This document shows, piece after piece, positions 1 to 64,000 of a stretch of 64,000 bases of DNA (position 1 is the stretch's first letter; each line of letters begins with the position of its first letter). Source of the DNA: Noviluteimonas gilva (lineage in GTDB: Bacteria > Pseudomonadota > Gammaproteobacteria > Xanthomonadales > Xanthomonadaceae); contig NZ_WOXT01000001.1 in NCBI RefSeq assembly GCF_009740395.1, positions 1,112,464 to 1,176,463 on the forward strand. The letters are read 5' to 3'. The translations under genes and the position numbers were made by a program. The notes under the pieces were generated by a model. That model searched no databases. It worked only from the letters and a program-made list of their open reading frames with translations, and had not been told where the DNA came from.

Positions 1-2004
1 GAAGCCGCAGTACTCCTTGGTCAACTCCGCGTCGTAGAACGCCATGCCACCGTTGAGGCGCAGGTTGTACGTCGCCGCCCAGCTCAGGTCCATTTCTAGA
101 CCGCGCACGCGCGCGTTGCCCGCGTTGCGGATGACCGTCAGGCCCGAACCGCTCGGCGGCAGGAACGAGTACTGGATGTCGTCCCAGTTTTCCTGGAACA
201 CCGCGCCGTTGAACGCGAGGCGGTTGTCCTGCCACGTCGTCTTCCAACCCAGTTCCCAGTTGGTCAGGTAGTCGGGCAGATAAGGGCCGACGGTGCCGTT
301 GCGATTCAGGCCGCCGGGACGGAAGCCTTCCGACCACGTGCCGTAGACCAGCTTGTTCTCGTCGATGTGGTAGGTGAGGTTGCCGCGGAAGATCGTGTCG
401 CTCTTCTTGACGACGCTGTCGATGTTGACGCACGGCGCGCCGTGGTACGGCATGTCGTTGAAGCACAGCGCTTCGCCGTAGTTGCTGCTGTACCCGGCCG
501 AATAGCCGAAGAAGCCGCGCAGGCTGTTGTCGTAGCGGAAGTAACGCGCACCCACGGTGCCGGTCCACTTCTCGTTGAAGTCGTACGACAGTTCACCGAA
601 GGCCGCTTCGTCGGTATCCCTGCGCCCCTGGTTGGTCAGCCAGATCGTGTCGGGCCAGCCGGTCACTTCCAGCGGCGTGGCCAGGTCGCCGATCACCTTG
701 TATTGCTGCAGGATGTCGTGCGTCTGTTTCTGGAAGAACACGCCGGCGACGAAACGCAGCGCCTCGTCGTCGGGCGATGCGATGCGCAACTCGTGGCTCT
801 GCTTGGTGTACGCGTCGTTGCCGATGATGATCTGCGACGGATTGACGATCGCGCCGCTGTCGTCGTAGAAGTACGCGCCCGAACCATCGAGGCTGTCGTA
901 CCAGAACGAGTAGTCGCTGTAGTCGAACTCCGAATCGATCTCGCGACGCAGGTGCGAATACGCATACGTGAGATCGAAGTTGCCGATCTTGCCCTCGACC
1001 GTCAGCGCCGCCGACGTCCAGTCTTCATGCGCGCTTTCGGGGTAATACTTGTTGACGATGTAGTCGCCGAGGTGATCGTCGCCGGCGAAATTCCCGTAGC
1101 TGTCGGTCTTCTGGTACATCACCATCGGGGTGATCGACCAGTTCTCCATGAAGTCGAACTTCAACGCCGCACGCGCACCACGGGTGAAGATGTCGTTGTA
1201 GTTGTCCTCGGCGACGGTGCCGACGTTGGTGATCGTGCCGTTGCCGCCGGAATCGGCATCCCACGTCGGGAACGTGCGCGTGGCCGGTTTGTTGTCGACG
1301 TAGCCGGCGTCCTTCTTGTCCCACGCAACGACGCGGACCGCGGCGTTCTTCCCGATCGGCACGTTGACGAAGCCTTCGGCGACGAAGCCGTCGTCGCCGC
1401 CGGTCAGCGTGTTCAGGCCGAACGCATAGCCGGCGGAGAACGCCTCCTTGTCCGGCTTGCGCGTGATGATGCGCAACGTACCCGCCTGCGAGCTCGCGCC
1501 GTACAGCGTGCCCTGCGGGCCGGCGAGCGCTTCGACGTGGTCGATGTCGTACAGGTGGATGTCGAGCACGCCGCCGATGGTCGTCGTCGGTTGTTCGTCG
1601 AAGTACACGCCCACGCTGGGCTGCGGGCCGGAGTGGTTGCTGTTTTCGCCGCTGGCCACGCCGCGCATGTAAGGCACGGAGCCGCCGCCTTCACCGGTGT
1701 CGAACGACAACGCGGGCACGTAGGCCGCGTAATCCTGGAAGTTCTTCAGGTCCAGCTCGTCCAGTTTTTCCTTGCCGAGCACCTGGATGCTGATCGGCAC
1801 CTTCTGTACGTCTTCGGTGCGCTTCTGCGCGGTCACCGTGATGGTGTCGAGCACCGGCGTCTGGTTCGCGGTCTGCGCAGGCGGCGCCTGTGCTTCCTGC
1901 GCGAGGGCCGAGCCGAAGGCGAGATAGATGGCGGCGACCAGCGGCAAGCGCGCGGGCTTGCTCGCGAGTCTGTTTCGCGGCGATGTTTGTCTTGAACGAT
2001 GCAT
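1..2004 (-). CDS. TonB-dependent receptor, 3' end cut by window
   Basis: Outer-membrane active transporter; the substrate is not evident. Codons run uninterrupted from an ATG at 2004 to base 1, giving 668 residues with the C-terminal barrel strands beyond the window. Residues 20-36 form a signal peptide core ending in a SALAQ cleavage site; DTITVTAQ at 53-60 fits a TonB box, followed by a plug domain (about 65-190, with the typical VEALAGPQGTLYGASS segment) and beta-barrel strands rich in aromatic residues. A strong purine-rich Shine-Dalgarno (GGGAGGGGAGC) precedes the ATG. It lies 41 bases downstream of the TPR-sulfotransferase gene on the same strand and so is probably the last gene of the iclR-thiolase-sulfotransferase unit, which suggests that it imports the substrate of the neighbouring catabolic operon. 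The function as a TonB receptor is sure; the ligand is not known. Confidence 0.93.
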   Translation of the reverse strand, partial: MHRSRQTSPRNRLASKPARLPLVAAIYLAFGSALAQEAQAPPAQTANQTPVLDTITVTAQKRTEDVQKVPISIQVLGKEKLDELDLKNFQDYAAYVPALSFDTGEGGGSVPYMRGVASGENSNHSGPQPSVGVYFDEQPTTTIGGVLDIHLYDIDHVEALAGPQGTLYGASSQAGTLRIITRKPDKEAFSAGYAFGLNTLTGGDDGFVAEGFVNVPIGKNAAVRVVAWDKKDAGYVDNKPATRTFPTWDADSGGNGTITNVGTVAEDNYNDIFTRGARAALKFDFMENWSITPMVMYQKTDSYGNFAGDDHLGDYIVNKYYPESAHEDWTSAALTVEGKIGNFDLTYAYSHLRREIDSEFDYSDYSFWYDSLDGSGAYFYDDSGAIVNPSQIIIGNDAYTKQSHELRIASPDDEALRFVAGVFFQKQTHDILQQYKVIGDLATPLEVTGWPDTIWLTNQGRRDTDEAAFGELSYDFNEKWTGTVGARYFRYDNSLRGFFGYSAGYSSNYGEALCFNDMPYHGAPCVNIDSVVKKSDTIFRGNLTYHIDENKLVYGTWSEGFRPGGLNRNGTVGPYLPDYLTNWELGWKTTWQDNRLAFNGAVFQENWDDIQYSFLPPSGSGLTVIRNAGNARVRGLEMDLSWAATYNLRLNGGMAFYDAELTKEYCGF

Positions 2005-2045
2005 CCAGCTCCCCTCCCAAGTAAGTGGAATCGAATCGGTGTTGA

Positions 2046-3788
2046 CTACGTTGACGCGGGATAAGCCTCAAGCACGGGACCCAATGCCGCCTTGAGCGGA
2101 TCGAGCCAGGGTTCGTAATGGCGCCATTGGTCGACGCCGTCCTTGTAGATCGGGCGGCGCACCTGTTCGGAACTCGCGGTGCGGACCGGGCGATCGTTTT
2201 CGTAGAAGCGCAGGCAGTTCGCTTCGAAGGGCAGGCCCAGGTAATCGAGCAGGCGGCGCACTTCGCCTTCGGTGTCGTCGACCATGCGTTCGTAGAACAC
2301 GCGATGGACGCGGCCGGGCAGGATGTCGTCGTAATGCGCCATCAACTCGACGTAGTCGCGGTAATACCGGCCGATGTCGTCGAGCGAGTAGCTGAAGTTC
2401 TGCCCGCGCGCGTAGTGCTGCTTGAAGTTGGAGAAGCAGCACGCCAACGGATGGCGGCGCGCGTCGATGATCTTCGCGTTCGGCAGGGCCAGGTGGATCA
2501 GGCCGATGTGCGCGAAGTTGTTCGGCATCTTGTCGATGAAGCGCGGCGCGCCCGACTTGCGGTGGATGCGCGTGCGTTCGAGATAGTCTTCGCCCAGTTC
2601 GCGCAGCCGCGCGCGATCCAGCGACGCCAGGGCTTCGTGATAGGGCTGCGATTGCGCTGTGTCGAGCGAACGGCGCATCTCGCGCGTGATCGCGATGATC
2701 TCCGGCAACTCCATCGTCCCTTCGACCGCGGAATGGCTGGAGAGAATCTGTTCGATCAGCGTCGAGCCCGCGCGCGGCATGCCGACGATGAAGATCGGGT
2801 CGTTCGCCTCGCTGCCGCTGCCGACGCGCTGCGCGAAGAAGTCCTTCGTGTACGTCCGCTTGATCAGCCGCACGCGCGAGGTGTTGTCTTCGGGGTTGTA
2901 GTACGCGGTTTCGCGGCGATGGCGATTGCCGCTCTCGTAGTGCGCGAAGGATTCGGCGTGTTCGCCCGCGTCCTCCAGCGCCTTGCCCAGGGCGAACTCG
3001 AGGTGGAAGCGATGTTCGACGGGGAGCGATGCGTTTTCGAGCTGGCGGCGCATCGTCGACAGGTCGTTCTCGTCGAAGCGCAGCGTCTTGAGGTTGGCCA
3101 GGCTCCACCACGCTTCGCCGAAGGACGGATCGAGCGCGATGCAACGCCGGTACGCGGCGATGGCGTCGTCCTGCCGGCCTTCGGTCTTCAACGCGTGCCC
3201 GTAACTCATCCAGATCTTGGTCTGCGCCGGATATTGGCGCAGCAGGCGCGCGTAGATGTCGAGCGCGCGCGTGTATTCGCCGATGCGGCACAACACGACG
3301 GCGTGCAGGTTGCGATAGCCGGGATTGTTCGGGTCGACGCGGAGCAGGCGTTCGATTTGCGCCAACGCTTCGGTCGGTTTGTTGCCGCGATTCAGCACCA
3401 GCGCGTAGTGCAGGCGCGCGGCGTGGAAGCTCGGGGCGAGTTCGAGCGCACGCGCGAGCAGGTGTTCGGCTTCTTCCAGGCGGCCCACGCGCGCGGCGAG
3501 TTCGGCGAACATGCGGATCGCCGCGACGTCGGTCGGCGCGCGTTGCAGGTGCGCGCGCAGCAGCGTTTCGGCCTCGGGAATCCGATTCTGCGCAAGCGCG
3601 GCACCGGCGCGCATCAGCGCGGGGTCCTTGCTCGCGTGGCGCACGTGTTCGACATAGGCGGCATCGGCGCCGGCGGCATCGCCCGAGGCGTACAGGCGAT
3701 CGCCGAGTGCGAGCCAGCCGCGCGGGTCGAGCGCGACCGCGCGCCGCAGTGCGGCGATCGACTCGTGCGATGCGGTCTGTGCACTCAT
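2046..3788 (-). CDS. TPR-repeat sulfotransferase family protein
   Basis: A 580-residue protein. The N-terminal 230 residues are built of tetratricopeptide repeats (for example 137-150, 171-184 and 205-218, each followed by a proline-containing turn). The C-terminal half is a sulfotransferase fold: the PAPS 5'-phosphosulfate loop GMPRAGST is at 336-343, followed by LIEQILSSH, and the 3'-phosphate region is further on. It would transfer sulfate from PAPS, but the acceptor is unknown and catalysis is not proven. The ATG at 3788 overlaps the thiolase stop as ATGA, so the two are translationally coupled, and a TonB-dependent receptor follows. Proteins of this TPR-sulfotransferase type often sit beside TonB receptors in Xanthomonadaceae and Caulobacterales, as known from general genome experience; a role in modifying the receptor or its ligand is inference. 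Confidence 0.85.
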   Translation of the reverse strand: MSAQTASHESIAALRRAVALDPRGWLALGDRLYASGDAAGADAAYVEHVRHASKDPALMRAGAALAQNRIPEAETLLRAHLQRAPTDVAAIRMFAELAARVGRLEEAEHLLARALELAPSFHAARLHYALVLNRGNKPTEALAQIERLLRVDPNNPGYRNLHAVVLCRIGEYTRALDIYARLLRQYPAQTKIWMSYGHALKTEGRQDDAIAAYRRCIALDPSFGEAWWSLANLKTLRFDENDLSTMRRQLENASLPVEHRFHLEFALGKALEDAGEHAESFAHYESGNRHRRETAYYNPEDNTSRVRLIKRTYTKDFFAQRVGSGSEANDPIFIVGMPRAGSTLIEQILSSHSAVEGTMELPEIIAITREMRRSLDTAQSQPYHEALASLDRARLRELGEDYLERTRIHRKSGAPRFIDKMPNNFAHIGLIHLALPNAKIIDARRHPLACCFSNFKQHYARGQNFSYSLDDIGRYYRDYVELMAHYDDILPGRVHRVFYERMVDDTEGEVRRLLDYLGLPFEANCLRFYENDRPVRTASSEQVRRPIYKDGVDQWRHYEPWLDPLKAALGPVLEAYPAST

Positions 3789-4978
3789 GCAACGTGCTCC
3801 ATGGCCAGGGCCACGCCTTGTCCGACGCCGACACACATTGCCACGAGCGCCCGCCCGCCGCGCATGTGCCGCAACTCATGCATCGCGGTGAGGGACAGTC
3901 GCGCCCCGCTGGCCCCGAGCGGATGGCCCAGGGCGATCGCGCCGCCGTTGCGGTTCACGCGCTCGGCGTCGTCGGGCAGGCCCAACGCGCGCGTGCACGC
4001 GAGTACCTGCGCGGCGAAGGCTTCGTTGATCTCCACCACGTCGAAGGCATCGAGCCCGTGCCCGACGCGTTGCAGCAAACGTTCGATCGCCGGCACGGGC
4101 CCCAGGCCCATGGTGCGCGGCGGCACGCCGGCGGCCGCCATACCCAGGATGCGCGCCCGTGGCGTAAGCCCATGGCGCGCGACGGCATCCTCGGACGCGA
4201 GCAACAGCGCGCACGCGCCATCGTTCAGGCCCGAGGCGTTGCCCGCGGTCACCGTGCCCTGCGCGCCGAGCAGGGGCGCGAGGGTGGCGAGCTTTTCGCG
4301 CGTGGTGTCGCTGCGCGGCTGTTCGTCGGCGACGCAGGGGCCGACGGGCATGAGTTCATCGGCGAACCGGCCCGCGGCGATCGCGCGCGCGGCGCGTTGC
4401 TGGGAGCGCAGGGCGAACGCGTCTTGGTCTTCGCGGGCGATGTTCAACTCGCGCGCGAGGTTCTCGGCGGTCTGGGTCATCGAATCCACGCCGTGCGCTT
4501 CGCGCATCGCCGGATTCACGAAGCGCCAGCCCAGCGTCGTGTCTTCGAGCTTCTGCTCGCGCGCGAACGGCGCATCGGCCTTGCCCATGACGAAGGGCGC
4601 GCGCGACATGCCTTCCACGCCGCCGGCGAGCACGAGGTCCGCTTCGCCCAGCGCGATCGCGCGGGCGCCCTGGCCCACGGCTTCCAGCCCGGACGCGCAC
4701 AGGCGATTGACCGTCACGCCGGGCACCGACTCCGGCAGACCCGCGAGCAACGCGGCCATGCGCGCGACATTGCGGTTGTCTTCGCCGGCCTGGTTGGCGC
4801 ATCCGAGGATCACTTCGTCGATCGCCGCCGGATCCAGTTGCGGGTGCCGCGCCATCAACTGGCGCAACGGGAGCGCCGCGAGATCATCGGTGCGCACCAT
4901 CGACAGCGCCCCGCGATAACGGCCGAAGGGCGTGCGCACGCCGTCGCAGAGATAGACGGCGCGCGCGACCGCATTCAT
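3785..4978 (-). CDS. pcaF: Beta-ketoadipyl-CoA thiolase (thiolase family)
   Basis: Acetyl-CoA C-acyltransferase of 397 residues, the normal size for the family. Nucleophile Cys94 sits in NRLCASGLEA, the catalytic His352 in GHPLGASG and the second Cys382 in MCVGVGQG. The stretch EDTTLGWRFVNP is typical of PcaF/PaaJ enzymes, which cleave 3-oxoadipyl-CoA to succinyl-CoA and acetyl-CoA. The ATG at 4978 overlaps the IclR stop codon (ATGA), and its own stop overlaps the next start. PcaF normally works with a two-subunit CoA-transferase; such a pair is encoded divergently at 8814-10447. No protocatechuate or catechol ring-cleavage genes occur in the window, so the thiolysis substrate could be another beta-keto dicarboxyl-CoA. 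The enzyme class is certain; the exact substrate is moderately supported. Confidence 0.88.
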   Translation of the reverse strand: MNAVARAVYLCDGVRTPFGRYRGALSMVRTDDLAALPLRQLMARHPQLDPAAIDEVILGCANQAGEDNRNVARMAALLAGLPESVPGVTVNRLCASGLEAVGQGARAIALGEADLVLAGGVEGMSRAPFVMGKADAPFAREQKLEDTTLGWRFVNPAMREAHGVDSMTQTAENLARELNIAREDQDAFALRSQQRAARAIAAGRFADELMPVGPCVADEQPRSDTTREKLATLAPLLGAQGTVTAGNASGLNDGACALLLASEDAVARHGLTPRARILGMAAAGVPPRTMGLGPVPAIERLLQRVGHGLDAFDVVEINEAFAAQVLACTRALGLPDDAERVNRNGGAIALGHPLGASGARLSLTAMHELRHMRGGRALVAMCVGVGQGVALAMEHVA

Positions 4979-5790
4979 GCAGCGACCGCCGGGAGTCGAT
5001 GCGATGGGGCGCAGCCTTCGATCGCCGCTGCCGTGAGTTTCAGCTGCGGCAGGATGTCGCGCGTGGCCTCGCGTTCGACGTCGGGGTGGTAGGGCATGCT
5101 GACGTTGATCGCCGCCGCCACGCGGCCTTCGCCGTTGCGCACGGGGACCGCGAGCGAGCACAGGCCGAGCTCGAGTTCCTGTTCGACCCACGCGTGCCCC
5201 TGGCGCCGGACTTCTTCGACGATGCGGCGCAGACGCGGCAGGTCGGTCACGGTGTGCGCGGTGAGCTTGGCCGGCGCGCAATGCGCCAGCCAGTCGTCGA
5301 GCGAGGCTTCATCCAGGCCCGACAACAACACGCGGCCCATCGATGCGGAGGACGCCGGCAAACGCGCGCCCACGCCGAGCGTCACGCTCATGATCCGACG
5401 GCCCGGCACGCGTGCGACGTACACGATCGACTGGCCGTCGAGCACCGCCATCGAGCTGCTCTGGTTGACCGTGCGCGCGAGTTCTTCGAGCAGGGGCTGC
5501 GCGAGATCCGTGAGATTCAGCGAGCCCAGGTAACCGAACCCGAGTTCGAGCACGCTCGGGCTGAGCACGTATTCGCGTCCGCTCAGGCGCACGTAGCCGA
5601 GGTGTTCGAGCGTCATGATCAGGCGCCGCGCGGCCGCGCGGGAGGTGCCGGCGCGGTGTGCGATCTCCGCCAGGCTCAGGCGGGTGTGCTCGGCGTCGAA
5701 GGCCCGCAAGACCGACAACCCGCGCGCGAGCGACTGGACGTAGTCGCGACTGTCCTCGAACGCAGGTTGGCTACGCGCCGACTTCGCCAT
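4975..5790 (-). CDS. IclR-family transcriptional regulator (PcaR/PobR-like)
   Basis: A 271-residue regulator with an N-terminal winged helix-turn-helix (about 18-80: QSLARGLSVLRAF, then LSLAEIAHRAGTSRAAARR) and a C-terminal IclR effector domain (about 90-260). The closest look is to the PcaR/PcaU/PobR/CatR branch, which controls beta-ketoadipate pathway genes. It is the first gene of the minus-strand unit with the thiolase, sulfotransferase and TonB receptor, and diverges from the 14-gene catabolic operon beginning at 5910. Two palindromes in the intergenic region are its probable operators, so it likely controls both units. The inducer is unknown but is probably the imported substrate or a CoA-pathway intermediate. 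Confidence 0.9.
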   Translation of the reverse strand: MAKSARSQPAFEDSRDYVQSLARGLSVLRAFDAEHTRLSLAEIAHRAGTSRAAARRLIMTLEHLGYVRLSGREYVLSPSVLELGFGYLGSLNLTDLAQPLLEELARTVNQSSSMAVLDGQSIVYVARVPGRRIMSVTLGVGARLPASSASMGRVLLSGLDEASLDDWLAHCAPAKLTAHTVTDLPRLRRIVEEVRRQGHAWVEQELELGLCSLAVPVRNGEGRVAAAINVSMPYHPDVEREATRDILPQLKLTAAAIEGCAPSHRLPAVAA

Positions 5791-5848
5791 GCTTGCACGT
5801 ACCTTCGATGGGACGGATTGACGTCGAGGGTAAGTGCTTCATAGAGTG

Positions 5849-5883
5849 GTGCGCAATACGCACAAAGCGTGCGCATAGCGCAC
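5849..5883. promoter_or_regulatory. Tandem IclR-type operators
   Basis: Two 15-bp near-perfect palindromes lie at 5849-5863 (GTGCG-CAATA-CGCAC) and 5869-5883 (GTGCGC-ATA-GCGCAC). They are direct copies of one another spaced 20 bp centre to centre, about two helical turns, which suits cooperative binding of dimers on one DNA face. Length and ends match known PcaU/PobR-type IclR sites. They sit between the divergent iclR gene and the aminotransferase gene, so one pair of sites can govern both directions. Confidence 0.75.
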
Positions 5884-5909
5884 AATTCCGGGAATGCGAG
5901 GGTGTCGCG

Positions 5910-7241
5910 ATGTCGATCGACGAACGCCAGTCGGTGCTGCATAGCTGGTCGGTCCAGGCCGACTGGCGTGCGCCGACGGTCGTCGGTGGCCAGGGCGCCC
6001 GCCTGCATCTCGCCGATGGCCGCAGCGTCCTCGACATGAGCAGCCTGGCCGAGTGCAGCAACCTCGGGCATCAGCATCCGAAGCTGGTCGCCGCCATTCG
6101 CGCGCAGGCCGAGCGCCTGTGTTTCGTCAGCAATGCTTGGGGTGCCGAGCCCCGTGCGCAGCTGGCCGCGATGTTGCTCGAACGTTCCGGTTTCGAAGGC
6201 GGGCGCGTGTTCTTCACCCTCGGCGGCGCGGATGCCAACGAAAACGCGGTGAAGATCGCGCGCCAGGTGTCGCGCAAGCCGCGCGGCGCGGTGATCGCGC
6301 GCGATCGCTCGTATCACGGCGCAACGCACCTGGCGATGGCGTTGTCGGGGGATTCGCGCACGCAGCAACAAGTGGATGCCGCGGCGTTCGGCGTGCAACA
6401 CGTGCCGCCGCCGTATGCGTATCGGTGTCCGTTCGGGAGTCGCGACGCCGATGAATGCGGCCTGCGCGCGGCGGATGCGGTGGCGCAGCGCATCGATGCG
6501 CTCGGCGCGAATTCCGTCGCCGCCGTGTTGATGGAACCGAACGCGGGCACCAACGGGATCGTCGCGCCGGACACGTACTGGCCTGCGTTGCGTCGCGCGA
6601 CCGCCGACCGCGGCGTTGTTTTGATCGCCGACGAAGTGATGAGCGCTTTCGGGCGATGCGGTGAATGGTTCGCGTGGCAACGCCAGGGCGAATCCGGCCG
6701 CCCCGACATGATGACGCTGGCGAAGGGCCTCACGGGCGCTGCGGTCCCCCTCGGCGCCGTCGTGCTTTCGCGCGACGTCGCCATGCGGCTCGAACACGAA
6801 ATGCTCTACACGGGTCTGACGTACTGCGGTCATCCGCTGGCTTGCGCCGCGGGCGTCGCCGCACTCGAGGCCTACGCGGAAGACGGCCTGATCGAACGCT
6901 CGCGCAAACTCGGCGCGAAGCTTTTCGCGCAAGCCAAGCGCCTGCAAGAGCGCCACGACGTCATCGGCGACGTGCGCGGCGGCCACGGCTTGTTCGTCGT
7001 GATCGAACTCGTCGCCGACCGCGACTCGCGCGCACCGCTCGCGCCGTGGCCGCAAACACCGCCTGCGCTGAAAGCGCTGGTCGACGCCGCGATGGCCGAA
7101 GGCGTGTCCTTCGCCACGCGCGGCAATCTCATCCTGCTCGCGCCGCCGTTGGTCATCGACGAAAACGAACTCGCCGATGCCGTCGCACTGCTCGATCGCC
7201 TGCTCGCGCGCCACTTTGCCCCCGCAGAGGTATCTCAATGA
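5910..7241 (+). CDS. Class III (omega-amino acid) aminotransferase
   Basis: A PLP-dependent aminotransferase of 443 residues. The PLP-binding lysine is K272 in TLAKGLTG, preceded by the cofactor aspartate D241 in IADEVMSAFGR. It resembles omega-amino acid:pyruvate and taurine:pyruvate aminotransferases, which convert a terminal primary amine to an aldehyde. Its stop overlaps the start of an aldehyde dehydrogenase gene (ATGA), so amine to aldehyde to acid is the obvious sequence of reactions. It is the first gene of the 14-gene operon, just downstream of the palindromic operators. The ATG at 5910 gives the conventional N-terminus; upstream in-frame codons run through the operator region and are not used. 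The amine donor is unknown. Confidence 0.88.
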   Translation: MSIDERQSVLHSWSVQADWRAPTVVGGQGARLHLADGRSVLDMSSLAECSNLGHQHPKLVAAIRAQAERLCFVSNAWGAEPRAQLAAMLLERSGFEGGRVFFTLGGADANENAVKIARQVSRKPRGAVIARDRSYHGATHLAMALSGDSRTQQQVDAAAFGVQHVPPPYAYRCPFGSRDADECGLRAADAVAQRIDALGANSVAAVLMEPNAGTNGIVAPDTYWPALRRATADRGVVLIADEVMSAFGRCGEWFAWQRQGESGRPDMMTLAKGLTGAAVPLGAVVLSRDVAMRLEHEMLYTGLTYCGHPLACAAGVAALEAYAEDGLIERSRKLGAKLFAQAKRLQERHDVIGDVRGGHGLFVVIELVADRDSRAPLAPWPQTPPALKALVDAAMAEGVSFATRGNLILLAPPLVIDENELADAVALLDRLLARHFAPAEVSQ

Positions 7242-8806
7242 GTTTTCGCCTGACCTACGCGACGATGTTCAATCCGCCGGCGGAGATGCATACGCAGTTC
7301 GAGGCCGCGCTCGCGCGCCTGGAAGCGCGCTTCGGCGAAAAACACCCGTTGTTCGTGAACGGCGCCGACCGGCAGCCCGCGAAGTGGGCGGCCAAACACA
7401 CCCCGATCGACACCAGCCTGGTCATCGGCGAATTTCCGCTCGCCGACGCCAAGGACGTCGACGCCGCGATGCGCGCCGCGCATGCCGCATATCCCGCGTG
7501 GCGCGCGCTGCCCGTCGCCGAACGCGCCGCGCTGCTGCGCAAGGCCGGCGACCTGATGCAGCAGCGCGTGTACGACATCGCCGCGGCGCTCACGCTGGAA
7601 GTCGGCAAGAACCGCATGGAGGCGCTCGGCGAAGCGCAGGAAACCGTCGATTTCTTCCATCACTACGCAGACGATTTCGAAAAACACGCAGGCTTCGAAA
7701 ACCTGCTGCCTGACGACCCGATCGAAGGCATGGCCTCGCACAATCGCAGCGTGATGCGGCCTTACGGTGCGTGGGTGGTGATTGCGCCGTTCAATTTCCC
7801 GTTCGCGCTCGCGGGCGGGCCGGTCGCGGCTGCATTGGTGACCGGCAACACCGTGGTCTTCAAGTCGGCGACCGACACGCCGTGGTCCGGGCGCCTGCTC
7901 GCCGAAGTGTTGCGCGATGCGGGCTTCCCGGCGGGCACGTTCAACTTCCTCTCGGGTAGCGGCAGCGAAGCGGGTGAAGCGCTGTCGAAGCATCCGCTCA
8001 CCGCGGGCATCACGTTCACCGGCTCGGTGCCGGTCGGCCGCAACCTGATGCAGAAGATGGCGGGCGGTGCCTATCCGCGTCCGTGCATCGCCGAGATGGG
8101 CGGCAAGAATCCGTGCATCGTCACCGAGAAGGCCGATCTCGATCGCGCCGCCGCCGGCATCGCGCGTTCGGCCTTCGGCATGGGCGGACAGAAGTGCTCC
8201 GCGCTCTCGCGCCTGTACGTGCACGAATCCGTCGCCGATGCACTGATCGAAAAACTCGTCACGCAGATTGATGCCATCCGCATTGGCGATGCACGCCAGC
8301 GCGAACATTGGCTCGGCCCGGTCGTCAACGCGAGCGCATACGCGAACTACGCGCGCTACGTGCTTGACCTCGAAGCCGGCGGTGCGCGCCTGATCCGCGG
8401 CGGAAAACAGATTCGCGAAAACGGCGGTTCCCGCGGCTATTACGTCGAACCCGTCCTCGCCGAAGCCGACCTCTCGCATCCGCTGTGGAAGCAGGAGATG
8501 TTCCTGCCGATCGTGATGCTGCATCGCTACACCGATCGCGACAAGGCGATGGCGCTGGCGAACGACACCGACATGGGCCTCACCGCGGGTTTCTACGGCG
8601 GCCCGGACGAAGTGCCGTGGTTCCAGGACCACATCGAAGCCGGTGTGACCTACGCCAATCGCCCGCAGGGCGCGACCACCGGCGCGTGGCCGGGCTATCA
8701 GCCCTTCGGCGGATGGAAAGGATCGGGTTCGACCGGCAAGGCGATCGCGTCCTTCTACTACCTGCAGCAATACCTGCGCGAACAGTCGCGCACGGTGGTG
8801 GAGTAA
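7238..8806 (+). CDS. Aldehyde dehydrogenase, P5C dehydrogenase-like
   Basis: NAD(P)-dependent aldehyde dehydrogenase of 522 residues. Catalytic Cys320 is in GMGGQKCSALSR and the general-base Glu286 in IAEMGGKNPC; APFNFP at 183-188 and the TGSVPVGR nucleotide-binding segment (261-268) are intact. Length and the GQKCSA context place it near the 1-pyrroline-5-carboxylate/glutamate-semialdehyde dehydrogenase branch, so a semialdehyde of a dicarboxylic or amino-dicarboxylic acid is the likely substrate. The ATG overlaps the aminotransferase stop (ATGA) and is preceded by GCAGAGG. It presumably oxidises the aldehyde made by that aminotransferase. The ALDH assignment is secure; the substrate is inferred. 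Confidence 0.88.
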   Translation: MSFRLTYATMFNPPAEMHTQFEAALARLEARFGEKHPLFVNGADRQPAKWAAKHTPIDTSLVIGEFPLADAKDVDAAMRAAHAAYPAWRALPVAERAALLRKAGDLMQQRVYDIAAALTLEVGKNRMEALGEAQETVDFFHHYADDFEKHAGFENLLPDDPIEGMASHNRSVMRPYGAWVVIAPFNFPFALAGGPVAAALVTGNTVVFKSATDTPWSGRLLAEVLRDAGFPAGTFNFLSGSGSEAGEALSKHPLTAGITFTGSVPVGRNLMQKMAGGAYPRPCIAEMGGKNPCIVTEKADLDRAAAGIARSAFGMGGQKCSALSRLYVHESVADALIEKLVTQIDAIRIGDARQREHWLGPVVNASAYANYARYVLDLEAGGARLIRGGKQIRENGGSRGYYVEPVLAEADLSHPLWKQEMFLPIVMLHRYTDRDKAMALANDTDMGLTAGFYGGPDEVPWFQDHIEAGVTYANRPQGATTGAWPGYQPFGGWKGSGSTGKAIASFYYLQQYLREQSRTVVE

Positions 8807-8813
8807 GTCGCGC

Positions 8814-9662
8814 GTGCAGGCGATGTCCCTCAGCGATGCGATCGCCGCGCATGTCGAAGACGGCGCGAGCGTGGCATTGGAAGGCTTCACGCACCTGATC
8901 CCGTTCGCCGCCGGCCATGAATTGATTCGCCAGCGCAAGCGCGATTTGCACCTGATCCGCATGACGCCGGACCTCATCTACGACGAGCTGATCGGCATGG
9001 GCTGCGCGCGCAAGCTGACGTTCTCGTGGGGTGGCAATCCCGGCGTGGGCTCGCTGCATCGGCTGCGCGATGCGGTCGAACATCAGTGGCCGCGGCGGCT
9101 CGAACTCGACGAACACAGCCATGCCGGCATGGTCGCGGCGTTCTGCGCGGGCGCGGCGCGGTTGCCGTTCGGCGTGTTGCGCGGCTATCTCGACAACGAC
9201 CTGGACAAGGCGAACGCGCGCATCCGTCGCGTCGAATGTCCGTTCACCGGCGAACGTCTCGCCGCGGTGCCCGCGCTCAATCCCGACGTGACGATCCTGC
9301 ACGCGCAACGCGCGGATCGCGCGGGCAATGTCGCGCTGCACGGCATCGTGGGGGCGGCGCGCGAGGCGGCGATGGCGGCGACGAAACTGATCGTGACCGT
9401 CGAAGAAATCGTCGATGCCTTGCCGCGGGCAATGAACGGCATCGTTCTGCCGCATTGGGTCGTCACCGCCGTCGTGCAGTGCCCCGGCGGCGCCTATCCG
9501 TCGTACGCGCAGGGCTTCTATGCGCGCGACAACGCCTTCTACCAACGCTGGGATGCGATCGCGCGCGACCGCGAGACCTTCCTGGCGTGGATGCAGACAC
9601 ACGTGCTCGAGACCGCGGACCACGCGGCCTTCCTCGCATCGCTGGACAGGCAGGCCGCATGA
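8814..9662 (+). CDS. CoA-transferase subunit A (alpha)
   Basis: A 282-residue family I CoA-transferase alpha subunit. It shows the characteristic N-terminal GASVALEGFTHLIPFAAGHE region and the SWGGNPGVGSLHR loop. It forms the transferase with the next gene and would move CoA from a donor such as succinyl-CoA to a carboxylic acid. I chose the GTG at 8814 because GGTGGTGGAG lies about ten bases upstream; an ATG at 8823 is also possible but too far from that site. The stop overlaps the next start as ATGA. With the divergent PcaF-type thiolase this makes a 3-oxoadipate-like end route, though the acceptor acid is not proven. Confidence 0.87.
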   Translation: MQAMSLSDAIAAHVEDGASVALEGFTHLIPFAAGHELIRQRKRDLHLIRMTPDLIYDELIGMGCARKLTFSWGGNPGVGSLHRLRDAVEHQWPRRLELDEHSHAGMVAAFCAGAARLPFGVLRGYLDNDLDKANARIRRVECPFTGERLAAVPALNPDVTILHAQRADRAGNVALHGIVGAAREAAMAATKLIVTVEEIVDALPRAMNGIVLPHWVVTAVVQCPGGAYPSYAQGFYARDNAFYQRWDAIARDRETFLAWMQTHVLETADHAAFLASLDRQAA

Positions 9663-10447
9663 CCGACGCCACGCGCGATGAGTGGATGACCGTCGCTGCC
9701 GCGCGCATGTTGCGCGATCGCTGCGTCTGTTTCGTCGGCATCGGCTTGCCGAGTGCGGCCTGCAATCTCGCGCGCCTCACGCATGCGCCGGACATCGTGT
9801 TGATCTACGAGTCCGGCACGATCGGCACGAAGCCCGATGTGTTGCCGCTGTCGATCGGCGATGGCGAACTCGCGGAAACCGCGGCGTTCGTCGTGCCGAT
9901 GCCCGATGTGTTCGCGTATTACCTGCAGGCCGGACGCGTCGATGTCGGCTTCCTCGGCGCGGCGCAGATCGACCGCTTCGGCAACTTGAACAGCACCGTC
10001 ATCGGCGACTACGAAGCGCCGTCCACGCGCTTGCCCGGCGCAGGCGGTGCGCCGGAAATCGCGGCGCATGCGCGCGAAACCTTCGTGATGTTGAAGGCGA
10101 CGCCGCGCAGCTTCGTCGGGCAACTGGATTTCCGCACGACCGCCGGCTTCGGCCGCGGTCATGGGGATCGCGCGCGCAGCGCCGCACACGGCGGTGGTCC
10201 GCGCGCGGTGATCACCGACTTCGGCCTCCTCGCGCCGCATGCGACCACCGACGAGCTGCAACTCACCGCGCTGTTCGAAGGCGCGACGATCGACGAAGCG
10301 CGCAAAGCCGTCGGTTGGCCGCTGGGCATCGCCGACGAAGTGACGCAAGTCCCGGCGCCCACGGCGCACGAACTCGACACCCTGCGCGCGCTGCATGCGC
10401 GCACCCGACAAGCCCACGCACAACCCGTGGTGTTGCCCACTCCATGA
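9659..10447 (+). CDS. CoA-transferase subunit B (beta)
   Basis: A 262-residue beta subunit, coupled by an ATGA overlap to subunit A. The catalytic glutamate expected in this subunit is E51 in the ESGTIGTKP motif. The segment VGFLGAAQIDRFGNLNST is typical of the family. Together the A and B subunits resemble the PcaIJ/CatIJ and glutaconate CoA-transferase branch. The stop codon overlaps the start of the next aminotransferase gene. Confidence 0.87.
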   Translation: MTDATRDEWMTVAAARMLRDRCVCFVGIGLPSAACNLARLTHAPDIVLIYESGTIGTKPDVLPLSIGDGELAETAAFVVPMPDVFAYYLQAGRVDVGFLGAAQIDRFGNLNSTVIGDYEAPSTRLPGAGGAPEIAAHARETFVMLKATPRSFVGQLDFRTTAGFGRGHGDRARSAAHGGGPRAVITDFGLLAPHATTDELQLTALFEGATIDEARKAVGWPLGIADEVTQVPAPTAHELDTLRALHARTRQAHAQPVVLPTP

Positions 10448-11781
10448 CCGGATCCCCCATGTCTTCCGAACACATCCGCATGCCGCTTCCCGGCCCGAAC
10501 GCGCAGGCGATGCTCGCGCGCGACGCCGAAGTCATTTCGCCGTCGTATCCGCGCGACTATCCGTTCGTGATGTCGCACGGGCGCGGCACGGAAGTGTGGG
10601 ACGTCGATGGCAATCGCTTCCTCGACTTCGCCGCGGGCATCGCGGTGTGCAGCACGGGCCACGCGCATCCGCAGGTCGTCGCGGCGGTGCAGGGCGCGGC
10701 CGCGAAGTTCCTGCACATTTCCAGCGATTACTGGCACGAGCAGATGATCGGGCTCGGCGAACGCCTGGCGCGCATCGCGCCGATGGGCGAGCCGGCGATG
10801 AGTTTCCTGTGCCAGTCGGGCACCGAAGCGGTGGAAGCGGCGATCAAGCTCGCGCGCTATGTCACCGGGCGCTCGCGCTTCATCGGATTCCTCGGTGGTT
10901 TCCATGGACGCACGATGGGCTCGCTTGCCTTCACCTCCAGCAAGTACACGCAGCAGAAGGGTTTCTTCGCCACGATGCCGGGCGTGGTGCACGTGCCGTA
11001 TCCGAACGCGTATCGGCCGCTCTTCGCGGGCGAAGACCAGGGCGCGGCCGTCCTCGATTACATCCGCATGCTGTTCGAACGCAGCGTGCCGCCGTCGGAA
11101 GTCGCGGCGATCCTCGTCGAGCCGATCCAGGGCGAAGGCGGCTACGTCGTACCGCCTGACGGTTTCCTCGCAGGCCTGCGCGCGCTGTGCGACGAGCACG
11201 GCATCCTGTTGATCTTCGATGAAGTGCAGTCGGGCACCGGCCGCACGGGACGCATGTACGCCAGCCAGCATTGGGGCGTGGCGCCCGACATCATGACGCT
11301 CGCCAAGGGACTGGGCTCGGGTTTGCCCATCGGCGCGATGGTCGCGAAGAAGCGCTTGATGTCGCAGTGGAAACGCGGTGCGCACGGCAACACCTACGGC
11401 GGCAATCCGATCGCATGCGCGGCGGCCAACGCGACGATCGACCTGGTCGAAGGCGGCATGGTCGGCAACGCGGCCACGGTCGGTGCGCATTTCATGGGCG
11501 CGTTGAACGACCTTGCGCGCGAGTACCCGTGCATCGGCGAAGTCCGCGGCAAGGGGCTGATGATCGGCATGGAACTCATCGAACCCGATGCCGCCCGCAC
11601 GCCGGCGCGCGCGCTGTGCGACGCGGTGGTGACGCGCGCATTCCACAATGGATTGCTGCTGCTGTCGTGCGGCGCGAGCACGGTGCGCTTCATGCCGCCG
11701 CTCAACGTGACGCGCGATGAAATCGACGAGGCGATGGCATTGCTGCGCCTCAGCCTTGACGAAGCCCTGGCCGGGGCCTGA
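10444..11781 (+). CDS. Second class III aminotransferase (4-aminobutyrate type)
   Basis: PLP-dependent aminotransferase, 445 residues from the ATG at 10444, which overlaps the CoA-transferase B stop; a second in-frame ATG at 10459 (MSSEHIRMP) is an equally plausible start. The PLP lysine K288 is in TLAKGLGSGLPIG and D259 in IFDEVQSGTGRTG. The sequence is nearer to GabT and acetylornithine-type aminotransferases than to the first aminotransferase of the operon, with which it shares only the family core. Having two different omega-transaminases in one operon suggests that the substrate, or two successive intermediates, carries more than one amino group. The exact substrate is unknown. Confidence 0.87.
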   Translation: MTGSPMSSEHIRMPLPGPNAQAMLARDAEVISPSYPRDYPFVMSHGRGTEVWDVDGNRFLDFAAGIAVCSTGHAHPQVVAAVQGAAAKFLHISSDYWHEQMIGLGERLARIAPMGEPAMSFLCQSGTEAVEAAIKLARYVTGRSRFIGFLGGFHGRTMGSLAFTSSKYTQQKGFFATMPGVVHVPYPNAYRPLFAGEDQGAAVLDYIRMLFERSVPPSEVAAILVEPIQGEGGYVVPPDGFLAGLRALCDEHGILLIFDEVQSGTGRTGRMYASQHWGVAPDIMTLAKGLGSGLPIGAMVAKKRLMSQWKRGAHGNTYGGNPIACAAANATIDLVEGGMVGNAATVGAHFMGALNDLAREYPCIGEVRGKGLMIGMELIEPDAARTPARALCDAVVTRAFHNGLLLLSCGASTVRFMPPLNVTRDEIDEAMALLRLSLDEALAGA

Positions 11782-11807
11782 CGCCGATGCGCGCCGGGGG
11801 GACGCGC

Positions 11808-14315
11808 ATGGCACGCACCGCGTGCATCGTCGCGCTGCTTGCATCCGCCGTCGCGGCGGCGAGCGGGCGCGAGCCGGTGCTCAAGCAGGTCGACCTGCCG
11901 CACAACTATTACTGGCGCGAGTTGTACCTGCCGCAATTGACGACGGGCCCGTCGGGCGTGAGCTTCATGCCCGACAACGAAACGCTCGTGTACAGCATGG
12001 GCGGATCGCTGTGGCGGCAGCGCATCGGTGATGACGAAGCGGTCGAACTCACGCATGCGAAGGGTGCGTACGACCATCAGCCCGATGTCGCGCGCGATGG
12101 GCGCAGCGTCGTGTTCACGCGTTACGACGGCGGTGGGCTCGAACTGTGGCGGCTTGATCTTGCAAGCGGCAAAACGCAGGCGCTCACGCAAGGTGGTGCC
12201 GTCAACGTCGAGCCGCGCTTGTCGCCGGACGGTCGCCGCATCGCGTGGGTGTCGACGCAAGGGACGGGGCACTTCAACCTTTTCATCGCCGACATCGACG
12301 CCGACGGCTTGCACAACGCGCATCCGCTGCTGGGCGAACGCAAGAGCAAGCTCGATCGTTACTACTATTCGGCCTTCGATCACGCGATCAATCCGTCGTG
12401 GTCGCCGGATGGAAAGTCGCTGCTGTATGTCGGCAATCCCGAGATCGCGTGGGGCACGGGCGACCTGTCGATCGTGTCGGTCGATGCGCCCGCGCAACGC
12501 CGCAAACTCCTCTCGGAAGAAACGAGCTGGAGCGCGCGCCCCGACTTCGCACCCGACGGCAAGCGCATCGTGTTTTCCAGCTACCACGGCCGGCAGACGC
12601 ACCAACTCTGGCTGACGAACGTGCAGGGCGCGGCGCCGTTGCCGCTGACGTTCGGCGAGACCGAGCGTCGCAATGCGCGCTGGTCGCCCGATGGCAAGCG
12701 CATCGCGTACATCGGCAACGCGGGCGCGGATGGCAACACGCAGTTGGTCGTGATGGAACCTTTGGGCGGCGCGAGCCGTGTGGTCGAAGCCAAGCGCCTG
12801 CGCACACTGTCGCCGACGGCACGCCTGACGCTCGACATTCGCGATGCCGGTGGCAAGCCCGTCCCGGCGCGCGTCTCCGTGCAGGGCAGCGATGGTCGCG
12901 CACACGCGGCGCGGAACGCCTGGATGCACGCCGACGATGGCTTCGATCGCGCCAAGCTCGCCACCGAAGGGCATTACTTCCACTGCGCCTCGCCGTGCAC
13001 GCTCGACGTGCCCGCGGGCGAGACGCAGATCGTCGTGCAGCGCGGCTTCGCGAACGACTTGTGGCAGCGGCGCATCGATGTCGCCGCCGGTCGCGAGACG
13101 ACCGTTGGGGTCTCGCTCGTCGCGCATCCGTTCCCGCCGGAGTTCGGCGATTGGATCAGCGCCGACCTGCACGTCCACATGAACTACGGTGGCCACTATC
13201 GCAACACGCCCGAACACCTGGCGTGGCAGGCGCAGGCCGAGGACCTCGACCTCGTCGAGAACCTCATCGTCAACAAGGAAGAGCGCATCCCGGATATCGC
13301 CTGGTTCGGGACGCCGGGGATCGGCACGCGGCCGCGCATTTCGCACGCGCAGGAATTCCACACGAGTTTCTGGGGCCACCTGGGGCTGTTGAACCTGCGC
13401 GAGAACTTCGTCGCGCCGGACTTCTCCGCGTATCGCCATACCGCGCTCGCGAGCCCGTGGCCGCACAACGGCGTCATCGCGGATCTCGCGCATGCGCAGC
13501 AGGGCCTGGTCGGTTACGTGCACCCGTTCGACACCGTGCCCGATCCGGTGAACGACGCATCGCTCACCCACCAATTGCCCGCCGATGTCGCGCACGGCAA
13601 GGTCGATTACATGGAAGTGGTCGGGTTCTCCGATCACAAGGCGACCGCGTCGGTCTGGTATCGCCTGATGAACCTCGGCTACCGCATCCCGGCCGGCGCG
13701 GGCTCCGACACGATGGCGAACTACGCATCGCTGCGCGGGCCGGTGGGCATGAATCGTGTGTTCCTCGATACGCAGGGACGTCTGGACGACGCATCGGTGT
13801 TCGCCGCGCTCAAGGCAGGGCGTGGGTTCGCCTCCAATGGCCCGATGCTCGGTCTGCTGGTCGACGACCACAAACCGGGCGACACGATCGCCGCCGGACG
13901 GCGCGTGAAGGTGCGCATCGCGTTGCATTCACCGGTGCCGGTCGATCACCTGGAACTGGTCGCGAACGGCGAAGTGATCCATCGCTTCGACCTCAGGGGC
14001 GACCGCACGCGCATGTGGGGGACCGGCGAGATCGATCTTCCGAAAGGCGGTTGGTTGCTCCTGCGCGCCTGGAACGACGACGCGAATCCGCTGTTGCTCG
14101 ACCTCTATCCGTACGCGACGACCAACCCCGTGTGGCTCGAAGGTCCCACGCCCGATGCACACGCCGATGCCGCGTATTTCGTCGCCTGGCTCGATCGCGT
14201 CATCGAAGCGACCGCCGCGCGAGACGACTACAACGACGCGACAGAAAAAGAAGCAACGCTCGCCTACCTGCGCGAAGCGCAATCCCTGATCCGCAAGCGC
14301 GCGGGAGACAAGTGA
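11808..14315 (+). CDS. Secreted CehA/McbA-like metallohydrolase with TolB-type propeller
   Basis: An 835-residue exported protein: signal peptide at 1-20 (ACIVALLASAVAAA), then WD40-like/TolB beta-propeller repeats (about 35-330, several SPDG(K/R)RIAW/VFSS units), a linker domain, and a PHP-like metallohydrolase domain with the metal motif DLHVH at 453-457. Enzymes of the CehA/McbA type hydrolyse carbamate and amide bonds, but family members are diverse. I chose the ATG at 11808 because GGGGGGA lies six bases upstream; the ATG at 11787 lacks a site. It is followed without gap by another secreted propeller protein, the S9 peptidase. It probably acts in the periplasm on the imported compound. 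Confidence 0.82.
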   Translation: MARTACIVALLASAVAAASGREPVLKQVDLPHNYYWRELYLPQLTTGPSGVSFMPDNETLVYSMGGSLWRQRIGDDEAVELTHAKGAYDHQPDVARDGRSVVFTRYDGGGLELWRLDLASGKTQALTQGGAVNVEPRLSPDGRRIAWVSTQGTGHFNLFIADIDADGLHNAHPLLGERKSKLDRYYYSAFDHAINPSWSPDGKSLLYVGNPEIAWGTGDLSIVSVDAPAQRRKLLSEETSWSARPDFAPDGKRIVFSSYHGRQTHQLWLTNVQGAAPLPLTFGETERRNARWSPDGKRIAYIGNAGADGNTQLVVMEPLGGASRVVEAKRLRTLSPTARLTLDIRDAGGKPVPARVSVQGSDGRAHAARNAWMHADDGFDRAKLATEGHYFHCASPCTLDVPAGETQIVVQRGFANDLWQRRIDVAAGRETTVGVSLVAHPFPPEFGDWISADLHVHMNYGGHYRNTPEHLAWQAQAEDLDLVENLIVNKEERIPDIAWFGTPGIGTRPRISHAQEFHTSFWGHLGLLNLRENFVAPDFSAYRHTALASPWPHNGVIADLAHAQQGLVGYVHPFDTVPDPVNDASLTHQLPADVAHGKVDYMEVVGFSDHKATASVWYRLMNLGYRIPAGAGSDTMANYASLRGPVGMNRVFLDTQGRLDDASVFAALKAGRGFASNGPMLGLLVDDHKPGDTIAAGRRVKVRIALHSPVPVDHLELVANGEVIHRFDLRGDRTRMWGTGEIDLPKGGWLLLRAWNDDANPLLLDLYPYATTNPVWLEGPTPDAHADAAYFVAWLDRVIEATAARDDYNDATEKEATLAYLREAQSLIRKRAGDK

Positions 14316-16318
14316 TGCGTGCCCTCTGGTTGCTCGCATTCCTGACGGCGTCGGCGCATGCGCAGACGCAGACACCGTTCACCGCCGACGATCTCGCGAA
14401 GCTGGTCGATCTCACCGAGCCGACGTTTTCGCCCGACGGCCGCACGATCGCCTACACCGCGACGGCCGCCAACCTCACCGAAGACGCGAGCCAATCCGAC
14501 CTGTGGCTGGTCGACTACGCGAGCGGGAAGCGCACGCGCCTCACCAACACGCCGAAGAAGGACGAGTCGCGCCCCCAGTGGATGCCGGACGGCAAATCGA
14601 TCGCTTTCCTGTCCGATCGCGGCGGCGAAGAGGCGAAGACGCAAGTCTGGTCGATGCCCGCCAGCGGCGGCGAAGCCAAACGCCTCACGAAATTCGGCGA
14701 CGACATCAGCGACTTCGTGCTCTCGCCCGACGGCAAACGCATCGCGTTCATCGCGCGCGATCCCGAACGCCCCTTCGGCGCGAAGGAACCGAAGAACCCG
14801 CTGCCCATCGTCACCGAGCGCTATCAGTTGCGCGAGGACGGCGTCGGCTATCTCACCACGCGACGTGCGCATCTCTACGTGCTCGACATCGCCACCGGCA
14901 AGACCGAGCTGCTCACGCCGGGCGCGCACGACGAGCAACTGCCCGCATGGTCGCCCGACGGCAAGCTGCTCGCTTACGTCACCAAGCGTGGCGTCGATCC
15001 GGATCGCCATCTGAACTACGACATCTATGTCGTCGAACCGAAGGCGGGCGCAAAGGAGCGACAACTCACGACGTTCACCGGTTCGGACCTCGATCCCTAT
15101 TGGGAAACGCGCCCGACCTGGAGTCCGGACAGCACGCGCATCGCTTACTTGCGCAGCGGCGAGGACAAGTGGATCTACTACACGCCGTGGCAGTTGGCGA
15201 TCGTTGACGTCGCGACGGGCACCGAGTCGATTCCCGCGCCGATCGACCGTTGCTTCACCAAGCCGCGGTGGTCGTCGGACGGAAAGAGCGTCTACGCGCT
15301 CATCGAACAACCCCTGGTCACGCATCTTTCGCGCATCGATCTCGCGGACGGCAAGGTCACGCCGCTGACGACGGGCCCGCGCTTCGACTACGACCTCGAC
15401 GTCTCGCGCGACGGCCGCATCGTCGTGCTCGGCGGCGGCGACTTGCATCCGTATGACATCGCCGCAGTCGAACCCACGGGCCTGCGCACGCTCGCCGACC
15501 ACAACGCATTCCTCGAAAAACGGCGGCTCGCGCCGGTCGAAGAACTCCACTTCCGAAACGGCGATGTCGAACTTGAAGGCCTGCTGATCAAGCCGATCGG
15601 CTACGTCGAAGGCCGCCGCTATCCGACCATCGTGCGCCTGCACGGCGGTCCGGTGTATCAGTTCAGCCACGAATTCATGCCCGACTGGCAGGCCTATGCG
15701 GCGCAGGGGTTCGCGGTCGTCGCGCTGAATCCGCGCGGGGGTTCCGGTCGCGGTTTCGATTTCGCGAAGGCGATCTACGCCGACTGGGGCAACGTCGATG
15801 CGAGTGACGTATTGGCCGGCGTCGATCACGTCGTCGCACTCGGCATCGCCGATCCCGATCGCCTCGGCATCGGCGGCTGGAGCTACGGCGCGATCCTCAC
15901 CAACGCGGTCATCGCGCGCGACCAACGCTTCAAGGCGGCGATCAGCGGTGCGGGCGCGTCCAACATGTACGGCATGTTCGGGCACGACCAATACATCCGC
16001 GAATACACGCTGGAGCTCGGTACGCCCTGGGACAACCGCGAGGTCTACGACCGCGCCAGCTTCCCGTTCCTGCACAGCGACCGGATCACGACCCCGACCC
16101 TGTTCCAGTGCGGCGAAGCCGATGCGAACGTGCCGTGCCTGGGCGCGGAGCAGATGTACCAGGCCCTGCGATCGCGCGATGTGCCCACGCAGTTGGTGGT
16201 CTATCCCGGCGAAAGCCACGGGCTCACTGTTCCCAGCTACCTCCGTGACCGCATGATGCGGAACCTGGGGTGGTACGCGCGGTACTTGAAAGGCACCGAT
16301 TTGAAGGGAGGGGAGTGA
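14315..16318 (+). CDS. S9 prolyl oligopeptidase-family serine peptidase, exported
   Basis: A 667-residue protein with signal peptide MRALWLLAFLTASAHA, a TolB/DPP-type beta-propeller (about 30-400, repeated SPDGK motifs) and a C-terminal alpha/beta-hydrolase domain. The catalytic triad can be read as Ser523 in GGWSYG, Asp603 in CGEADANVP and His635 in GESHGL. The family removes or cleaves short peptides, commonly dipeptides, in the periplasm. The start ATG shares a base with the preceding stop (TGATG). Its position among other secreted hydrolases and an APC permease suggests that it trims a peptide-like nutrient before uptake. Confidence 0.9.
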   Translation: MRALWLLAFLTASAHAQTQTPFTADDLAKLVDLTEPTFSPDGRTIAYTATAANLTEDASQSDLWLVDYASGKRTRLTNTPKKDESRPQWMPDGKSIAFLSDRGGEEAKTQVWSMPASGGEAKRLTKFGDDISDFVLSPDGKRIAFIARDPERPFGAKEPKNPLPIVTERYQLREDGVGYLTTRRAHLYVLDIATGKTELLTPGAHDEQLPAWSPDGKLLAYVTKRGVDPDRHLNYDIYVVEPKAGAKERQLTTFTGSDLDPYWETRPTWSPDSTRIAYLRSGEDKWIYYTPWQLAIVDVATGTESIPAPIDRCFTKPRWSSDGKSVYALIEQPLVTHLSRIDLADGKVTPLTTGPRFDYDLDVSRDGRIVVLGGGDLHPYDIAAVEPTGLRTLADHNAFLEKRRLAPVEELHFRNGDVELEGLLIKPIGYVEGRRYPTIVRLHGGPVYQFSHEFMPDWQAYAAQGFAVVALNPRGGSGRGFDFAKAIYADWGNVDASDVLAGVDHVVALGIADPDRLGIGGWSYGAILTNAVIARDQRFKAAISGAGASNMYGMFGHDQYIREYTLELGTPWDNREVYDRASFPFLHSDRITTPTLFQCGEADANVPCLGAEQMYQALRSRDVPTQLVVYPGESHGLTVPSYLRDRMMRNLGWYARYLKGTDLKGGE

Positions 16319-17514
16319 TGCGCTCGATCGTCGTGCTCGCGTTGGCGCTGTCCGCGTCGCTGTCCGCATTCGCCGCGGAACCTCGCGCGCGTGACCTCGG
16401 CGTTCCCTTCGAAGGCACGCCCGGTGCGGGCAACGCGATCACCGATGTTGCCGGCGTCACCGTCGGCCAGGTCACCCTGATCGACGACCTGCCCGATGGC
16501 CACAAGGTGCGCACCGGCGTCACCGCGATCCTGCCGCGCGGTCGCACGAGTTTCGATACGTGGGTCTTCGGCGGTTGGTTCGCGCTCAACGGCAACGGCG
16601 AGATGACGGGCACGACGTGGATCAGCGAGTCGGGCCAGCTCGAAGGCCCCGTCATGCTGACGAACACGCACAGCGTCGGCGTCGTGCGCGATGCGGTGAT
16701 CGCCGAGCGCATCAAGGCCGGCGGCGCGGATGCAAGTGGTTACTGGTGGTCGCTGCCGGTCGTCGCCGAAACCTGGGACGGCCACCTCAACGACATCAAC
16801 GGCTTCCACGTGAAGCCCGAACACGTCGCGCAAGCCCTGCGCGATGCGAAGGACGGTCCGGTCGCCGAAGGCAATGTCGGCGGCGGCACCGGCATGATCT
16901 GCCACGAATTCAAGTGCGGGATCGGCACGGCGTCGCGTCGCGTGACGCCGGAGGGTCAGGCCGATGCGAGCCGCGCCTACACCGTCGGTGTGCTCGTGCA
17001 GGCGAACTACGGCGTGCGCGACACGCTCCGCATCGCCGGCGTGCCCGTCGGCCAGCACCTGCGCAACGATCGCGTCTACACCGATCCGGCGCTCGCGCTC
17101 GAAGGCCGCGCCGTCCCCGGCGGCGACACCGGTTCGATCATCATCGTGATCGCGACCGACGCACCGCTGCTCCCGCACCAGCTCGATCGCATCGCCAAGC
17201 GCGCGAGCATGGGCCTGGCACGCATGGGCAGCTACGCGGGCAATGGATCGGGCGACATCTTCGTCGCGTTCTCCACGGCCAATGCCGCCGCCGCCGCGGG
17301 CAAGGAAATGAACGACGCGCAGTTCATCGGCAACGACCATCTCGACGGCTTGTTCGAAGCCACCGTGCAGGCGACCGAGGAAGCCATCGTCAACGCGATG
17401 GTCGCCGCGCGCGACATGCGCGGCGAAGGCGGCCGCTACGCAAACGCCATCGACCACGATGCCCTGGTCCGTCTGCTCAAGCAGTACGGCCGTTACCACC
17501 CGGAAAAGAAATGA
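16318..17514 (+). CDS. P1-family aminopeptidase (DmpA/BapA-like), exported
   Basis: A 398-residue protein with signal peptide MRSIVVLALALSASLSAFA. It belongs to the DmpA/BapA N-terminal-nucleophile family, which self-cleaves in front of a serine that becomes the catalytic residue; here the site is Gly310-Ser311 in YAGNGSGD. The GGGTGMICHEFKCGIGTASR region forms part of the alpha-subunit core. Family members release L- or D-alanine, beta-amino acids or amides from peptides that normal peptidases resist, so the natural substrate may be a beta-peptide or amide. It is joined to the S9 peptidase by a one-base stop/start overlap and to the amidohydrolase by an ATGA overlap. Confidence 0.88.
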   Translation: MRSIVVLALALSASLSAFAAEPRARDLGVPFEGTPGAGNAITDVAGVTVGQVTLIDDLPDGHKVRTGVTAILPRGRTSFDTWVFGGWFALNGNGEMTGTTWISESGQLEGPVMLTNTHSVGVVRDAVIAERIKAGGADASGYWWSLPVVAETWDGHLNDINGFHVKPEHVAQALRDAKDGPVAEGNVGGGTGMICHEFKCGIGTASRRVTPEGQADASRAYTVGVLVQANYGVRDTLRIAGVPVGQHLRNDRVYTDPALALEGRAVPGGDTGSIIIVIATDAPLLPHQLDRIAKRASMGLARMGSYAGNGSGDIFVAFSTANAAAAAGKEMNDAQFIGNDHLDGLFEATVQATEEAIVNAMVAARDMRGEGGRYANAIDHDALVRLLKQYGRYHPEKK

Positions 17515-18842
17515 CTTCGAGCAAGCTGTTCACCGCGTTGCTGTTGGCGATGGCCGCAGCGCCCGCGTTCGCGCAAACCGTGGTCGTGCATGCAGGCCGA
17601 ATGGTCGATGTCGATCGCGGCGACGTGCTCACCGATCGCGCGATCACGATCGCGAACGGACGCGTCGTGCGCGTCGAGCCGTGGAGCGATGCGCTCGCCC
17701 GCAACGCGAAGGTCGTCGACTGGTCGCGCTACACCGTGCTGCCCGGCCTGATGGACATGCATACGCATTTGTCCGACGAAGCGCAGTCCGCCGATCCGGG
17801 CGCGCCGCTGAAGAGCAACCCGGCGCGCGATGCCTTCATCGGCGCGAAGAACGCCTGGGACACCGTGCGTGCGGGCTTCACCACCGTGCGCGACGTCGGT
17901 ACGTATCGCGGCCTGTCCGACGTGCAACTGCGCAACGCGATCAACGCTGGCCTGATTCCCGGTCCGCGCATGTTCGTCGCCGGCGGCTACATCACGGTGA
18001 GCGGTGGCGGTGGCGAGATCACGGGCTTGCCGAAGGGCACCGTGGTGCCCGACGTGTTCCGCGTCGGCGTTGCGGACAACGAACGGCAAGTGCGCCAGAA
18101 GGTGAACTCCCTGTTCGACAACGGCGTCGATTTCATCAAGGTCATTGCAACCGGCGCCGTGCTCGCCGAAGGGACCGAGCCCGGCCACTCCGAATACACC
18201 GAAGCCGAAATCCACGCCGCGGTCGAAGAAGCCGCTAAGCACCACAGCTTCGTCGCCGCGCACGCGCACGGTGCCGAAGGCATCAAGAACGCGACACGCG
18301 CCGGTGCCCGTTCGATCGAACACGGCTCGCTGATGGACGACGAATCGATCGCGCTGATGAAGCAGCACGGCACGTGGCTGGTCGCCGACATCTACAACGG
18401 CGACTTCATCGACACCGTCGGCCGCGCGGAGGGGTGGTCGAAGGACATCCTGCGCAAGAACATCGAGACGACGCAGACGCAGCGCGACGGGTTCCGCAAG
18501 GCCGTCGCCGCGGGCGTCAACATCGCCTACGGCACCGACAGCGGCGTCTATCCGCACGGCGACAACGGCCGCCAGTTCGCCTACATGGTCCGCTACGGCA
18601 TGACGCCGATGCAGGCGATCCAGTCGGCGACGATCCAATCCGCGCGGCTGCTCGGCCGCGAAGGCGAGCTGGGTTCGATCGCGCCGGGCAAGTTCGCCGA
18701 CCTCATCGCAGTGGACGGCGATCCCATCGCCAACATCGACGTGCTGCGCGACGTGCGCGCCGTGATCAAGAATGGGGAACGGGTCTGCGACGGCCCCGAC
18801 GAATGCGGTCCGCCGGACCCGGAGCACACCAATGGCAAGTGA
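17511..18842 (+). CDS. Exported amidohydrolase (Xaa-Pro dipeptidase-like)
   Basis: A 443-residue amidohydrolase-superfamily protein with signal peptide (cleavage after AAPAFA). Binuclear metal ligands are visible: HTH at 84-86 in DMHTHLSD, Lys210 in FIKVIATG as the carboxylated bridge, His251/His253 in AHAHG, His271 in IEHGS and Asp343 in YGTDSG. This subgroup includes Xaa-Pro, Xaa-Arg and other carboxypeptidase-like dipeptidases. It probably hydrolyses a dipeptide or N-acyl bond in the periplasm. Its ATG overlaps the P1-peptidase stop and its 3' end overlaps the permease gene by 11 bases. Confidence 0.86.
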   Translation: MTSSKLFTALLLAMAAAPAFAQTVVVHAGRMVDVDRGDVLTDRAITIANGRVVRVEPWSDALARNAKVVDWSRYTVLPGLMDMHTHLSDEAQSADPGAPLKSNPARDAFIGAKNAWDTVRAGFTTVRDVGTYRGLSDVQLRNAINAGLIPGPRMFVAGGYITVSGGGGEITGLPKGTVVPDVFRVGVADNERQVRQKVNSLFDNGVDFIKVIATGAVLAEGTEPGHSEYTEAEIHAAVEEAAKHHSFVAAHAHGAEGIKNATRAGARSIEHGSLMDDESIALMKQHGTWLVADIYNGDFIDTVGRAEGWSKDILRKNIETTQTQRDGFRKAVAAGVNIAYGTDSGVYPHGDNGRQFAYMVRYGMTPMQAIQSATIQSARLLGREGELGSIAPGKFADLIAVDGDPIANIDVLRDVRAVIKNGERVCDGPDECGPPDPEHTNGK

Positions 18843-20160
18843 TCACGCGGTCAGCGGCGACGACGGCCAGCGCAAGCTCGGCTTCTGGATGTGCACCGCG
18901 CTGGTGGTGGGCAACACCATCGGCATCGGGATCTTCCTGCTGCCCGCCTCCTTGGCGCCGTTCGGGTTCAACGCGACGATCGGCTGGCTCGTCACGGTCC
19001 TGGGTTGCGTCGCGTTGGCCAACGTTTTCGCGCGCCTGGCCCGAGAAATGCCCAATGCCGACGGGCCCTACGGCTTCATTCGCGCCACGCTCGGCGACAT
19101 TCCCGCGTTCATCGCAATGTGGTGCTACTGGGTGTCGTTGTGGATCACGAATGCGGCGATCGCCACGGGCGTGGTCGGCTATCTCGGCGCGGTGTTTCCG
19201 TCCGTGGCCACGATGCAGCCGGCGCTGGTCGCGCTCGCATTGTTGTGGACGTTCGTGATCATCAATCTGTTCGGCGTGCGCACCGGCGGCCGCGTGCAGG
19301 TGGTGACCACCGCGCTGAAGTTGTTGCCGATGCTCGCCGTCGCCTTGCTCGGCGGCTGGCTGCTCCTCACGGCGCCTGCAACCTACACCGCGCATTTGCC
19401 GACGGCGCCGGTCGACCTCGGCCACGTCGTGACGGCTTCGACCATCGCGTTGTTCGCGATGCTGGGCCTGGAATCGGCGACCGTGCCCGCCTCGCGCGTC
19501 AAGGATCCGGGCCGCACGATTCCGCGCGCCACGATCGTCGGCACGCTGCTGACCGCAGTCGTTTATCTCATCGTCTCGACCGTCCCGATGATGCTGATCC
19601 CGCAAGGGGAACTCGCCACCGCGAACGCGCCGTTCGCATTGGTGATGGACCGCTTCGCCGCCGCGGGATCGGGGCGGTGGCTCGCCTTGTTCGTCGTGAT
19701 CAGCGGCCTGGGCGCGCTCAACGGATGGACGCTGCTGGTCGGCGAACTCACGCGCGCGATGGCCTTGAACGGTGTGATGCCGATGCCGCTGGCGCGCAAC
19801 AACCGTCGCGGCGCGCCTGCGATCGCGCTGGTCGTCACGGGGCTGCTGGGCAGCGGCATGGTGCTGCTGAGCTACAGCAGGTCGCTGGTCGAGGGTTTCA
19901 CCTTCATCACCAATGTGGTGACCGCGGCCAACCTGCCGCTGTACCTGTGCGCGTCGCTGGCGCTGGCGGTGTTGTGGCGCCGCGGCGACAAGGCCGGCGT
20001 GCGCGGGATGCTGCCGGTCGCGGTCCTGGGCACGGCGTACGTGATCTTCGCCTTCGTCGGCCTGGGGCACGAGCCGTTCCAGCTCGGCGTGGTGCTCGCG
20101 GCGGCGGGGCTGCCGCTGTATTTGTTCATGCGCGTCCGCCGCCCCGCGGCGGTGGCTTAA
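18832..20160 (+). CDS. APC-family amino acid/amine permease
   Basis: A 442-residue inner-membrane protein with about 12 hydrophobic segments. TM1 carries the unwound substrate-site motif GNTIGIGIFLLP near residue 27, as in arginine/agmatine-type APC transporters. The ATG at 18832 lies inside the amidohydrolase gene and has GGAG nine bases upstream; an upstream in-frame ATG at 18772 would add 20 non-hydrophobic residues and is unlikely. It is the only inner-membrane transporter of the operon, so it is probably the entry route for the product of the exported hydrolases. Substrate inferred: amino acid, polyamine or betaine-like compound. Confidence 0.87.
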   Translation: MASDHAVSGDDGQRKLGFWMCTALVVGNTIGIGIFLLPASLAPFGFNATIGWLVTVLGCVALANVFARLAREMPNADGPYGFIRATLGDIPAFIAMWCYWVSLWITNAAIATGVVGYLGAVFPSVATMQPALVALALLWTFVIINLFGVRTGGRVQVVTTALKLLPMLAVALLGGWLLLTAPATYTAHLPTAPVDLGHVVTASTIALFAMLGLESATVPASRVKDPGRTIPRATIVGTLLTAVVYLIVSTVPMMLIPQGELATANAPFALVMDRFAAAGSGRWLALFVVISGLGALNGWTLLVGELTRAMALNGVMPMPLARNNRRGAPAIALVVTGLLGSGMVLLSYSRSLVEGFTFITNVVTAANLPLYLCASLALAVLWRRGDKAGVRGMLPVAVLGTAYVIFAFVGLGHEPFQLGVVLAAAGLPLYLFMRVRRPAAVA

Positions 20161-20170
20161 CATCGGTCCC

Positions 20171-21505
20171 ATGAACCCCGCTTCCGCCAACCTGTTCGTC
20201 GCCGACAGCGAAGACAACCAGGCCCGCATGCAGCAGGCCGTCGCCGCGCAATCGCGCGACCGCGACGCCGGGCTCATGCAGTACTTCTACCGCTCCGACG
20301 TGGTGTACCAGCGCGAGCTGGACACCGTGTTCTTCAAGAGCTGGCTGTGGGCCGGCCACGTCAGCCAGATTCCGAATCCGGGCGATTACTTCCTCTACGA
20401 GATCGGCGAGGAATCGGTGATCGTGGCGCGCGGCAACGACGGCGAGATTCGCGCGCTGGTCAATTCCTGCCGTCATCGCGGCTCGCGCGTGTGCGAGGAA
20501 CGCCAGGGCAATTGCCGGACCTTCGTCTGCCCGTACCACGGTTGGGTCTACGGCACCGACGGCGCGTTGCGTGCCGCGCGCCACATGGACGTGGTGACCG
20601 ACTTCCGCAAGGAAGACCACGGCCTCAAGCAACTGCGCGTGGCCGAACGCTTCGGCCTGATCTTCATCAACTTCGATCCCGACGCCTACGACTACAACGT
20701 GGCCCTGGCGCAGCTCGACGCGCAACTGGGCCCGTATCGCCTGGACAAAGCGAAGATCGCGCATCGCGAAACCTATTCGGTCGATGCGAACTGGAAGATC
20801 GCGCTCGGCAATTACCTCGAGTGCTACCACTGCGAAACCGCGCATCGCGCGTATTCGAAGCTACACACGTTCAAGGAACGCGAGGAAGTGGTCGCGCCGA
20901 TCAATCGCGCGATGTGGGAACGCGCCGAGCGCGAAACCGGCGTTCCCGACATCGAGAAGGCGCTCTATCGCATGTTCCGCGAAGCGCCGGGCTTCGGCGC
21001 GTGCGTGTACACCAGTCGCTATGCGTTGTTCGACGGTTACCTCACCGGTAGCCGCGACGGCACGCCGGTCGCGCCGCTGATGGGCGAGTTCAAGGGCTAC
21101 GACGGCGGCGCGGGCGATTACCAGCTCGGCCCGCTCACCTACATGCTCAACTATCCGGACCACTGCCTCCTGTTCCGCTACGTTCCCTTCGGGAAGAACA
21201 AGACGGACATGGAGATCGTGTGGTTCGTCAACGGCGATGCGGTCGAAGGCGTCGACTACGACAAGGCCGCGCTGATCTGGTTGTGGGACGTCACCACCGT
21301 CGAAGACAAGCGGATCATGCAGTTGAACGCCGCGGGCGTGAACTCGCGGTTCTTCGAGCCCGGTCCGCAACATCCCGAGTTCGAAGACACGCCCAAGCGC
21401 TTCGTGGATTGGTACATGCATGCGCTCGCCGGCGACTTCAGCGTCGTGCCGCCGACGGTGCGCGCGCATCGCACCAGCTCCTGCGAAATGACAGAACACC
21501 CCTGA
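20171..21505 (+). CDS. Rieske non-heme iron oxygenase, alpha subunit (quaternary-amine type)
   Basis: A 444-residue terminal oxygenase. The Rieske cluster ligands are C100, H102, C120 and H123 (SCRHRGS ... VCPYHGW), and the mononuclear iron site is NYLECYHCETAH with H220 and H225. The residue that bridges electron transfer, usually Asp, is Glu217 here, as in carnitine (CntA) and glycine betaine (GbcA) type oxygenases, so an N-methylated amine is a better guess than an aromatic hydrocarbon. No reductase or ferredoxin gene is present in the operon, so electrons must come from elsewhere or from an unexpected partner. It starts the last sub-block of the operon, with a methyltransferase and two flavoproteins. 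Confidence 0.88.
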   Translation: MNPASANLFVADSEDNQARMQQAVAAQSRDRDAGLMQYFYRSDVVYQRELDTVFFKSWLWAGHVSQIPNPGDYFLYEIGEESVIVARGNDGEIRALVNSCRHRGSRVCEERQGNCRTFVCPYHGWVYGTDGALRAARHMDVVTDFRKEDHGLKQLRVAERFGLIFINFDPDAYDYNVALAQLDAQLGPYRLDKAKIAHRETYSVDANWKIALGNYLECYHCETAHRAYSKLHTFKEREEVVAPINRAMWERAERETGVPDIEKALYRMFREAPGFGACVYTSRYALFDGYLTGSRDGTPVAPLMGEFKGYDGGAGDYQLGPLTYMLNYPDHCLLFRYVPFGKNKTDMEIVWFVNGDAVEGVDYDKAALIWLWDVTTVEDKRIMQLNAAGVNSRFFEPGPQHPEFEDTPKRFVDWYMHALAGDFSVVPPTVRAHRTSSCEMTEHP

Positions 21506-21528
21506 TTTTCCAGCGGATAACCTCCAAG

Positions 21529-22725
21529 ATGTTCCAGCTCAAACACACGCCCTTCCACGAGCGTACGTCGAAGCTCAGCCTGCCGCAGAACTGGCGGCGC
21601 TGGGCCGGACACATCGTGGTCGGCTCCTACGACCTGCACGTCGAACGCGAGTACTGGGCGATCCGCGACGCGGTCGCGTTGATCGACGTCTCGCCGCTGA
21701 TGAAGTACATGATCGAAGGCCCCGATGCCGCGCGCCTGCTCGACAAACTCGTGCCGCGCGACATCGGCAAGATGGCGGTCGGCCAGGTCGGCTACACCGG
21801 TTGGTGCGACGACGAAGGCAAGCTGCTCGACGACGGCACGATCTCGCGCCTGGGCGAAACCACGTTCCGCCTGACATCCGCCGAGCCTTCGCTGCGTTGG
21901 TTGTCGATGAACGCCGTCGGCCTGGACGTCACGGTCACCGAAGTCACCGAGAAGATGGGCGCGCTCAGCCTGCAGGGCCCGAAGGCGCGCACCGTGCTCA
22001 ACCTGGTGTGCAAGAAGTCGCTCGACAAGCTCAAGTACTTCCGGGTGATGGAGAACACGCTCGCGGGCAAGAAGGTCACGATCTCGCGCACCGGTTACAC
22101 GGGTGATCTGGGTTACGAAATCTGGATGGAAACCGCCGACGCGCTCGCCGTGTGGGACGCGTTGATGGAAGCGGGGCACAACTACGGCATCGTGCCGTGC
22201 GGCATCCTCGCGATGGACATGGCGCGCGTGGAAGCAGGCCTGTTCATGATCGACGTCGATTACACCGCGGCCAACCACGCGTGGATCGAAGGGCAGAAAT
22301 CATCGCCGCTGGAGATGGGTCTGGATTGGGCCGTGCATCTCGACAAGCCCGGTTACTTCGTCGGCCGCCGCGCGCTCGAGCGCGAACAGCGCGAAGGCTC
22401 GGCGTGGAAGCTCATGGGCTTCGAAGTCGATTGGGCCGGCATGGAACCCTTGTTCGCCGCCGTCGGTTTGCCGCCGCAGATTCCCGCGATGGCGGTGCGC
22501 GGCAGCCTGCCGGTCAAGCAAGGCGACAAACAGGTCGGTTATGCATCGACCAGCACCTGGTCGCCCGTGTTGAAGAAATACATCGCGCTCGTCCACCTGC
22601 AACGTCCGTACTACGAGCCCGGCACGCCGCTCACGATGGAAGTCACCGTCGAGCACAAGCGCCTGCAGGCACCGGGCAAGGTGGTGAAGCTGCCGTTCTA
22701 CGAGCCGGAGTGGAAGAAGAAATGA
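21529..22725 (+). CDS. GcvT-like aminomethyltransferase family protein
   Basis: A 398-residue protein of the glycine-cleavage T-protein fold, with the folate-binding GcvT domain over about 30-290 (VGYTGWCDDEGKLLDDG, then RTGYTGDLGYEIWM) and the C-terminal barrel (about 300-390). Family members use tetrahydrofolate to accept methyl or methylene groups from N-, O- or S-methyl compounds (T-protein, DmdA, LigM, sarcosine dehydrogenase domains). It is not the housekeeping gcvT, since no gcvH or gcvP is nearby. Following the Rieske oxygenase it probably captures a one-carbon unit. The stop overlaps the next start by ATGA. Confidence 0.84.
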   Translation: MFQLKHTPFHERTSKLSLPQNWRRWAGHIVVGSYDLHVEREYWAIRDAVALIDVSPLMKYMIEGPDAARLLDKLVPRDIGKMAVGQVGYTGWCDDEGKLLDDGTISRLGETTFRLTSAEPSLRWLSMNAVGLDVTVTEVTEKMGALSLQGPKARTVLNLVCKKSLDKLKYFRVMENTLAGKKVTISRTGYTGDLGYEIWMETADALAVWDALMEAGHNYGIVPCGILAMDMARVEAGLFMIDVDYTAANHAWIEGQKSSPLEMGLDWAVHLDKPGYFVGRRALEREQREGSAWKLMGFEVDWAGMEPLFAAVGLPPQIPAMAVRGSLPVKQGDKQVGYASTSTWSPVLKKYIALVHLQRPYYEPGTPLTMEVTVEHKRLQAPGKVVKLPFYEPEWKKK

Positions 22726-24305
22726 CGAGCAACCAGTACGACGCCATCGTCATCGGCGCCGGCCACAACGGCCTGATCGCGGCCGCGTATCTCGCGCGCG
22801 CGGGCAAGAAAGTGTGCGTGCTCGAACGGCGCGAAGTCGTCGGCGGCGCGGCGGTCACCGCCGAACCGTTCCCCGGCTATCGCTTCAGCCAGTTCTCCTA
22901 CGTCGTCAGCCTGCTGCGTCCGGAAATCATCCGCGACCTCGAGTTGCCGAAGCACGGTTTGAAGATCCTCCCGCTGCCGAGCACCGTGACGCCGATGGAC
23001 AACGGCGATTACCTCGCCGCGTGGGACGACCACGACCTCACGCGCCAGGAGCTGTACCGCCATTCGCCGCGCGATGCCGAAGCCTCCGACGAATACGGCC
23101 GCGTGATGGCGCGCGCCGCGAAGGCGATCAAGCCGATCCTCGGCCTGGTGCCGCCGGATCCGTCGTCGATGAGCCCGCGCGACCTGCTTGGCCTGCTGAA
23201 GGTCGGCCAGTACGCGAAGAGCCTGTCGGAGAAGGAGCTTTACCAGATCGCCAAGCTGCTCACGATGTCGGCGGCGGACTTGCTCAACGATTGGTTCGAG
23301 TTCGATCCGCTCAAGGGCACGAAGTCGGCGAGCGGCATCATCGGCACCTTCCTCGGTCCGCATTCGCCCGGCACGGCGTACGTGCTGCTGCATCACTACA
23401 TGGGCGAAATCGACGGCGCGTTCCGCGCTTGGGGTTTCGCGAAGAACGGTAACGGCGGCGTGTCGGCGGCGATCGCGAGTTCGGCGCGTGCGTTGGGCGT
23501 CGAAGTCCGCACGAACGCCTCCGTGCAGCAGGTCATCGTGCAGGGCGGTCGCGCCGCGGGCGTTGCGCTCGCCAACGGCGATGAGTTGCGCGCGAAGGTC
23601 GTGATTTCCGCGGCCGACCCCAAGCGCAGCTTCCTGCAGTTCGTCGAGCGCAAGCACCTGCCCGGCGAGTTCGTGCAGCAGATCGAAAACTTCCGCGTGC
23701 GCGGGTCGTCGGGCAAGGTCAACATCGCGCTGAGCGAGCTGCCGGACTTCACGTGCCTGCCGGGCGAAGGCCCGTTGCATCGCGGCGCGATTTCGATCAG
23801 CCCGAGCATGGAGTACATCGAGCGCGCCTACGACGAGGCGAAGTACGGCCAGTTCGCGAAGAACCCGTACATCGACATGATCATCCCGTCGATGATCGAC
23901 CGCGACATGGCGCCGCCGGGCCACCACGTGATGTCCTGCTTCGTGCAGTACGCGCCCTACGACATCGAAGGCGGTTGGGACGATGCGAAGCGCGAGGCCT
24001 TCGGCGAGACCGTGATCTCCACGATCGAGCGTTACGCGCCGAACATCCGCCGCGCGATCGTCGGCAAGCAGGTGATCACGCCGAAGGACATCGAGATGAT
24101 CGCCGGCATCACCGGCGGCAACATCTTCCACGGCGAATTGCTGCTGCACCAATTGTTCTTCCTGCGTCCGGCGCCGCAGTGGGCCGATTTCCGCACGCCG
24201 TTGCCGGGCTATTACTTCGGTGCGTCCGGCGCGCATCCGGGCGGTGGCGTCATGGGCGCGGCCGGCAAGCTGGCGGCAATGGAAGTGCTGAAGGACTGGA
24301 AGTGA
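22722..24305 (+). CDS. NAD(P)/FAD-dependent oxidoreductase (phytoene-desaturase/PYROXD2-like), copy 1
   Basis: A 527-residue flavoprotein. The dinucleotide-binding fold IVIGAGHNGLIAA starts at residue 9, followed by the acidic VLERR end of the second strand; the C-terminus has the FAD-closing segment GAHPGGGVMGAAG. It belongs to the COG1233 group, which includes carotenoid desaturases and amine-oxidase-like enzymes, mostly uncharacterised. Coupled by overlap to both neighbours, it is a tandem paralogue of the next gene. It could oxidise a C-N or C-C bond of the demethylated product; no carotenoid genes are present, so a desaturase role is unlikely. Confidence 0.84.
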   Translation: MTSNQYDAIVIGAGHNGLIAAAYLARAGKKVCVLERREVVGGAAVTAEPFPGYRFSQFSYVVSLLRPEIIRDLELPKHGLKILPLPSTVTPMDNGDYLAAWDDHDLTRQELYRHSPRDAEASDEYGRVMARAAKAIKPILGLVPPDPSSMSPRDLLGLLKVGQYAKSLSEKELYQIAKLLTMSAADLLNDWFEFDPLKGTKSASGIIGTFLGPHSPGTAYVLLHHYMGEIDGAFRAWGFAKNGNGGVSAAIASSARALGVEVRTNASVQQVIVQGGRAAGVALANGDELRAKVVISAADPKRSFLQFVERKHLPGEFVQQIENFRVRGSSGKVNIALSELPDFTCLPGEGPLHRGAISISPSMEYIERAYDEAKYGQFAKNPYIDMIIPSMIDRDMAPPGHHVMSCFVQYAPYDIEGGWDDAKREAFGETVISTIERYAPNIRRAIVGKQVITPKDIEMIAGITGGNIFHGELLLHQLFFLRPAPQWADFRTPLPGYYFGASGAHPGGGVMGAAGKLAAMEVLKDWK

Positions 24306-25825
24306 TGACGACCGATAAAAAGTACGACGTGATCGTCGTCGGTGCGGGCCACAACGGCCTGGTCGCCGCGAACTACCTCGCCAAGGCCGGCCGCAAGGTG
24401 CTGGTGCTGGAGCGGCGCGACCGCGCGGGCGGGCAATTGTCGGCGGAAGAACTCGGCGGCGTTGCGTTCGATCCGCTGCATCCGGGCGCGCAACTGCGGC
24501 CCGACATCGTGCGCGACCTGGATCTCGCGCGACATGGTTGGGTCGCGGGCGCATCGGCGCCGTACATCGCGCTGCAGCCCGATGGCCGTTCCCTGGTGTT
24601 GTCGACGAAGGACGTGAATCTCGCCGCCACGGTCGAATCGATCCGCCAGTTCTCCGAGAACGACGCGCAACGTTGGCCCGACTTCGTCGCCTTCATGGAT
24701 CGCGCCGCCGTGTTCCTCGATGCGGCCTATCGCACGCCGATGCCGCGCCTGCCCCATGTCGGTTTCGAAGACGGCTGGCCGCTGGCGAAACTCGCGTGGA
24801 CCCTGCGTCGCCTCGGCGGCAAGGACATGTTCCGCGTCATCCGCATGATGTCGATGTCGACGGTGGAGTTCACCGAAGAGTGGTTCGAATCCGAGCCGGT
24901 GCGCGCGGCCATCGCCGCGGTCGGCATCCATGGATACACGCTCGGTTCGATGTCGGCGGGCACCGGTTACACGCTGATGCACAACTGGTTGCATCGCGGT
25001 GGGCTCGCGCATCGGCAGATCGCTGGTGGCAGTTCGACGGTCACCAAGGCGCTCGTCGCTGCGTTGAAGGCGAACGGTGGGCAGTTGCGCACGTCGGCCG
25101 GTGTCGAACGCATCGTGATCGAGAAGATGCGCGCCACGGGCGTGCGGCTCGACAGCGGCGAAGAACTCCTCGCGACCACGGTGTTCTCCGCCGCCGATCC
25201 GAAGCACACGCTGCTCGGCCTGGTCGGTGCGCCGGAACTGCCGACCGAATTCGTGTGGCACGTGCAGTCGATCAAGATGCGCGGCTCGCTCGCGAAAGTG
25301 CACCTGCGCACCGACGGCAGCCATGGATTGCCTGCGGGCACGCTTGCGATCGCGCCCACGCTGAAGGACCTGGAACGCGCCTACGACGCCGCGAAGTACG
25401 GCGAAATTGCGCAGCGCCCGTATCTGGAAGTCACGACGGCGGGCGACATCGTGTCGATCCACGTGCAATCGGCGCCGCACAAGTTGCGCGGCCTCGATTG
25501 GCACGATGCGCGCGCGACGGTGGAGCGCATCGCGATCGACATGCTTGCGGCGCAATTCCCGGCGTTGAAGGCTTCGATCCGCGAGACGCGCACGATCGCC
25601 GCACCCGATCTGGAACGCGAATGGGGCCTGACCGAAGGCGACCTCAGCCACGGCCAGCCGATCCTCGACCAGATGTTCTTCATGCGCCCGTTGCCGGGCT
25701 GGTCGAACCACGCCACGCCGATCGATGCGCTGTATCTGTGCGGCAACGGCATGCACGGTGGCGCGGGCATCAGTGGTGCGCCGGGTCGCAATGCCGCGCA
25801 GATGTTGCTGAAGCGGAAGGCCTGA
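24305..25825 (+). CDS. NAD(P)/FAD-dependent oxidoreductase (phytoene-desaturase/PYROXD2-like), copy 2
   Basis: A 506-residue flavoprotein, paralogous to the preceding gene: IVVGAGHNGLVAANYLAKAG at 10-29, VLERR after it, and the C-terminal FAD segment CGNGMHGGAGISGAPG. The two copies have diverged over most of their length, so they probably act on different intermediates or form a heterodimer. The ATG overlaps the previous stop. This is the last gene of the operon; its TGA directly abuts the stop of the convergent marR gene. Confidence 0.84.
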   Translation: MTTDKKYDVIVVGAGHNGLVAANYLAKAGRKVLVLERRDRAGGQLSAEELGGVAFDPLHPGAQLRPDIVRDLDLARHGWVAGASAPYIALQPDGRSLVLSTKDVNLAATVESIRQFSENDAQRWPDFVAFMDRAAVFLDAAYRTPMPRLPHVGFEDGWPLAKLAWTLRRLGGKDMFRVIRMMSMSTVEFTEEWFESEPVRAAIAAVGIHGYTLGSMSAGTGYTLMHNWLHRGGLAHRQIAGGSSTVTKALVAALKANGGQLRTSAGVERIVIEKMRATGVRLDSGEELLATTVFSAADPKHTLLGLVGAPELPTEFVWHVQSIKMRGSLAKVHLRTDGSHGLPAGTLAIAPTLKDLERAYDAAKYGEIAQRPYLEVTTAGDIVSIHVQSAPHKLRGLDWHDARATVERIAIDMLAAQFPALKASIRETRTIAAPDLEREWGLTEGDLSHGQPILDQMFFMRPLPGWSNHATPIDALYLCGNGMHGGAGISGAPGRNAAQMLLKRKA

Positions 25826-26320
25826 CTACTCGAGCATCGCCGGCAAGCCTTCGTTCGCGAGCTTGTCGAGGATGCGTTCGAGTTGCCTGCGTTCTTCCGC
25901 ATCGAGGGTCGCGAGCAACTTGCGCTCGCGGCCCAGGGCGAGCGGCACGATCTCGTCGTAGATCTGGTAGCCCGCTTCGCTGAGCGTGAGGACCGAACGA
26001 CGGCGGTCGTCGCCGTGCATCTCGCGCGTGAGCAGCCCGCGTTCCAGCAGGTGCGCGACCGCGCGGCTGACGGCGACCTTGTCCATCGCGGTGCGTTCGG
26101 CGACGGCGTTCGCGCTGAGGGCGGGGTATCGGCCCAGGACCGCGATCACGCGCCACTCGGTGATGCCGAAGCCGAAGCGCGCCTGGTAGAGGCGGGCGAT
26201 GGCCTGGGAAATTCGGTTCGACAGCACGCTCATGCGGTAGGGCAGGAACCGGTCGAGGTCCAGCTCGGCGTGGTCGTGGCCTTCGTGGCCTTCGTGACTG
26301 GGTGGGTCGGCAGCGTTCAT
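25826..26320 (-). CDS. MarR-family regulator of the homogentisate genes
   Basis: About 164 residues with a central winged helix (SANAVAERTAMDKVAVSRAV, then the wing with HGDDRRRS). The N-terminus is unusually rich in His, Glu and Asp (PSHEGHEGHDHAELD), possibly metal-binding. I chose the ATG at 26320; an ATG at 26326 would add two residues. It is divergent from hpd with only 79 bases between, containing a perfect palindrome. This arrangement is usual for MarR-type repressors of tyrosine/homogentisate catabolism in Xanthomonadaceae, so regulation of hpd-hmgA is likely. Confidence 0.86.
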   Translation of the reverse strand: MNAADPPSHEGHEGHDHAELDLDRFLPYRMSVLSNRISQAIARLYQARFGFGITEWRVIAVLGRYPALSANAVAERTAMDKVAVSRAVAHLLERGLLTREMHGDDRRRSVLTLSEAGYQIYDEIVPLALGRERKLLATLDAEERRQLERILDKLANEGLPAMLE

Positions 26321-26339
26321 GAACATGCCCCGGGGTATG

Positions 26340-26353
26340 GTTTCACCTGAAAC
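26340..26353. promoter_or_regulatory. MarR operator palindrome upstream of hpd
   Basis: GTTTCA-CC-TGAAAC is a perfect 14-bp inverted repeat; extending it to 26336-26357 keeps 8 of 10 paired positions. It lies 20 bases upstream of the marR start and about 47 bases upstream of hpd, where it would cover the -35 region of hpd. The position suits repression of both divergent genes. Confidence 0.7.
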
Positions 26354-26362
26354 TATGGGGTG

Positions 26363-26368
26363 TAGAAT
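26363..26368 (+). promoter_or_regulatory. Candidate -10 hexamer of hpd
   Basis: TAGAAT matches the -10 consensus at five of six positions. A -35 box 17 bases upstream would fall inside the palindrome at 26340-26353, consistent with repression by steric exclusion. The transcription start would be near 26375, giving a leader of about 25 bases. Confidence 0.45.
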
Positions 26369-26399
26369 GCGCCTTTCCCCCTCGCCCGAAAAGAATGCC

Positions 26400-27491
26400 A
26401 TGAACGCCCAGCCCAACCTCGGCATGCAGGTCACCACCTTCGAGAACCCGATGGGGATCGACGGCTTCGAATTCGTCGAGTTCGCCGCGCCCGCCGGCCA
26501 GGGCGAGCTGCTGCACGACTACTTCCGCCGCATGGGCTTCACCGCCGTGCTGCAGCACAAGACGCGCCAGATCACGGTGTATCGCCAGGGCGGCGTCAAC
26601 TTCCTCGTCAACGAAGATCCGGATTCCTTCGCCGCCGACTTCGCGCAGGCCCACGGCCCGAGCGCGTGCGGCTTCGCGATCCGCTTCAAGAAGCCGGCCG
26701 ACGAAGTGTGCAAGACCGTGCTCGGCAACGGCGGCGAAGCGATCACGCACAAGGCCGACTCGAAGGCCGTGCACGCGCCGGTAGTGAAGGGCATCGGCGA
26801 TTGCATGCTGTACCTGGTCGACAAGTACGGCGAGAACGGCTCGATCTACGAAGACTTCCTGCCGGTGCAGGGCGCCGACCAGGATCCGAAGGGCTTCGGC
26901 CTGACCTTCATCGACCACCTCACGCACAACCTGTACTTCGGGAACATGCAGCAGTGGTCGGATTACTACGAGCGCCTGTTCAATTTCCGCGAGATCCGCT
27001 ACTTCGACATCAAGGGTGCGAAGACCGGCCTGGTGTCGAAGGCGATGACCGCGCCGGACGGCATCGTGCGCATCCCGCTCAACGAATCCAACGACCCGAA
27101 GTCGCAGATCAACGAATACCTCGACGCCTACAAGGGCGAGGGCATCCAGCACATCGCCTGCTTCACCGACAACATCTACGAGACCGTCGAAGCGATGCGC
27201 GCGCAGGGCGTGCTGTTCCTCGACACGCCGGACACCTACTTCGACGTGATCGACCAGCGCGTGCCGAACCACGGCGAAGACGTCGCGCGCCTGGCGCGCA
27301 ACAAGATCCTCATCGACGCCGACCAGGAAACCAAGCAGCGCAAGCTGCTGCAGATCTTCACCCAGAACGCGATCGGCCCGATCTTCTTCGAGATCATCCA
27401 GCGCAAGGGCAACGAAGGTTTCGGCGAAGGCAATTTCCAGGCGTTGTTCGAGAGCATCGAGCGCGATCAGATGCGTCGCGGCGTGCTTTGA
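26400..27491 (+). CDS. hpd: 4-hydroxyphenylpyruvate dioxygenase
   Basis: Converts 4-hydroxyphenylpyruvate to homogentisate in tyrosine degradation. The 363-residue length is normal for bacterial enzymes. The iron ligands are His173 ([11 protein letters not shown]), His251 ([11 protein letters not shown]) and Glu331 ([11 protein letters not shown]), all intact. The ATG at 26400 gives the usual N-terminus ([20 protein letters not shown]); upstream in-frame codons run into the promoter. hmgA follows 49 bases later, making the two-step route to maleylacetoacetate. Maleylacetoacetate isomerase and fumarylacetoacetase genes are not in the window. Confidence 0.97.
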
Positions 27492-27498
27492 TGCCGTG

Positions 27499-27540
27499 CT
27501 CCCTCCCTTGCGAAGGCAGGGGAGGGCCGGGGAGGGGTTG
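27499..27540 (+). repeat. GC-rich hairpin element between hpd and hmgA
   Basis: The intergenic sequence forms an imperfect hairpin: left arm 27499-27509 (CTCCC..CCTT), loop GCG, right arm 27513-27524 (AAGG..GGGAG), then a purine-rich tail GGGCCGGGGAGGGG that also serves as the hmgA ribosome-binding site. The shape resembles dispersed REP-like repeats of Xanthomonadaceae, but I see no second copy in this window, so repeat status is inferred. Confidence 0.4.
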
Positions 27541-28854
27541 ATGAGTTTGGGGACGAGAATGCAATCGACCGGATACCAGACAGGATTCGCGAACGAATTC
27601 GCCACCGAAGCCGTCGCAGGCGCGCTTCCGATCGGGCGTAACTCGCCGCAGAAAGTCGCGCACGGCCTCTACGCCGAGCAGGTCAGCGGCACCGCATTCA
27701 CCGCGCCGCGGCGCGAGAATCGCCGCAGCTGGCTGTATCGCATTCGCCCGGCGGCGATGCACGGAACGTTCGCGCCCTTCGCGCAGCCGCGCTTCCACAA
27801 CGATTTCGAAACCGGTCCTGTCTCGCCGGATCAGTTGCGCTGGAGTCCGCTGCCGATGCCGACGGGCGCCGTCGATTTCGTCGAAGGGCTCTTCACGATG
27901 GCGGGCAATGGTTCGCCCGCGGCGCAGCATGGCGTCGGCGTGCATCTGTACGCGGCCAATCGCGACATGGAGGGCCGCTATTTCTACGACGCCGATGGCG
28001 AGCTGCTGATCGTTCCGCAGCAAGGCCGCCTGCACATCGAAACCGAGCTCGGCGTGCTGGAGGTCGAACCGCAGGAAATCGCGTTGATCCCGCGCGGCAT
28101 CCGTTTCCGCGTCGCGCTGCCCGATGGCGAAGCACGCGGCTACGTCTGCGAAAACTTCGGCGCACTCGTGCGTTTGCCCGACCTCGGGCCGATCGGCAGC
28201 AACGGCCTGGCCAATCCGCGCGATTTCCAGACGCCGAACGCCGCATACGAAGAGCGCGAGGGCGACTTCGAACTCATCGCGAAATTCCAGGGGCATCTGT
28301 GGCGCGCCGACATCGGGCATTCGCCGCTGGATGTCGTGGCGTGGCACGGCAACTACGCGCCGTGCAAGTACGACCTGCGGCGTTTCAACACGATCGGTTC
28401 GATCAGCTTCGACCATCCCGATCCGTCGATCTTCACCGTGCTCACCTCGCCGAGCGACACGCCCGGCACCGCGAACCTGGACTTCGTGGTGTTCCCGCCG
28501 CGCTGGCTCGTCGCGCAGGACACGTTCCGCCCGCCGTGGTTCCATCGCAACATCGCGAGCGAATTCATGGGCCTGGTGACCGGCGTGTACGACGCGAAGG
28601 CCGAAGGTTTCGCACCCGGCGGCGCATCGCTGCACAACAGCATGAGCGGGCACGGGCCGGATGCGGCGACGTTCGAGAAGGCGTCGAGCGCGGACCTCAC
28701 CAAGCCGGATGTCATCAAGGACACGATGGCCTTCATGTTCGAAACGCGCGCCGTCATCCGCCCGACGCAACAGGCGATGGACGCCGCGCACCGCCAGCGC
28801 GACTACCAGGAATGCTGGAAGGGCCTGAAGAAGAGCTTCGTTTCGCCGCGTTGA
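27541..28854 (+). CDS. hmgA: Homogentisate 1,2-dioxygenase
   Basis: Opens the ring of homogentisate to maleylacetoacetate. 437 residues, the usual length. It carries the conserved family stretches [16 protein letters not shown] near the N-terminus, [20 protein letters not shown] in the middle and [19 protein letters not shown] toward the iron site. The ATG at 27541 follows a strong GGGGAGGGG site; an internal ATG at 27559 (MQSTGYQ) is the other possible start. It is the second gene of the hpd operon, probably under the divergent MarR repressor. Confidence 0.96.
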
Positions 28855-28903
28855 CATCGATCCGCTAGGCTTGCGCGCATTCGACCGACGAGGAGTCCGC
28901 CGC

Positions 28904-29584
28904 ATGCGCGTCCAACCGATCTTCGCGTGCCTCACGCTCGCCCTTGCGTGCACCGCGTGCACGCAACGCGAAACCGCGACGCCCACCGTCGCCGCACCGA
29001 ACACGAGCGCATCGGCGGCGACCACGGTCCCGCCGCCGGCCATCGCGACCATGACACCACCGGCCGCGACCACCGCGGCCATGCCCGCATCGCCGTCCAC
29101 GGTCGCCGCCACGCCGGGTGGCGTGATGCCCGCGGCGGGCGCGATCACGTTCGATGGCTTCGGCCCCGCGCATTGGGGCGCGAGCGAAGAACAGGTGCGC
29201 CAATCCTGGGGCAAGGACATGGAGGCGATGCCGAAGGAACACGACGGCTGCTATTACCTCTTCCCCGAACCGCGCCGCCCCGACGGCTATCGCTTCGCCT
29301 TCATGATGGAAGAAGGCAAGTTCGGCCGCATCGACGTGCGCACCGCGGACATCGCCGCGCCCGGCGGCGGCAAGGTCGGCATGGACAAGGCCGCGTTGAA
29401 GGCGCTGTATCCGGGCGCGACCGAGATGCCGCACAAGTACGTCGAGCACAGCGTGTACCTACGCGCGATGGACCCGAAGGGCGGCAAGAGTGCGCTCGTC
29501 TTCGAAGTGGATCCGTCCGGAAAGGCGACGGATTGGCGCATCGGCGTACCGCCACAGGTCGACTATGTCGAGGGTTGCTCCTGA
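28904..29584 (+). CDS. Predicted lipoprotein, function unknown
   Basis: A 226-residue protein with a lipoprotein-type signal (LTLALACTAC; lipid-modified Cys near residue 17), followed by an 80-residue low-complexity linker rich in Ala, Thr and Pro, then a compact C-terminal domain (about 85-226: FDGFGPAHWGASEEQVRQSW onward). I do not recognise a named family; the domain start looks like small secreted proteins that recur in Xanthomonadaceae. AGGAG sits eight bases before the ATG. A TAGGCT hexamer at 28866-28871 could be its -10. Confidence 0.75.
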   Translation: MRVQPIFACLTLALACTACTQRETATPTVAAPNTSASAATTVPPPAIATMTPPAATTAAMPASPSTVAATPGGVMPAAGAITFDGFGPAHWGASEEQVRQSWGKDMEAMPKEHDGCYYLFPEPRRPDGYRFAFMMEEGKFGRIDVRTADIAAPGGGKVGMDKAALKALYPGATEMPHKYVEHSVYLRAMDPKGGKSALVFEVDPSGKATDWRIGVPPQVDYVEGCS

Positions 29585-29601
29585 CGGACGCGCCCTCGCG
29601 C

Positions 29602-29607
29602 TAGACT
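29602..29607 (+). promoter_or_regulatory. Candidate -10 hexamer before the cation antiporter
   Basis: TAGACT stands 31 bases upstream of the antiporter ATG, leaving a leader of about 25 bases with CCGGAG as the ribosome site. The same hexamer precedes the J-domain gene at 35454. Confidence 0.35.
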
Positions 29608-29638
29608 CCCGGCGCCGACAACGCACCGGAGCGCGACG

Positions 29639-30592
29639 ATGCTGGAGACCTGGGGACTGTTCCTGCTTGGGCTGCTGTTCCTGATGCTCGGCGGCGATTC
29701 GGTGGTGAAGGGCGCCTCGGGGGTCGGTCGCCACTACGGGCTTTCGCCGTTCGTGACGGGCCTGCTTCTCGTCGCGTTCGCCACATCGATTCCCGAACTC
29801 GCGGTCAATGCGCGCGCGGCCTGGGTCGGCGCGCAATCGCTCGCATTGGGCAACGCGGTCGGCAGCAACCTGGTGAACTTCGGCCTGACACTCGGCCTGG
29901 CCGCGATCGCCGCGCCGCTCGTCGTGCGCTGGCGCGTGCTTGCGCCCTTGCTCGTGTGTTTCATCGTGTTGTCGCTCGCCGTCGTCGGCATGGGGCTCGA
30001 CGGCGCGCTCTCCCGCCTGGACGGCCTGCTGCTGTTGCTCGCCTTCGCGGCCGTCGTCGCCTTCGCGATCGCGCGCTCGCGTGGCGAAACCGACGAAGTC
30101 CGCGCGGTCCTCGACGCCTTCACCGAAACGCGCGGCGGCCTCGCGCTCAATGGCGCACGACTCGCGATTTCCGCGGTCGTGCTGTTCTACGGCGCGAAGT
30201 GGGTCGTGCAATCGGCGCCGATCATCGGCGCGTCGATGGGCATGGCGCCGTTGCTCACCGGCCTGGTGCCGGTCGCGATCGGCACGGCGTTGCCGGAAAT
30301 CGCGGCAGCCGTCATCGCCGCGCGTCGCGGCCAGGGCGAACTGGTCGCGGGCCACGTCATCGGTTCGAGCCTGTGCAACCTGACGCTCGTGCTCGGCGGC
30401 ATCGCGACCTTCCGCGCGCTCGCGGTGCCGGCCTCGTTCGTGCGCTTCGAAGTGCCGGCGGCGATCGCCTTCGCGGTCGCGCTGTATCCGATGTTGCGCG
30501 GCGACCTGCGCGTGAGCCGCGTCGAAGGCGGCATCCTGGTCGCCGCGTATGTCGCGTGGCTGGTGTTCGTGCTCGCGACAGGCGCGCATTGA
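29639..30592 (+). CDS. Calcium/sodium antiporter of the CaCA family
   Basis: A 317-residue inner-membrane protein with ten hydrophobic segments. It has the two inverted alpha-repeats of the CaCA family: ATSIPELAVNARAA...GNAVGSNLVN (about 49-81) and IGTALPEIAAAVIAARRGQ...VIGSSLCN (about 215-250). It exchanges Ca2+ or K+ for Na+ or H+; it resembles YrbG. The stop overlaps the ATG of nhaA, so the two cation antiporters are co-expressed. Confidence 0.9.
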   Translation: MLETWGLFLLGLLFLMLGGDSVVKGASGVGRHYGLSPFVTGLLLVAFATSIPELAVNARAAWVGAQSLALGNAVGSNLVNFGLTLGLAAIAAPLVVRWRVLAPLLVCFIVLSLAVVGMGLDGALSRLDGLLLLLAFAAVVAFAIARSRGETDEVRAVLDAFTETRGGLALNGARLAISAVVLFYGAKWVVQSAPIIGASMGMAPLLTGLVPVAIGTALPEIAAAVIAARRGQGELVAGHVIGSSLCNLTLVLGGIATFRALAVPASFVRFEVPAAIAFAVALYPMLRGDLRVSRVEGGILVAAYVAWLVFVLATGAH

Positions 30593-31782
30593 TGCCGGGG
30601 CGCGCGCTGCGGGCGTTCGCCGAATTCTTCCGCCTGGAGGCGGCGGGCGGCATCGTCCTGATCATCGCGGCGGCGCTCGCACTGGTGTGCGTGAACTCGC
30701 CGCTCGCCGATCTGTATCGCACGTTCATCGATCTGCCCGCGGCGGTGACGATCGGCCCGTTCGGCTTGGACAAGCCGTTGCTGCTGTGGATCAACGACGG
30801 CCTGATGGCGGTGTTCTTCCTGCTCGTCGCGCTGGAAATCAAGCGCGAACTCGTCGGCGGCCAACTGCAGACGCGCGCGCAACGCATGCTGCCGATGGTC
30901 TGCGCGGCCGCGGGCGTGCTCGTGCCGGCGCTGATCTTCACGGCCTTCAACCACGACAACGCCGCCGCGATGCGCGGTTGGGCCGTGCCGACCGCAACGG
31001 ACATCGCCTTCGCGCTCGGCGTGCTCGCGCTGCTTGGCTCGCGCGTACCGATGGGCATGAAGCTGTTGTTGTCGACGATCGCGGTCGTCGACGACCTGAT
31101 CGCGATCGTGATCATCGCGGTGTTCTATTCGCACGGCATGTCCTACCTCGCGCTCGGCGGCGCGGCGATCACGCTGGCGGCGATGTTCGCGATGAACCGC
31201 ATGGGCGTGAAGTCGCTCACGCCGTACCTCATCGTCGGCCTGGTGTTGTGGGTGTGCGTGATGGAGTCGGGCGTGCACGCCACGCTCGCCGGCGTGGCGA
31301 CGGGCCTGCTGATCCCGCACGTCGACAAGCGCAACATGATCGACGACGAGGTCGAGCATTCGCCGCTGGAAACGCTCGAACACGCGCTGCACCCGTGGGT
31401 GGCCTTCGCGATCCTGCCGATCTTCGCCTTCGCCAACGCGGGGCTCGAACTGCGCGGATTGAATCTCTCGCAAGCGCTGGCCGCGTTGCCGTTCGGCGTC
31501 GCCGTCGGCCTCGTCGTCGGCAAGCCGATCGGGATCTGCGGCGCGGCGTGGGTGTTGCGCAAGCTTGGTTGGGCGCGTTATCCCGATGGCATGGACGGGC
31601 GCGCGATGCTCGGCCTGGGCATGCTGTGCGGCATCGGCTTCACGATGAGCCTGTTCATCGCTTCGCTCGCGTATCTCGATCCCATCCTGTACGACGAAGC
31701 CGTCCTCGGCATTTTCGTTGCCTCCGTACTGTCCGCATTGCTGGGCGTGGCATGGCTGCGCGCGGTCCTTCCGGCGCGCTGA
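30592..31782 (+). CDS. nhaA: Na+/H+ antiporter NhaA
   Basis: A 396-residue antiporter exporting Na+ in exchange for protons, important in salt and alkaline stress. The paired ion-binding aspartates are in TIAVVDDLIAIV and the further Asp in TATDIAFALGVLALLG; the N-terminal ALRAFAEFFRLEAAGGI and C-terminal GIGFTMSLFIA are typical. The start overlaps the CaCA antiporter stop. A gene for an epimerase-like protein follows one base after its stop. Confidence 0.95.
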   Translation: MPGRALRAFAEFFRLEAAGGIVLIIAAALALVCVNSPLADLYRTFIDLPAAVTIGPFGLDKPLLLWINDGLMAVFFLLVALEIKRELVGGQLQTRAQRMLPMVCAAAGVLVPALIFTAFNHDNAAAMRGWAVPTATDIAFALGVLALLGSRVPMGMKLLLSTIAVVDDLIAIVIIAVFYSHGMSYLALGGAAITLAAMFAMNRMGVKSLTPYLIVGLVLWVCVMESGVHATLAGVATGLLIPHVDKRNMIDDEVEHSPLETLEHALHPWVAFAILPIFAFANAGLELRGLNLSQALAALPFGVAVGLVVGKPIGICGAAWVLRKLGWARYPDGMDGRAMLGLGMLCGIGFTMSLFIASLAYLDPILYDEAVLGIFVASVLSALLGVAWLRAVLPAR

Positions 31783-31783
31783 C

Positions 31784-32647
31784 ATGCGACAAGCGCTGCT
31801 CTTCGGTGCGACGGGGCAGATCGGCTGGCCGCTGGCCGATCGCCTGCAGGACGCCGGTTGGCGCGTCACGGCCGTGTCGCGCGAGCCGCATCGCGATCAA
31901 CCAGGACTGCATTGGATCGAAGGCACGCTGCCGGTGGTCGCCGCGCCGTTGCCCGACGACGTCGATGCGATCTTCAGTTGCGGGCCGCTGGATTTGTTCG
32001 CGCAGTGGTATGCGCAAGCGGACATCGATTGCCCGCGCGTGGTGGCATTCGGATCGACGAGCATCGACGTCAAGCGCGGTTCTTCCGACAAGGGCGAACG
32101 CGATGTCGCGCAGCGCCTGCGCGTCGCCGAGCAACAAGTGTTCGACCGCGCCGCCGCGCGCAACGCACAAGCCACGCTGCTGCGCCCGACGCTGATCTAC
32201 GGCGGCGGACGCGACCAGACGCTCACGCGCATCGCGCAGCTCGCGAAGCGCTGGAATCGGTTCGTCCTACCGCGCAACGCGCACGGCCTGCGCGAACCGG
32301 TGCACGTGCACGATCTCGCCGACGCCGCGCTCGCCGTCTGCGACGCGCCTGCGACGCACGGCAAGGCCTATGCCTTGCCCGGTGGCGAGCGCTTGTCGTA
32401 TCGCGACATGGTGGCGCGCGTGCTCGCGGTGATGCAGCCGGCGCCGGCGCTGGTGGAAGTGCCCGCGCCCGTGTTCGGCCTCGCGCTGCTCGGCGCGCGC
32501 GCGCTGGGAAAGGTCGGCGGCTTCAACGCCGCGGCCGTCGCGCGCATGCGCAGCGACCTGGTCTTCGACGCGACACCGGCTCGCAACGATTTCGGCTACG
32601 CACCGCGGGCCTTCCGGCCGACGGCGCCGATGTTCATGGCGCGTTGA
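31784..32647 (+). CDS. NAD-dependent epimerase/dehydratase-like (extended SDR)
   Basis: A 287-residue protein with an N-terminal Rossmann motif FGATGQIGWPL at 7-17. Later parts show RPTLIYGGG and the conserved LREPVHVHDLADA segment of atypical extended SDRs. The active-site Tyr-x3-Lys is not obvious, so it may be a non-catalytic or reductase-type member. It starts one base after nhaA ends; I see no functional connection to the antiporters. Confidence 0.78.
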   Translation: MRQALLFGATGQIGWPLADRLQDAGWRVTAVSREPHRDQPGLHWIEGTLPVVAAPLPDDVDAIFSCGPLDLFAQWYAQADIDCPRVVAFGSTSIDVKRGSSDKGERDVAQRLRVAEQQVFDRAAARNAQATLLRPTLIYGGGRDQTLTRIAQLAKRWNRFVLPRNAHGLREPVHVHDLADAALAVCDAPATHGKAYALPGGERLSYRDMVARVLAVMQPAPALVEVPAPVFGLALLGARALGKVGGFNAAAVARMRSDLVFDATPARNDFGYAPRAFRPTAPMFMAR

Positions 32648-32670
32648 GCGCGCGGCGGCAGACTGCACGC

Positions 32671-33048
32671 ATGCGCACCTACCTTCTCATCGCTTGCCTC
32701 GCTGTCCTGTCGCCGTTGCCCGCCATCGCGGCGCAATCGGTGTCCGCATCGTCGCGCACGCCCGCGGCGGAAATCGACGCCCTGATCGATCGCGTCGCGA
32801 AAGCCAAGGGCGTGATCTTCATTCGCAACGGCACCGAACACACCGCCGCGCAAGCCGCCGAACACCTCCAGCGCAAGCGCAAGGCCGCGGGCAAACGCAT
32901 CGCCACGCCGGAGCAGTTCATCGAGCAACTCGGTACGCGCTCGTCGGTCACCGGCAAGGCGTATCGCGTGCGTCTTCCGAACGGCACCGAAATCGACAGC
33001 GCGGTCTGGCTCAACGGCCTGCTGCGCGAGGTTCGCGCAGGGCGCTGA
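32671..33048 (+). CDS. Secreted DUF5329-like protein
   Basis: A 125-residue protein with signal peptide ending AIAAQS. The mature part matches small DUF5329 proteins in outline (EIDALIDRVAKAKGVIFIRNG, then TAAQAAEHLQRK and FIEQLGTRSSVTGKAY). The function is unknown. The stop abuts the stop of the convergent DMT gene with no spacing. Confidence 0.75.
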   Translation: MRTYLLIACLAVLSPLPAIAAQSVSASSRTPAAEIDALIDRVAKAKGVIFIRNGTEHTAAQAAEHLQRKRKAAGKRIATPEQFIEQLGTRSSVTGKAYRVRLPNGTEIDSAVWLNGLLREVRAGR

Positions 33049-33963
33049 TCAGATCTCTTCGACCGCCGCCACGGGCCGCTGTTTCTGCCTGGCGCGCATC
33101 GCGATGATCAACACGCCACCGAGCACCATCGCGCCGCCGATCCACAGACGCGGGCCCGGTCGGTCGCCCCAGAATGCGATGCCCAATGCGATCGCGCCCA
33201 CCGGCGCGAGCAACAGCCACGGCGTGACCTGCGCGACCGGATGCCGTTGCACGAGCACGTAGTACAGGCCGTGCCCGAGCATCGAAGCGAAGACCGCCGA
33301 ATACACCGCGCCGCCCCAGCCGATCCACGTGGCATCGCGCAACGCTTGCCAATTGCCCGGTTCGAACGCGATGCTCAGCGCGAGCAAGGGCAACACGCTG
33401 ATGATCGCCGTCCAGCCTTGCTGGCTGATCATGTCGATGCCGCTGAGCCGGCGCATCAACACGGTGCCGATGGCGAGGAACAAGGCCGAGATCAACATCA
33501 GCACCAGGGACATCGGCGCATCGAGCACGATGGGATCGAAACCGAGCACCAGCACGCCGGCGAAACTGATCGTGATCGCCAGCCCCGTGCGCCAGCCGAA
33601 GCGTTCGCCCAGCCACCACCACGCGAGCAATGCGGCCATCGGCACATAGCTCTGCATCGCGATGGCGGGCGAGGACAGATCGCCGGCCGCGTGCAGCGCC
33701 CAGAAACTCAATCCGAAATGCAGCACGCCGTTGAACAGCGCGACGGCGATCAGTCGCGGCCATTGCCCTTGCGGCGGACGTTTGACGAATGCGCCCAGCG
33801 CGATCGCGAGGATCGACAGGCGCACCGCGGTGAACAGGAACGGCGGAATCTCGCGCAGCGCGAACGCGGAGGTGAGGAAGTTGCCGGCCCAGACCGTGCA
33901 GACGATGGCGACGAGCGCGAGGTCGCGGCCGCGCAGGCCCGCGCCGCGCGCGGGGGTGTTCAC
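33049..33963 (-). CDS. DMT-family (EamA) transporter
   Basis: A 304-residue membrane protein with ten hydrophobic segments in two EamA repeats (about 10-140 and 150-290); the loop AMQSYVPMAALLAWWWLGER is typical. Such proteins export amino acids or metabolites. The GTG start at 33963 overlaps the stop of the upstream DUF962 gene (GTGA), so the start is set by coupling. The substrate is unknown. Confidence 0.85.
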   Translation of the reverse strand: MNTPARGAGLRGRDLALVAIVCTVWAGNFLTSAFALREIPPFLFTAVRLSILAIALGAFVKRPPQGQWPRLIAVALFNGVLHFGLSFWALHAAGDLSSPAIAMQSYVPMAALLAWWWLGERFGWRTGLAITISFAGVLVLGFDPIVLDAPMSLVLMLISALFLAIGTVLMRRLSGIDMISQQGWTAIISVLPLLALSIAFEPGNWQALRDATWIGWGGAVYSAVFASMLGHGLYYVLVQRHPVAQVTPWLLLAPVGAIALGIAFWGDRPGPRLWIGGAMVLGGVLIIAMRARQKQRPVAAVEEI

Positions 33964-34460
33964 CACACGATGCCCATCTTGCGCAGCACCTTCGCCACCA
34001 CCCACGCGGGGCCGATCAGCAAATAGGTCAGGTCGGTGAGGAAGCTGGGCTTGCGGCCTTCGTACTTGTGGCCGATGAACTGCGCGATCCACGCGATCAC
34101 GAACACCGCGATCGCGGTCCACAGCAAGGTGCGCGTGCCGAAGGTTTCGACGATCCACCAGCACGATGCGCCCATCGCGACGAACACCGCGAGCATGGAC
34201 AAGCCCAGCACGCGCGACTGCCGCAGGTAGAACGAGCCCGCCGCCACCATGCCCAGCGCGGCGAAGATGCCCGGGCGGAACCAGCCACCCGGCGGCACCG
34301 GGATGCACCACAGCAGCGCGATGACGCTCCACAGGATCGCCGGCACGGCGATGGTGTGGAGGCGTACGTTCAACGCATTGCGATGGTCGCCGGAGTAGCT
34401 GTCGAACCAACGGTCGATCGGGCGCGTGCCCGTCGTTGCATCCTCGTGCGTGGCGGCCAT
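33960..34460 (-). CDS. Mpo1-like (DUF962) membrane protein
   Basis: A 166-residue protein with four hydrophobic helices. N-terminal DRWFDSYSGDHRNALNVRLH and C-terminal WIAQFIGHKYEGRKPSFL carry the His-containing motifs of the Mpo1/YGL010w family; in yeast the relative is a 2-hydroxy fatty acid dioxygenase. The bacterial role is not established. GGGGGAT precedes the ATG at 34460. It is 13 bases downstream of purC on the same strand and overlaps the DMT gene. Confidence 0.82.
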   Translation of the reverse strand: MAATHEDATTGTRPIDRWFDSYSGDHRNALNVRLHTIAVPAILWSVIALLWCIPVPPGGWFRPGIFAALGMVAAGSFYLRQSRVLGLSMLAVFVAMGASCWWIVETFGTRTLLWTAIAVFVIAWIAQFIGHKYEGRKPSFLTDLTYLLIGPAWVVAKVLRKMGIVW

Positions 34461-34473
34461 GGTGATCCCCCGA

Positions 34474-35394
34474 TCAGTCGACGGAAATTCCCGCGAGGCG
34501 CTGCAGCGCTTCGGCATATTTTGCGCGCGTGCGTTCGATCACTTCGGCCGGCAACGGCGGGCCCGGCGGCGTCTTGTCCCAGCCGATCTGTTCCAGGTAA
34601 TCGCGCACGAACTGCTTGTCGTAACTCGGCGGGCTGATGCCGACCTGGTATTCGTCGGCGGGCCAGTAACGCGAGGAATCCGGCGTCAGCATTTCGTCCA
34701 TGACGTAGAGGCGGCCGTCTTCATCGGTGCCGAACTCGAACTTGGTGTCGGCCAGGATGATGCCGCGCTGCGCCGCGTGGTCGCGCGCGAAGGCATACAG
34801 GCGCAGCGTCGCATCGCGCACCTGTTCGGCGAGATCGGCGCCGACCACGCGCACCATCGTGTCGAAGTCGATGTTCTCGTCGTGGTCGCCGACGGCGGCC
34901 TTGGTCGAGGGCGTGAAGATCGGCTGCGGAAGTTGTTCGGCCTGGCGCAGGCCGTCGGGCAGCGCGATGCCGCTGACGCGGCCGGTGCGCTGGTAATCCT
35001 TCCAGCCGCTGCCGATCAGGTAACCGCGCGCGATCGCTTCGACCGGCACGGGCTTGAGTTTCTTCGTCACCACCGAACGCTTCGCGTAACGCGATGCATC
35101 CACGCCCGCGGGCAGCGCGCTCGCGACATCCGCGCCGGTGAGATGGTTCGGCATCAGCGCGCTGGTGCGATCGAACCAGAAGTTGCTGATCTGGCAGAGC
35201 ATCTCGCCCTTGCCGGGGATCGGATCGGGCAGCACGACGTCGAACGCCGAGAGGCGGTCGGTCGCGACGATCAGCAGCCGGTTGTTCGGCAGCTCGAACA
35301 CATCGCGCACCTTGCCGCGATGCCGTAGGGGCAGGCCCGGCAGGTCGGCTTCGAGGAGGGAGGGACGGGTGTTGCCGTTTTCGGAGACTTGCAT
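34474..35394 (-). CDS. purC: Phosphoribosylaminoimidazole-succinocarboxamide synthase
   Basis: Purine biosynthesis: joins CAIR and aspartate using ATP to form SAICAR. 306 residues from the ATG at 35394; a GTG at 35400 would add two residues, and neither has a strong ribosome site. The length matches the longer yeast-like PurC branch. Signature stretches are [28 protein letters not shown] and [10 protein letters not shown]. It heads a minus-strand unit with the Mpo1-like and DMT genes. Confidence 0.95.
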
Positions 35395-35453
35395 CGCCAC
35401 GTGCGCGTCAGGCAGGGCGGCGTAGTGTACGCCGGCCCCCTGCGCAGCGCCTG

Positions 35454-35459
35454 TAGACT
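35454..35459 (+). promoter_or_regulatory. Candidate -10 of a leaderless J-domain mRNA
   Basis: TAGACT ends six bases before the ATG at 35466, so a transcript starting at the normal distance would begin at or beside the start codon. No -35 consensus is evident and no Shine-Dalgarno precedes the ATG. Confidence 0.4.
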
Positions 35460-35465
35460 GGGCCC

Positions 35466-35804
35466 ATGACGCGTTGGTACGGAAAATTGCTGGGAGCCTT
35501 CGCCGGGGCGGCCCTGCTGCGCTCCAACCCCTTGCTGGGCCTGCTCATCGGCCTGCTGCTCGGCCACGCGCTGGACAGGGACTGGTTCAGCGGCAAGAAG
35601 GAAGACCCGTACGCGGTGCTCGGGCTCACCGAGGAAGCCACCGACGGCGAGGTCGACCTGGCCTACCGCCGCCTGATGTCCCAGTACCATCCCGACCGCG
35701 TGGCCGGCGCGGGGGGCGACCTGCAACGGCAGGCCGAGACCCGATCGCGCGAGATCAACGCCGCCTACGACCGCATCAAGACCTTGCGCAAGAAGCGCTC
35801 CTGA
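35466..35804 (+). CDS. Short membrane-anchored J-domain protein
   Basis: A 112-residue protein: residues 1-36 are a glycine-rich hydrophobic anchor ([13 protein letters not shown] ... [15 protein letters not shown]) like the DjlA N-terminus, and residues 46-112 are a J domain with the HPD motif in [11 protein letters not shown]. It would recruit and stimulate a DnaK at the membrane. It lacks the central domain of full-length DjlA, so it is a minimal version. It precedes rpe by 17 bases and is probably co-transcribed with it. Confidence 0.85.
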
Positions 35805-35821
35805 CCTTCCGGACCCCCGAC

Positions 35822-36496
35822 ATGCAATCCACTGTCATCGCGCCTTCGATCCTCTCGGCCAATTTCGCCAAGCTCGGCGAGGAAGTCGACAACGTCCTGC
35901 GCGCGGGCGCCGACTGGGTCCACTTCGACGTCATGGACAACCACTACGTCCCCAACCTGACCATCGGCCCGCTGGTGTGCGAAGCGCTGCGCAAGCACGG
36001 CGTGACCGCGCCGATCGACGTGCACCTGATGGTCGAACCGGTGGATCGCATCATCCCGGACTTCGCGAAGGCCGGCGCGTCGATGATCACCTTCCATCCC
36101 GAAGCCAGCCGCCACGTGCACCGCACGATCCAGTTGATCAAGTCGCTCGGCTGCCAGGCGGGCGTGGTGCTCAATCCGGCGACGCCGGTGGAAGTGCTCG
36201 ACTACGTCCTCGAAGACCTCGACATGGTGTTGCTGATGTCGGTGAACCCGGGCTTCGGCGGGCAGGGTTTCATTCCTTCGGCCTTGCAGAAGCTGCGCGC
36301 GGTGCGCGAACGCATCGACGCGAGCGGCAAGGCGATCCGCCTGGAAATCGACGGCGGCGTGAAGCCGGAGAACATCGCGGAAATCGCGGCCGCGGGGGCC
36401 GATACCTTCGTCGCGGGCTCGGCGATCTTCGGCCAGGCCGACTACGCCGACGTCGTCAAGCGCATGAAGGATGCGGTGGCCGCAACGCGTCGCTGA
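35822..36496 (+). CDS. rpe: Ribulose-phosphate 3-epimerase
   Basis: Interconverts ribulose 5-phosphate and xylulose 5-phosphate in the pentose phosphate pathway. 224 residues, a normal length. The TIM-barrel motifs are intact: [29 protein letters not shown] (metal His and Asp), [19 protein letters not shown] and [11 protein letters not shown]. It is followed by hairpins and then trpE, an order common in Xanthomonadaceae. Confidence 0.97.
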
Positions 36497-36508
36497 CGCA
36501 AAAGCAAA

Positions 36509-36532
36509 GGCCGACACCTTTCGGTATCGGCC
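36509..36532 (+). terminator. Hairpin downstream of rpe
   Basis: GGCCGACACC-TTTC-GGTATCGGCC folds into a 10-bp stem with one mismatch, 12 bases after the rpe stop. No run of T follows, so it may be a weak terminator or an mRNA-stabilising end rather than a classical intrinsic terminator. Confidence 0.5.
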
Positions 36533-36537
36533 CTCGT

Positions 36538-36555
36538 GGAAGCAATCCCGCTTCC
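36538..36555 (+). promoter_or_regulatory. Second small hairpin in the trpE leader
   Basis: GGAAGC-AATCCC-GCTTCC forms a perfect 6-bp stem with a 6-base loop, five bases after the previous hairpin and 53 bases before trpE. I see no leader peptide with tandem Trp codons, so classical trp attenuation is not supported. Confidence 0.3.
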
Positions 36556-36608
36556 GTCCGTCGTCCTTGCGATGGCCTTCGATTCTCCGTGAACAGCGTG
36601 ACGCCCGC

Positions 36609-38090
36609 GTGACAATTTCGCACGAACAATTCCAGCAATTCGCTGAAGACGGTTACACACGCATCCCGGTCGTGCGCGAAGTCCTGTCCGATCTCGACAC
36701 GCCGTTGTCTGTCTATTTGAAGCTCGCGGACGGGCCGCACACCTACCTGTTCGAATCGGTCGAAGGCGGCGAACGCTTCGGGCGTTATTCGATCATTGGT
36801 CTCCCGGCGCGGCGCGTGTATGCCTTCGCGGGCAATACGTTCTTCGCGACGGAGCTCGGTGAACTCGTCGAATTCCGCGAGATCGACGACCCCTTCGCCG
36901 AAGTCGAACGCCTGCGCGCGGAGCATCGCGTGCCTGAAATTCCGGGCTTGCCGGGCTTCACCGGTGGTCTGGTCGGTTGGTTCGGTTTCGAATGCGTGCA
37001 GTACATCGAGCCGCGCCTGAAGACCGAGAATGCGAAGACGGACGAACTCGGAACGCCCGACATCCTGCTGATGCTCAGCGAGGAACTCGCGGTGTTCGAC
37101 AACCTCAAGGGCCGGCTGTACCTGATCGTGCACGCCGATCCGCGCGAGCCGCAGGCCTGGGCGAAGGCCAATCGCCGCCTCGACGAACTCAAGCACCGTC
37201 TGCGACATGCCGGCGCGAGCTATCCCGAAACGCTGGTGCCCGCCGCGCTGGACGAAAGCCACTTCGTCAGCGGCTTCACGCGCGAAGGCTTCATCGACGC
37301 GGTGGAGAAGAGCAAGGCGCTCATCGCTGCCGGCGATATTTTCCAGGTCGTGCTGTCGCAGCGCTTGTCCGTGCCCTTCCAGGCGCGGCCGGTCGACGTG
37401 TATCGCGCGCTGCGGGCGCTGAATCCGTCGCCCTACATGTATTTCCTCGATGTCGGCGGCACGCAGGTGGTGGGTTCGTCGCCGGAGATCCTCGTGCGCT
37501 TGCAGGGCGGCGAAATTACGGTGCGCCCGATCGCCGGTACGCGCCCGCGCGGTCGCACGCACGACGAAGACATCGCGCTTGAAGCCGAGTTGCTCGCCGA
37601 TCCGAAGGAACGCGCCGAGCATCTGATGCTCATCGATCTCGGGCGCAATGATGTCGGGCGCGTCGCCAAGCCGGGCACGGTCGAAGTCGGCGAACAATTC
37701 GTGATCGAACGCTACAGCCACGTCATGCACATCGTCAGCGAAGTGACGGGCCAGCTGCAGGATGGATTGAGCTACGCCGACGTGCTACGCGCGACGTTCC
37801 CCGCCGGCACCGTGAGCGGTGCGCCGAAAGTGCGCGCGCTCGAAGTGATCCGCGACCTCGAACCGATTTGCCGCAACGTCTATTCCGGCGCGGTGGGCTA
37901 CATCGGTTGGCACGGCGACGCCGACACCGCCATCGCGATCCGCACCGCCGTCATCCAGGACGGCCGCCTGCATGTGCAGGCCGGCGCCGGCATCGTCCAC
38001 GACTCCGATCCGCAGAAGGAGTGGGAAGAGACGATGAACAAGGGGCGCGCGCTGTTCCGCGCCGTGGCCGAAGCGGCGAAGGGGCTCTAA
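36609..38090 (+). CDS. trpE: Anthranilate synthase component I
   Basis: Makes anthranilate from chorismate with the glutaminase partner TrpG. 493 residues. The N-terminal part holds the tryptophan feedback site (LFESVEGGERFGRYSIIG), and the C-terminal catalytic part shows IAAGDIFQVVLSQR, IAGTRPRGRT, LIDLGRNDVGRV and PAGTVSGAPKVRALEVI. The GTG start at 36609 reproduces the usual N-terminus (ISHEQFQQFAEDGYTRIPVV). trpG is not in the window. Confidence 0.96.
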   Translation: MTISHEQFQQFAEDGYTRIPVVREVLSDLDTPLSVYLKLADGPHTYLFESVEGGERFGRYSIIGLPARRVYAFAGNTFFATELGELVEFREIDDPFAEVERLRAEHRVPEIPGLPGFTGGLVGWFGFECVQYIEPRLKTENAKTDELGTPDILLMLSEELAVFDNLKGRLYLIVHADPREPQAWAKANRRLDELKHRLRHAGASYPETLVPAALDESHFVSGFTREGFIDAVEKSKALIAAGDIFQVVLSQRLSVPFQARPVDVYRALRALNPSPYMYFLDVGGTQVVGSSPEILVRLQGGEITVRPIAGTRPRGRTHDEDIALEAELLADPKERAEHLMLIDLGRNDVGRVAKPGTVEVGEQFVIERYSHVMHIVSEVTGQLQDGLSYADVLRATFPAGTVSGAPKVRALEVIRDLEPICRNVYSGAVGYIGWHGDADTAIAIRTAVIQDGRLHVQAGAGIVHDSDPQKEWEETMNKGRALFRAVAEAAKGL

Positions 38091-38182
38091 GGCGAAGCGG
38101 AAACGTCGGCTTCCGACCAATCGCATTGCGCCGCCCGCATCGCCGCGCGCAACGTGCACCTCCCCCCAACGGAGATGCCACC

Positions 38183-38626
38183 ATGCGTGTCGTCCTGCTC
38201 GCTTCGCTCATGATTCCGTTCGCCGCCGCGGCCACCACGCCCGTCGCGACCGCGCCCACGCCGATCCGCACGCCGATGCAACTCGAAGCGCACCTGCACG
38301 CCGCCGGCTACCGCAATGTCTTCGACGTCGACCTCGACGATGGCCTGTGGGAAGCGAAGGTGCGCAAGGCCGGCGGGTTCTGGCGGGAGATCGCGGTCGA
38401 TCCGCAGAGCGGGCGCATTTTCGATGGCGCCGGTTCGCGCTCGGTCGAATCGTTGAACTCGGTCTCGCAGATCGTCGCCGACAAGGGCTACACGATGATG
38501 GAGCTCGCCGAGTACGACGGTGCGTTGTGGGAAGTCGACGCCATGGACGCGCAGGGACGTTGCATGTCGCTGCGCGTGGATGCCGCGTCGCAGTCGATCG
38601 TGCAGAGCCTGCCCGACGACTGCTGA
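38183..38626 (+). CDS. Exported PepSY-like protein
   Basis: A 147-residue protein with signal peptide (VVLLASLMIPFAAAA). Residues about 35-80 (MQLEAHLHAAGYRNVFDVDL, then WEAKV and REIAVDPQSGRI) match the PepSY/YpeB fold, followed by a second, degenerate copy (about 88-140). Such domains often inhibit proteases or bind extracytoplasmically; the role is unknown here. GGAG lies seven bases before the ATG. It ends four bases from the stop of the convergent gene. Confidence 0.72.
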   Translation: MRVVLLASLMIPFAAAATTPVATAPTPIRTPMQLEAHLHAAGYRNVFDVDLDDGLWEAKVRKAGGFWREIAVDPQSGRIFDGAGSRSVESLNSVSQIVADKGYTMMELAEYDGALWEVDAMDAQGRCMSLRVDAASQSIVQSLPDDC

Positions 38627-38630
38627 TCGC

Positions 38631-39401
38631 TTACTGGCCCGTCTTCGGCCGCTCGAGCAGCGTGGCGTGGCCTTCCTGGATCGCCCAGAGGCCGCGCTGC
38701 GTGCTCACGTACATCGGCGTCCTCGACCACAGTTGCCAGAAGACGTGGACGTCGGTGGGCATCGCATCGAAATCGCTGGTCACCATCGTGGCGACCGTGC
38801 CCGGCTTGGTGTCCAGCGCGACGCAGGTCTTGGTGTAGGCGTGTTGCGAGGCGACCTTGCCGTCGGCGACATCGATGCGATACGAGCCGCCGATCGGAAC
38901 CGACTGCGCCTTCGCGGTCGCGGGCAGCAGGTACACCGACCAACGCGCATCGCTGACGGGCAGGGCGACGGTGCGATAGCTGTCGGTGCAGGTCGGCGGC
39001 ACGAGGGGAATCGCGATCGCGCGCGCCTTGGCCTCTGCCGTTTCGCCGGGGGTCAGCGCGGCGGGCGTTTCGAGCGTTTCGAGTTCGCCGGCCACGCCGT
39101 CGACGCCGACGCGCACGCGGTAGAGCGCGGCGGGGGTCGCATCGACCCACGTCACGACGATCGCATCGCCATCTTCACGGGTCACGAAACCCACGACGCG
39201 CTCGTCCTTGCGGAACTTACGCTCGTCGCGCGCGACGACATCCGCGGTGGTGGCCGCGCGCTCCAGGCGCCACAGCGCAACGCCGCGCGAGGCCGCGGTG
39301 GCGAGCGCCTCGCTTTCCTGTTCGGTCGGCGCGGCGGGGTCCTGGGCATGGGCCGATGCGCAGGCGCCGGCCAACGCCAGGGCAAGCAGGAAGCGGTACA
39401 T
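38631..39401 (-). CDS. Exported protein of unknown function
   Basis: A 256-residue protein with signal peptide MYRFLLALALAGACASAHAQ. The mature part has a short alpha-helical region with SRGVALWRLERAATTADVV and then beta-rich segments (VVGFVTREDGDAIVVTWV), with single cysteines at PPTCTDSY and KTCVALD that could pair. No recognised family. GGGAGAACCACC precedes the ATG, and the start is divergent from the MscS gene. Confidence 0.7.
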   Translation of the reverse strand: MYRFLLALALAGACASAHAQDPAAPTEQESEALATAASRGVALWRLERAATTADVVARDERKFRKDERVVGFVTREDGDAIVVTWVDATPAALYRVRVGVDGVAGELETLETPAALTPGETAEAKARAIAIPLVPPTCTDSYRTVALPVSDARWSVYLLPATAKAQSVPIGGSYRIDVADGKVASQHAYTKTCVALDTKPGTVATMVTSDFDAMPTDVHVFWQLWSRTPMYVSTQRGLWAIQEGHATLLERPKTGQ

Positions 39402-39516
39402 GGTGGTTCTCCCCTGGATTGGCCGAAAGGGTAACGAAAACCCGCCGCCGCGAGATTGCGTTGCGTAGCAGTATCGAGCGGCCGCCCGACCGGCGGTTGT
39501 CCGTTCTTTTGGCTGC

Positions 39517-41151
39517 ATGCGCGCATCCCCGACCGTCGTCCTCCGTCGCCTGCTCCGGCTCGCGCTGGTCTGCTTGGTGTTCGCATTGCCCCCGGCGCAT
39601 GCGACGCCCGCGACCACCGTCGCGGCACCGGCCACCGTTCGCACGGCCGACCCGGACGCCGCCACCGCGCGCTTTTTCAACCGCGACATCGCGACCTTCC
39701 GTTCGCGCTTCCTCGGCAACACGCCCGAAATGCGCGCGCGCGCCGCCGAAGCGAACATCGAGCGCATCGTCGAACAGGCCGGCGTGGCGAAGGCGACCTA
39801 CCAGCCCGCGCCGCAGGGCGTGATCATCCTGCTCGATGGCCAGCTGGTCACCGTCGTGACGCCCGCGGACGTCGACAGCCTGCGCAACGAAACCCTCGAC
39901 AAGACGCGCGACGGGATCCTCCTTCGCCTGGGCGACGCCGTGCGCGAAGCCGAAACCGCGCGCGCACCGGGCCGACTGGCGCGGGGCATCGGCTGGTGCA
40001 TCGCCGCCACCGCGCTCGTCTTGCTCGCGCTGTGGATCCTGCGATTCGTGTTTGCGCACCTGCGCACGCGTGCCGATGCCTGGACGAAGGCGCGCCTGTC
40101 GCGCATCCCCAACGAATCGGCGCGGCACATGGCGCTCGCCTTCATGGCGAGCGGGCGCGGGTTCGCGCGCGTGTTCGCGTGGATCGTGGTGTTGTTCGTG
40201 GTCGAGGAATGGCTGCGGTTCTGCTTCGCGCAATTCGCGTGGACGCAACCGTGGGCCGGCGCGATGACCGGCTGGATGGCCGGGCGGCTGTCGAAGTGGG
40301 GCAACGCAATCCTGCATGCGGTGCCGGGGCTGGTCACGGCGCTCGTCATCCTGCTGGTCGCGCGCGTGTTCGTGCAGGCGATCCGGCTGGCGTTCCAGGG
40401 CGTGGAGCACGGGCGCTTCCGCTTGATCGGCATCGATTCGCAGGTCGCCGAGCCCACGCGCAAACTCATCGTCGTCGTGGTGTGGCTGTTCGCGCTTGCG
40501 ATGGCCTATCCCTACCTGCCGGGCGCGGAGACGGATGCGTTCAAGGGCTTGAGCCTGTTCGTGGGCCTGATGGTGTCGCTGGGCGCGTCGAGCATCGTGG
40601 GACAGGCGGCCGGCGGCTTCACGCTGTTGTATTCGCGCACGATGAACGTGGGCGACGTCGTGCGCATTGGCGAAGCCGAAGGCACCGTGCAGCAGATCGG
40701 CCTGTTCACCACGCGCATCCGCACGCCGATGGGCGTGGAGGTGAGTTTCCCGAACAACGTCGTGATGGGCGGGAAGCTGGAGAATCTTTCGCGCGCGCCG
40801 GACGGCGCCGGCTTCTGGCTGCAGGCGATCGCCGTCATCGGCTACGAAGTGCCGTGGCGGCAAGTGCATCGCTTGTTGATGGACGCAGCGCACGCGACAC
40901 CGGGCGTGGTCGACGCCCCTGCACCTTTCGTGCTGCAAACCGCGCTCGGCGATTTCGGCATCGAGTACCGGCTACGCGCTCGCATCGCCGACGTTGAACA
41001 ACGCTGGATCGCGCTCAGCGCACTGCATGCGCAGATCCAGGACGCGTTCAACGCCGCCGGCGTGCAGATCATGACGCCGCATTACGAAGGCGACCCGGAG
41101 ACGGCGAAGATCGTGCCCCGGGCGCATTGGGAAGGTCACGGCGAGGGTTAG
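39517..41151 (+). CDS. MscS-family mechanosensitive channel
   Basis: A 544-residue protein with a cleavable signal peptide (ending PPAHA), a periplasmic domain to about 150, several transmembrane helices (about 155-360) and the MscS core: pore helix with LGASSIVGQAAGGF, then the beta domain VGDVVRIGEAEGTVQQIGLFTTRIRTPMG and VSFPNNVVMGG. It opens under membrane tension to release osmolytes. It is longer than E. coli MscS owing to the periplasmic extension. Its stop overlaps the stop of the convergent DUF2950 gene. Confidence 0.9.
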   Translation: MRASPTVVLRRLLRLALVCLVFALPPAHATPATTVAAPATVRTADPDAATARFFNRDIATFRSRFLGNTPEMRARAAEANIERIVEQAGVAKATYQPAPQGVIILLDGQLVTVVTPADVDSLRNETLDKTRDGILLRLGDAVREAETARAPGRLARGIGWCIAATALVLLALWILRFVFAHLRTRADAWTKARLSRIPNESARHMALAFMASGRGFARVFAWIVVLFVVEEWLRFCFAQFAWTQPWAGAMTGWMAGRLSKWGNAILHAVPGLVTALVILLVARVFVQAIRLAFQGVEHGRFRLIGIDSQVAEPTRKLIVVVVWLFALAMAYPYLPGAETDAFKGLSLFVGLMVSLGASSIVGQAAGGFTLLYSRTMNVGDVVRIGEAEGTVQQIGLFTTRIRTPMGVEVSFPNNVVMGGKLENLSRAPDGAGFWLQAIAVIGYEVPWRQVHRLLMDAAHATPGVVDAPAPFVLQTALGDFGIEYRLRARIADVEQRWIALSALHAQIQDAFNAAGVQIMTPHYEGDPETAKIVPRAHWEGHGEG

Positions 41152-42041
41152 TCGCCGGCGACCTTCACCTCCGGCACTTCCTTCCACTCGCTGTCCGGAT
41201 CGTATTGCGTCATCGTTTTCACGATCTCCTCGGTCTGGTCGCCGAGGTTGCGCTCGAACACCTGGCCGTCGTAACCGATCAGGAACGTCACCAGCCCCGT
41301 GTCGCCGTACTTCGCCGGCCATGCGACCAACGCGAAGCCGCGCACCATGTCGTTGCCGAGCATGAAGTCGCGCGCGCCGCCCGGCGCGGAGGGGCCTTGC
41401 TTGGTCAGGATGCGGTAGTGATAGCCGAGGTAGTCGCCCTTGGGTGTGTCGTCGCCGAACACCGGGCCGAGCGGGCTGATCTGGCCGCTGTCGTCCGGTG
41501 CCCAATACAGCCCGTCATGCTGGCCATCGGTGCTCACGAGCTTGGGCGCGTATTCGAGGACGCCGTCGCCGTCGTGGTCGTCTTCGGCGTAATCCATCTG
41601 CGCATCGTGGTACGCGCGCACCGCCTGTTCGACGTCGAGCTCGTTGCGCCCGATGCGCCGCATGCGGATTTCCTCCGCGCCCGCGGGCAGGTCGAAGCGC
41701 CAACCGCCGTCGGCTTTCGACAACGGCACCGGGAAGGTCCAGCCATCGCTGCCGGCGACGAGTTCCTTGCGCCCGTCCTTGCGATCGTTGAACGCGTGCG
41801 AGGCGCGGTACTTCTCCAGGAACGCGTCGACATCCTTGCGTTCCATGTCCGTCGGCACATAGGTTTGCCAGTCGTTGCCGAACACGGCGGCGACCTTGGC
41901 CGGATCGGCCTTCGTCGTGCCGAGCGCGTCGACGAGTGCGTCGCCCGCGGCTTCGGGCGTGGGATAGGCCTGTTGCGCGAAAGCAGGCAGCGCGCACAGG
42001 GCGAGTGCAACGGACAACGCGGTCTTGCGCATGATGTTCAT
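41148..42041 (-). CDS. DUF2950 exported protein
   Basis: A 297-residue protein with signal peptide (ALSVALALCALPAFAQQ). The body is of DUF2950 type: WTFPVPLSKADGGWRFDLPAG, then DYAEDDHDGDGVLEYAPKL and GDYLGYHYRILTKQGPSAPGG. The function is unknown. The ATG overlaps the DUF3300 stop (ATGA); DUF2950 and DUF3300 genes are regular neighbours, suggesting one envelope function. Confidence 0.85.
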   Translation of the reverse strand: MNIMRKTALSVALALCALPAFAQQAYPTPEAAGDALVDALGTTKADPAKVAAVFGNDWQTYVPTDMERKDVDAFLEKYRASHAFNDRKDGRKELVAGSDGWTFPVPLSKADGGWRFDLPAGAEEIRMRRIGRNELDVEQAVRAYHDAQMDYAEDDHDGDGVLEYAPKLVSTDGQHDGLYWAPDDSGQISPLGPVFGDDTPKGDYLGYHYRILTKQGPSAPGGARDFMLGNDMVRGFALVAWPAKYGDTGLVTFLIGYDGQVFERNLGDQTEEIVKTMTQYDPDSEWKEVPEVKVAGD

Positions 42042-43438
42042 CGACGACGCCCTCCACCGCCGCCCCGCGAAGGACGGCTCATCGAACGCCCGGCGCCACC
42101 GCCGCGCGACATGCCCTGGCTGGAACGCGCGCGGTTGGACGCCTGCCGCGACGCACCGGCATTGCCTGCACCCGAGAACGCGTTGTTGCGCGAGTTGCCG
42201 TAGTCACCGCGACCGCCGCTGCTGCGTGCGAGATCGCGCGAGCCCGCGTTGTTCTGGCCGCTCTGCCGATATTGCGATGCCGAACCGCCCGGCCCGCGAT
42301 CGACACGCCCACCGCCGGCTTGCGAGGTCCGCGGATCGCGTGCCGCGTTCTGCGCACGATCACGCGCCTGCGCGTTGTCGCGCGCCGGTTGCATGCCCTG
42401 GCGTTCCATCTGCTGGCGCGCCTGGTCGCGCGATCGCGCGCGGTTGGCGTCTTCGCCGCGGAAGCGATCACGCTGTTCACCACCGGCCTGGCGATTGCCG
42501 TATTTCTCGCGGCTGCCCTGGTCGCGATACGGCACGCCGTCGCGCCGGGAGCCGTCGTGTTGGAAGCGCTGGTTGCCGCGGTCGCCCATCTGGCGATCGC
42601 CGCGATCGATGTTGCGATTGAACTCGTTGTAGCGGTTGGAGTTGATGTTGACGTCGCCGCCACCCCAATCGCAATCGCCCCAGAACCCGACGGAAATGCC
42701 GATGCCGATGCCCCACGCGATGCCCGTCGCGAGCGCCGCGCCCGGGTAGTAATACGCCGGTGGCGGATAGTAGTAAGGCGGATAACCGGGATACGCCCAG
42801 CTTCCGTAAGCGTAGGTCGGGTTGTACGAGGGCACGTACACCGTCTCGGTCGTGGGCTGGATCACGATGGATTGCTGGCCCTGCGCGCTTTCGGTCGAAA
42901 CGGTCTGGTATTCGTTCGACTTCAGGTTGCCGGCCGCCTGTGCCTGTCGACGCAAGTCCTGCGCCGTCGACATCACATCGTTGGGTTGCGCCAGGAACGC
43001 ATCGCCGAGTTTCTGCACCCACGCGATGTCCGAACCCATCATGCCGACCGCCTGCGGGAAGGCGACGAGCGACTGCACGCTCGCATCCCAATCTTCCTTG
43101 GCGACGGCTTTCACCGCGTCGTCGCCCTTGGTTTGCGGATGGTCCTTGACCCATTTCGCCGCGTCGGCGACATCGCCGGGGTAGGTCGAGGCCATCAACA
43201 CCTGGGCGAGCAGGGAGTCGGGATACAGCGCCACCGGGGCGACGAGCTGCGCGATTTCTTCCTTCGAGAACGTGCTGCTCTGCGCAGTGGATTGCGTCGA
43301 CGATGCAGTCTGCGTCGAAGACGACGCGCGTTCGGTCGGCGCCGTGGATTGCGCGGCGGCGTCGAGCGTGATCGTCGCCGACAACATGCCGGTCAACGTC
43401 ATGCATGCCAATGCCAAGAGTCGTCGTTGCGTTGCCAT
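42038..43438 (-). CDS. DUF3300 exported protein with Gln/Arg/Gly-rich tail
   Basis: A 466-residue protein. Signal peptide (LALACMTLTGMLSATITLDAAAQ), DUF3300 domain (about 55-225: FSKEEIAQLVAPVALYPDSLLAQVLMASTYP ...), a Tyr/Pro-rich hydrophobic segment (YPGYPPYYYPPPAYYYPG), and a low-complexity C-terminal 200 residues rich in Arg, Gln, Asn, Gly and Ser that ends in poly-Gly/Arg. A perfect AGGGAGGTG site precedes the ATG at 43438. The basic disordered tail could bind nucleic acid or polyanions; the function is unknown. Confidence 0.85.
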   Translation of the reverse strand: MATQRRLLALACMTLTGMLSATITLDAAAQSTAPTERASSSTQTASSTQSTAQSSTFSKEEIAQLVAPVALYPDSLLAQVLMASTYPGDVADAAKWVKDHPQTKGDDAVKAVAKEDWDASVQSLVAFPQAVGMMGSDIAWVQKLGDAFLAQPNDVMSTAQDLRRQAQAAGNLKSNEYQTVSTESAQGQQSIVIQPTTETVYVPSYNPTYAYGSWAYPGYPPYYYPPPAYYYPGAALATGIAWGIGIGISVGFWGDCDWGGGDVNINSNRYNEFNRNIDRGDRQMGDRGNQRFQHDGSRRDGVPYRDQGSREKYGNRQAGGEQRDRFRGEDANRARSRDQARQQMERQGMQPARDNAQARDRAQNAARDPRTSQAGGGRVDRGPGGSASQYRQSGQNNAGSRDLARSSGGRGDYGNSRNNAFSGAGNAGASRQASNRARSSQGMSRGGGAGRSMSRPSRGGGGGRRR

Positions 43439-43440
43439 GG

Positions 43441-43824
43441 TCACCTCCCTGATGCGTGCAGTGCGGACGTCAGCGGCCGGAGCGCATCCAGCAACACCTT
43501 GTCGTCCACGGGTTTGGTCAAAAAGGCGCGCGCACCATGGGCGATGCTGCGCGAACGGTTGGCGGGCGTGTCGTTGCCGGTGAGCACGACGACGGGGATG
43601 GGTGAATGGCGGTCGGTCAGTGCGTCCTGCACCTCGAAACCGGACATGCCCGGCAGGTGCAGGTCGAGGATCAGGCAATCGATGCCGTCGAGATGGGCCA
43701 TGAAATCCGATCCGGTGGCGAACAGGCGCACGTCGAAGCCCGCGGTGCGCAACAAGCGTTGCAATGCGCGCCGGACCGGGGCTTCGTCGTCGAGCACTGC
43801 GACAGTTGGCGTGCGCCCGGTCAT
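43441..43824 (-). CDS. Single-domain response regulator
   Basis: A 127-residue receiver domain with no output domain. The acidic pocket is in VLDDE (11-14), phosphoacceptor Asp54 in LILDLHLPGM and Lys104 in AFLTKPVD. Its stop lies two bases before the DUF3300 start and inside that gene's ribosome site, so it is the first gene of the operon with DUF3300 and DUF2950. It may be phosphorylated by the histidine kinase at 44512-45693, upstream on the same strand. It acts by protein contact, target unknown. Confidence 0.88.
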   Translation of the reverse strand: MTGRTPTVAVLDDEAPVRRALQRLLRTAGFDVRLFATGSDFMAHLDGIDCLILDLHLPGMSGFEVQDALTDRHSPIPVVVLTGNDTPANRSRSIAHGARAFLTKPVDDKVLLDALRPLTSALHASGR

Positions 43825-43855
43825 GACCCGACGCTAAGCCCCCGTCGCGGGGCCT

Positions 43856-44515
43856 TCAATTGGCCGTTGGACCTACGTGGCGCGCAGCGGAGGGCTCGAT
43901 CGACAGGCGCGCGGCAAGCCGCACGAGGTCGGCCAGGCGTCGCACGCCCAACTTCTGCATCACGTGCGCGCGATGCACCTTCACGGTCTTTTCGACCACG
44001 CCCAGCTCGGCGGCGATCTGCTTGTTGAGCTTCCCGGAAATCAGGTGCGGCAGCAGTTCGAGCTCCCGCGGCGTGAGGTGCGCCAGGCGGCCGCGTAATG
44101 CGTGGTCTTCGCAGCGGCGCTCGCGTTCACGGCGATCGATGGCGATGCCGGCGCGCACGGCGGCCAGCAGTGCATCGGCATCGACGGGCTTGACGAGGAA
44201 ATCGAGCGCGCCGCCTTTCATCGCACGCACGGTCGATGGCACGTCCGCGCAACCGGAAAGGAACACGATCGGCACGTCGAGATGGCGATCGTGCAACGAG
44301 CGCTGCAGGTCCAGGCCCGTGTGTCCCGGCATCGAGAGGTCGAGTACCAGGCACCCGGGGATGGTTGCGTCGTAGCACGCGAGGAATTCGTCGGTCGAGG
44401 TGCTGGAGCGCGTGTCGATGCCCGCGCTCGCGAGCAGGCGCGCGACCGACTTCAGCACGCGCGGATCGTTGTCGACCAGGTGCACGAGCGGCGTGGGCGC
44501 GGCGACCGTGTTCAT
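43856..44515 (-). CDS. FixJ/LuxR-type response regulator
   Basis: A 219-residue two-domain regulator: receiver (1-125) with Asp59 in VLDLSMPGH and Lys109 in FLVKPVD, and a C-terminal LuxR helix-turn-helix (about 145-205: LTPRELELLPHLISGKLNKQ, then VEKTVKVHRAHVMQKLG). The ATG overlaps the kinase stop (ATGA), so they form a pair. DNA targets could include the palindromes upstream of the kinase and outer-membrane protein genes. Confidence 0.9.
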   Translation of the reverse strand: MNTVAAPTPLVHLVDNDPRVLKSVARLLASAGIDTRSSTSTDEFLACYDATIPGCLVLDLSMPGHTGLDLQRSLHDRHLDVPIVFLSGCADVPSTVRAMKGGALDFLVKPVDADALLAAVRAGIAIDRRERERRCEDHALRGRLAHLTPRELELLPHLISGKLNKQIAAELGVVEKTVKVHRAHVMQKLGVRRLADLVRLAARLSIEPSAARHVGPTAN

Positions 44516-45693
44516 GCGGGCAACCCGGGAAGTTCGAAGGCCACGCGCGCGCCGACGTCCAGCGACTGCGCCCACACGCGCCCGTCGTGCGACTCCACGA
44601 TGGTGCGGCACACGGCCAGGCCCATGCCCATGCCATCGGGCTTGGTGGTTTCGAACGGATCGAACATCGTCTGCGCGATCGCAGGCTCGATGCCCTTGCC
44701 GCGGTCGATCACTTCGAGCCGCACGCAGCCATTGTCTTCCTGCGTGCGGATGCGCAGCACGCGCGGCGCGGGCGTGTGTTCCATCGCGTCGCAGCCGTTC
44801 ATCACCAGGTTGAGCACGACCTGCTGCAGCTGGATGCGGTCGCCGGCGACGTGCGGCAGTTCGCCGGCCAGTTCCAGGTGCACGTCGACGCCGCGCTGCA
44901 ACAGATCGGCGCGCACCAGGTGCAATGCGTCGAGCACCACGCCGTTCAACCCGAGCGGCACGTGGTCGACATGTTCCTTGCGCAGCCATTTGCGCAGGCG
45001 CTGGATGACTTCGCCCGCGCGGCGATCGTCGACGACGATGTCGTCGATGATGTCGCGGATCTCGGTGAGGTCGGGTGGATCCGAACGCAGCAGGCGTTGC
45101 GCGGCTTGTGCGTTGCAGAGGATCGCGTAGAGCGGTTGGTTGATCTCGTGCGCGAGCGCGCCGGACAACTCGCCCAGCATCGCCACGCGCGACAGATGCG
45201 CGAGTTCGTCGCGCTGCAGGGTGGCTTCGCGTTCCTGGCGGCGGCGCTGCGTGGCGTCGGCGACCGTCAACAACGACAGGGTGGCGTTGCCGAGCACGAC
45301 CGTGCGGCATTCGACATCGACGGGCAGCTCGGAGCCGTCGGCGCGCGTGGCGAACAGTTCGCGCGCGCCCTGGTCGAAGGCGGGCACCAGCGTGTCGGCG
45401 AACACATGGGGCATCGCATCGTGCGAATAACCGAACAGGCTTGCGGCCGCCGAGTTGGCGAGCACCACGCGGCCGTCGGCGCCGGCCAGCAGGATCGCGG
45501 TCGGCACGGCGTCCAGCAGGATGCGCACCTGGTCGAGGGCGAGGGCGCGGCCGCGTTCGTGCGAGCTGAGCAGTTCGCGCGGGGGCGGATGCACGGGGTC
45601 GAACAGTGCGCCCTGCGCACGCGCTTGCCCGAACGCCACGCCGCGGATGACGACGTGGTCCCGGCCTGTGCCCGGGTCGATTCCTTGGCCCAT
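44512..45693 (-). CDS. PAS-domain sensor histidine kinase (FixL/NtrB-like)
   Basis: A soluble kinase of about 393 residues. A PAS domain spans about 55-165 (ILLDAVPTAILLAGADGRVV). The H-box is HEINQPLYAI with His182, followed by the N box (LQQVVLNLVMNGCDAME), G1 (VIDRGKGIEP) and G2 (GMGMGLAVCRTIVE). No transmembrane segment, so it senses a cytoplasmic signal. I placed the start at ATG 45693; a GTG at 45780 would add 29 residues of low coding likeness, and the N-terminus is uncertain. It pairs with the overlapping FixJ-like regulator. Confidence 0.83.
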   Translation of the reverse strand: MGQGIDPGTGRDHVVIRGVAFGQARAQGALFDPVHPPPRELLSSHERGRALALDQVRILLDAVPTAILLAGADGRVVLANSAAASLFGYSHDAMPHVFADTLVPAFDQGARELFATRADGSELPVDVECRTVVLGNATLSLLTVADATQRRRQEREATLQRDELAHLSRVAMLGELSGALAHEINQPLYAILCNAQAAQRLLRSDPPDLTEIRDIIDDIVVDDRRAGEVIQRLRKWLRKEHVDHVPLGLNGVVLDALHLVRADLLQRGVDVHLELAGELPHVAGDRIQLQQVVLNLVMNGCDAMEHTPAPRVLRIRTQEDNGCVRLEVIDRGKGIEPAIAQTMFDPFETTKPDGMGMGLAVCRTIVESHDGRVWAQSLDVGARVAFELPGLPA

Positions 45694-45829
45694 CTGGACG
45701 GCCCAGCACCCGCGGGGGTGGGTGCGCGCTTGTGGCGGACTGCTCCAACCCGAACGGGTGACCCGAAGCGTGGCGGCCACGGGCGCCCCATCCGGGGGAT
45801 TTACGGCTCCGGCACCAGAATCCGCCGCG

Positions 45830-45845
45830 TTGCCCCAAGGGGCAA
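45830..45845. promoter_or_regulatory. Perfect palindrome TTGCCCC-AA-GGGGCAA
   Basis: A 16-bp perfect palindrome with 7-base arms about 137 bases before the kinase start and 171 bases before the outer-membrane protein gene. Size and symmetry fit a dimeric LuxR-type regulator, and the FixJ-like protein encoded next to it is the obvious candidate. Confidence 0.5.
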
Positions 45846-45937
45846 TATCCGCCCATCGGATGCATGCCTAGCATCGAACCGTTCGTCGGCGGCGGGGGCC
45901 GGCGTTCATCGCCATCGCTGGTTCGAAAACCCTGTCC

Positions 45938-45964
45938 GGACAACGGCAGGACGAAACGTTGTCC
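45938..45964. promoter_or_regulatory. Inverted repeat upstream of outer-membrane protein gene
   Basis: GGACAACG and CGTTGTCC are perfect 8-base arms separated by 11 bases, ending 52 bases before the ATG at 46017. It could be an operator or a leader hairpin. Confidence 0.4.
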
Positions 45965-46016
45965 TTGTTGAACGCAGGGTCGGCGTCCACGCAAGCGCAG
46001 TGTCCGAGGAGAGGTC

Positions 46017-46844
46017 ATGAAGATCGCCGCGATGTCCCTGCTTTCGCTCGCCGCAATGGCCCTGCTTGCGCCGTCGCCGGCGCGCGCGGTCGAACCCCTC
46101 GACACCTTCAGCTTCCGCGTCGGCGGCTACATCACCTCCTGGGACACCGAGGTCCGGGCCGACGGCACCACGCGGCGCGGCACCGAGCTCGACCTCAAAC
46201 GCGACTTCGGCCTCGACGACAGCGCGACCATCGGCTACGTCGGCGTGACCTGGCGTCCGTGGGAGAGCCACGAGTTCGGCCTGACCTATTACCAGGACGA
46301 TGCCGACTCCACGCGCACGATCTCGCGCGACATCACCTTCGAGGACACGACCTACACGGCGAACAGCACCCTCAGCGTCGATGTCGGCATCGATGCGTAC
46401 GAGGGCTATTACGTCTGGTGGGCCGCGCAGAAGGAAAACTGGTCGCTCGGCCCGCGCGTCGGCCTGATCTGGTATCGGCTCGACATCGCGATGGCGCTGC
46501 AGGTCGACGCCAGCGGCAATGCCGCGGGCGGTGCGTTCCGCGAGGAAGCGAAAGCGGATCTGCCGTCGCTGACGATCGGCGGCTCATGGCGCTGGACGCC
46601 GGGCGGGCACAACAAGTGGCGCATCGGCGCGGACGCCGGTTACTTCAAGGCGAACGTCAACGATGTCGACGGCGACGTGACCTTCGGCCGCATCGGCGTC
46701 GAATTCTTCCCGTGGGAACGCTCGGGATTCTCGCTCGACTACACCACCAGCAAGATCAGCGTCGACGCTGCCAAGTCGGACTTCGTCGGCAACCTCGATT
46801 TCATCGATAGCGGCCTCAAGCTCGGATACATCTACCGCTGGTGA
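46017..46844 (+). CDS. Outer-membrane beta-barrel protein, unknown function
   Basis: A 275-residue protein: signal peptide ending SPARA, then alternating amphipathic strands (FRVGGYITSW, ATIGYVGVTWRPW, HEFGLTYYQDD, KLGYIYRW) and a C-terminal aromatic Trp, typical of small outer-membrane barrels. It has strong GAGGAGAGG translation signals. It lies between the two-component genes and the cbb3 locus; expression control by the FixJ-like regulator is inferred. No specific family recognised. Confidence 0.8.
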   Translation: MKIAAMSLLSLAAMALLAPSPARAVEPLDTFSFRVGGYITSWDTEVRADGTTRRGTELDLKRDFGLDDSATIGYVGVTWRPWESHEFGLTYYQDDADSTRTISRDITFEDTTYTANSTLSVDVGIDAYEGYYVWWAAQKENWSLGPRVGLIWYRLDIAMALQVDASGNAAGGAFREEAKADLPSLTIGGSWRWTPGGHNKWRIGADAGYFKANVNDVDGDVTFGRIGVEFFPWERSGFSLDYTTSKISVDAAKSDFVGNLDFIDSGLKLGYIYRW

Positions 46845-46875
46845 TCGCACCACGGCAGGTTTCGCCGAACCGGAT

Positions 46876-46889
46876 TTGATCCGGATCAA
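46876..46889. promoter_or_regulatory. FNR/ANR box upstream of ccoN
   Basis: TTGAT-CCGG-ATCAA is a perfect match to the FNR consensus and fully palindromic. Its centre is about 60 bases upstream of the ccoN ATG, which allows the class II position (-41.5) with a leader of about 19 bases. An fnr gene with all four cysteines is encoded at 55761-56519. Confidence 0.88.
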
Positions 46890-46942
46890 ATCGGCGGAAC
46901 GTGGAGTCCGGGAAACTGCGCGCACCAAAGCGGGGTCCCCCA

Positions 46943-48421
46943 ATGAACGATGTCGTGCTAACCCCCGGGGCCGGCCCGGTCGACGCCGCGGAAGCCCCGC
47001 GCCGCGTCGCCTACAACGACAAGGTCGTCCTCCAGTTCTCGATCGCCACCATCGTGTGGGGCATCGTGGGCATGGCCGTCGGCCTGTTCATCGCCGCGCA
47101 GTTGTACTGGCCCACGCTGGGCGAGGGGATTCCGTGGCTGTCCTATGGGCGGCTGCGACCGCTGCACACCAACGCGGTGATCTTCGCCTTCGGCGGCAGC
47201 GCGCTGATGGCGACCTCCCTGCACGTCGTGCAGCGCACCTGCGGCGCGCGCGTGATCTCCGACAAACTCGCCAGTTTCGTGTTCTGGGGCTGGCAGGCGG
47301 TGATCGTGTCGGCCGCGATCACCTTGCCGCTGGGCATCACGCAGAGCAAGGAATACGCCGAACTCGAATGGCCCATCGACCTGTTGATCACGGTCGTGTG
47401 GGTCGCGTACGCCGTCCTGTTCTTCGGCACGATCGTCAAGCGCCAGGGGCGGCACATCTACGTGGCGAACTGGTTCTACGGCAGCTTCATCATCGCCATC
47501 GCGTTGCTGCACATCGTCAACAACGTCGCGCTGCCGGCGAGCATGACCAAGTCGTACATCGTCTACACCGGCGCCGTGGATGCGATGGTGCAGTGGTGGT
47601 ACGGGCACAACGCCGTCGGGTTCTTCCTGACCGCCGGTTTCCTGGGAATGATGTACTACTACGTGCCCAAGCAGGCCGGTCGCCCGGTGTATTCGTATCG
47701 CTTGTCGATCGTGCACTTCTGGGCGCTGATCGCGGTGTACATGTGGGCCGGGCCGCATCACCTGCAGTACACCGCGCTGCCCGATTGGGCGCAGTCGCTG
47801 GGCATGGTGTTTTCGCTGATCCTGCTGGCGCCGTCGTGGGGCGGCGCGCTCAACGGCATCCTGACCCTGTCGGGCGTCTGGTACAAACTGCGCACCGACC
47901 CGATCCTCAAGTTCCTCATCGTCGCGATCAGCTTCTACATGATCGCCACGTTCGAGGGACCGATGATGTCGATCAAGACGGTCAACTCGCTGTCGCACTA
48001 CACCGACTGGACCGTCGGCCACGTGCACGCCGGCGCGCTCGGCTGGGTGGCGATGATTTCCGTCGGCGCGATCTACGCGATGTTGCCGAAGCTGGTGGGC
48101 GCGCAGCAGATGTATTCGACGAAGTGGATCGACGTGCACTTCTGGATGCACACCCTCGGCGTGGTGTTCTACATCGTCGCGATGTGGATCGCCGGCGTGA
48201 TGCAGGGCCTGATGTGGCGCGCGACCAATCCCGACGGGACGCTCACCTACAGCTTCATCGAAGCGCTCAACGCGACCTATCCCTATTACCTCGTGCGCTT
48301 CGCAGGCGGTGCGCTCGTGCTCTCCGGGATGCTCCTGATGGCGCTGAACGCATGGAAGACCTGGGCCACCGCGAAGTCCCCCGCCGCCGGCGCGGCGCTC
48401 GCCGCCAACGCTCCCGCCTGA
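46943..48421 (+). CDS. ccoN: cbb3-type cytochrome c oxidase subunit I
   Basis: Catalytic subunit of the high-affinity oxidase, with low-spin heme b and the heme b3-CuB centre that reduces O2. 492 residues, about 12 helices. The heme-ligand histidines lie in [10 protein letters not shown] (H75) and [12 protein letters not shown], the CuB histidines in [10 protein letters not shown] and AGPHHLQYT. The ATG at 46943 follows the FNR box by 53 bases; the ribosome site is weak (CGGGGTCCCCC). First gene of ccoNOQP. Confidence 0.97.
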
Positions 48422-48428
48422 GGCCGAC

Positions 48429-49058
48429 ATGGCAACGCAACCTCCGCACAACCCGCACGAGAAGATCGAAAAGAACATCGGCCTGATGGCGGTGCTGATC
48501 GCCGTGGTCGTGTCCTTCGGCGGCCTGGCGGAAATCGTGCCGTTGATGTACCAGGCCGACACCATCAAACCCTTGCCGGGCATCGTGCCGTATCCGGCGT
48601 TGCAACTGGCCGGGCGCGATGTCTACGTGCGCGAAGGTTGCTACAACTGCCATTCGCAGATGGTGCGCACGCTGCGCTTCGAAACCGAGCGCTACGGGCA
48701 TTACTCGCTCGCCGGCGAATCGGTCTACGACCATCCCTTCCAATGGGGCAGCAAGCGCACGGGGCCGGACCTGGCGCGCGTCGGCGGCCGCTATTCCGAC
48801 GACTGGCATCGCGTGCACCTGATCGATCCGCGCGCGGTGGTGCCCGAGTCGAACATGCCGTCCTTCCCGTGGCTCGAACACGCGCCCATCGACGGCAAGC
48901 AGATCGCGCAACACATGCGCACGCTGCAGACCATCGGCGATCCCTACACCGATGCGCAGATCGCGCGCGCGGAAGCCGATGTCGCCGACAAGACCGAACT
49001 GGATGCCGTCGTCGCGTACCTGCAGGCGCTCGGCAAGCACGCACCGAGAGGGAACTGA
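48429..49058 (+). CDS. ccoO: cbb3 oxidase subunit II, monoheme cytochrome c
   Basis: A 209-residue subunit with one N-terminal transmembrane helix (about 17-38) and a periplasmic heme c domain: CYNCH at 71-75, with methionine ligand candidates in SNMPSFPWL. It passes electrons from CcoP to CcoN. Seven bases after ccoN. Confidence 0.97.
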
Positions 49059-49059
49059 G

Positions 49060-49206
49060 ATGGTCGCCGGCATCGTGACCGCGTTGTTGCTGGCGGTGTT
49101 CATCGGCGGATGGGCGTGGGCGTGGAGCCCGCGTCGCCGCGAAGCCTTCGACCGCGCCGCGCGCATGCCGCTGCACGAGGACGACGGGCAGGAGGACGCA
49201 CCATGA
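49060..49206 (+). CDS. ccoQ: cbb3 oxidase small subunit
   Basis: A 48-residue protein: one transmembrane helix (about 3-22, AGIVTALLLAVFIGGWAWAW) followed by a charged tail (SPRRREAFDRAARMPLHEDD). It fits CcoQ/FixQ in size, topology and position, one base after ccoO and overlapping ccoP (ATGA). It stabilises the oxidase complex. Confidence 0.88.
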   Translation: MVAGIVTALLLAVFIGGWAWAWSPRRREAFDRAARMPLHEDDGQEDAP

Positions 49207-50144
49207 TGACGCCGGGTTGGTCGTGGTACGTGATCGCGCTGGTCGTGATCAACATCGTCGGCTGCGGCTGGCTGCTGTGGTGGACCGCCAAGCGCCGGCC
49301 GGGCGACCCGAAGCCGGAAGACACCAGCCACTACTGGGACGACGGCGACATCACCGAATACAACAAGCCGCTGCCGAAGTGGTGGATCAACCTGTTCTGG
49401 ATCACGATCTTCTTCAGCGTCGCGTACCTGTTGTGGTTCCCGGGCATGGGCGCATTCGCCGGATACGGCAAGTGGACCTCGGGCAAGGAACACGACTTCG
49501 CGCAGCAGGCCGACAACGCGCGGCTGGAGGAAACCTTCGCGCCGTATCGCGGCAAATCCATCGACGTGCTCGCGGCCAATCCCGATGCCCGCCGTCTGGG
49601 CCGCTCGATCTTCAACAACACGTGCGCGACCTGCCACGGCTCCTCGGCGAAAGGCGCGATCGGCTATCCCAATCTCACCGACGACATCTGGCACTGGGGC
49701 GGATCGCCCGATCGCATCCTGCAGACCGTGCTCGACGGCCGCGAAGGCGTGATGCCCGAATGGGGCAAGGTGCTCACCGGCATGGGCGGCCCGTATGCCG
49801 TCGGCGATGTCGCCGCGTACGTGCGTGCGTTGCCCGACCCCGCGCACCGCATGCAGAACAACTTCGGCGCCGCGCGCGGCAAGCAACTGTTCGAAAACGT
49901 GTGTGCCGGTTGCCACGGCAAGGACGGCAAGGGCAACCCGGAACTCGGCGCGCCGGACCTGACCGACGACTACTGGATGTACGGCGACGACAGCGCGAGC
50001 CTGCAGGCGACGATCGCCAACGGTCGCAAGGGCAGCATGCCCGCACATCGCGCGCTGCTCGGCGAAACGCGTGCGCGCCTGGTCGCGGCCTATGTCTGGT
50101 CGCTGTCGCATCCCGAGCCGGCCGTCGCGGGAGCGCAACGATGA
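49203..50144 (+). CDS. ccoP: cbb3 oxidase subunit III, diheme cytochrome c
   Basis: A 313-residue subunit with two N-terminal helices (about 7-28 and 60-79) and two c-type heme domains: CATCH at 141-145 and CAGCH at 234-238, with distal Met candidates in EGVMPEWG and GSMPAHR. It accepts electrons from soluble cytochromes. GGAGG stands nine bases upstream; start overlaps ccoQ stop. Confidence 0.97.
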   Translation: MMTPGWSWYVIALVVINIVGCGWLLWWTAKRRPGDPKPEDTSHYWDDGDITEYNKPLPKWWINLFWITIFFSVAYLLWFPGMGAFAGYGKWTSGKEHDFAQQADNARLEETFAPYRGKSIDVLAANPDARRLGRSIFNNTCATCHGSSAKGAIGYPNLTDDIWHWGGSPDRILQTVLDGREGVMPEWGKVLTGMGGPYAVGDVAAYVRALPDPAHRMQNNFGAARGKQLFENVCAGCHGKDGKGNPELGAPDLTDDYWMYGDDSASLQATIANGRKGSMPAHRALLGETRARLVAAYVWSLSHPEPAVAGAQR

Positions 50145-50425
50145 ACGCGACCTTCGATCATCCGCCGCGCCCGATCGCGCAGCGCGTCGGCGCGATCGCG
50201 TGGCCGAGCTTCTTCGCCGCGGGCGTGGCCACGATGGTGTTCTTCGCCTTCGTCGATCCGATGGCGCTGCGCGACATCACCTTCCCTCACGTCGCGGTGG
50301 GACGCGAACTCGGCTACACGATCGGCTTCTTCCTGTTCTGGGTGGCCACCGCGTCGTCGAGCCTGTTCACCTGGTGGTTGTTGCGGCCGGGCAGCCGGTT
50401 CAACCGCCCCTTGCCCGGACCCTGA
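50141..50425 (+). CDS. Small two-helix membrane protein within the cco operon
   Basis: A 94-residue protein with two hydrophobic segments (about 22-42 and 58-80) and a short N-terminal segment FDHPPRPIAQRVGAIAWPSF. The ATG overlaps the ccoP stop (ATGA) and it ends three bases before ccoG, so it is translated with the oxidase genes. I do not recognise a cco assembly family. Its position suggests an assembly factor or extra subunit. Confidence 0.75.
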   Translation: MNATFDHPPRPIAQRVGAIAWPSFFAAGVATMVFFAFVDPMALRDITFPHVAVGRELGYTIGFFLFWVATASSSLFTWWLLRPGSRFNRPLPGP

Positions 50426-50428
50426 GCG

Positions 50429-51976
50429 ATGTCCAAGGCGATCGACCTGGCGCTCGTCGAAGAGGCGGGGGGCTTCTACGTCAGCGAGCGCAAGGTGTAT
50501 CCGCGCGATGTGTCGGGGCGCTTCTCGCGCCTGCGCGTGATCGCGGTCTGGTGGCTGCTCGGCATGTTCTACGTGTTTCCGTGGCTGCGCTGGGGCGGCC
50601 GGCAGGCGGTGTTGTTCGACCTGCCGGCGCGCAAGTTCCATGTCTTCGGGTTGACGTTCTGGCCGCAGGACTTCCTGTTCCTTGCGTTGTTGCTGATCGT
50701 CGCGGGCGTCGGGCTGTTCTTCTTCACCGCGATCGCCGGACGCCTGTGGTGCGGGTATGCGTGCCCGCAAACGGTGTGGACCGAAGCCTTCCTGTGGATC
50801 GAGCGGCGCTTCGAAGGCGACCGCGCAACGCGCATCAAGCTGGATGCCGCGCCCTGGTCGGCGCGCAAAGTCGCGCGCAAGGGCGGCAAGCACGTCGCGT
50901 GGATCGTCTTCGCGCTGTGGACCGGCTTCACCTTCGTCGGCTTCTTCACGCCGATCCGCGATCTCGCCGCGCGCGCGATGCCCTTCGCGTGGGGCGGTTG
51001 GGAAACCTTCTGGGTGTTGTTCTACGCGTTGGCGACGTGGGGCAACGCGGGCTTCCTGCGGGAACAGGTGTGCAAGTACATGTGCCCGTATGCGCGCTTC
51101 CAGAGCGCGATGTTCGATCGCGACACGCTGTTGATCGCGTACGACCCGATGCGCGGCGAACCGCGCGGCCCGCGTCGGCGCGGCATGCCGAGCGTGCTCG
51201 AACGCGCGCGCGGCTTGCTGTCGCTGGATGCGGCCATGGATTACGTGCGGCGCGCGGCCTTGCTGCCGACCGCCGCGAGCGCGAGCCTGCATGCGCGCGG
51301 CACCATCACCTTCGATGCCGGTCCGGTCGAACCCTTGCCGAAATTCGAGGCAGTGGAACTGGGCGATTGCATCGATTGCACGATGTGCGTGCAGGTGTGC
51401 CCGACCGGCATCGACATCCGCAACGGCCTGCAATACGAGTGCATCGCCTGCGGCGCATGCGTGGACGCGTGCGACGAGGTGATGGGCAAGATGGGCTATC
51501 CGCGCGGGTTGATCCGCTACACGACGCAGCACGCGGTGGACGGAAAGCGCACGCGGTTCCTGCGCACGCGCGTGTTCGTGTACGGCGGGGTCCTCGTGGC
51601 GATGACGGTGGCGTTCATCGCGGGCGTTGCGATGCGCGCGCCGTTCACCGTGGAAGCCTTGCGCGACCGCAACGCGCTGTATCGCACGACGGCCGAAGGG
51701 ATCGAGAACGGCTACACGCTGAAGATCGCGAACAAGCGCGACCATGCGGCGCGTTTCGCGATCACGCTCTCGTCCGGCACGCGTGGCCTGGTCCTGCGCC
51801 AGGCGCCGGTGGTCACGATCCCCGCCGGTGAAGTCGCCTCCGTCCCGGTCACCGTTTTCGCGCCGGCGACACTGTCGGGGCGGCACGACCTGCGCTTCGA
51901 AGTGTCCGCACTGGATGGCGATCCGCGTAGCACAGAGACGACAGGCAGTACGTTTTTCGGACCGGTGTCGCGATGA
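50429..51976 (+). CDS. ccoG: cbb3 assembly iron-sulfur protein with internal insertion
   Basis: A 515-residue membrane protein of the CcoG/RdxA family, a cupric reductase acting in copper delivery to CcoN. Four transmembrane helices (about 38-55, 82-103, 155-173, 190-209), the CxxxC pairs WCGYACPQ and CKYMCPY, two ferredoxin-type clusters (C314-C317-C320-C324 and C338-C341-C344-C348) and a C-terminal periplasmic FixG domain are all visible. Between GEPRG (243-247) and LGDC (311-314) there are about 63 residues where related proteins have about a dozen; the extra stretch is GC3-rich and in frame, so it looks genuinely coding. Confidence 0.93.
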   Translation: MSKAIDLALVEEAGGFYVSERKVYPRDVSGRFSRLRVIAVWWLLGMFYVFPWLRWGGRQAVLFDLPARKFHVFGLTFWPQDFLFLALLLIVAGVGLFFFTAIAGRLWCGYACPQTVWTEAFLWIERRFEGDRATRIKLDAAPWSARKVARKGGKHVAWIVFALWTGFTFVGFFTPIRDLAARAMPFAWGGWETFWVLFYALATWGNAGFLREQVCKYMCPYARFQSAMFDRDTLLIAYDPMRGEPRGPRRRGMPSVLERARGLLSLDAAMDYVRRAALLPTAASASLHARGTITFDAGPVEPLPKFEAVELGDCIDCTMCVQVCPTGIDIRNGLQYECIACGACVDACDEVMGKMGYPRGLIRYTTQHAVDGKRTRFLRTRVFVYGGVLVAMTVAFIAGVAMRAPFTVEALRDRNALYRTTAEGIENGYTLKIANKRDHAARFAITLSSGTRGLVLRQAPVVTIPAGEVASVPVTVFAPATLSGRHDLRFEVSALDGDPRSTETTGSTFFGPVSR

Positions 51977-52476
51977 AGCGTCGTCCCTCGCACTCTGCGT
52001 GGCGTCAGCCGCTGGTGTGGCTGGTCTTCTCGCTGCCTGCGATGTCCGTGGTCGCCGGTTTCGCATTGCTGGCGCTCGCCGGCGGGCCGATCGATGCGGT
52101 CGCCGATCCGGTCCGGCGTACCGCACAGGTGCAGGACACCGACCTCAGCCCGGATCTCGAAGCGCGACGCATGGGCTTGTCGGCCCGCATTCATCGGGTC
52201 GGCATGGTGCTCGACGTCGTGCCGGTCGGCGCGGGATTCGATCGCGCCGCGCCGCTGGAGTTGGTGCTGCGCCATCCGGTGCTCGCCTCGAAGGACCGTC
52301 GCGTCACGCTCGAACCCTCGGTGGCCGGTTGGAGCGGGCGCATCGGTGGATTCGACGACGCGCACGACTGGGTGCTCGAACTCGCGCCGCCGGATCGCCA
52401 TTGGCGGTTGCGCGGGCGCTGGCAGGCGCGTGCGGCGCACGCCGAAGTCGGCCCCGCCCTGGCGCGTGCGCAATGA
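51973..52476 (+). CDS. ccoH: FixH/CcoH family protein
   Basis: A 167-residue protein with one N-terminal transmembrane helix (about 13-36) and a periplasmic beta-sandwich (VGMVLDVVPVGAGF ... LELVLRHPV ... LELAPPDRHWRLRGRW). It fits the FixH family required for cbb3 assembly. Its start overlaps the ccoG stop and its stop overlaps ccoI. Confidence 0.85.
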   Translation: MKRRPSHSAWRQPLVWLVFSLPAMSVVAGFALLALAGGPIDAVADPVRRTAQVQDTDLSPDLEARRMGLSARIHRVGMVLDVVPVGAGFDRAAPLELVLRHPVLASKDRRVTLEPSVAGWSGRIGGFDDAHDWVLELAPPDRHWRLRGRWQARAAHAEVGPALARAQ

Positions 52477-54878
52477 ATGCAGCCGTCGTCGACGTCCTGC
52501 CCGCGCGCGACACGACCTGCTTCCACTGCCGCGAGCCGCTCCCCGCACACGCACCTTCGCTGAAGCTCGACGGCATTGAGCGCGGCTTCTGCTGCGATGG
52601 ATGCGCCGCCGCCGCGCAATGGATCCGCGACGCACGACTGAGCGATTACTACCGCCTGCGCAGCGAAGCCGCCGGCCGCGTCGAGCGCGACGACGACGCG
52701 CTCGCGTGGTGGGATCGCGAAGACATCCTCGTCGCACATGCGCGCGCCGTGCCCGGCGGCCGCGAACTCATCCTGCTGACCGACGGCATGCGCTGCGCCG
52801 CATGCGCGTGGCTGATCGACCGCGCGCTGCGCCTGGAGCCCGGCGTGCTCGACGTGTCGGCCAACGCGGTGACCGGCCGCATTCGCCTTGCGTGGGATCC
52901 GGCGCGCACCGCGTTGTCGGCGCCGTTGCGTCGCCTGCAATCGCTCGGCTATCGGCCGTTCCTTGCGACGGGCACGGAGCGCGAACGCGCGCGTGTCGCC
53001 GAACGCAACCGCGCGCTGTTGCGCCTAGGCGTCGCGGGATTGGGCGCGGTGCAGGCGATGATGTTCACCGAGGCGCTGTACCTGGATACCGCCGGCGCGA
53101 TGTCGCATCCCATGCGCGACTTCCTGCGGTGGATCGCCTTCCTGATCGCCACGCCGGTCGTGTTCTGGTCGGGTTGGACGTTCCTGGCCGGTTGCGCGCG
53201 CGAGTTGCGCGAGCGACGCCTCGGCGCCGACACGCTGGTCGCGACTTCGGTGCTGCTGGCGTATTTCGCGAGCCTGTATGCAACGCTGACCGGCGGCCCG
53301 CACGTCTGGTACGACGCGGCGGTGATGTTCGTCTTCCTGTTGCTCGCCGCGCGCATGCTGGAACAACGCGCGCGCTCGGCGGCGAGTGCGCGCGTGGATG
53401 CGCTGGCCCGCGCGCGTCCGGCCTTCGCCGTGCGCGAACGCGACGGGCAGCGCGAAACTATCTCGCTCGAAGCACTGCAACCGGGCGATATCGCGTGCGT
53501 CGCTGCGGGCGCAGGCGTTCCCGCCGACGGGGCCTTGCTCGATGCGCAGGCCTGGTTCGAGGAATCGCTGCTGACCGGCGAATCCACGCCGGTGCGCAAA
53601 CGCGAAGGCGACCCGGTCTTCGCCGGCACCGCATGTCGCGAAGTCCCGGCGCGCATTCGCGTGGCATCGACGGGCGCGGCGACGCGCCTGTCGCAACTTG
53701 CGGCGCTGGTCGAGCGCGCGCAGGCGAATCGGCCGGCGATCGCGCGCATGGCCGATCGCGTGGCGATGGGATTCGTGGTCGCGCTACTCGTGATCGCGAC
53801 GCTCGTGTTCTTCGCATGGCGTGTGTACGCGCCGGATCGCGCGCTCGATGTCGTCCTCGCGCTGTTGGTGATCAGCTGCCCGTGCGCGCTGTCGCTGGCG
53901 ATTCCCGCCGCGCTGGCGACGTCCAACGGTGCGCTCGCGCGCATGGGCGTGCTGCCGGTGGGCGTGGATGCGCTCGATCGCCTGGCGCGCGTCACCGACG
54001 TGGTGTTCGACAAGACAGGCACGCTGGGTGATGCGGTGCCTGCGCTGGCGAGCGTGGAAACCTTCGACGCCATTTCCCGCGAACTAGCGCTGCGAATCGC
54101 GGCCGCACTGGAGCGCGACAGCGGACATCCGCTGGCGTCGACGTTCGCGCCGTTCCGCGATGCCGCCGATCGCATCGAAGACGCGCGCAGCGTGCCGGGG
54201 CAGGGCGTGCAGGGTCGCGTCGATGGTGTTGCGTGGCGCTTCGGTCACGCGCCGTTCGCGACGGGTGGTGACGACGACGGCGCGCTGTGGCTCGGCGATG
54301 GCGCGCGTGCATTCGCACGCTTCGCGATCCGCGAGCAGCCGCGCGCCGACGCGGCGGAAACGCTTCGCGCACTGCGTGCGCAGGGCCTGATCCTCCACCT
54401 GTGCAGCGGTGATGGCCACTCGGCGGTCCACCGATTCGCCGGCGGGCTGCACTTCGATACGGTCCGCGCGCGCCAATCGCCGGAAGACAAGCTCGCCTGC
54501 GTCCGCGCGTTGCAGGCGCAGGGCCGCGTCGTCGCCATGGTCGGCGACGGATTGAACGATGCGCCCGTGCTCGCGGGCGCCGATGTCTCCATCGCGGTCG
54601 CCGATGGCGCGGCGCTTGCGCAACGCGCGGCCGACCTCGTCCTCGCCACGCCTGCGCTGCATCGCATCGCGGAGGCGATCGCGCTCGCGCGCGAGACGCG
54701 ACGCGTGATCCGGCAGAACCTCGCGTGGGCGATCGGCTGGAATCTGGTCGCATTGCCCATCGCGGCGCTCGGTTTGGTCACGCCGTGGATCGCGGCGCTG
54801 GGCATGGCGCTGTCGTCGCTCACGGTGACGCTCAATGCGTTGCGCCTGGCCCGCGAACGCAAGGCGTCGGTCGCATGA
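52473..54878 (+). CDS. ccoI: Copper-exporting-type P1B ATPase for cbb3 assembly
   Basis: An 801-residue ATPase delivering copper for the CuB centre. Domains in order: an N-terminal cysteine cluster (CFHC at 16-19, CCDGC at 40-44), a metal-binding domain with MRCAAC (C108, C111), eight transmembrane helices with the CPC motif at 469-471, the TGES actuator loop, phosphorylated Asp513 in FDKTGT, and the hinge GDGLNDAP. The ATG at 52473 overlaps ccoH; ATG 52482-type alternatives are less likely. Confidence 0.93.
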   Translation: MNAAVVDVLPARDTTCFHCREPLPAHAPSLKLDGIERGFCCDGCAAAAQWIRDARLSDYYRLRSEAAGRVERDDDALAWWDREDILVAHARAVPGGRELILLTDGMRCAACAWLIDRALRLEPGVLDVSANAVTGRIRLAWDPARTALSAPLRRLQSLGYRPFLATGTERERARVAERNRALLRLGVAGLGAVQAMMFTEALYLDTAGAMSHPMRDFLRWIAFLIATPVVFWSGWTFLAGCARELRERRLGADTLVATSVLLAYFASLYATLTGGPHVWYDAAVMFVFLLLAARMLEQRARSAASARVDALARARPAFAVRERDGQRETISLEALQPGDIACVAAGAGVPADGALLDAQAWFEESLLTGESTPVRKREGDPVFAGTACREVPARIRVASTGAATRLSQLAALVERAQANRPAIARMADRVAMGFVVALLVIATLVFFAWRVYAPDRALDVVLALLVISCPCALSLAIPAALATSNGALARMGVLPVGVDALDRLARVTDVVFDKTGTLGDAVPALASVETFDAISRELALRIAAALERDSGHPLASTFAPFRDAADRIEDARSVPGQGVQGRVDGVAWRFGHAPFATGGDDDGALWLGDGARAFARFAIREQPRADAAETLRALRAQGLILHLCSGDGHSAVHRFAGGLHFDTVRARQSPEDKLACVRALQAQGRVVAMVGDGLNDAPVLAGADVSIAVADGAALAQRAADLVLATPALHRIAEAIALARETRRVIRQNLAWAIGWNLVALPIAALGLVTPWIAALGMALSSLTVTLNALRLARERKASVA

Positions 54879-55051
54879 ACATCCTCCTGCTGCTGGTGCC
54901 GCTGGCGCTGATGCTGCTCGTGGTCGCGATCGTCGCGTTCGCGTGGGCCGTGCGTGGCGGGCAGTTCGAAGATCTCGAAACGCCGGCGCTCTCGATCCTC
55001 GCCGACGACGAAGCGCCACCGGCGCCGCCGGAGCGCAACGATGACGCTTGA
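54875..55051 (+). CDS. ccoS: cbb3 maturation protein CcoS
   Basis: A 58-residue protein: one transmembrane helix (about 2-25) followed by the typical WAVRGGQFEDLETPA segment and an acidic tail. It is required for cofactor insertion into the oxidase. Start overlaps ccoI stop and the end overlaps the next gene by 11 bases. Confidence 0.92.
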   Translation: MNILLLLVPLALMLLVVAIVAFAWAVRGGQFEDLETPALSILADDEAPPAPPERNDDA

Positions 55052-55760
55052 CTGGCTCGTGCTCGGCGGCGCGTTGCTCACGGGCCTGCTCGGTGGCGCG
55101 CATTGCGCGGCGATGTGCGGCGGCATCGCGACCGGCCTGTCGATCGGGCAACGCAGCGGATGGTGGATCGCCGCGCAACCCAACCTCGGGCGCATCGCCG
55201 GCTACACGATCGCCGGTGCGCTCGCCGGCGGCATCGGCCAGGCGGTGCTCGATGTCGCGCAACTGCCGTGGCTGATCGTCGCGTCGCGCGCGACCGTCGG
55301 AATCGTGTTGGTCCTCGCGGCGCTGCGCCTGCTCGATCGCAGTGGGCGCTTGTCGTTCCTGGCTGTTCCGGGCGCACGGCTCTGGCAACACGTGCGACCG
55401 CTGCAGCGGCGCCTGCTGCCGGCGGACACCACGGCCAAACGCCTCGGGCTCGGCGTGTTGTGGGGCTGGATGCCGTGCGGACTCAGCACGCAGTTGCTCG
55501 TCGCCGCGTGGTTGCAGGCGAGTGCGTGGCATGGCGCGCTGACGATGTTGGCCTTCGGCCTGGCGACCTTGCCGGTGATGTTGCCGCTGACGTGGGCGGG
55601 CGCGCGCTTCGGCCAGCGCCTGCAACGCGGTGGGTGGCGCGTCGCGTCCGCGATGGTCGTGTTGTTCGCGGGTTTGGTGACACTCGCGGGGCCCTGGTTG
55701 ATGCAGGTGCCCGCGTTGCACGGTGCCTTGCAGGCGCTGGGATGCCGCAGCGTTGCGTGA
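55041..55760 (+). CDS. SafE/TauE-family membrane protein of the cco locus
   Basis: A 239-residue protein with six hydrophobic segments and the GGAHCAAMCGGI motif (cysteines about 22 and 26) and WGWMPCGLSTQL; these Cys-containing helices are typical of the SafE/DsbD-like proteins encoded next to ccoS, thought to act in copper or thiol transfer. GGAG precedes the ATG. It ends directly against the convergent fnr stop codon. Confidence 0.87.
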   Translation: MTLDWLVLGGALLTGLLGGAHCAAMCGGIATGLSIGQRSGWWIAAQPNLGRIAGYTIAGALAGGIGQAVLDVAQLPWLIVASRATVGIVLVLAALRLLDRSGRLSFLAVPGARLWQHVRPLQRRLLPADTTAKRLGLGVLWGWMPCGLSTQLLVAAWLQASAWHGALTMLAFGLATLPVMLPLTWAGARFGQRLQRGGWRVASAMVVLFAGLVTLAGPWLMQVPALHGALQALGCRSVA

Positions 55761-56519
55761 TCAGCCGTGCAGGCGATTGCGCGGTTCGGGAAGTTCGGGG
55801 TGGTGCGCGAGACGGTCGAGTTCCGCGCGATCGAGGATCGCCACGCGGCGCCCGTCGACGGCGATGACGCCGTCGTCCTGCAAGCGCGTGAATCCGCGGC
55901 TCACCGTTTCCAGCGCGAGCCCGAGGAAGCGCGCGATGTCCTCGCGGCTCATCGGCAACCGGAATTGACTGTCGGGCTGGCCGATGTGGCGGAAGCGTTC
56001 GGACATGCCGTGCAGGAACAGCGCGATGCGTTCGGACGCCTGGCGGCGCGCAAGCATGTCCAGGTGATCCTGGTCGCGGCCCACGCTGCGGCCGATCACG
56101 CGCAGCAATCGGTGCTGGAGCCCGGGCACTTGCGCGGCAATGTCGGCGAGTTGGTCGAAGGGCACTTCGCACACGTTCGCGACGGTCAGCGCGACCGCAT
56201 CGCAGCGGTGGATGTCGGCGCCGAGCGCATCCAGGCCGATCAGCTCGCCGGGCAAGTGGAAGCCGACGACGCGTTCCTCGCCGTTCTCGCTGATCGATAC
56301 GGTCTTGAAGGCGCCGTCGCGCGCCACGTACACCGCTTCGAGCCGATCGCCCATGCGGAACAGGGACTCGCCGCGCGCGATGGGCCGGCGGCGGCGCACG
56401 ATCGAATCCAGCTGCTGCAGGCCTTCCACGCCGATGCCGGCGGGGAGGCACAACTGCTGCAGCGAGCAGTGCGCGCAACCCCTTCGAAGCGCATTGAGAT
56501 CGACGACAGGCGTGGCCAC
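55761..56519 (-). CDS. fnr: FNR/ANR-type oxygen-sensing regulator
   Basis: About 252 residues, as in E. coli. The [4Fe-4S] cysteines are C15, C18, C24 (GCAHCSLQQLC) and a fourth in ANVCEVPF. The cyclic-nucleotide-like fold follows, then a helix-turn-helix with MSREDIARFLGLALETVSRG, whose E-x2-S-R contacts match FNR box recognition. Start GTG at 56519 is the only reasonable one; no Shine-Dalgarno is evident and a TACAAT lies just upstream. It would activate ccoNOQP through the box at 46876. Confidence 0.93.
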   Translation of the reverse strand: MATPVVDLNALRRGCAHCSLQQLCLPAGIGVEGLQQLDSIVRRRRPIARGESLFRMGDRLEAVYVARDGAFKTVSISENGEERVVGFHLPGELIGLDALGADIHRCDAVALTVANVCEVPFDQLADIAAQVPGLQHRLLRVIGRSVGRDQDHLDMLARRQASERIALFLHGMSERFRHIGQPDSQFRLPMSREDIARFLGLALETVSRGFTRLQDDGVIAVDGRRVAILDRAELDRLAHHPELPEPRNRLHG

Positions 56520-56525
56520 CCGGCC

Positions 56526-56531
56526 ATTGTA
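56526..56531 (-). promoter_or_regulatory. Candidate -10 close to the fnr GTG start
   Basis: On the minus strand TACAAT ends about six bases before the GTG at 56519, so the transcript may start at the start codon (leaderless). A clear -35 is not visible. Confidence 0.35.
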
Positions 56532-56640
56532 GCCGCTGGACTCATCCGTAGCCGGGTCGGCCGCAGGATCGCACGCCCTGCGTTGTGACGATGGGCAGGC
56601 GCACCCGGCGCTTGACCCATCGACCAGTCGAGGCCGCCCG

Positions 56641-57369
56641 ATGTCCGTCACCAATCCGCAGACCGGCACCAACGTGCATGAAATCGCCGAACGCATCTAT
56701 CGCATCAGCACGCCGATCGACCTGCCCGACGGCACCGCGTTCTCCTTCAACCAATACCTGATCGACGACGACGAGCCGCTGCTGTTCCATACCGGATTGC
56801 GGGGCTTGTTCCCGTTCGTGCTGGAAGGCGTGGAGAGCGTGATGCCGGTGACGCGGTTGCGGCATGTCGCGTTCTCGCACGTGGAAGCCGACGAATGCGG
56901 CGCGCTCAACGACTGGCTCGCCGTCGCGCCGAACGCCGCACCGTTGTGCGGCACGATCGCGGCGATCGTGTCGGTGGCCGATCTCGCCGATCGCCCGCCG
57001 CGCGCACTCGCCGATGGGGAAGCGCTGTCGCTCGGCCATCACACCGTGCGCTGGATCGATGCACCGCACCTGCCGCACGGATGGGAATGCGGCTTCATGA
57101 TGGAGGAGCGCACCGGCACGATGTTGTCGGGCGATCTGTTCACGCAACCCGGCCGCGGGCTGCCTGCACTCACCGACACCGACATCCTGGGACCGAGCGA
57201 AGCGTTCCGCGGCGCGATGGATTATTTCTCGCACAGCAAGAACGCGGGCGAATTGCTCGAGAAACTCGCGCGCCACAATCCGACGACGCTCGCGTGCATG
57301 CACGGTAGTGCGTGGCGCGGCGATGGCGCATCATTGCTGCGTGCCCTCGCGGGCGAACTGGCGCGTTGA
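56641..57369 (+). CDS. Flavodiiron-like oxygen-binding diiron protein (MBL fold)
   Basis: A 242-residue metallo-beta-lactamase-fold protein without a flavodoxin domain. Putative iron ligands are His80, Glu82 and Asp84 in SHVEADECG, His146, Asp165 in LSGDLF, and His221 in CMHGSAW; this spacing closely follows flavodiiron proteins, except that the residue after Asp84 is Glu rather than His. It may bind or reduce O2 or NO. It is divergent from fnr and is followed three bases after its stop by an SDR gene. Assigned by motif, not by full alignment. Confidence 0.83.
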   Translation: MSVTNPQTGTNVHEIAERIYRISTPIDLPDGTAFSFNQYLIDDDEPLLFHTGLRGLFPFVLEGVESVMPVTRLRHVAFSHVEADECGALNDWLAVAPNAAPLCGTIAAIVSVADLADRPPRALADGEALSLGHHTVRWIDAPHLPHGWECGFMMEERTGTMLSGDLFTQPGRGLPALTDTDILGPSEAFRGAMDYFSHSKNAGELLEKLARHNPTTLACMHGSAWRGDGASLLRALAGELAR

Positions 57370-57372
57370 CTC

Positions 57373-58038
57373 ATGAGCAAGACGGTCGTTGTGACGGGTG
57401 CGAATCGTGGGATCGGATTGGCGCTGGCTCAGCAGTTCGCCGAGCGCGGCGATCGCGTGATCGGCGTGTGCCGCAAATCGAGCGAAGCGCTGGAAGCCAC
57501 CGGCGCGCGCGTGGAAGCAGGCGTCGACGTCACCGACCAGGCCGCCGTGCAAGCGCTCGCGCAACGCCTGCGCGACGAACGCATCGACATCCTCGTCGCC
57601 AACGCCGGCATCCTGGAACGCGATTCGCTCGATCCGCTCGACATCGACGCAATCCGGCGGCAGTTCGAAGTGAACACGCTCGGCCCGTTGATCGTCGTGC
57701 GCGCGTTGCGCGATTCGCTCACCAGCGGCGCGAAGGTCGGCCTGATGACCAGCCGCATGGGCTCGATGCAGGACAACACGTCGGGCGGGTATTACGGGTA
57801 TCGCGCGTCGAAGGCCGCGTTGAACGCGATCGGCAAATCCTTGTCGCTGGATCTCTCGGCGCGCGGTGTCTCGGTCGTGCTGTTGCATCCGGGCTATGTC
57901 GCCACCGAAATGGTCGGCGGGTCCGGCGATGTCACGCCGGAAGAAGCGGCGACGCAATTGATCGCGCGCATCGATGCGCTGACGCCCGAACAATCGGGGA
58001 CGTTCCAGCACGCGAACGGCACGGCGTTGCCCTGGTAG
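57373..58038 (+). CDS. Short-chain dehydrogenase/reductase (C-factor-like)
   Basis: A 221-residue classical SDR: TGANRGIGLALA at 8-19, NAG at about 77-79, catalytic YRASKAALN (Tyr and Lys spaced by three residues), and PGYVATEM. Size and pattern resemble CsgA/YciK-type reductases. The substrate is unknown. Its stop abuts the stop of the convergent YihY gene. Confidence 0.85.
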   Translation: MSKTVVVTGANRGIGLALAQQFAERGDRVIGVCRKSSEALEATGARVEAGVDVTDQAAVQALAQRLRDERIDILVANAGILERDSLDPLDIDAIRRQFEVNTLGPLIVVRALRDSLTSGAKVGLMTSRMGSMQDNTSGGYYGYRASKAALNAIGKSLSLDLSARGVSVVLLHPGYVATEMVGGSGDVTPEEAATQLIARIDALTPEQSGTFQHANGTALPW

Positions 58039-61234
<3,196 letters not shown>

Positions 61235-61254
61235 AGCGGCAGCGGCGAACATGA

Positions 61255-61286
61255 GGGCCCGGACGACGCTGTCGACGGGCCCTTTT
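61255..61286 (+). terminator. Rho-independent terminator of katG
   Basis: GGGCCCG (61255-61261) and CGGGCCC (61276-61282) form a 7-bp GC stem that extends through GAC/GTC in the loop, followed by TTTT. It begins 20 bases after the katG stop. Confidence 0.85.
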
Positions 61287-61325
61287 CGCTGCCTTGGTAG
61301 GATGGCGGTCCAGAAGGAGATCCGC

Positions 61326-62495
61326 ATGTCTGCCGTCGAAACCCCCGGGCCCCTGCTGCTCACGCCGAAATTCCGCAACGAGATCGTCCAGCGCTTCGGG
61401 CTGACCGAGGCGTTCGTCCAGCAGATGTTCGGCGCCACCGGGCGCAAGACGCCGGGCAAGGAAATCGATCAGTGGGAAGACCTGATCGACCCCGCGCAGC
61501 AGATGTCGAGCGCGTACATCCATTTCGCGCTGTCCAACGTCGTGCGCGGCCGCCAGGCGCGCGACCTGATCGTGCGCGAGACCGGCATCAAGTCCGGCAG
61601 GAGCCTGGATGTGGGCAGCGCGTACGGCGGCATGGTCGCCGCCTTCGCCGAATCGGGGTTCGCCGCGCAGGGCGTTGAGATCGACGCTGCTTGGTGCGAC
61701 CTGGGTAACCTCAATTGCAGGAGCAAGGGCTTCGGCGACCTGATCCGTTGCGGCGACTTCCTCACGCAGAGCGATTTCGGCAAGCACGACGTGGTCACGT
61801 GCAACGACGTCATCGAACACGTCATGGCCCCGCGCCAGGCGATCGAAAAGATGGCGGCGATGCTCAACCCCGGCGGCGCGCTCTACCTCGTGATCCCCAA
61901 TGGCCGTTCGTGGGACCACGTGGTGCGCGACGGGCATTACGGGCAATTCGCGATCAACCTGCTCGATCACCACGCCGCCGCGGCGTACTACGACGCGGCG
62001 TGCCGTTCGATGTTCGGTCGTCCGTATTCGTGCGGCGAGTTCTATGACCTGGAGTGGTACGTCGACGTCATCGGCGCGCAGGGGTTGCACGCGCGCGTGC
62101 GTCGCCCGGGGGTCGTGAAGTTGCCGGAGCAGGCGGCGTTCGACGAGATCCTGGCGAAACTCGACAAGGCGAACGCCGAGTGGAAGCCGGCGAAGCTGCC
62201 GGAGATCCTGGTCGACAACGTGCGCAACGCCTTCGCGCGTTATCGCCGCGCGCTGGAACGCGACTATGCAGCCGCGCGCGTGGATCCGTCGAAGCACGAA
62301 CACTTCGCCGACACCTACCTCACGCCGTTCTGGACGGTGATCGCGCGTCGGCCGGGCGGCAACTACGTGCCCGCCACGCCCGTGGATTCGGCGGCGGCGA
62401 AAGCACCGCCCGCGCCATCGGCACCGCCGCGCAGCCAGATGCGGCGCGTGCTCGGTGGCGTCAAGCGCAGGTTCTTGCGTTTGGTCAGCGCGTGA
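61326..62495 (+). CDS. Class I SAM-dependent methyltransferase
   Basis: A 389-residue protein. The SAM-binding motif is SLDVGSAYGGMVAAF (about 96-110), followed by VEID, the motif CNDVIEHVMAPRQAIE and a strand with GGALYLVIPNGRSW. Extra N-terminal helices and a long C-terminal region, with a Pro/Ala-rich tail ending in basic residues, are unlike small-molecule housekeeping enzymes; a glycan or lipid acceptor is possible. AGAAGGAG precedes the ATG at 61326. It is isolated from katG by the terminator. Confidence 0.82.
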   Translation: MSAVETPGPLLLTPKFRNEIVQRFGLTEAFVQQMFGATGRKTPGKEIDQWEDLIDPAQQMSSAYIHFALSNVVRGRQARDLIVRETGIKSGRSLDVGSAYGGMVAAFAESGFAAQGVEIDAAWCDLGNLNCRSKGFGDLIRCGDFLTQSDFGKHDVVTCNDVIEHVMAPRQAIEKMAAMLNPGGALYLVIPNGRSWDHVVRDGHYGQFAINLLDHHAAAAYYDAACRSMFGRPYSCGEFYDLEWYVDVIGAQGLHARVRRPGVVKLPEQAAFDEILAKLDKANAEWKPAKLPEILVDNVRNAFARYRRALERDYAAARVDPSKHEHFADTYLTPFWTVIARRPGGNYVPATPVDSAAAKAPPAPSAPPRSQMRRVLGGVKRRFLRLVSA

Positions 62496-62506
62496 ATCGG
62501 AACGGC

Positions 62507-62523
62507 CGCGCCCTCAGGGCGCG
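62507..62523. terminator. Hairpin spanning the stop of the repeat-protein gene
   Basis: CGCGCCC-TCA-GGGCGCG is a perfect 7-bp stem whose loop contains the stop codon of the minus-strand gene; it lies 12 bases after the methyltransferase stop. It could serve as a bidirectional end for both converging genes. No T-run is present. Confidence 0.4.
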
Positions 62524-64000
62524 ACCGACCACGAAATCGGCAGCGTGGTGACGGACGTCAGGAACGAACTCGACGCGCTGCGCCAGATCACGTTGTTGCC
62601 CGTCGTCGCGTTGCGCCACAACAGGTCCGCGCGGCGATCGCCGTTGTAGTCGGCCACCGCTTCGATGCGCCATGCGGTGTTGGCGATCGCGGTGACCGGC
62701 ACGCCCATCGCGGAGTTCGCCGAACGCCAGATCGCGTTCTGCCCCGACACGTTGCGCCACACGACATCCGCGCGGCCGTCGCCGTCGAAATCGCCGATAC
62801 CGGCTGCGCTCCAGGTGGTCGCGAGCGTGGTGACCGAGGTCGGCGTCGCGCTCGAAGCACTGCGCCACACCGAATTGGCACCCGTCGACCCATTGCGCCA
62901 CAGCAAGTCGGCGCGGCCATCGCCGCTGAAGTCGCCCACGCCCGCGATGCGCCATGGCTGCGGCAATGTCGAAACCGCCGTACGCAGCGCGGAACTGCCC
63001 GAACGCCAGATCGCGTTCTGGCCCGACAGATTGCGCCACACGATGTCCGACTTGCCGTCGCCGTCGAAGTCGCCGATGCCGCCGACGCTCCACGTCGAAT
63101 CCAGCGACGTGACGGAGGTGAGGAACGAACTCGACCCGCTGCGCCAGATCACATTCGCGCCGGTGGTCGAATTGCGCCACAACAAATCGGCGCGGCCGTC
63201 GCCGTTGAAGTCGCCGATGCCGGCGATGCGCCATTGCAGGTTCGTCACCGCGGTCACGCCGACGCGCGTGGCCGAATTGGCCGAATACCAGATCGCGTTC
63301 TGCCCCGACAGGTTGCGCCACGCCAGGTCGGAGCGTCCGTCGCCGTTGAAATCCGCCCAGGGCCGCGCCGTCGGCGTGGTGACCAGGCACGTGCTCGAAC
63401 ACGCGTCGCCGTTGGACACATTGCCGTCGTCGCATTGTTCGAGACCTTCGATCGCGCCGTTGCCGCAGGTCGAAGGCGGCACCGTGCCGAGCGTGTTGTT
63501 GTTGTTCCGCGGCGCCGGCAGGCCGCTGGTGAAGTCGGCGGCGCAATTGTCGGTGTCGTCGCTGGCATCGAGCATCGTCGTCGACGTGCCGCCGTTGATG
63601 CGCCGAATGGCCGCGCGTCCCGACACCAGGCCACCACCCGTCGCGTTGAACGGCGTGCCCACGCCCGCGGTGCCGCCGGTGAAGGCGCCCCACGCTACGC
63701 AATCGATGCCGTCGGCAAAGCAGACCTTGCCGCCCGCCGCCATCAGCGACGCGGGCATCGTGAAATCCGCCTGGACATTGAAGAACGCGACCGCTTCCGG
63801 CGTCGCGATCAGGATCTTCGCGTTGTTGGCGCCGTTGGGCACATTGCTCGGGAACGCGAAGCTGCCCGTGAGTTGCCCGGCGGCGTTGAAGAACTGGAAG
63901 TCGTGCCCGTCGACGAGGTTCTGCCCGGCCGCGTTCATCTGCAATACGACGTACTGCGCCTGCGGCGCCGCGCGCGTGCCGGGGAAGATTTCCACGATGT
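62514..64000 (-). CDS. Secreted FG-GAP/VCBS repeat protein, 5' part outside window
   Basis: At least 495 residues read in one frame to the window edge; codons before the first ATG (63995) continue coding, so the start and signal peptide lie beyond the window. The first part (IFPGTRAAPQAQYVVLQMNAAG ... KVCFADGIDCVAWG) looks like a lamin-tail-like domain, followed by a cysteine-rich stretch (CGNGAIEGLEQCDDGN...CSSTC) resembling DUF4215 repeats, then six 47-residue Asp-rich FG-GAP repeats. Such proteins are secreted calcium-binding surface proteins. Function unknown. Confidence 0.83.
   Translation of the reverse strand, partial: IVEIFPGTRAAPQAQYVVLQMNAAGQNLVDGHDFQFFNAAGQLTGSFAFPSNVPNGANNAKILIATPEAVAFFNVQADFTMPASLMAAGGKVCFADGIDCVAWGAFTGGTAGVGTPFNATGGGLVSGRAAIRRINGGTSTTMLDASDDTDNCAADFTSGLPAPRNNNNTLGTVPPSTCGNGAIEGLEQCDDGNVSNGDACSSTCLVTTPTARPWADFNGDGRSDLAWRNLSGQNAIWYSANSATRVGVTAVTNLQWRIAGIGDFNGDGRADLLWRNSTTGANVIWRSGSSSFLTSVTSLDSTWSVGGIGDFDGDGKSDIVWRNLSGQNAIWRSGSSALRTAVSTLPQPWRIAGVGDFSGDGRADLLWRNGSTGANSVWRSASSATPTSVTTLATTWSAAGIGDFDGDGRADVVWRNVSGQNAIWRSANSAMGVPVTAIANTAWRIEAVADYNGDRRADLLWRNATTGNNVIWRSASSSFLTSVTTLPISWSVAP
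62520..63365 (-). repeat. Six tandem 141-bp FG-GAP repeats
   Basis: Six in-frame copies with a 141-base (47-residue) period, each with a calcium-loop-like core such as DFNGDGRADLLWRN, DFDGDGKSDIVWRN or DYNGDRRADLLWRN. The copies alternate between a LSGQNAIW type and a TTGANVIW type, so the real unit may be a 94-residue pair. Confidence 0.8.

Follow-up and report, generated by a model that had tools for sequence, protein, structure and literature searches.

The β-ketoadipate pathway (pcaIJ/catIJ, pcaF, pcaR) is the textbook end of aromatic degradation; it is normally supplied by cleaved aromatic rings, and its genes are commonly taken as a sign of aromatic catabolism. The operon described here resembles it in a thiolase at the level of PcaF, a CoA-transferase whose nearest relatives found outside the operon lie in a pca cluster, and a PcaR/PcaU-type regulator with predicted operators, but it carries no ring-cleavage, cycloisomerase or lactonase genes and instead holds transaminases, an aldehyde dehydrogenase, peptidases and putative amine-demethylation genes. 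The last of these recall two further systems, the Rieske quaternary-amine enzymes (GbcA, CntA and Stc2) and GcvT-linked N-demethylation of the dimethylglycine/sarcosine or TMAO demethylase type, with a Rieske protein close to 3n0q, 4qup and 3vca and a folate-binding GCV_T protein next to flavoproteins. Here, however, the Rieske oxygenase is partnered by GcvT and two phytoene-desaturase-like flavoproteins, and, unlike in GcvT-linked systems, these flavoproteins are members of the amine-oxidase/phytoene-desaturase group, with GcvT as a separate protein. A fourth precedent is the aerobic degradation of L-β-lysine in a Pseudomonas, reportedly described by the Barker group, in which the ω-amine is said to be acetylated and the route to end in 4-aminobutyrate and succinate. 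That route shares with the present one a pair of transaminases, a step involving CoA and thiolysis to C4 and C2 units, but no acetyltransferase was seen in our operon and we propose 3-oxoadipate instead.

The locus lies in a 64,000-nucleotide stretch of the Noviluteimonas gilva genome, hereafter the window. We interpret it as one operon, controlled by a PcaR-type IclR regulator, that would convert an N-methylated basic amino compound from peptide-like material to 3-oxoadipate and pass it into central metabolism, a reading to which we assign a probability of roughly one half.

A conserved locus with paired predicted operators

Fourteen plus-strand genes run from 5910 to 25825 with intergenic gaps of −11 to +26 bases, and the gene coordinates thus reproduce the closely spaced run, with no more than 26 bases between genes, described in the original prediction. 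The long open reading frame at 9682-11781 is not a single gene, as CoA-transferase subunit CoA_B occupies a different frame up to 10447 and transaminase AT2 follows. Upstream of the first gene, which encodes transaminase AT1, a divergent minus-strand unit encodes an IclR-family regulator (4975..5790), a thiolase (3785..4978), a protein with TPR and Sulfotransfer_3 Pfam domains (2046..3788) and a TonB-dependent receptor (1..2004, starting near 2004, its left part beyond the window), the latter recognised from its translation and its homologues in relatives. An Rfam scan of the window returned no matches.

Including that of the window, 23 genomes bear the operon; among the 22 relatives, one is represented by a short contig. 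A core consisting of the divergent TonB–sulfotransferase–thiolase–iclR unit and the series AT1, aldehyde dehydrogenase (ALDH), CoA_A, CoA_B, AT2, S9 peptidase and, further on, amidohydrolase (AmH) and APC permease is kept across families, so that conservation is not confined to small parts of the set. All 14 genes keep their order in three of the four other genomes of the genus, the fourth being without the operon; the sulfotransferase gene is present in 20 of 22 relatives, and a TonB homologue stands beside it in 20/22. In samples of the class (1/369 at E 1e-140) and of the phylum (1/398 at E 1e-120), the operon's ALDH was found at these thresholds only in the window's own genome.

The region between the divergent units contains, as predicted, two matching 15-bp palindromes: GTGCGCAATACGCAC at 5849-5863 and GTGCGCATAGCGCAC at 5869-5883, 20 bases apart, which we treat as predicted operators 1 and 2. 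The core of the first, CGCAATACG, is invariant in 14/14 aligned control regions; at the position of the second, 5 of 20 relatives have a perfect PcaU-type site of 17 bases. The operator motif of PcaR, PcaU and PobR is GTNCG-N5-6-CGNAC (PMC8222616). A lone palindrome is uninformative, because GTGCGN5CGCAC with one mismatch allowed occurs 18 times in the window where 20 are expected. The informative signal is the pair: palindromes 15-25 bases apart arise in 2 of 500 shuffles of the window's own control region, and two GTNCG-N5-CGNAC boxes spaced 19 or 20 bases apart, with at most one mismatch, are present in all 21 control regions compared (the window and 20 relatives). Directly upstream of the palindromes lies the predicted operon promoter, a plus-strand sigma-70-like site (TTGACG-18-TAGAGT, 5818..5847) whose TTGAC is unchanged in the 14 aligned control regions. 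It is the only such site on either strand within 5801-25800, a count that is weak alone, since shuffles average 2.2. These observations support the earlier view of one conserved, regulated unit with a common control region and tandem IclR-type operators.

Terminal steps and the amine module

The thiolase exceeds the PcaF cut-off (TIGR02430, 634 against 597 bits), and this model is passed in 20 of the 23 operon-bearing genomes and in none of 14 control genomes; genome G648 has no thiolase in its locus and none over the cut-off genome-wide. The regulator exceeds the cut-off for the PcaR/PcaU/PobR group (TIGR02431, 291 against 284.75 bits), and the predicted operators match the corresponding motif class. 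CoA_A (8814..9662) and CoA_B (9659..10447), both plus-strand PF01144 proteins, match the pcaI and pcaJ models weakly, far below the cut-offs (23.6 against 128.5 bits and 32.8 against 243.6 bits), and their nearest relatives found outside the operon adjoin pcaH–pcaG–pcaB. In genome G021, homologues of CoA_A, CoA_B and the thiolase (65, 61 and 65% identical) lie immediately upstream of pcaH, pcaG and pcaB. Because of the PcaF-type thiolase, the PcaR/PcaU/PobR-type regulator with its operators and the pca-cluster relatives of the CoA-transferase, the operon most likely ends with the conversion of 3-oxoadipate to succinyl-CoA and acetyl-CoA. The original prediction held that no single known pathway explains all the genes; this has to be withdrawn in so far as the route's final part is recognisable as the β-ketoadipate pathway.

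Behind the APC gene, on the plus strand, follow a Rieske oxygenase (RO, 20171..21505), a GcvT-family folate-binding aminomethyltransferase (21529..22725, PF01571) and two flavin amine-oxidase/phytoene-desaturase-like oxidoreductases (PF01593), FAD1 (22722..24305) and its paralogue FAD2 (24302..25825). The structures nearest to RO, namely 3n0q (223 bits), 4qup (named a 'demethylase', 215 bits) and 3vca, place it in the neighbourhood of quaternary-amine demethylases, on the side of GbcA and Stc2. At 284 bits against an equivalog cut-off of 670 (NF058607), RO is not identified as GbcA itself. The match of GcvT to the TMAO demethylase model NF053776 (285 bits, cut-off 1100) covers the C-terminal part of that enzyme.

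A Rieske gene is found in the locus of all 22 relatives, in three sequence groups (in G451 as a fragment at a contig end), and an amine flavoprotein module in 20 of them. Five loci have GcvT–FAD1–FAD2 (FAD1 92-97% and FAD2 71-80% identical), 15 have a histamine/trimethylamine-dehydrogenase-like protein, and none has the two together. The Rieske and flavoprotein slots, filled by differing enzymes among relatives, together suggest that a quaternary amine is N-demethylated. An assignment of the relatives' flavoprotein as trimethylamine dehydrogenase is weakened by the copy in G759, which scores 820 bits as histamine dehydrogenase against 577; where trimethylamine dehydrogenase has Tyr60 and Trp355, this copy presumably has Glu and Asp, a lead only. 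The Rieske protein of G048 is nearest to CntA, in a locus without amine flavoprotein and APC. Relatives with a CntA-type Rieske protein might cleave off trimethylamine instead, and one transaminase would then be without an obvious role. We are not aware of an earlier case of phytoene-desaturase-like flavoproteins paired with GcvT for N-demethylation, the role proposed here, and a search of open-licence papers yielded none on such a pairing.

A candidate substrate and route

AT1 (5910..7241), a class III transaminase like AT2, has taurine:2-oxoglutarate transaminase as its nearest solved structure (6jix, 262 bits). AT2 (10459..11781, possibly from 10444) exceeds the cut-off of NF004426 (574 against 552 bits), and its top structure is 7vno, which we take to be an ornithine-type transaminase. 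The ALDH (7238..8806), of the P5C-dehydrogenase type, matches 3qan at 282 bits and NF002852 at 391 bits, below the cut-off of 648. For all three, the specificity is a guess based on moderately scoring neighbours. The permease (18832..20160) resembles basic amino acid/polyamine antiporters (TIGR00905, 268 bits, below the cut-off of 409).

Four plus-strand hydrolases precede the permease. A β-propeller protein with a CehA/McbA metallohydrolase domain (CehA, 11787..14315, possibly from 11808; NF038032, 223 bits, cut-off 80) and a Dpp5-like S9-type peptidase (14312..16318; NF053518, 240 bits, below the cut-off of 900) have N-termini that look signal-like by eye. In the S58 peptidase (16315..17514) the Peptidase_S58 domain spans the full length (PF03576, 391 bits, profile 1-305 of 307); with 1b65 (334 bits) and 3n2w (294 bits) as structural matches, it fits the DmpA/β-aminopeptidase type, for which release of N-terminal β-amino acids from peptides would be expected. 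AmH (17511..18842) exceeds the cut-off of NF051886 (514 against 500 bits), which comprises Xaa-Pro dipeptidase and Arg/Lys carboxypeptidase amidohydrolases, and is nearest in structure to the Arg carboxypeptidase Cc2672 (3mtw, 312 bits), an assignment of family and not of specificity between these types. In relatives the hydrolases are partly optional: 6 of 22 lack CehA (one a contig ending early), and the S58 gene has the opposite orientation in 13, is missing from 3 and falls outside the covered sequence in 1.

Two transaminases, a P5C-type ALDH, a basic-amino-acid-type permease, a β-aminopeptidase-type S58 and an Xaa-Pro/Arg-type amidohydrolase fit a β-lysine-like substrate (3,6-diaminohexanoate). 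The simplest compound for all steps would be a β-lysine unit N-methylated on its ω-amine, and our best guess for the nutrient remains a nitrogen-rich, N-methylated compound of peptide-like nature. We know of no common natural N-methylated β-lysine; searches of open-licence papers brought up neither such a natural compound nor an account of this route from β-lysine to 3-oxoadipate. The lysine 2,3-aminomutase family is matched once in each of 15 genomes out of 16; because four of the 15 are operon-free, no dedicated intracellular source of β-lysine is apparent.

From what the sequence supports, namely a conserved unit, the enzyme families, predicted operators and, by comparison, the β-ketoadipate ending, we infer an order of steps, a substrate and an inducer. 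The CehA-type protein, S9, S58 and the amidohydrolase, as exported enzymes, would act on peptide-like material and release a basic, N-methylated amino compound, which the TonB receptor and APC permease would import. The Rieske oxygenase would take off the first methyl group, and FAD1, FAD2 and folate-binding GcvT the remaining ones. One transaminase, probably ornithine-type AT2, would then turn the free ω-amine into a semialdehyde, the P5C-type ALDH would oxidise this to the acid, and the taurine/β-amino-type AT1 would convert the 3-amino to a 3-oxo group. The resulting 3-oxoadipate would be split by CoA_A/CoA_B and the PcaF thiolase into succinyl-CoA and acetyl-CoA, and would probably also free the regulator from the tandem operators.

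A more ambitious version is tentative, and we hold it to be possible with the balance against it: a complete new catabolic route for peptide-released N-methylated β-lysine-type units, in which transamination and oxidation of an aldehyde, not ring cleavage, yield 3-oxoadipate, a PcaR-type switch is re-used as sensor, and different lineages demethylate with unrelated enzymes. That the route is complete, as suggested earlier, is unsupported, as no Rieske reductase gene was seen in the operon. If the β-lysine reading is true, it names a peptide-like nutrient for which these bacteria are equipped and offers a small testable enzyme set, including the phytoene-desaturase-like flavoproteins and the folate-binding GcvT for N-demethylation. 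Homarine, which the Rieske gene and the module's marine relatives had made our first candidate, was set aside because the β-ketoadipate ending does not follow from it; searches of open-licence papers brought up no description of a homarine operon. Glycine betaine was rejected on the low GbcA score, and it would leave the C6 machinery unexplained.

The ending could also stand as proposed with β-lysine unmethylated, the Rieske/flavoprotein module serving a second substrate (betaine or trimethylamine) and sharing the operon by convenience. The module of the window does begin after APC, at a change of gene order and a terminator-like site, and RO–GcvT–FAD1–FAD2 is found free-standing in many marine bacteria; the presence of a Rieske gene in every relative's locus, in 16 of 22 inside the core between S9/S58 and AmH, makes this explanation unlikely, though it deserves to be kept in mind. 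Somewhat less probable is an α-amino acid derivative, for instance lipid- or protein-derived ornithine or lysine carrying N-methyl groups, with the CoA-transferase and thiolase acting on another acid. It would suit AT2 and ALDH, which resemble ornithine (7vno) and P5C enzymes, and AmH, which resembles Arg carboxypeptidase and prolidase enzymes, but such a route would end in glutamate or 2-oxoadipate, leaving the conserved PcaF, CoA-transferase and PcaR-type control without a role.

Ring-cleavage genes and the limits of the unit

With thiolase, CoA-transferase and a PcaR-type regulator present, the locus might be the tail of an ordinary aromatic β-ketoadipate pathway, with ring-cleavage genes elsewhere and the remaining operon genes unrelated. 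The pcaHGB neighbourhood in G021 favours this, as do matches to the intradiol dioxygenase family PF00775, over the cut-off once in each of five genus genomes and with one or two matches each in G451, G048, G691 and G776. We nevertheless consider it improbable. The operon itself contains no gene for ring opening. The genome search covered the PcaH model and PF00775; within this scope, 15 of the 23 operon-bearing genomes have no PF00775 match, and the PcaH model (TIGR02422) is passed in one of 25 genomes searched, namely G021. The copy found in the genus reaches 168-179 bits where the PcaH cut-off is 296, looks exported in 3 of 4 loci on inspection of reading frames, and occurs also in genome G004, which has no operon. 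A conserved operon with a probable β-ketoadipate ending is found in 23 related genomes, none of which passes the protocatechuate dioxygenase model, and β-ketoadipate marker genes can therefore mislead annotation. We discarded a connection with the adjacent HPPD/HGD genes (26319-28854), since these lie on the opposite strand behind a MarR gene and the locus stretches of relatives outside the genus gave no HPPD, HGD or MarR match.

That the 20 kb comprise several adjacent operons with their own promoters is very doubtful: the inverted S58, the missing CehA, the swapped module after 20160 and a terminator-like site at 20098-20119 would suit it, but in the window no gap exceeds 26 bases, a single promoter-like site is found, and the 14-gene order is intact wherever the operon occurs among the four other genus genomes. 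We count 19 terminator-like sites where 13.3 (sd 3.6) are expected. The one at 20098-20119, on the operon strand, lies inside the end of APC about 50 bases upstream of the Rieske gene; it is no proof of a transcript end and speaks against a single unbroken transcript. It lies close to 20160-20171, where a break had been envisaged, and this interval is a joint in evolutionary terms: in most relatives another enzyme takes the place of the amine module behind APC.

Operon architecture, conservation and control

In the Noviluteimonas gilva genome (3.39 Mb, 8 contigs), the plus strand of the window carries fourteen genes at 5910–25825 with intergenic gaps of −11 to +26 bases: in order, AT1 (class III transaminase), ALDH (aldehyde dehydrogenase), CoA_A and CoA_B (CoA-transferase subunits), AT2 (a second class III transaminase), the hydrolases CehA, S9, S58 (P1) and AmH (an amidohydrolase), APC (permease), RO (Rieske oxygenase), GcvT (folate-binding aminomethyltransferase) and the paralogous flavoproteins FAD1 and FAD2. 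All four hydrolases have signal-like N-termini in translations read by eye. A single long frame at 9682–11781 in the ORF list was rejected; CoA_B occupies another frame to 10447, followed by AT2. Divergently, the minus strand encodes iclR (4975–5790), a thiolase (3785–4978), a TPR-sulfotransferase (2046–3788) and a TonB receptor extending past the window edge. At the other end (25826–28854), a MarR-family gene on the other strand abuts the operon with genes for 4-hydroxyphenylpyruvate dioxygenase and homogentisate dioxygenase behind it; this looks like a separate tyrosine-degradation unit.

A first search of 60 genomes, the window's own among them, returned almost full-length RO matches at ~90% identity only in G001–G003 of the genus, with no such match in the congeneric G004. 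G001–G003 keep all 14 genes in the same order, together with the divergent genes as far as their contigs extend. Searching the order with ALDH matched 21 of 398 genomes, including the window's own; class and phylum samples at strict thresholds matched that genome only. The neighbourhoods of matching genomes were fetched and compared, giving 22 relatives (G001–G003 and 19 others). ALDH, CoA_A, CoA_B and AT2 are present in 22/22; AT1, iclR, S9 and AmH in 21; thiolase, sulfotransferase, TonB receptor and APC in 20; S58 in 18 and CehA in 16, one miss for each gene below 22 being explained by the 4.9 kb contig of G451. The G003 contig stops within the thiolase gene, and no thiolase was found in the G648 locus, nor APC in that of G048. 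S58 shares the operon's strand in 5 relatives and faces the other way in 13; 3 lack it, and for 1 this stretch is not covered. An extra exported hydrolase, named M20-type from reading translations rather than a family search, sits between sulfotransferase and thiolase in 16/22 (e.g. L124 5889–7358, L160 4160–6490) and was not found in the genus stretches.

The two matching 15-bp palindromes of the original prediction, shared with the divergent unit, are exact (5849–5863 and 5869–5883) and directly follow a sigma-70-like site, TTGACG-18-TAGAGT (5818–5847). Such sites number 1 against 2.2 expected on both strands of 5801–25800; on its own, this promoter site is weak evidence. Lone operator-type palindromes, with one mismatch allowed, occur at chance frequency (18 found, 20 expected); the pair is significant because it is conserved: two GTNCG-N5-CGNAC boxes (at most 1 mismatch each), 19 or 20 bases apart, are present in all 21 control regions from the window and 20 relatives. 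In shuffled control regions, box pairs 15–25 apart appeared in 0/500 shuffles for 19 regions and in 2/500 for the remaining two, one of them the window's. TTGAC plus CGCAATACG is invariant across 14 aligned control regions of the 21 available. The second box matches the 17-base PcaU core perfectly in 5/20 relatives, the window's best match having 5 mismatches; GTNCG-N5-6-CGNAC is the motif class of PcaR, PcaU, PobR and others, and the PcaU motif is TTTGTTCGATWATCGMACAMA (PMC8222616). A third exact GTGCGN5CGCAC palindrome stands alone at 45606–45620, far from the operon.

The original observation stands confirmed. The fourteen-gene operon is real, conserved and regulated, its order kept in G001–G003 and its paired operators in 21/21 control regions. 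Its proposed reading as a single transcription unit is favored by the short gaps and the one promoter-like site, but a terminator-like site within the 3′ end of APC (20098–20119) is a point against one unbroken transcript; terminator-like sites total 19 against 13.3 expected (sd 3.6).

A probable beta-ketoadipate ending

Scored with the 3-oxoadipyl-CoA thiolase model, the thiolase reaches 634 bits (cut-off 597); the regulator, at 291 bits, clears the 284.75 that the PcaR/PcaU/PobR model requires. Both CoA-transferase subunits fall in the CoA_trans family and are matched weakly by the pcaI and pcaJ models; the nearest structures of CoA_A are of glutaconate CoA-transferase types, and the sizes of the two subunits are similar to those of CatI and CatJ of Pseudomonas B13. 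The strongest evidence, a genome comparison, comes from G021, which has no such operon. There, pcaH, pcaG and pcaB, each over the cut-off of its model, are immediately preceded by homologues of CoA_A (65% identity), CoA_B (61%) and the thiolase (65%), and ~6 kb further on is a regulator gene that also passes as PcaR/PcaU/PobR. Beta-ketoadipate induces pcaIJ expression in Agrobacterium (PMC12285266).

PcaH and PcaF were searched in 25 genomes (five genus members, 19 further genomes with the operon, and G021). PcaF passes in 21, namely G021 and 20/23 operon-bearing genomes, and in 0/14 control genomes; the exceptions are G048 (591.5 bits), G003, whose contig is cut, and G648. The gene that passes in G451 sits on another contig than the operon piece. 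PcaH exceeds its cut-off in G021 only, with matches below cut-off in 7 others. The ring-cleavage search covered PcaH and PF00775, the broader family of intradiol dioxygenases. All five genus genomes, operon-less G004 included, have one PF00775 match; with the PcaH model this copy reaches 168–179 bits, where 296 are required, and its N-terminus looks exported in the reading frames examined for 3 of the 4 loci. PF00775 is unmatched in 15 of the 19 operon-bearing genomes outside the genus; of the other four, G451 has two matches, one strong, and G048, G691 and G776 a single weak one each. Most likely, the operon closes with the beta-ketoadipate ending, run in the absence of the ring-cleavage enzyme that usually feeds it.

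Candidate substrate

The nearest structure to AT1 is taurine:2-oxoglutarate transaminase, an enzyme acting on an amine beta to an acid group. AT2 passes NF004426, and its nearest structure, 7vno, is named 4-aminobutyrate aminotransferase and is taken here as an ornithine delta-aminotransferase of archaeal origin. ALDH most resembles 1-pyrroline-5-carboxylate dehydrogenases, though it scores under the NCBIfam cut-offs; APC is nearest to basic amino acid/polyamine antiporters; S58 belongs to the DmpA/beta-aminopeptidase family; and AmH passes the Xaa-Pro dipeptidase model, with Arg carboxypeptidase Cc2672 as nearest structure. Individually these clues carry moderate weight; in combination they point to a beta-lysine-like residue within peptides more than to any other candidate considered. 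Beta-lysine (3,6-diaminohexanoate) differs from ornithine by an additional CH2 beside the acid; omega-transamination, oxidation of the resulting semialdehyde and transamination of the 3-amino group would yield exactly 3-oxoadipate. Against this, lysine 2,3-aminomutase family members occur once in 15 of 16 genomes, four of these without the operon, and twice in G668, so beta-lysine would need an outside source; no paper on such a nutrient was found among open-licence papers either. The peptide-like, N-methylated nutrient originally envisaged stays our best guess, and for our own narrower proposal, beta-lysine-type units, we put the odds at about one in three.

The amine module

RO's nearest structures, which we take to be Stc2-like, include a demethylase, and RO scores far under the GbcA equivalog cut-off. 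GcvT aligns with the C-terminal portion of TMAO demethylase, under cut-off, and FAD1 and FAD2 resemble flavin amine oxidases and phytoene desaturases. Among the 22 relatives, RO is confined to the 3 of the genus. G668 and G758 combine GcvT-FAD1-FAD2 with a different Rieske gene on the opposite strand, ~0.8–1.6 kb past FAD2 (L157 8486–9814, L159 5876–7021) and ~40% identical to a third type. That third type occurs in the other 17 relatives; the G048 copy is nearest to carnitine monooxygenase CntA, and the others are 58–86% identical to it over the stretches compared. In 15 of these 17, a flavoprotein gene adjoins APC; the one copy tested is nearest to histamine dehydrogenase (820 bits), with trimethylamine dehydrogenase second at 577 bits. 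GcvT-FAD1-FAD2 and this histamine-dehydrogenase-like flavoprotein never share a locus among the 22 relatives.

Outside the order, many marine loci place RO relatives alongside relatives of GcvT and of FAD1/FAD2: of 80 loci kept from 594 found, 52 have a GcvT-family and 47 a FAD-family member. In Ruegeria, Leisingera and a few other loci, they stand with a histamine-dehydrogenase-like protein; the RO type thus occurs with either flavoprotein system. CntA-side Rieske genes do likewise, if the G668 type is counted among them. We infer that the module performs one chemical job by interchangeable enzymes, oxidative methyl or amine removal from a quaternary or tertiary amine. Neighbors outside the order suit polyamine-like methylated amines: a glutamine-synthetase-like protein under the gamma-glutamylputrescine synthetase cut-off (one copy tested), and formyl-THF deformylase, agmatinase and a polyamine-transport ATPase passing their models (one copy each). 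No Rieske reductase was seen in the operon, a gap in the proposed scheme.

On MAG contig JANYBA010000326.1, RO-GcvT-FAD1-FAD2 recur in the window's order at 66–88% identity (L015 2630–8262), with no match to its hydrolase or transaminase genes in the 13.9 of 15.9 kb compared. Separate from the operon, a FAD1-FAD2-GcvT-Rieske module is found repeatedly in marine genomes, SAR92 and Halieaceae among them (L016–L077, mostly marine contigs). Its neighbors often include class III transaminases, a glutamine-synthetase-like gene or formyl-THF deformylase, and it may represent an independent methylated-amine pathway.
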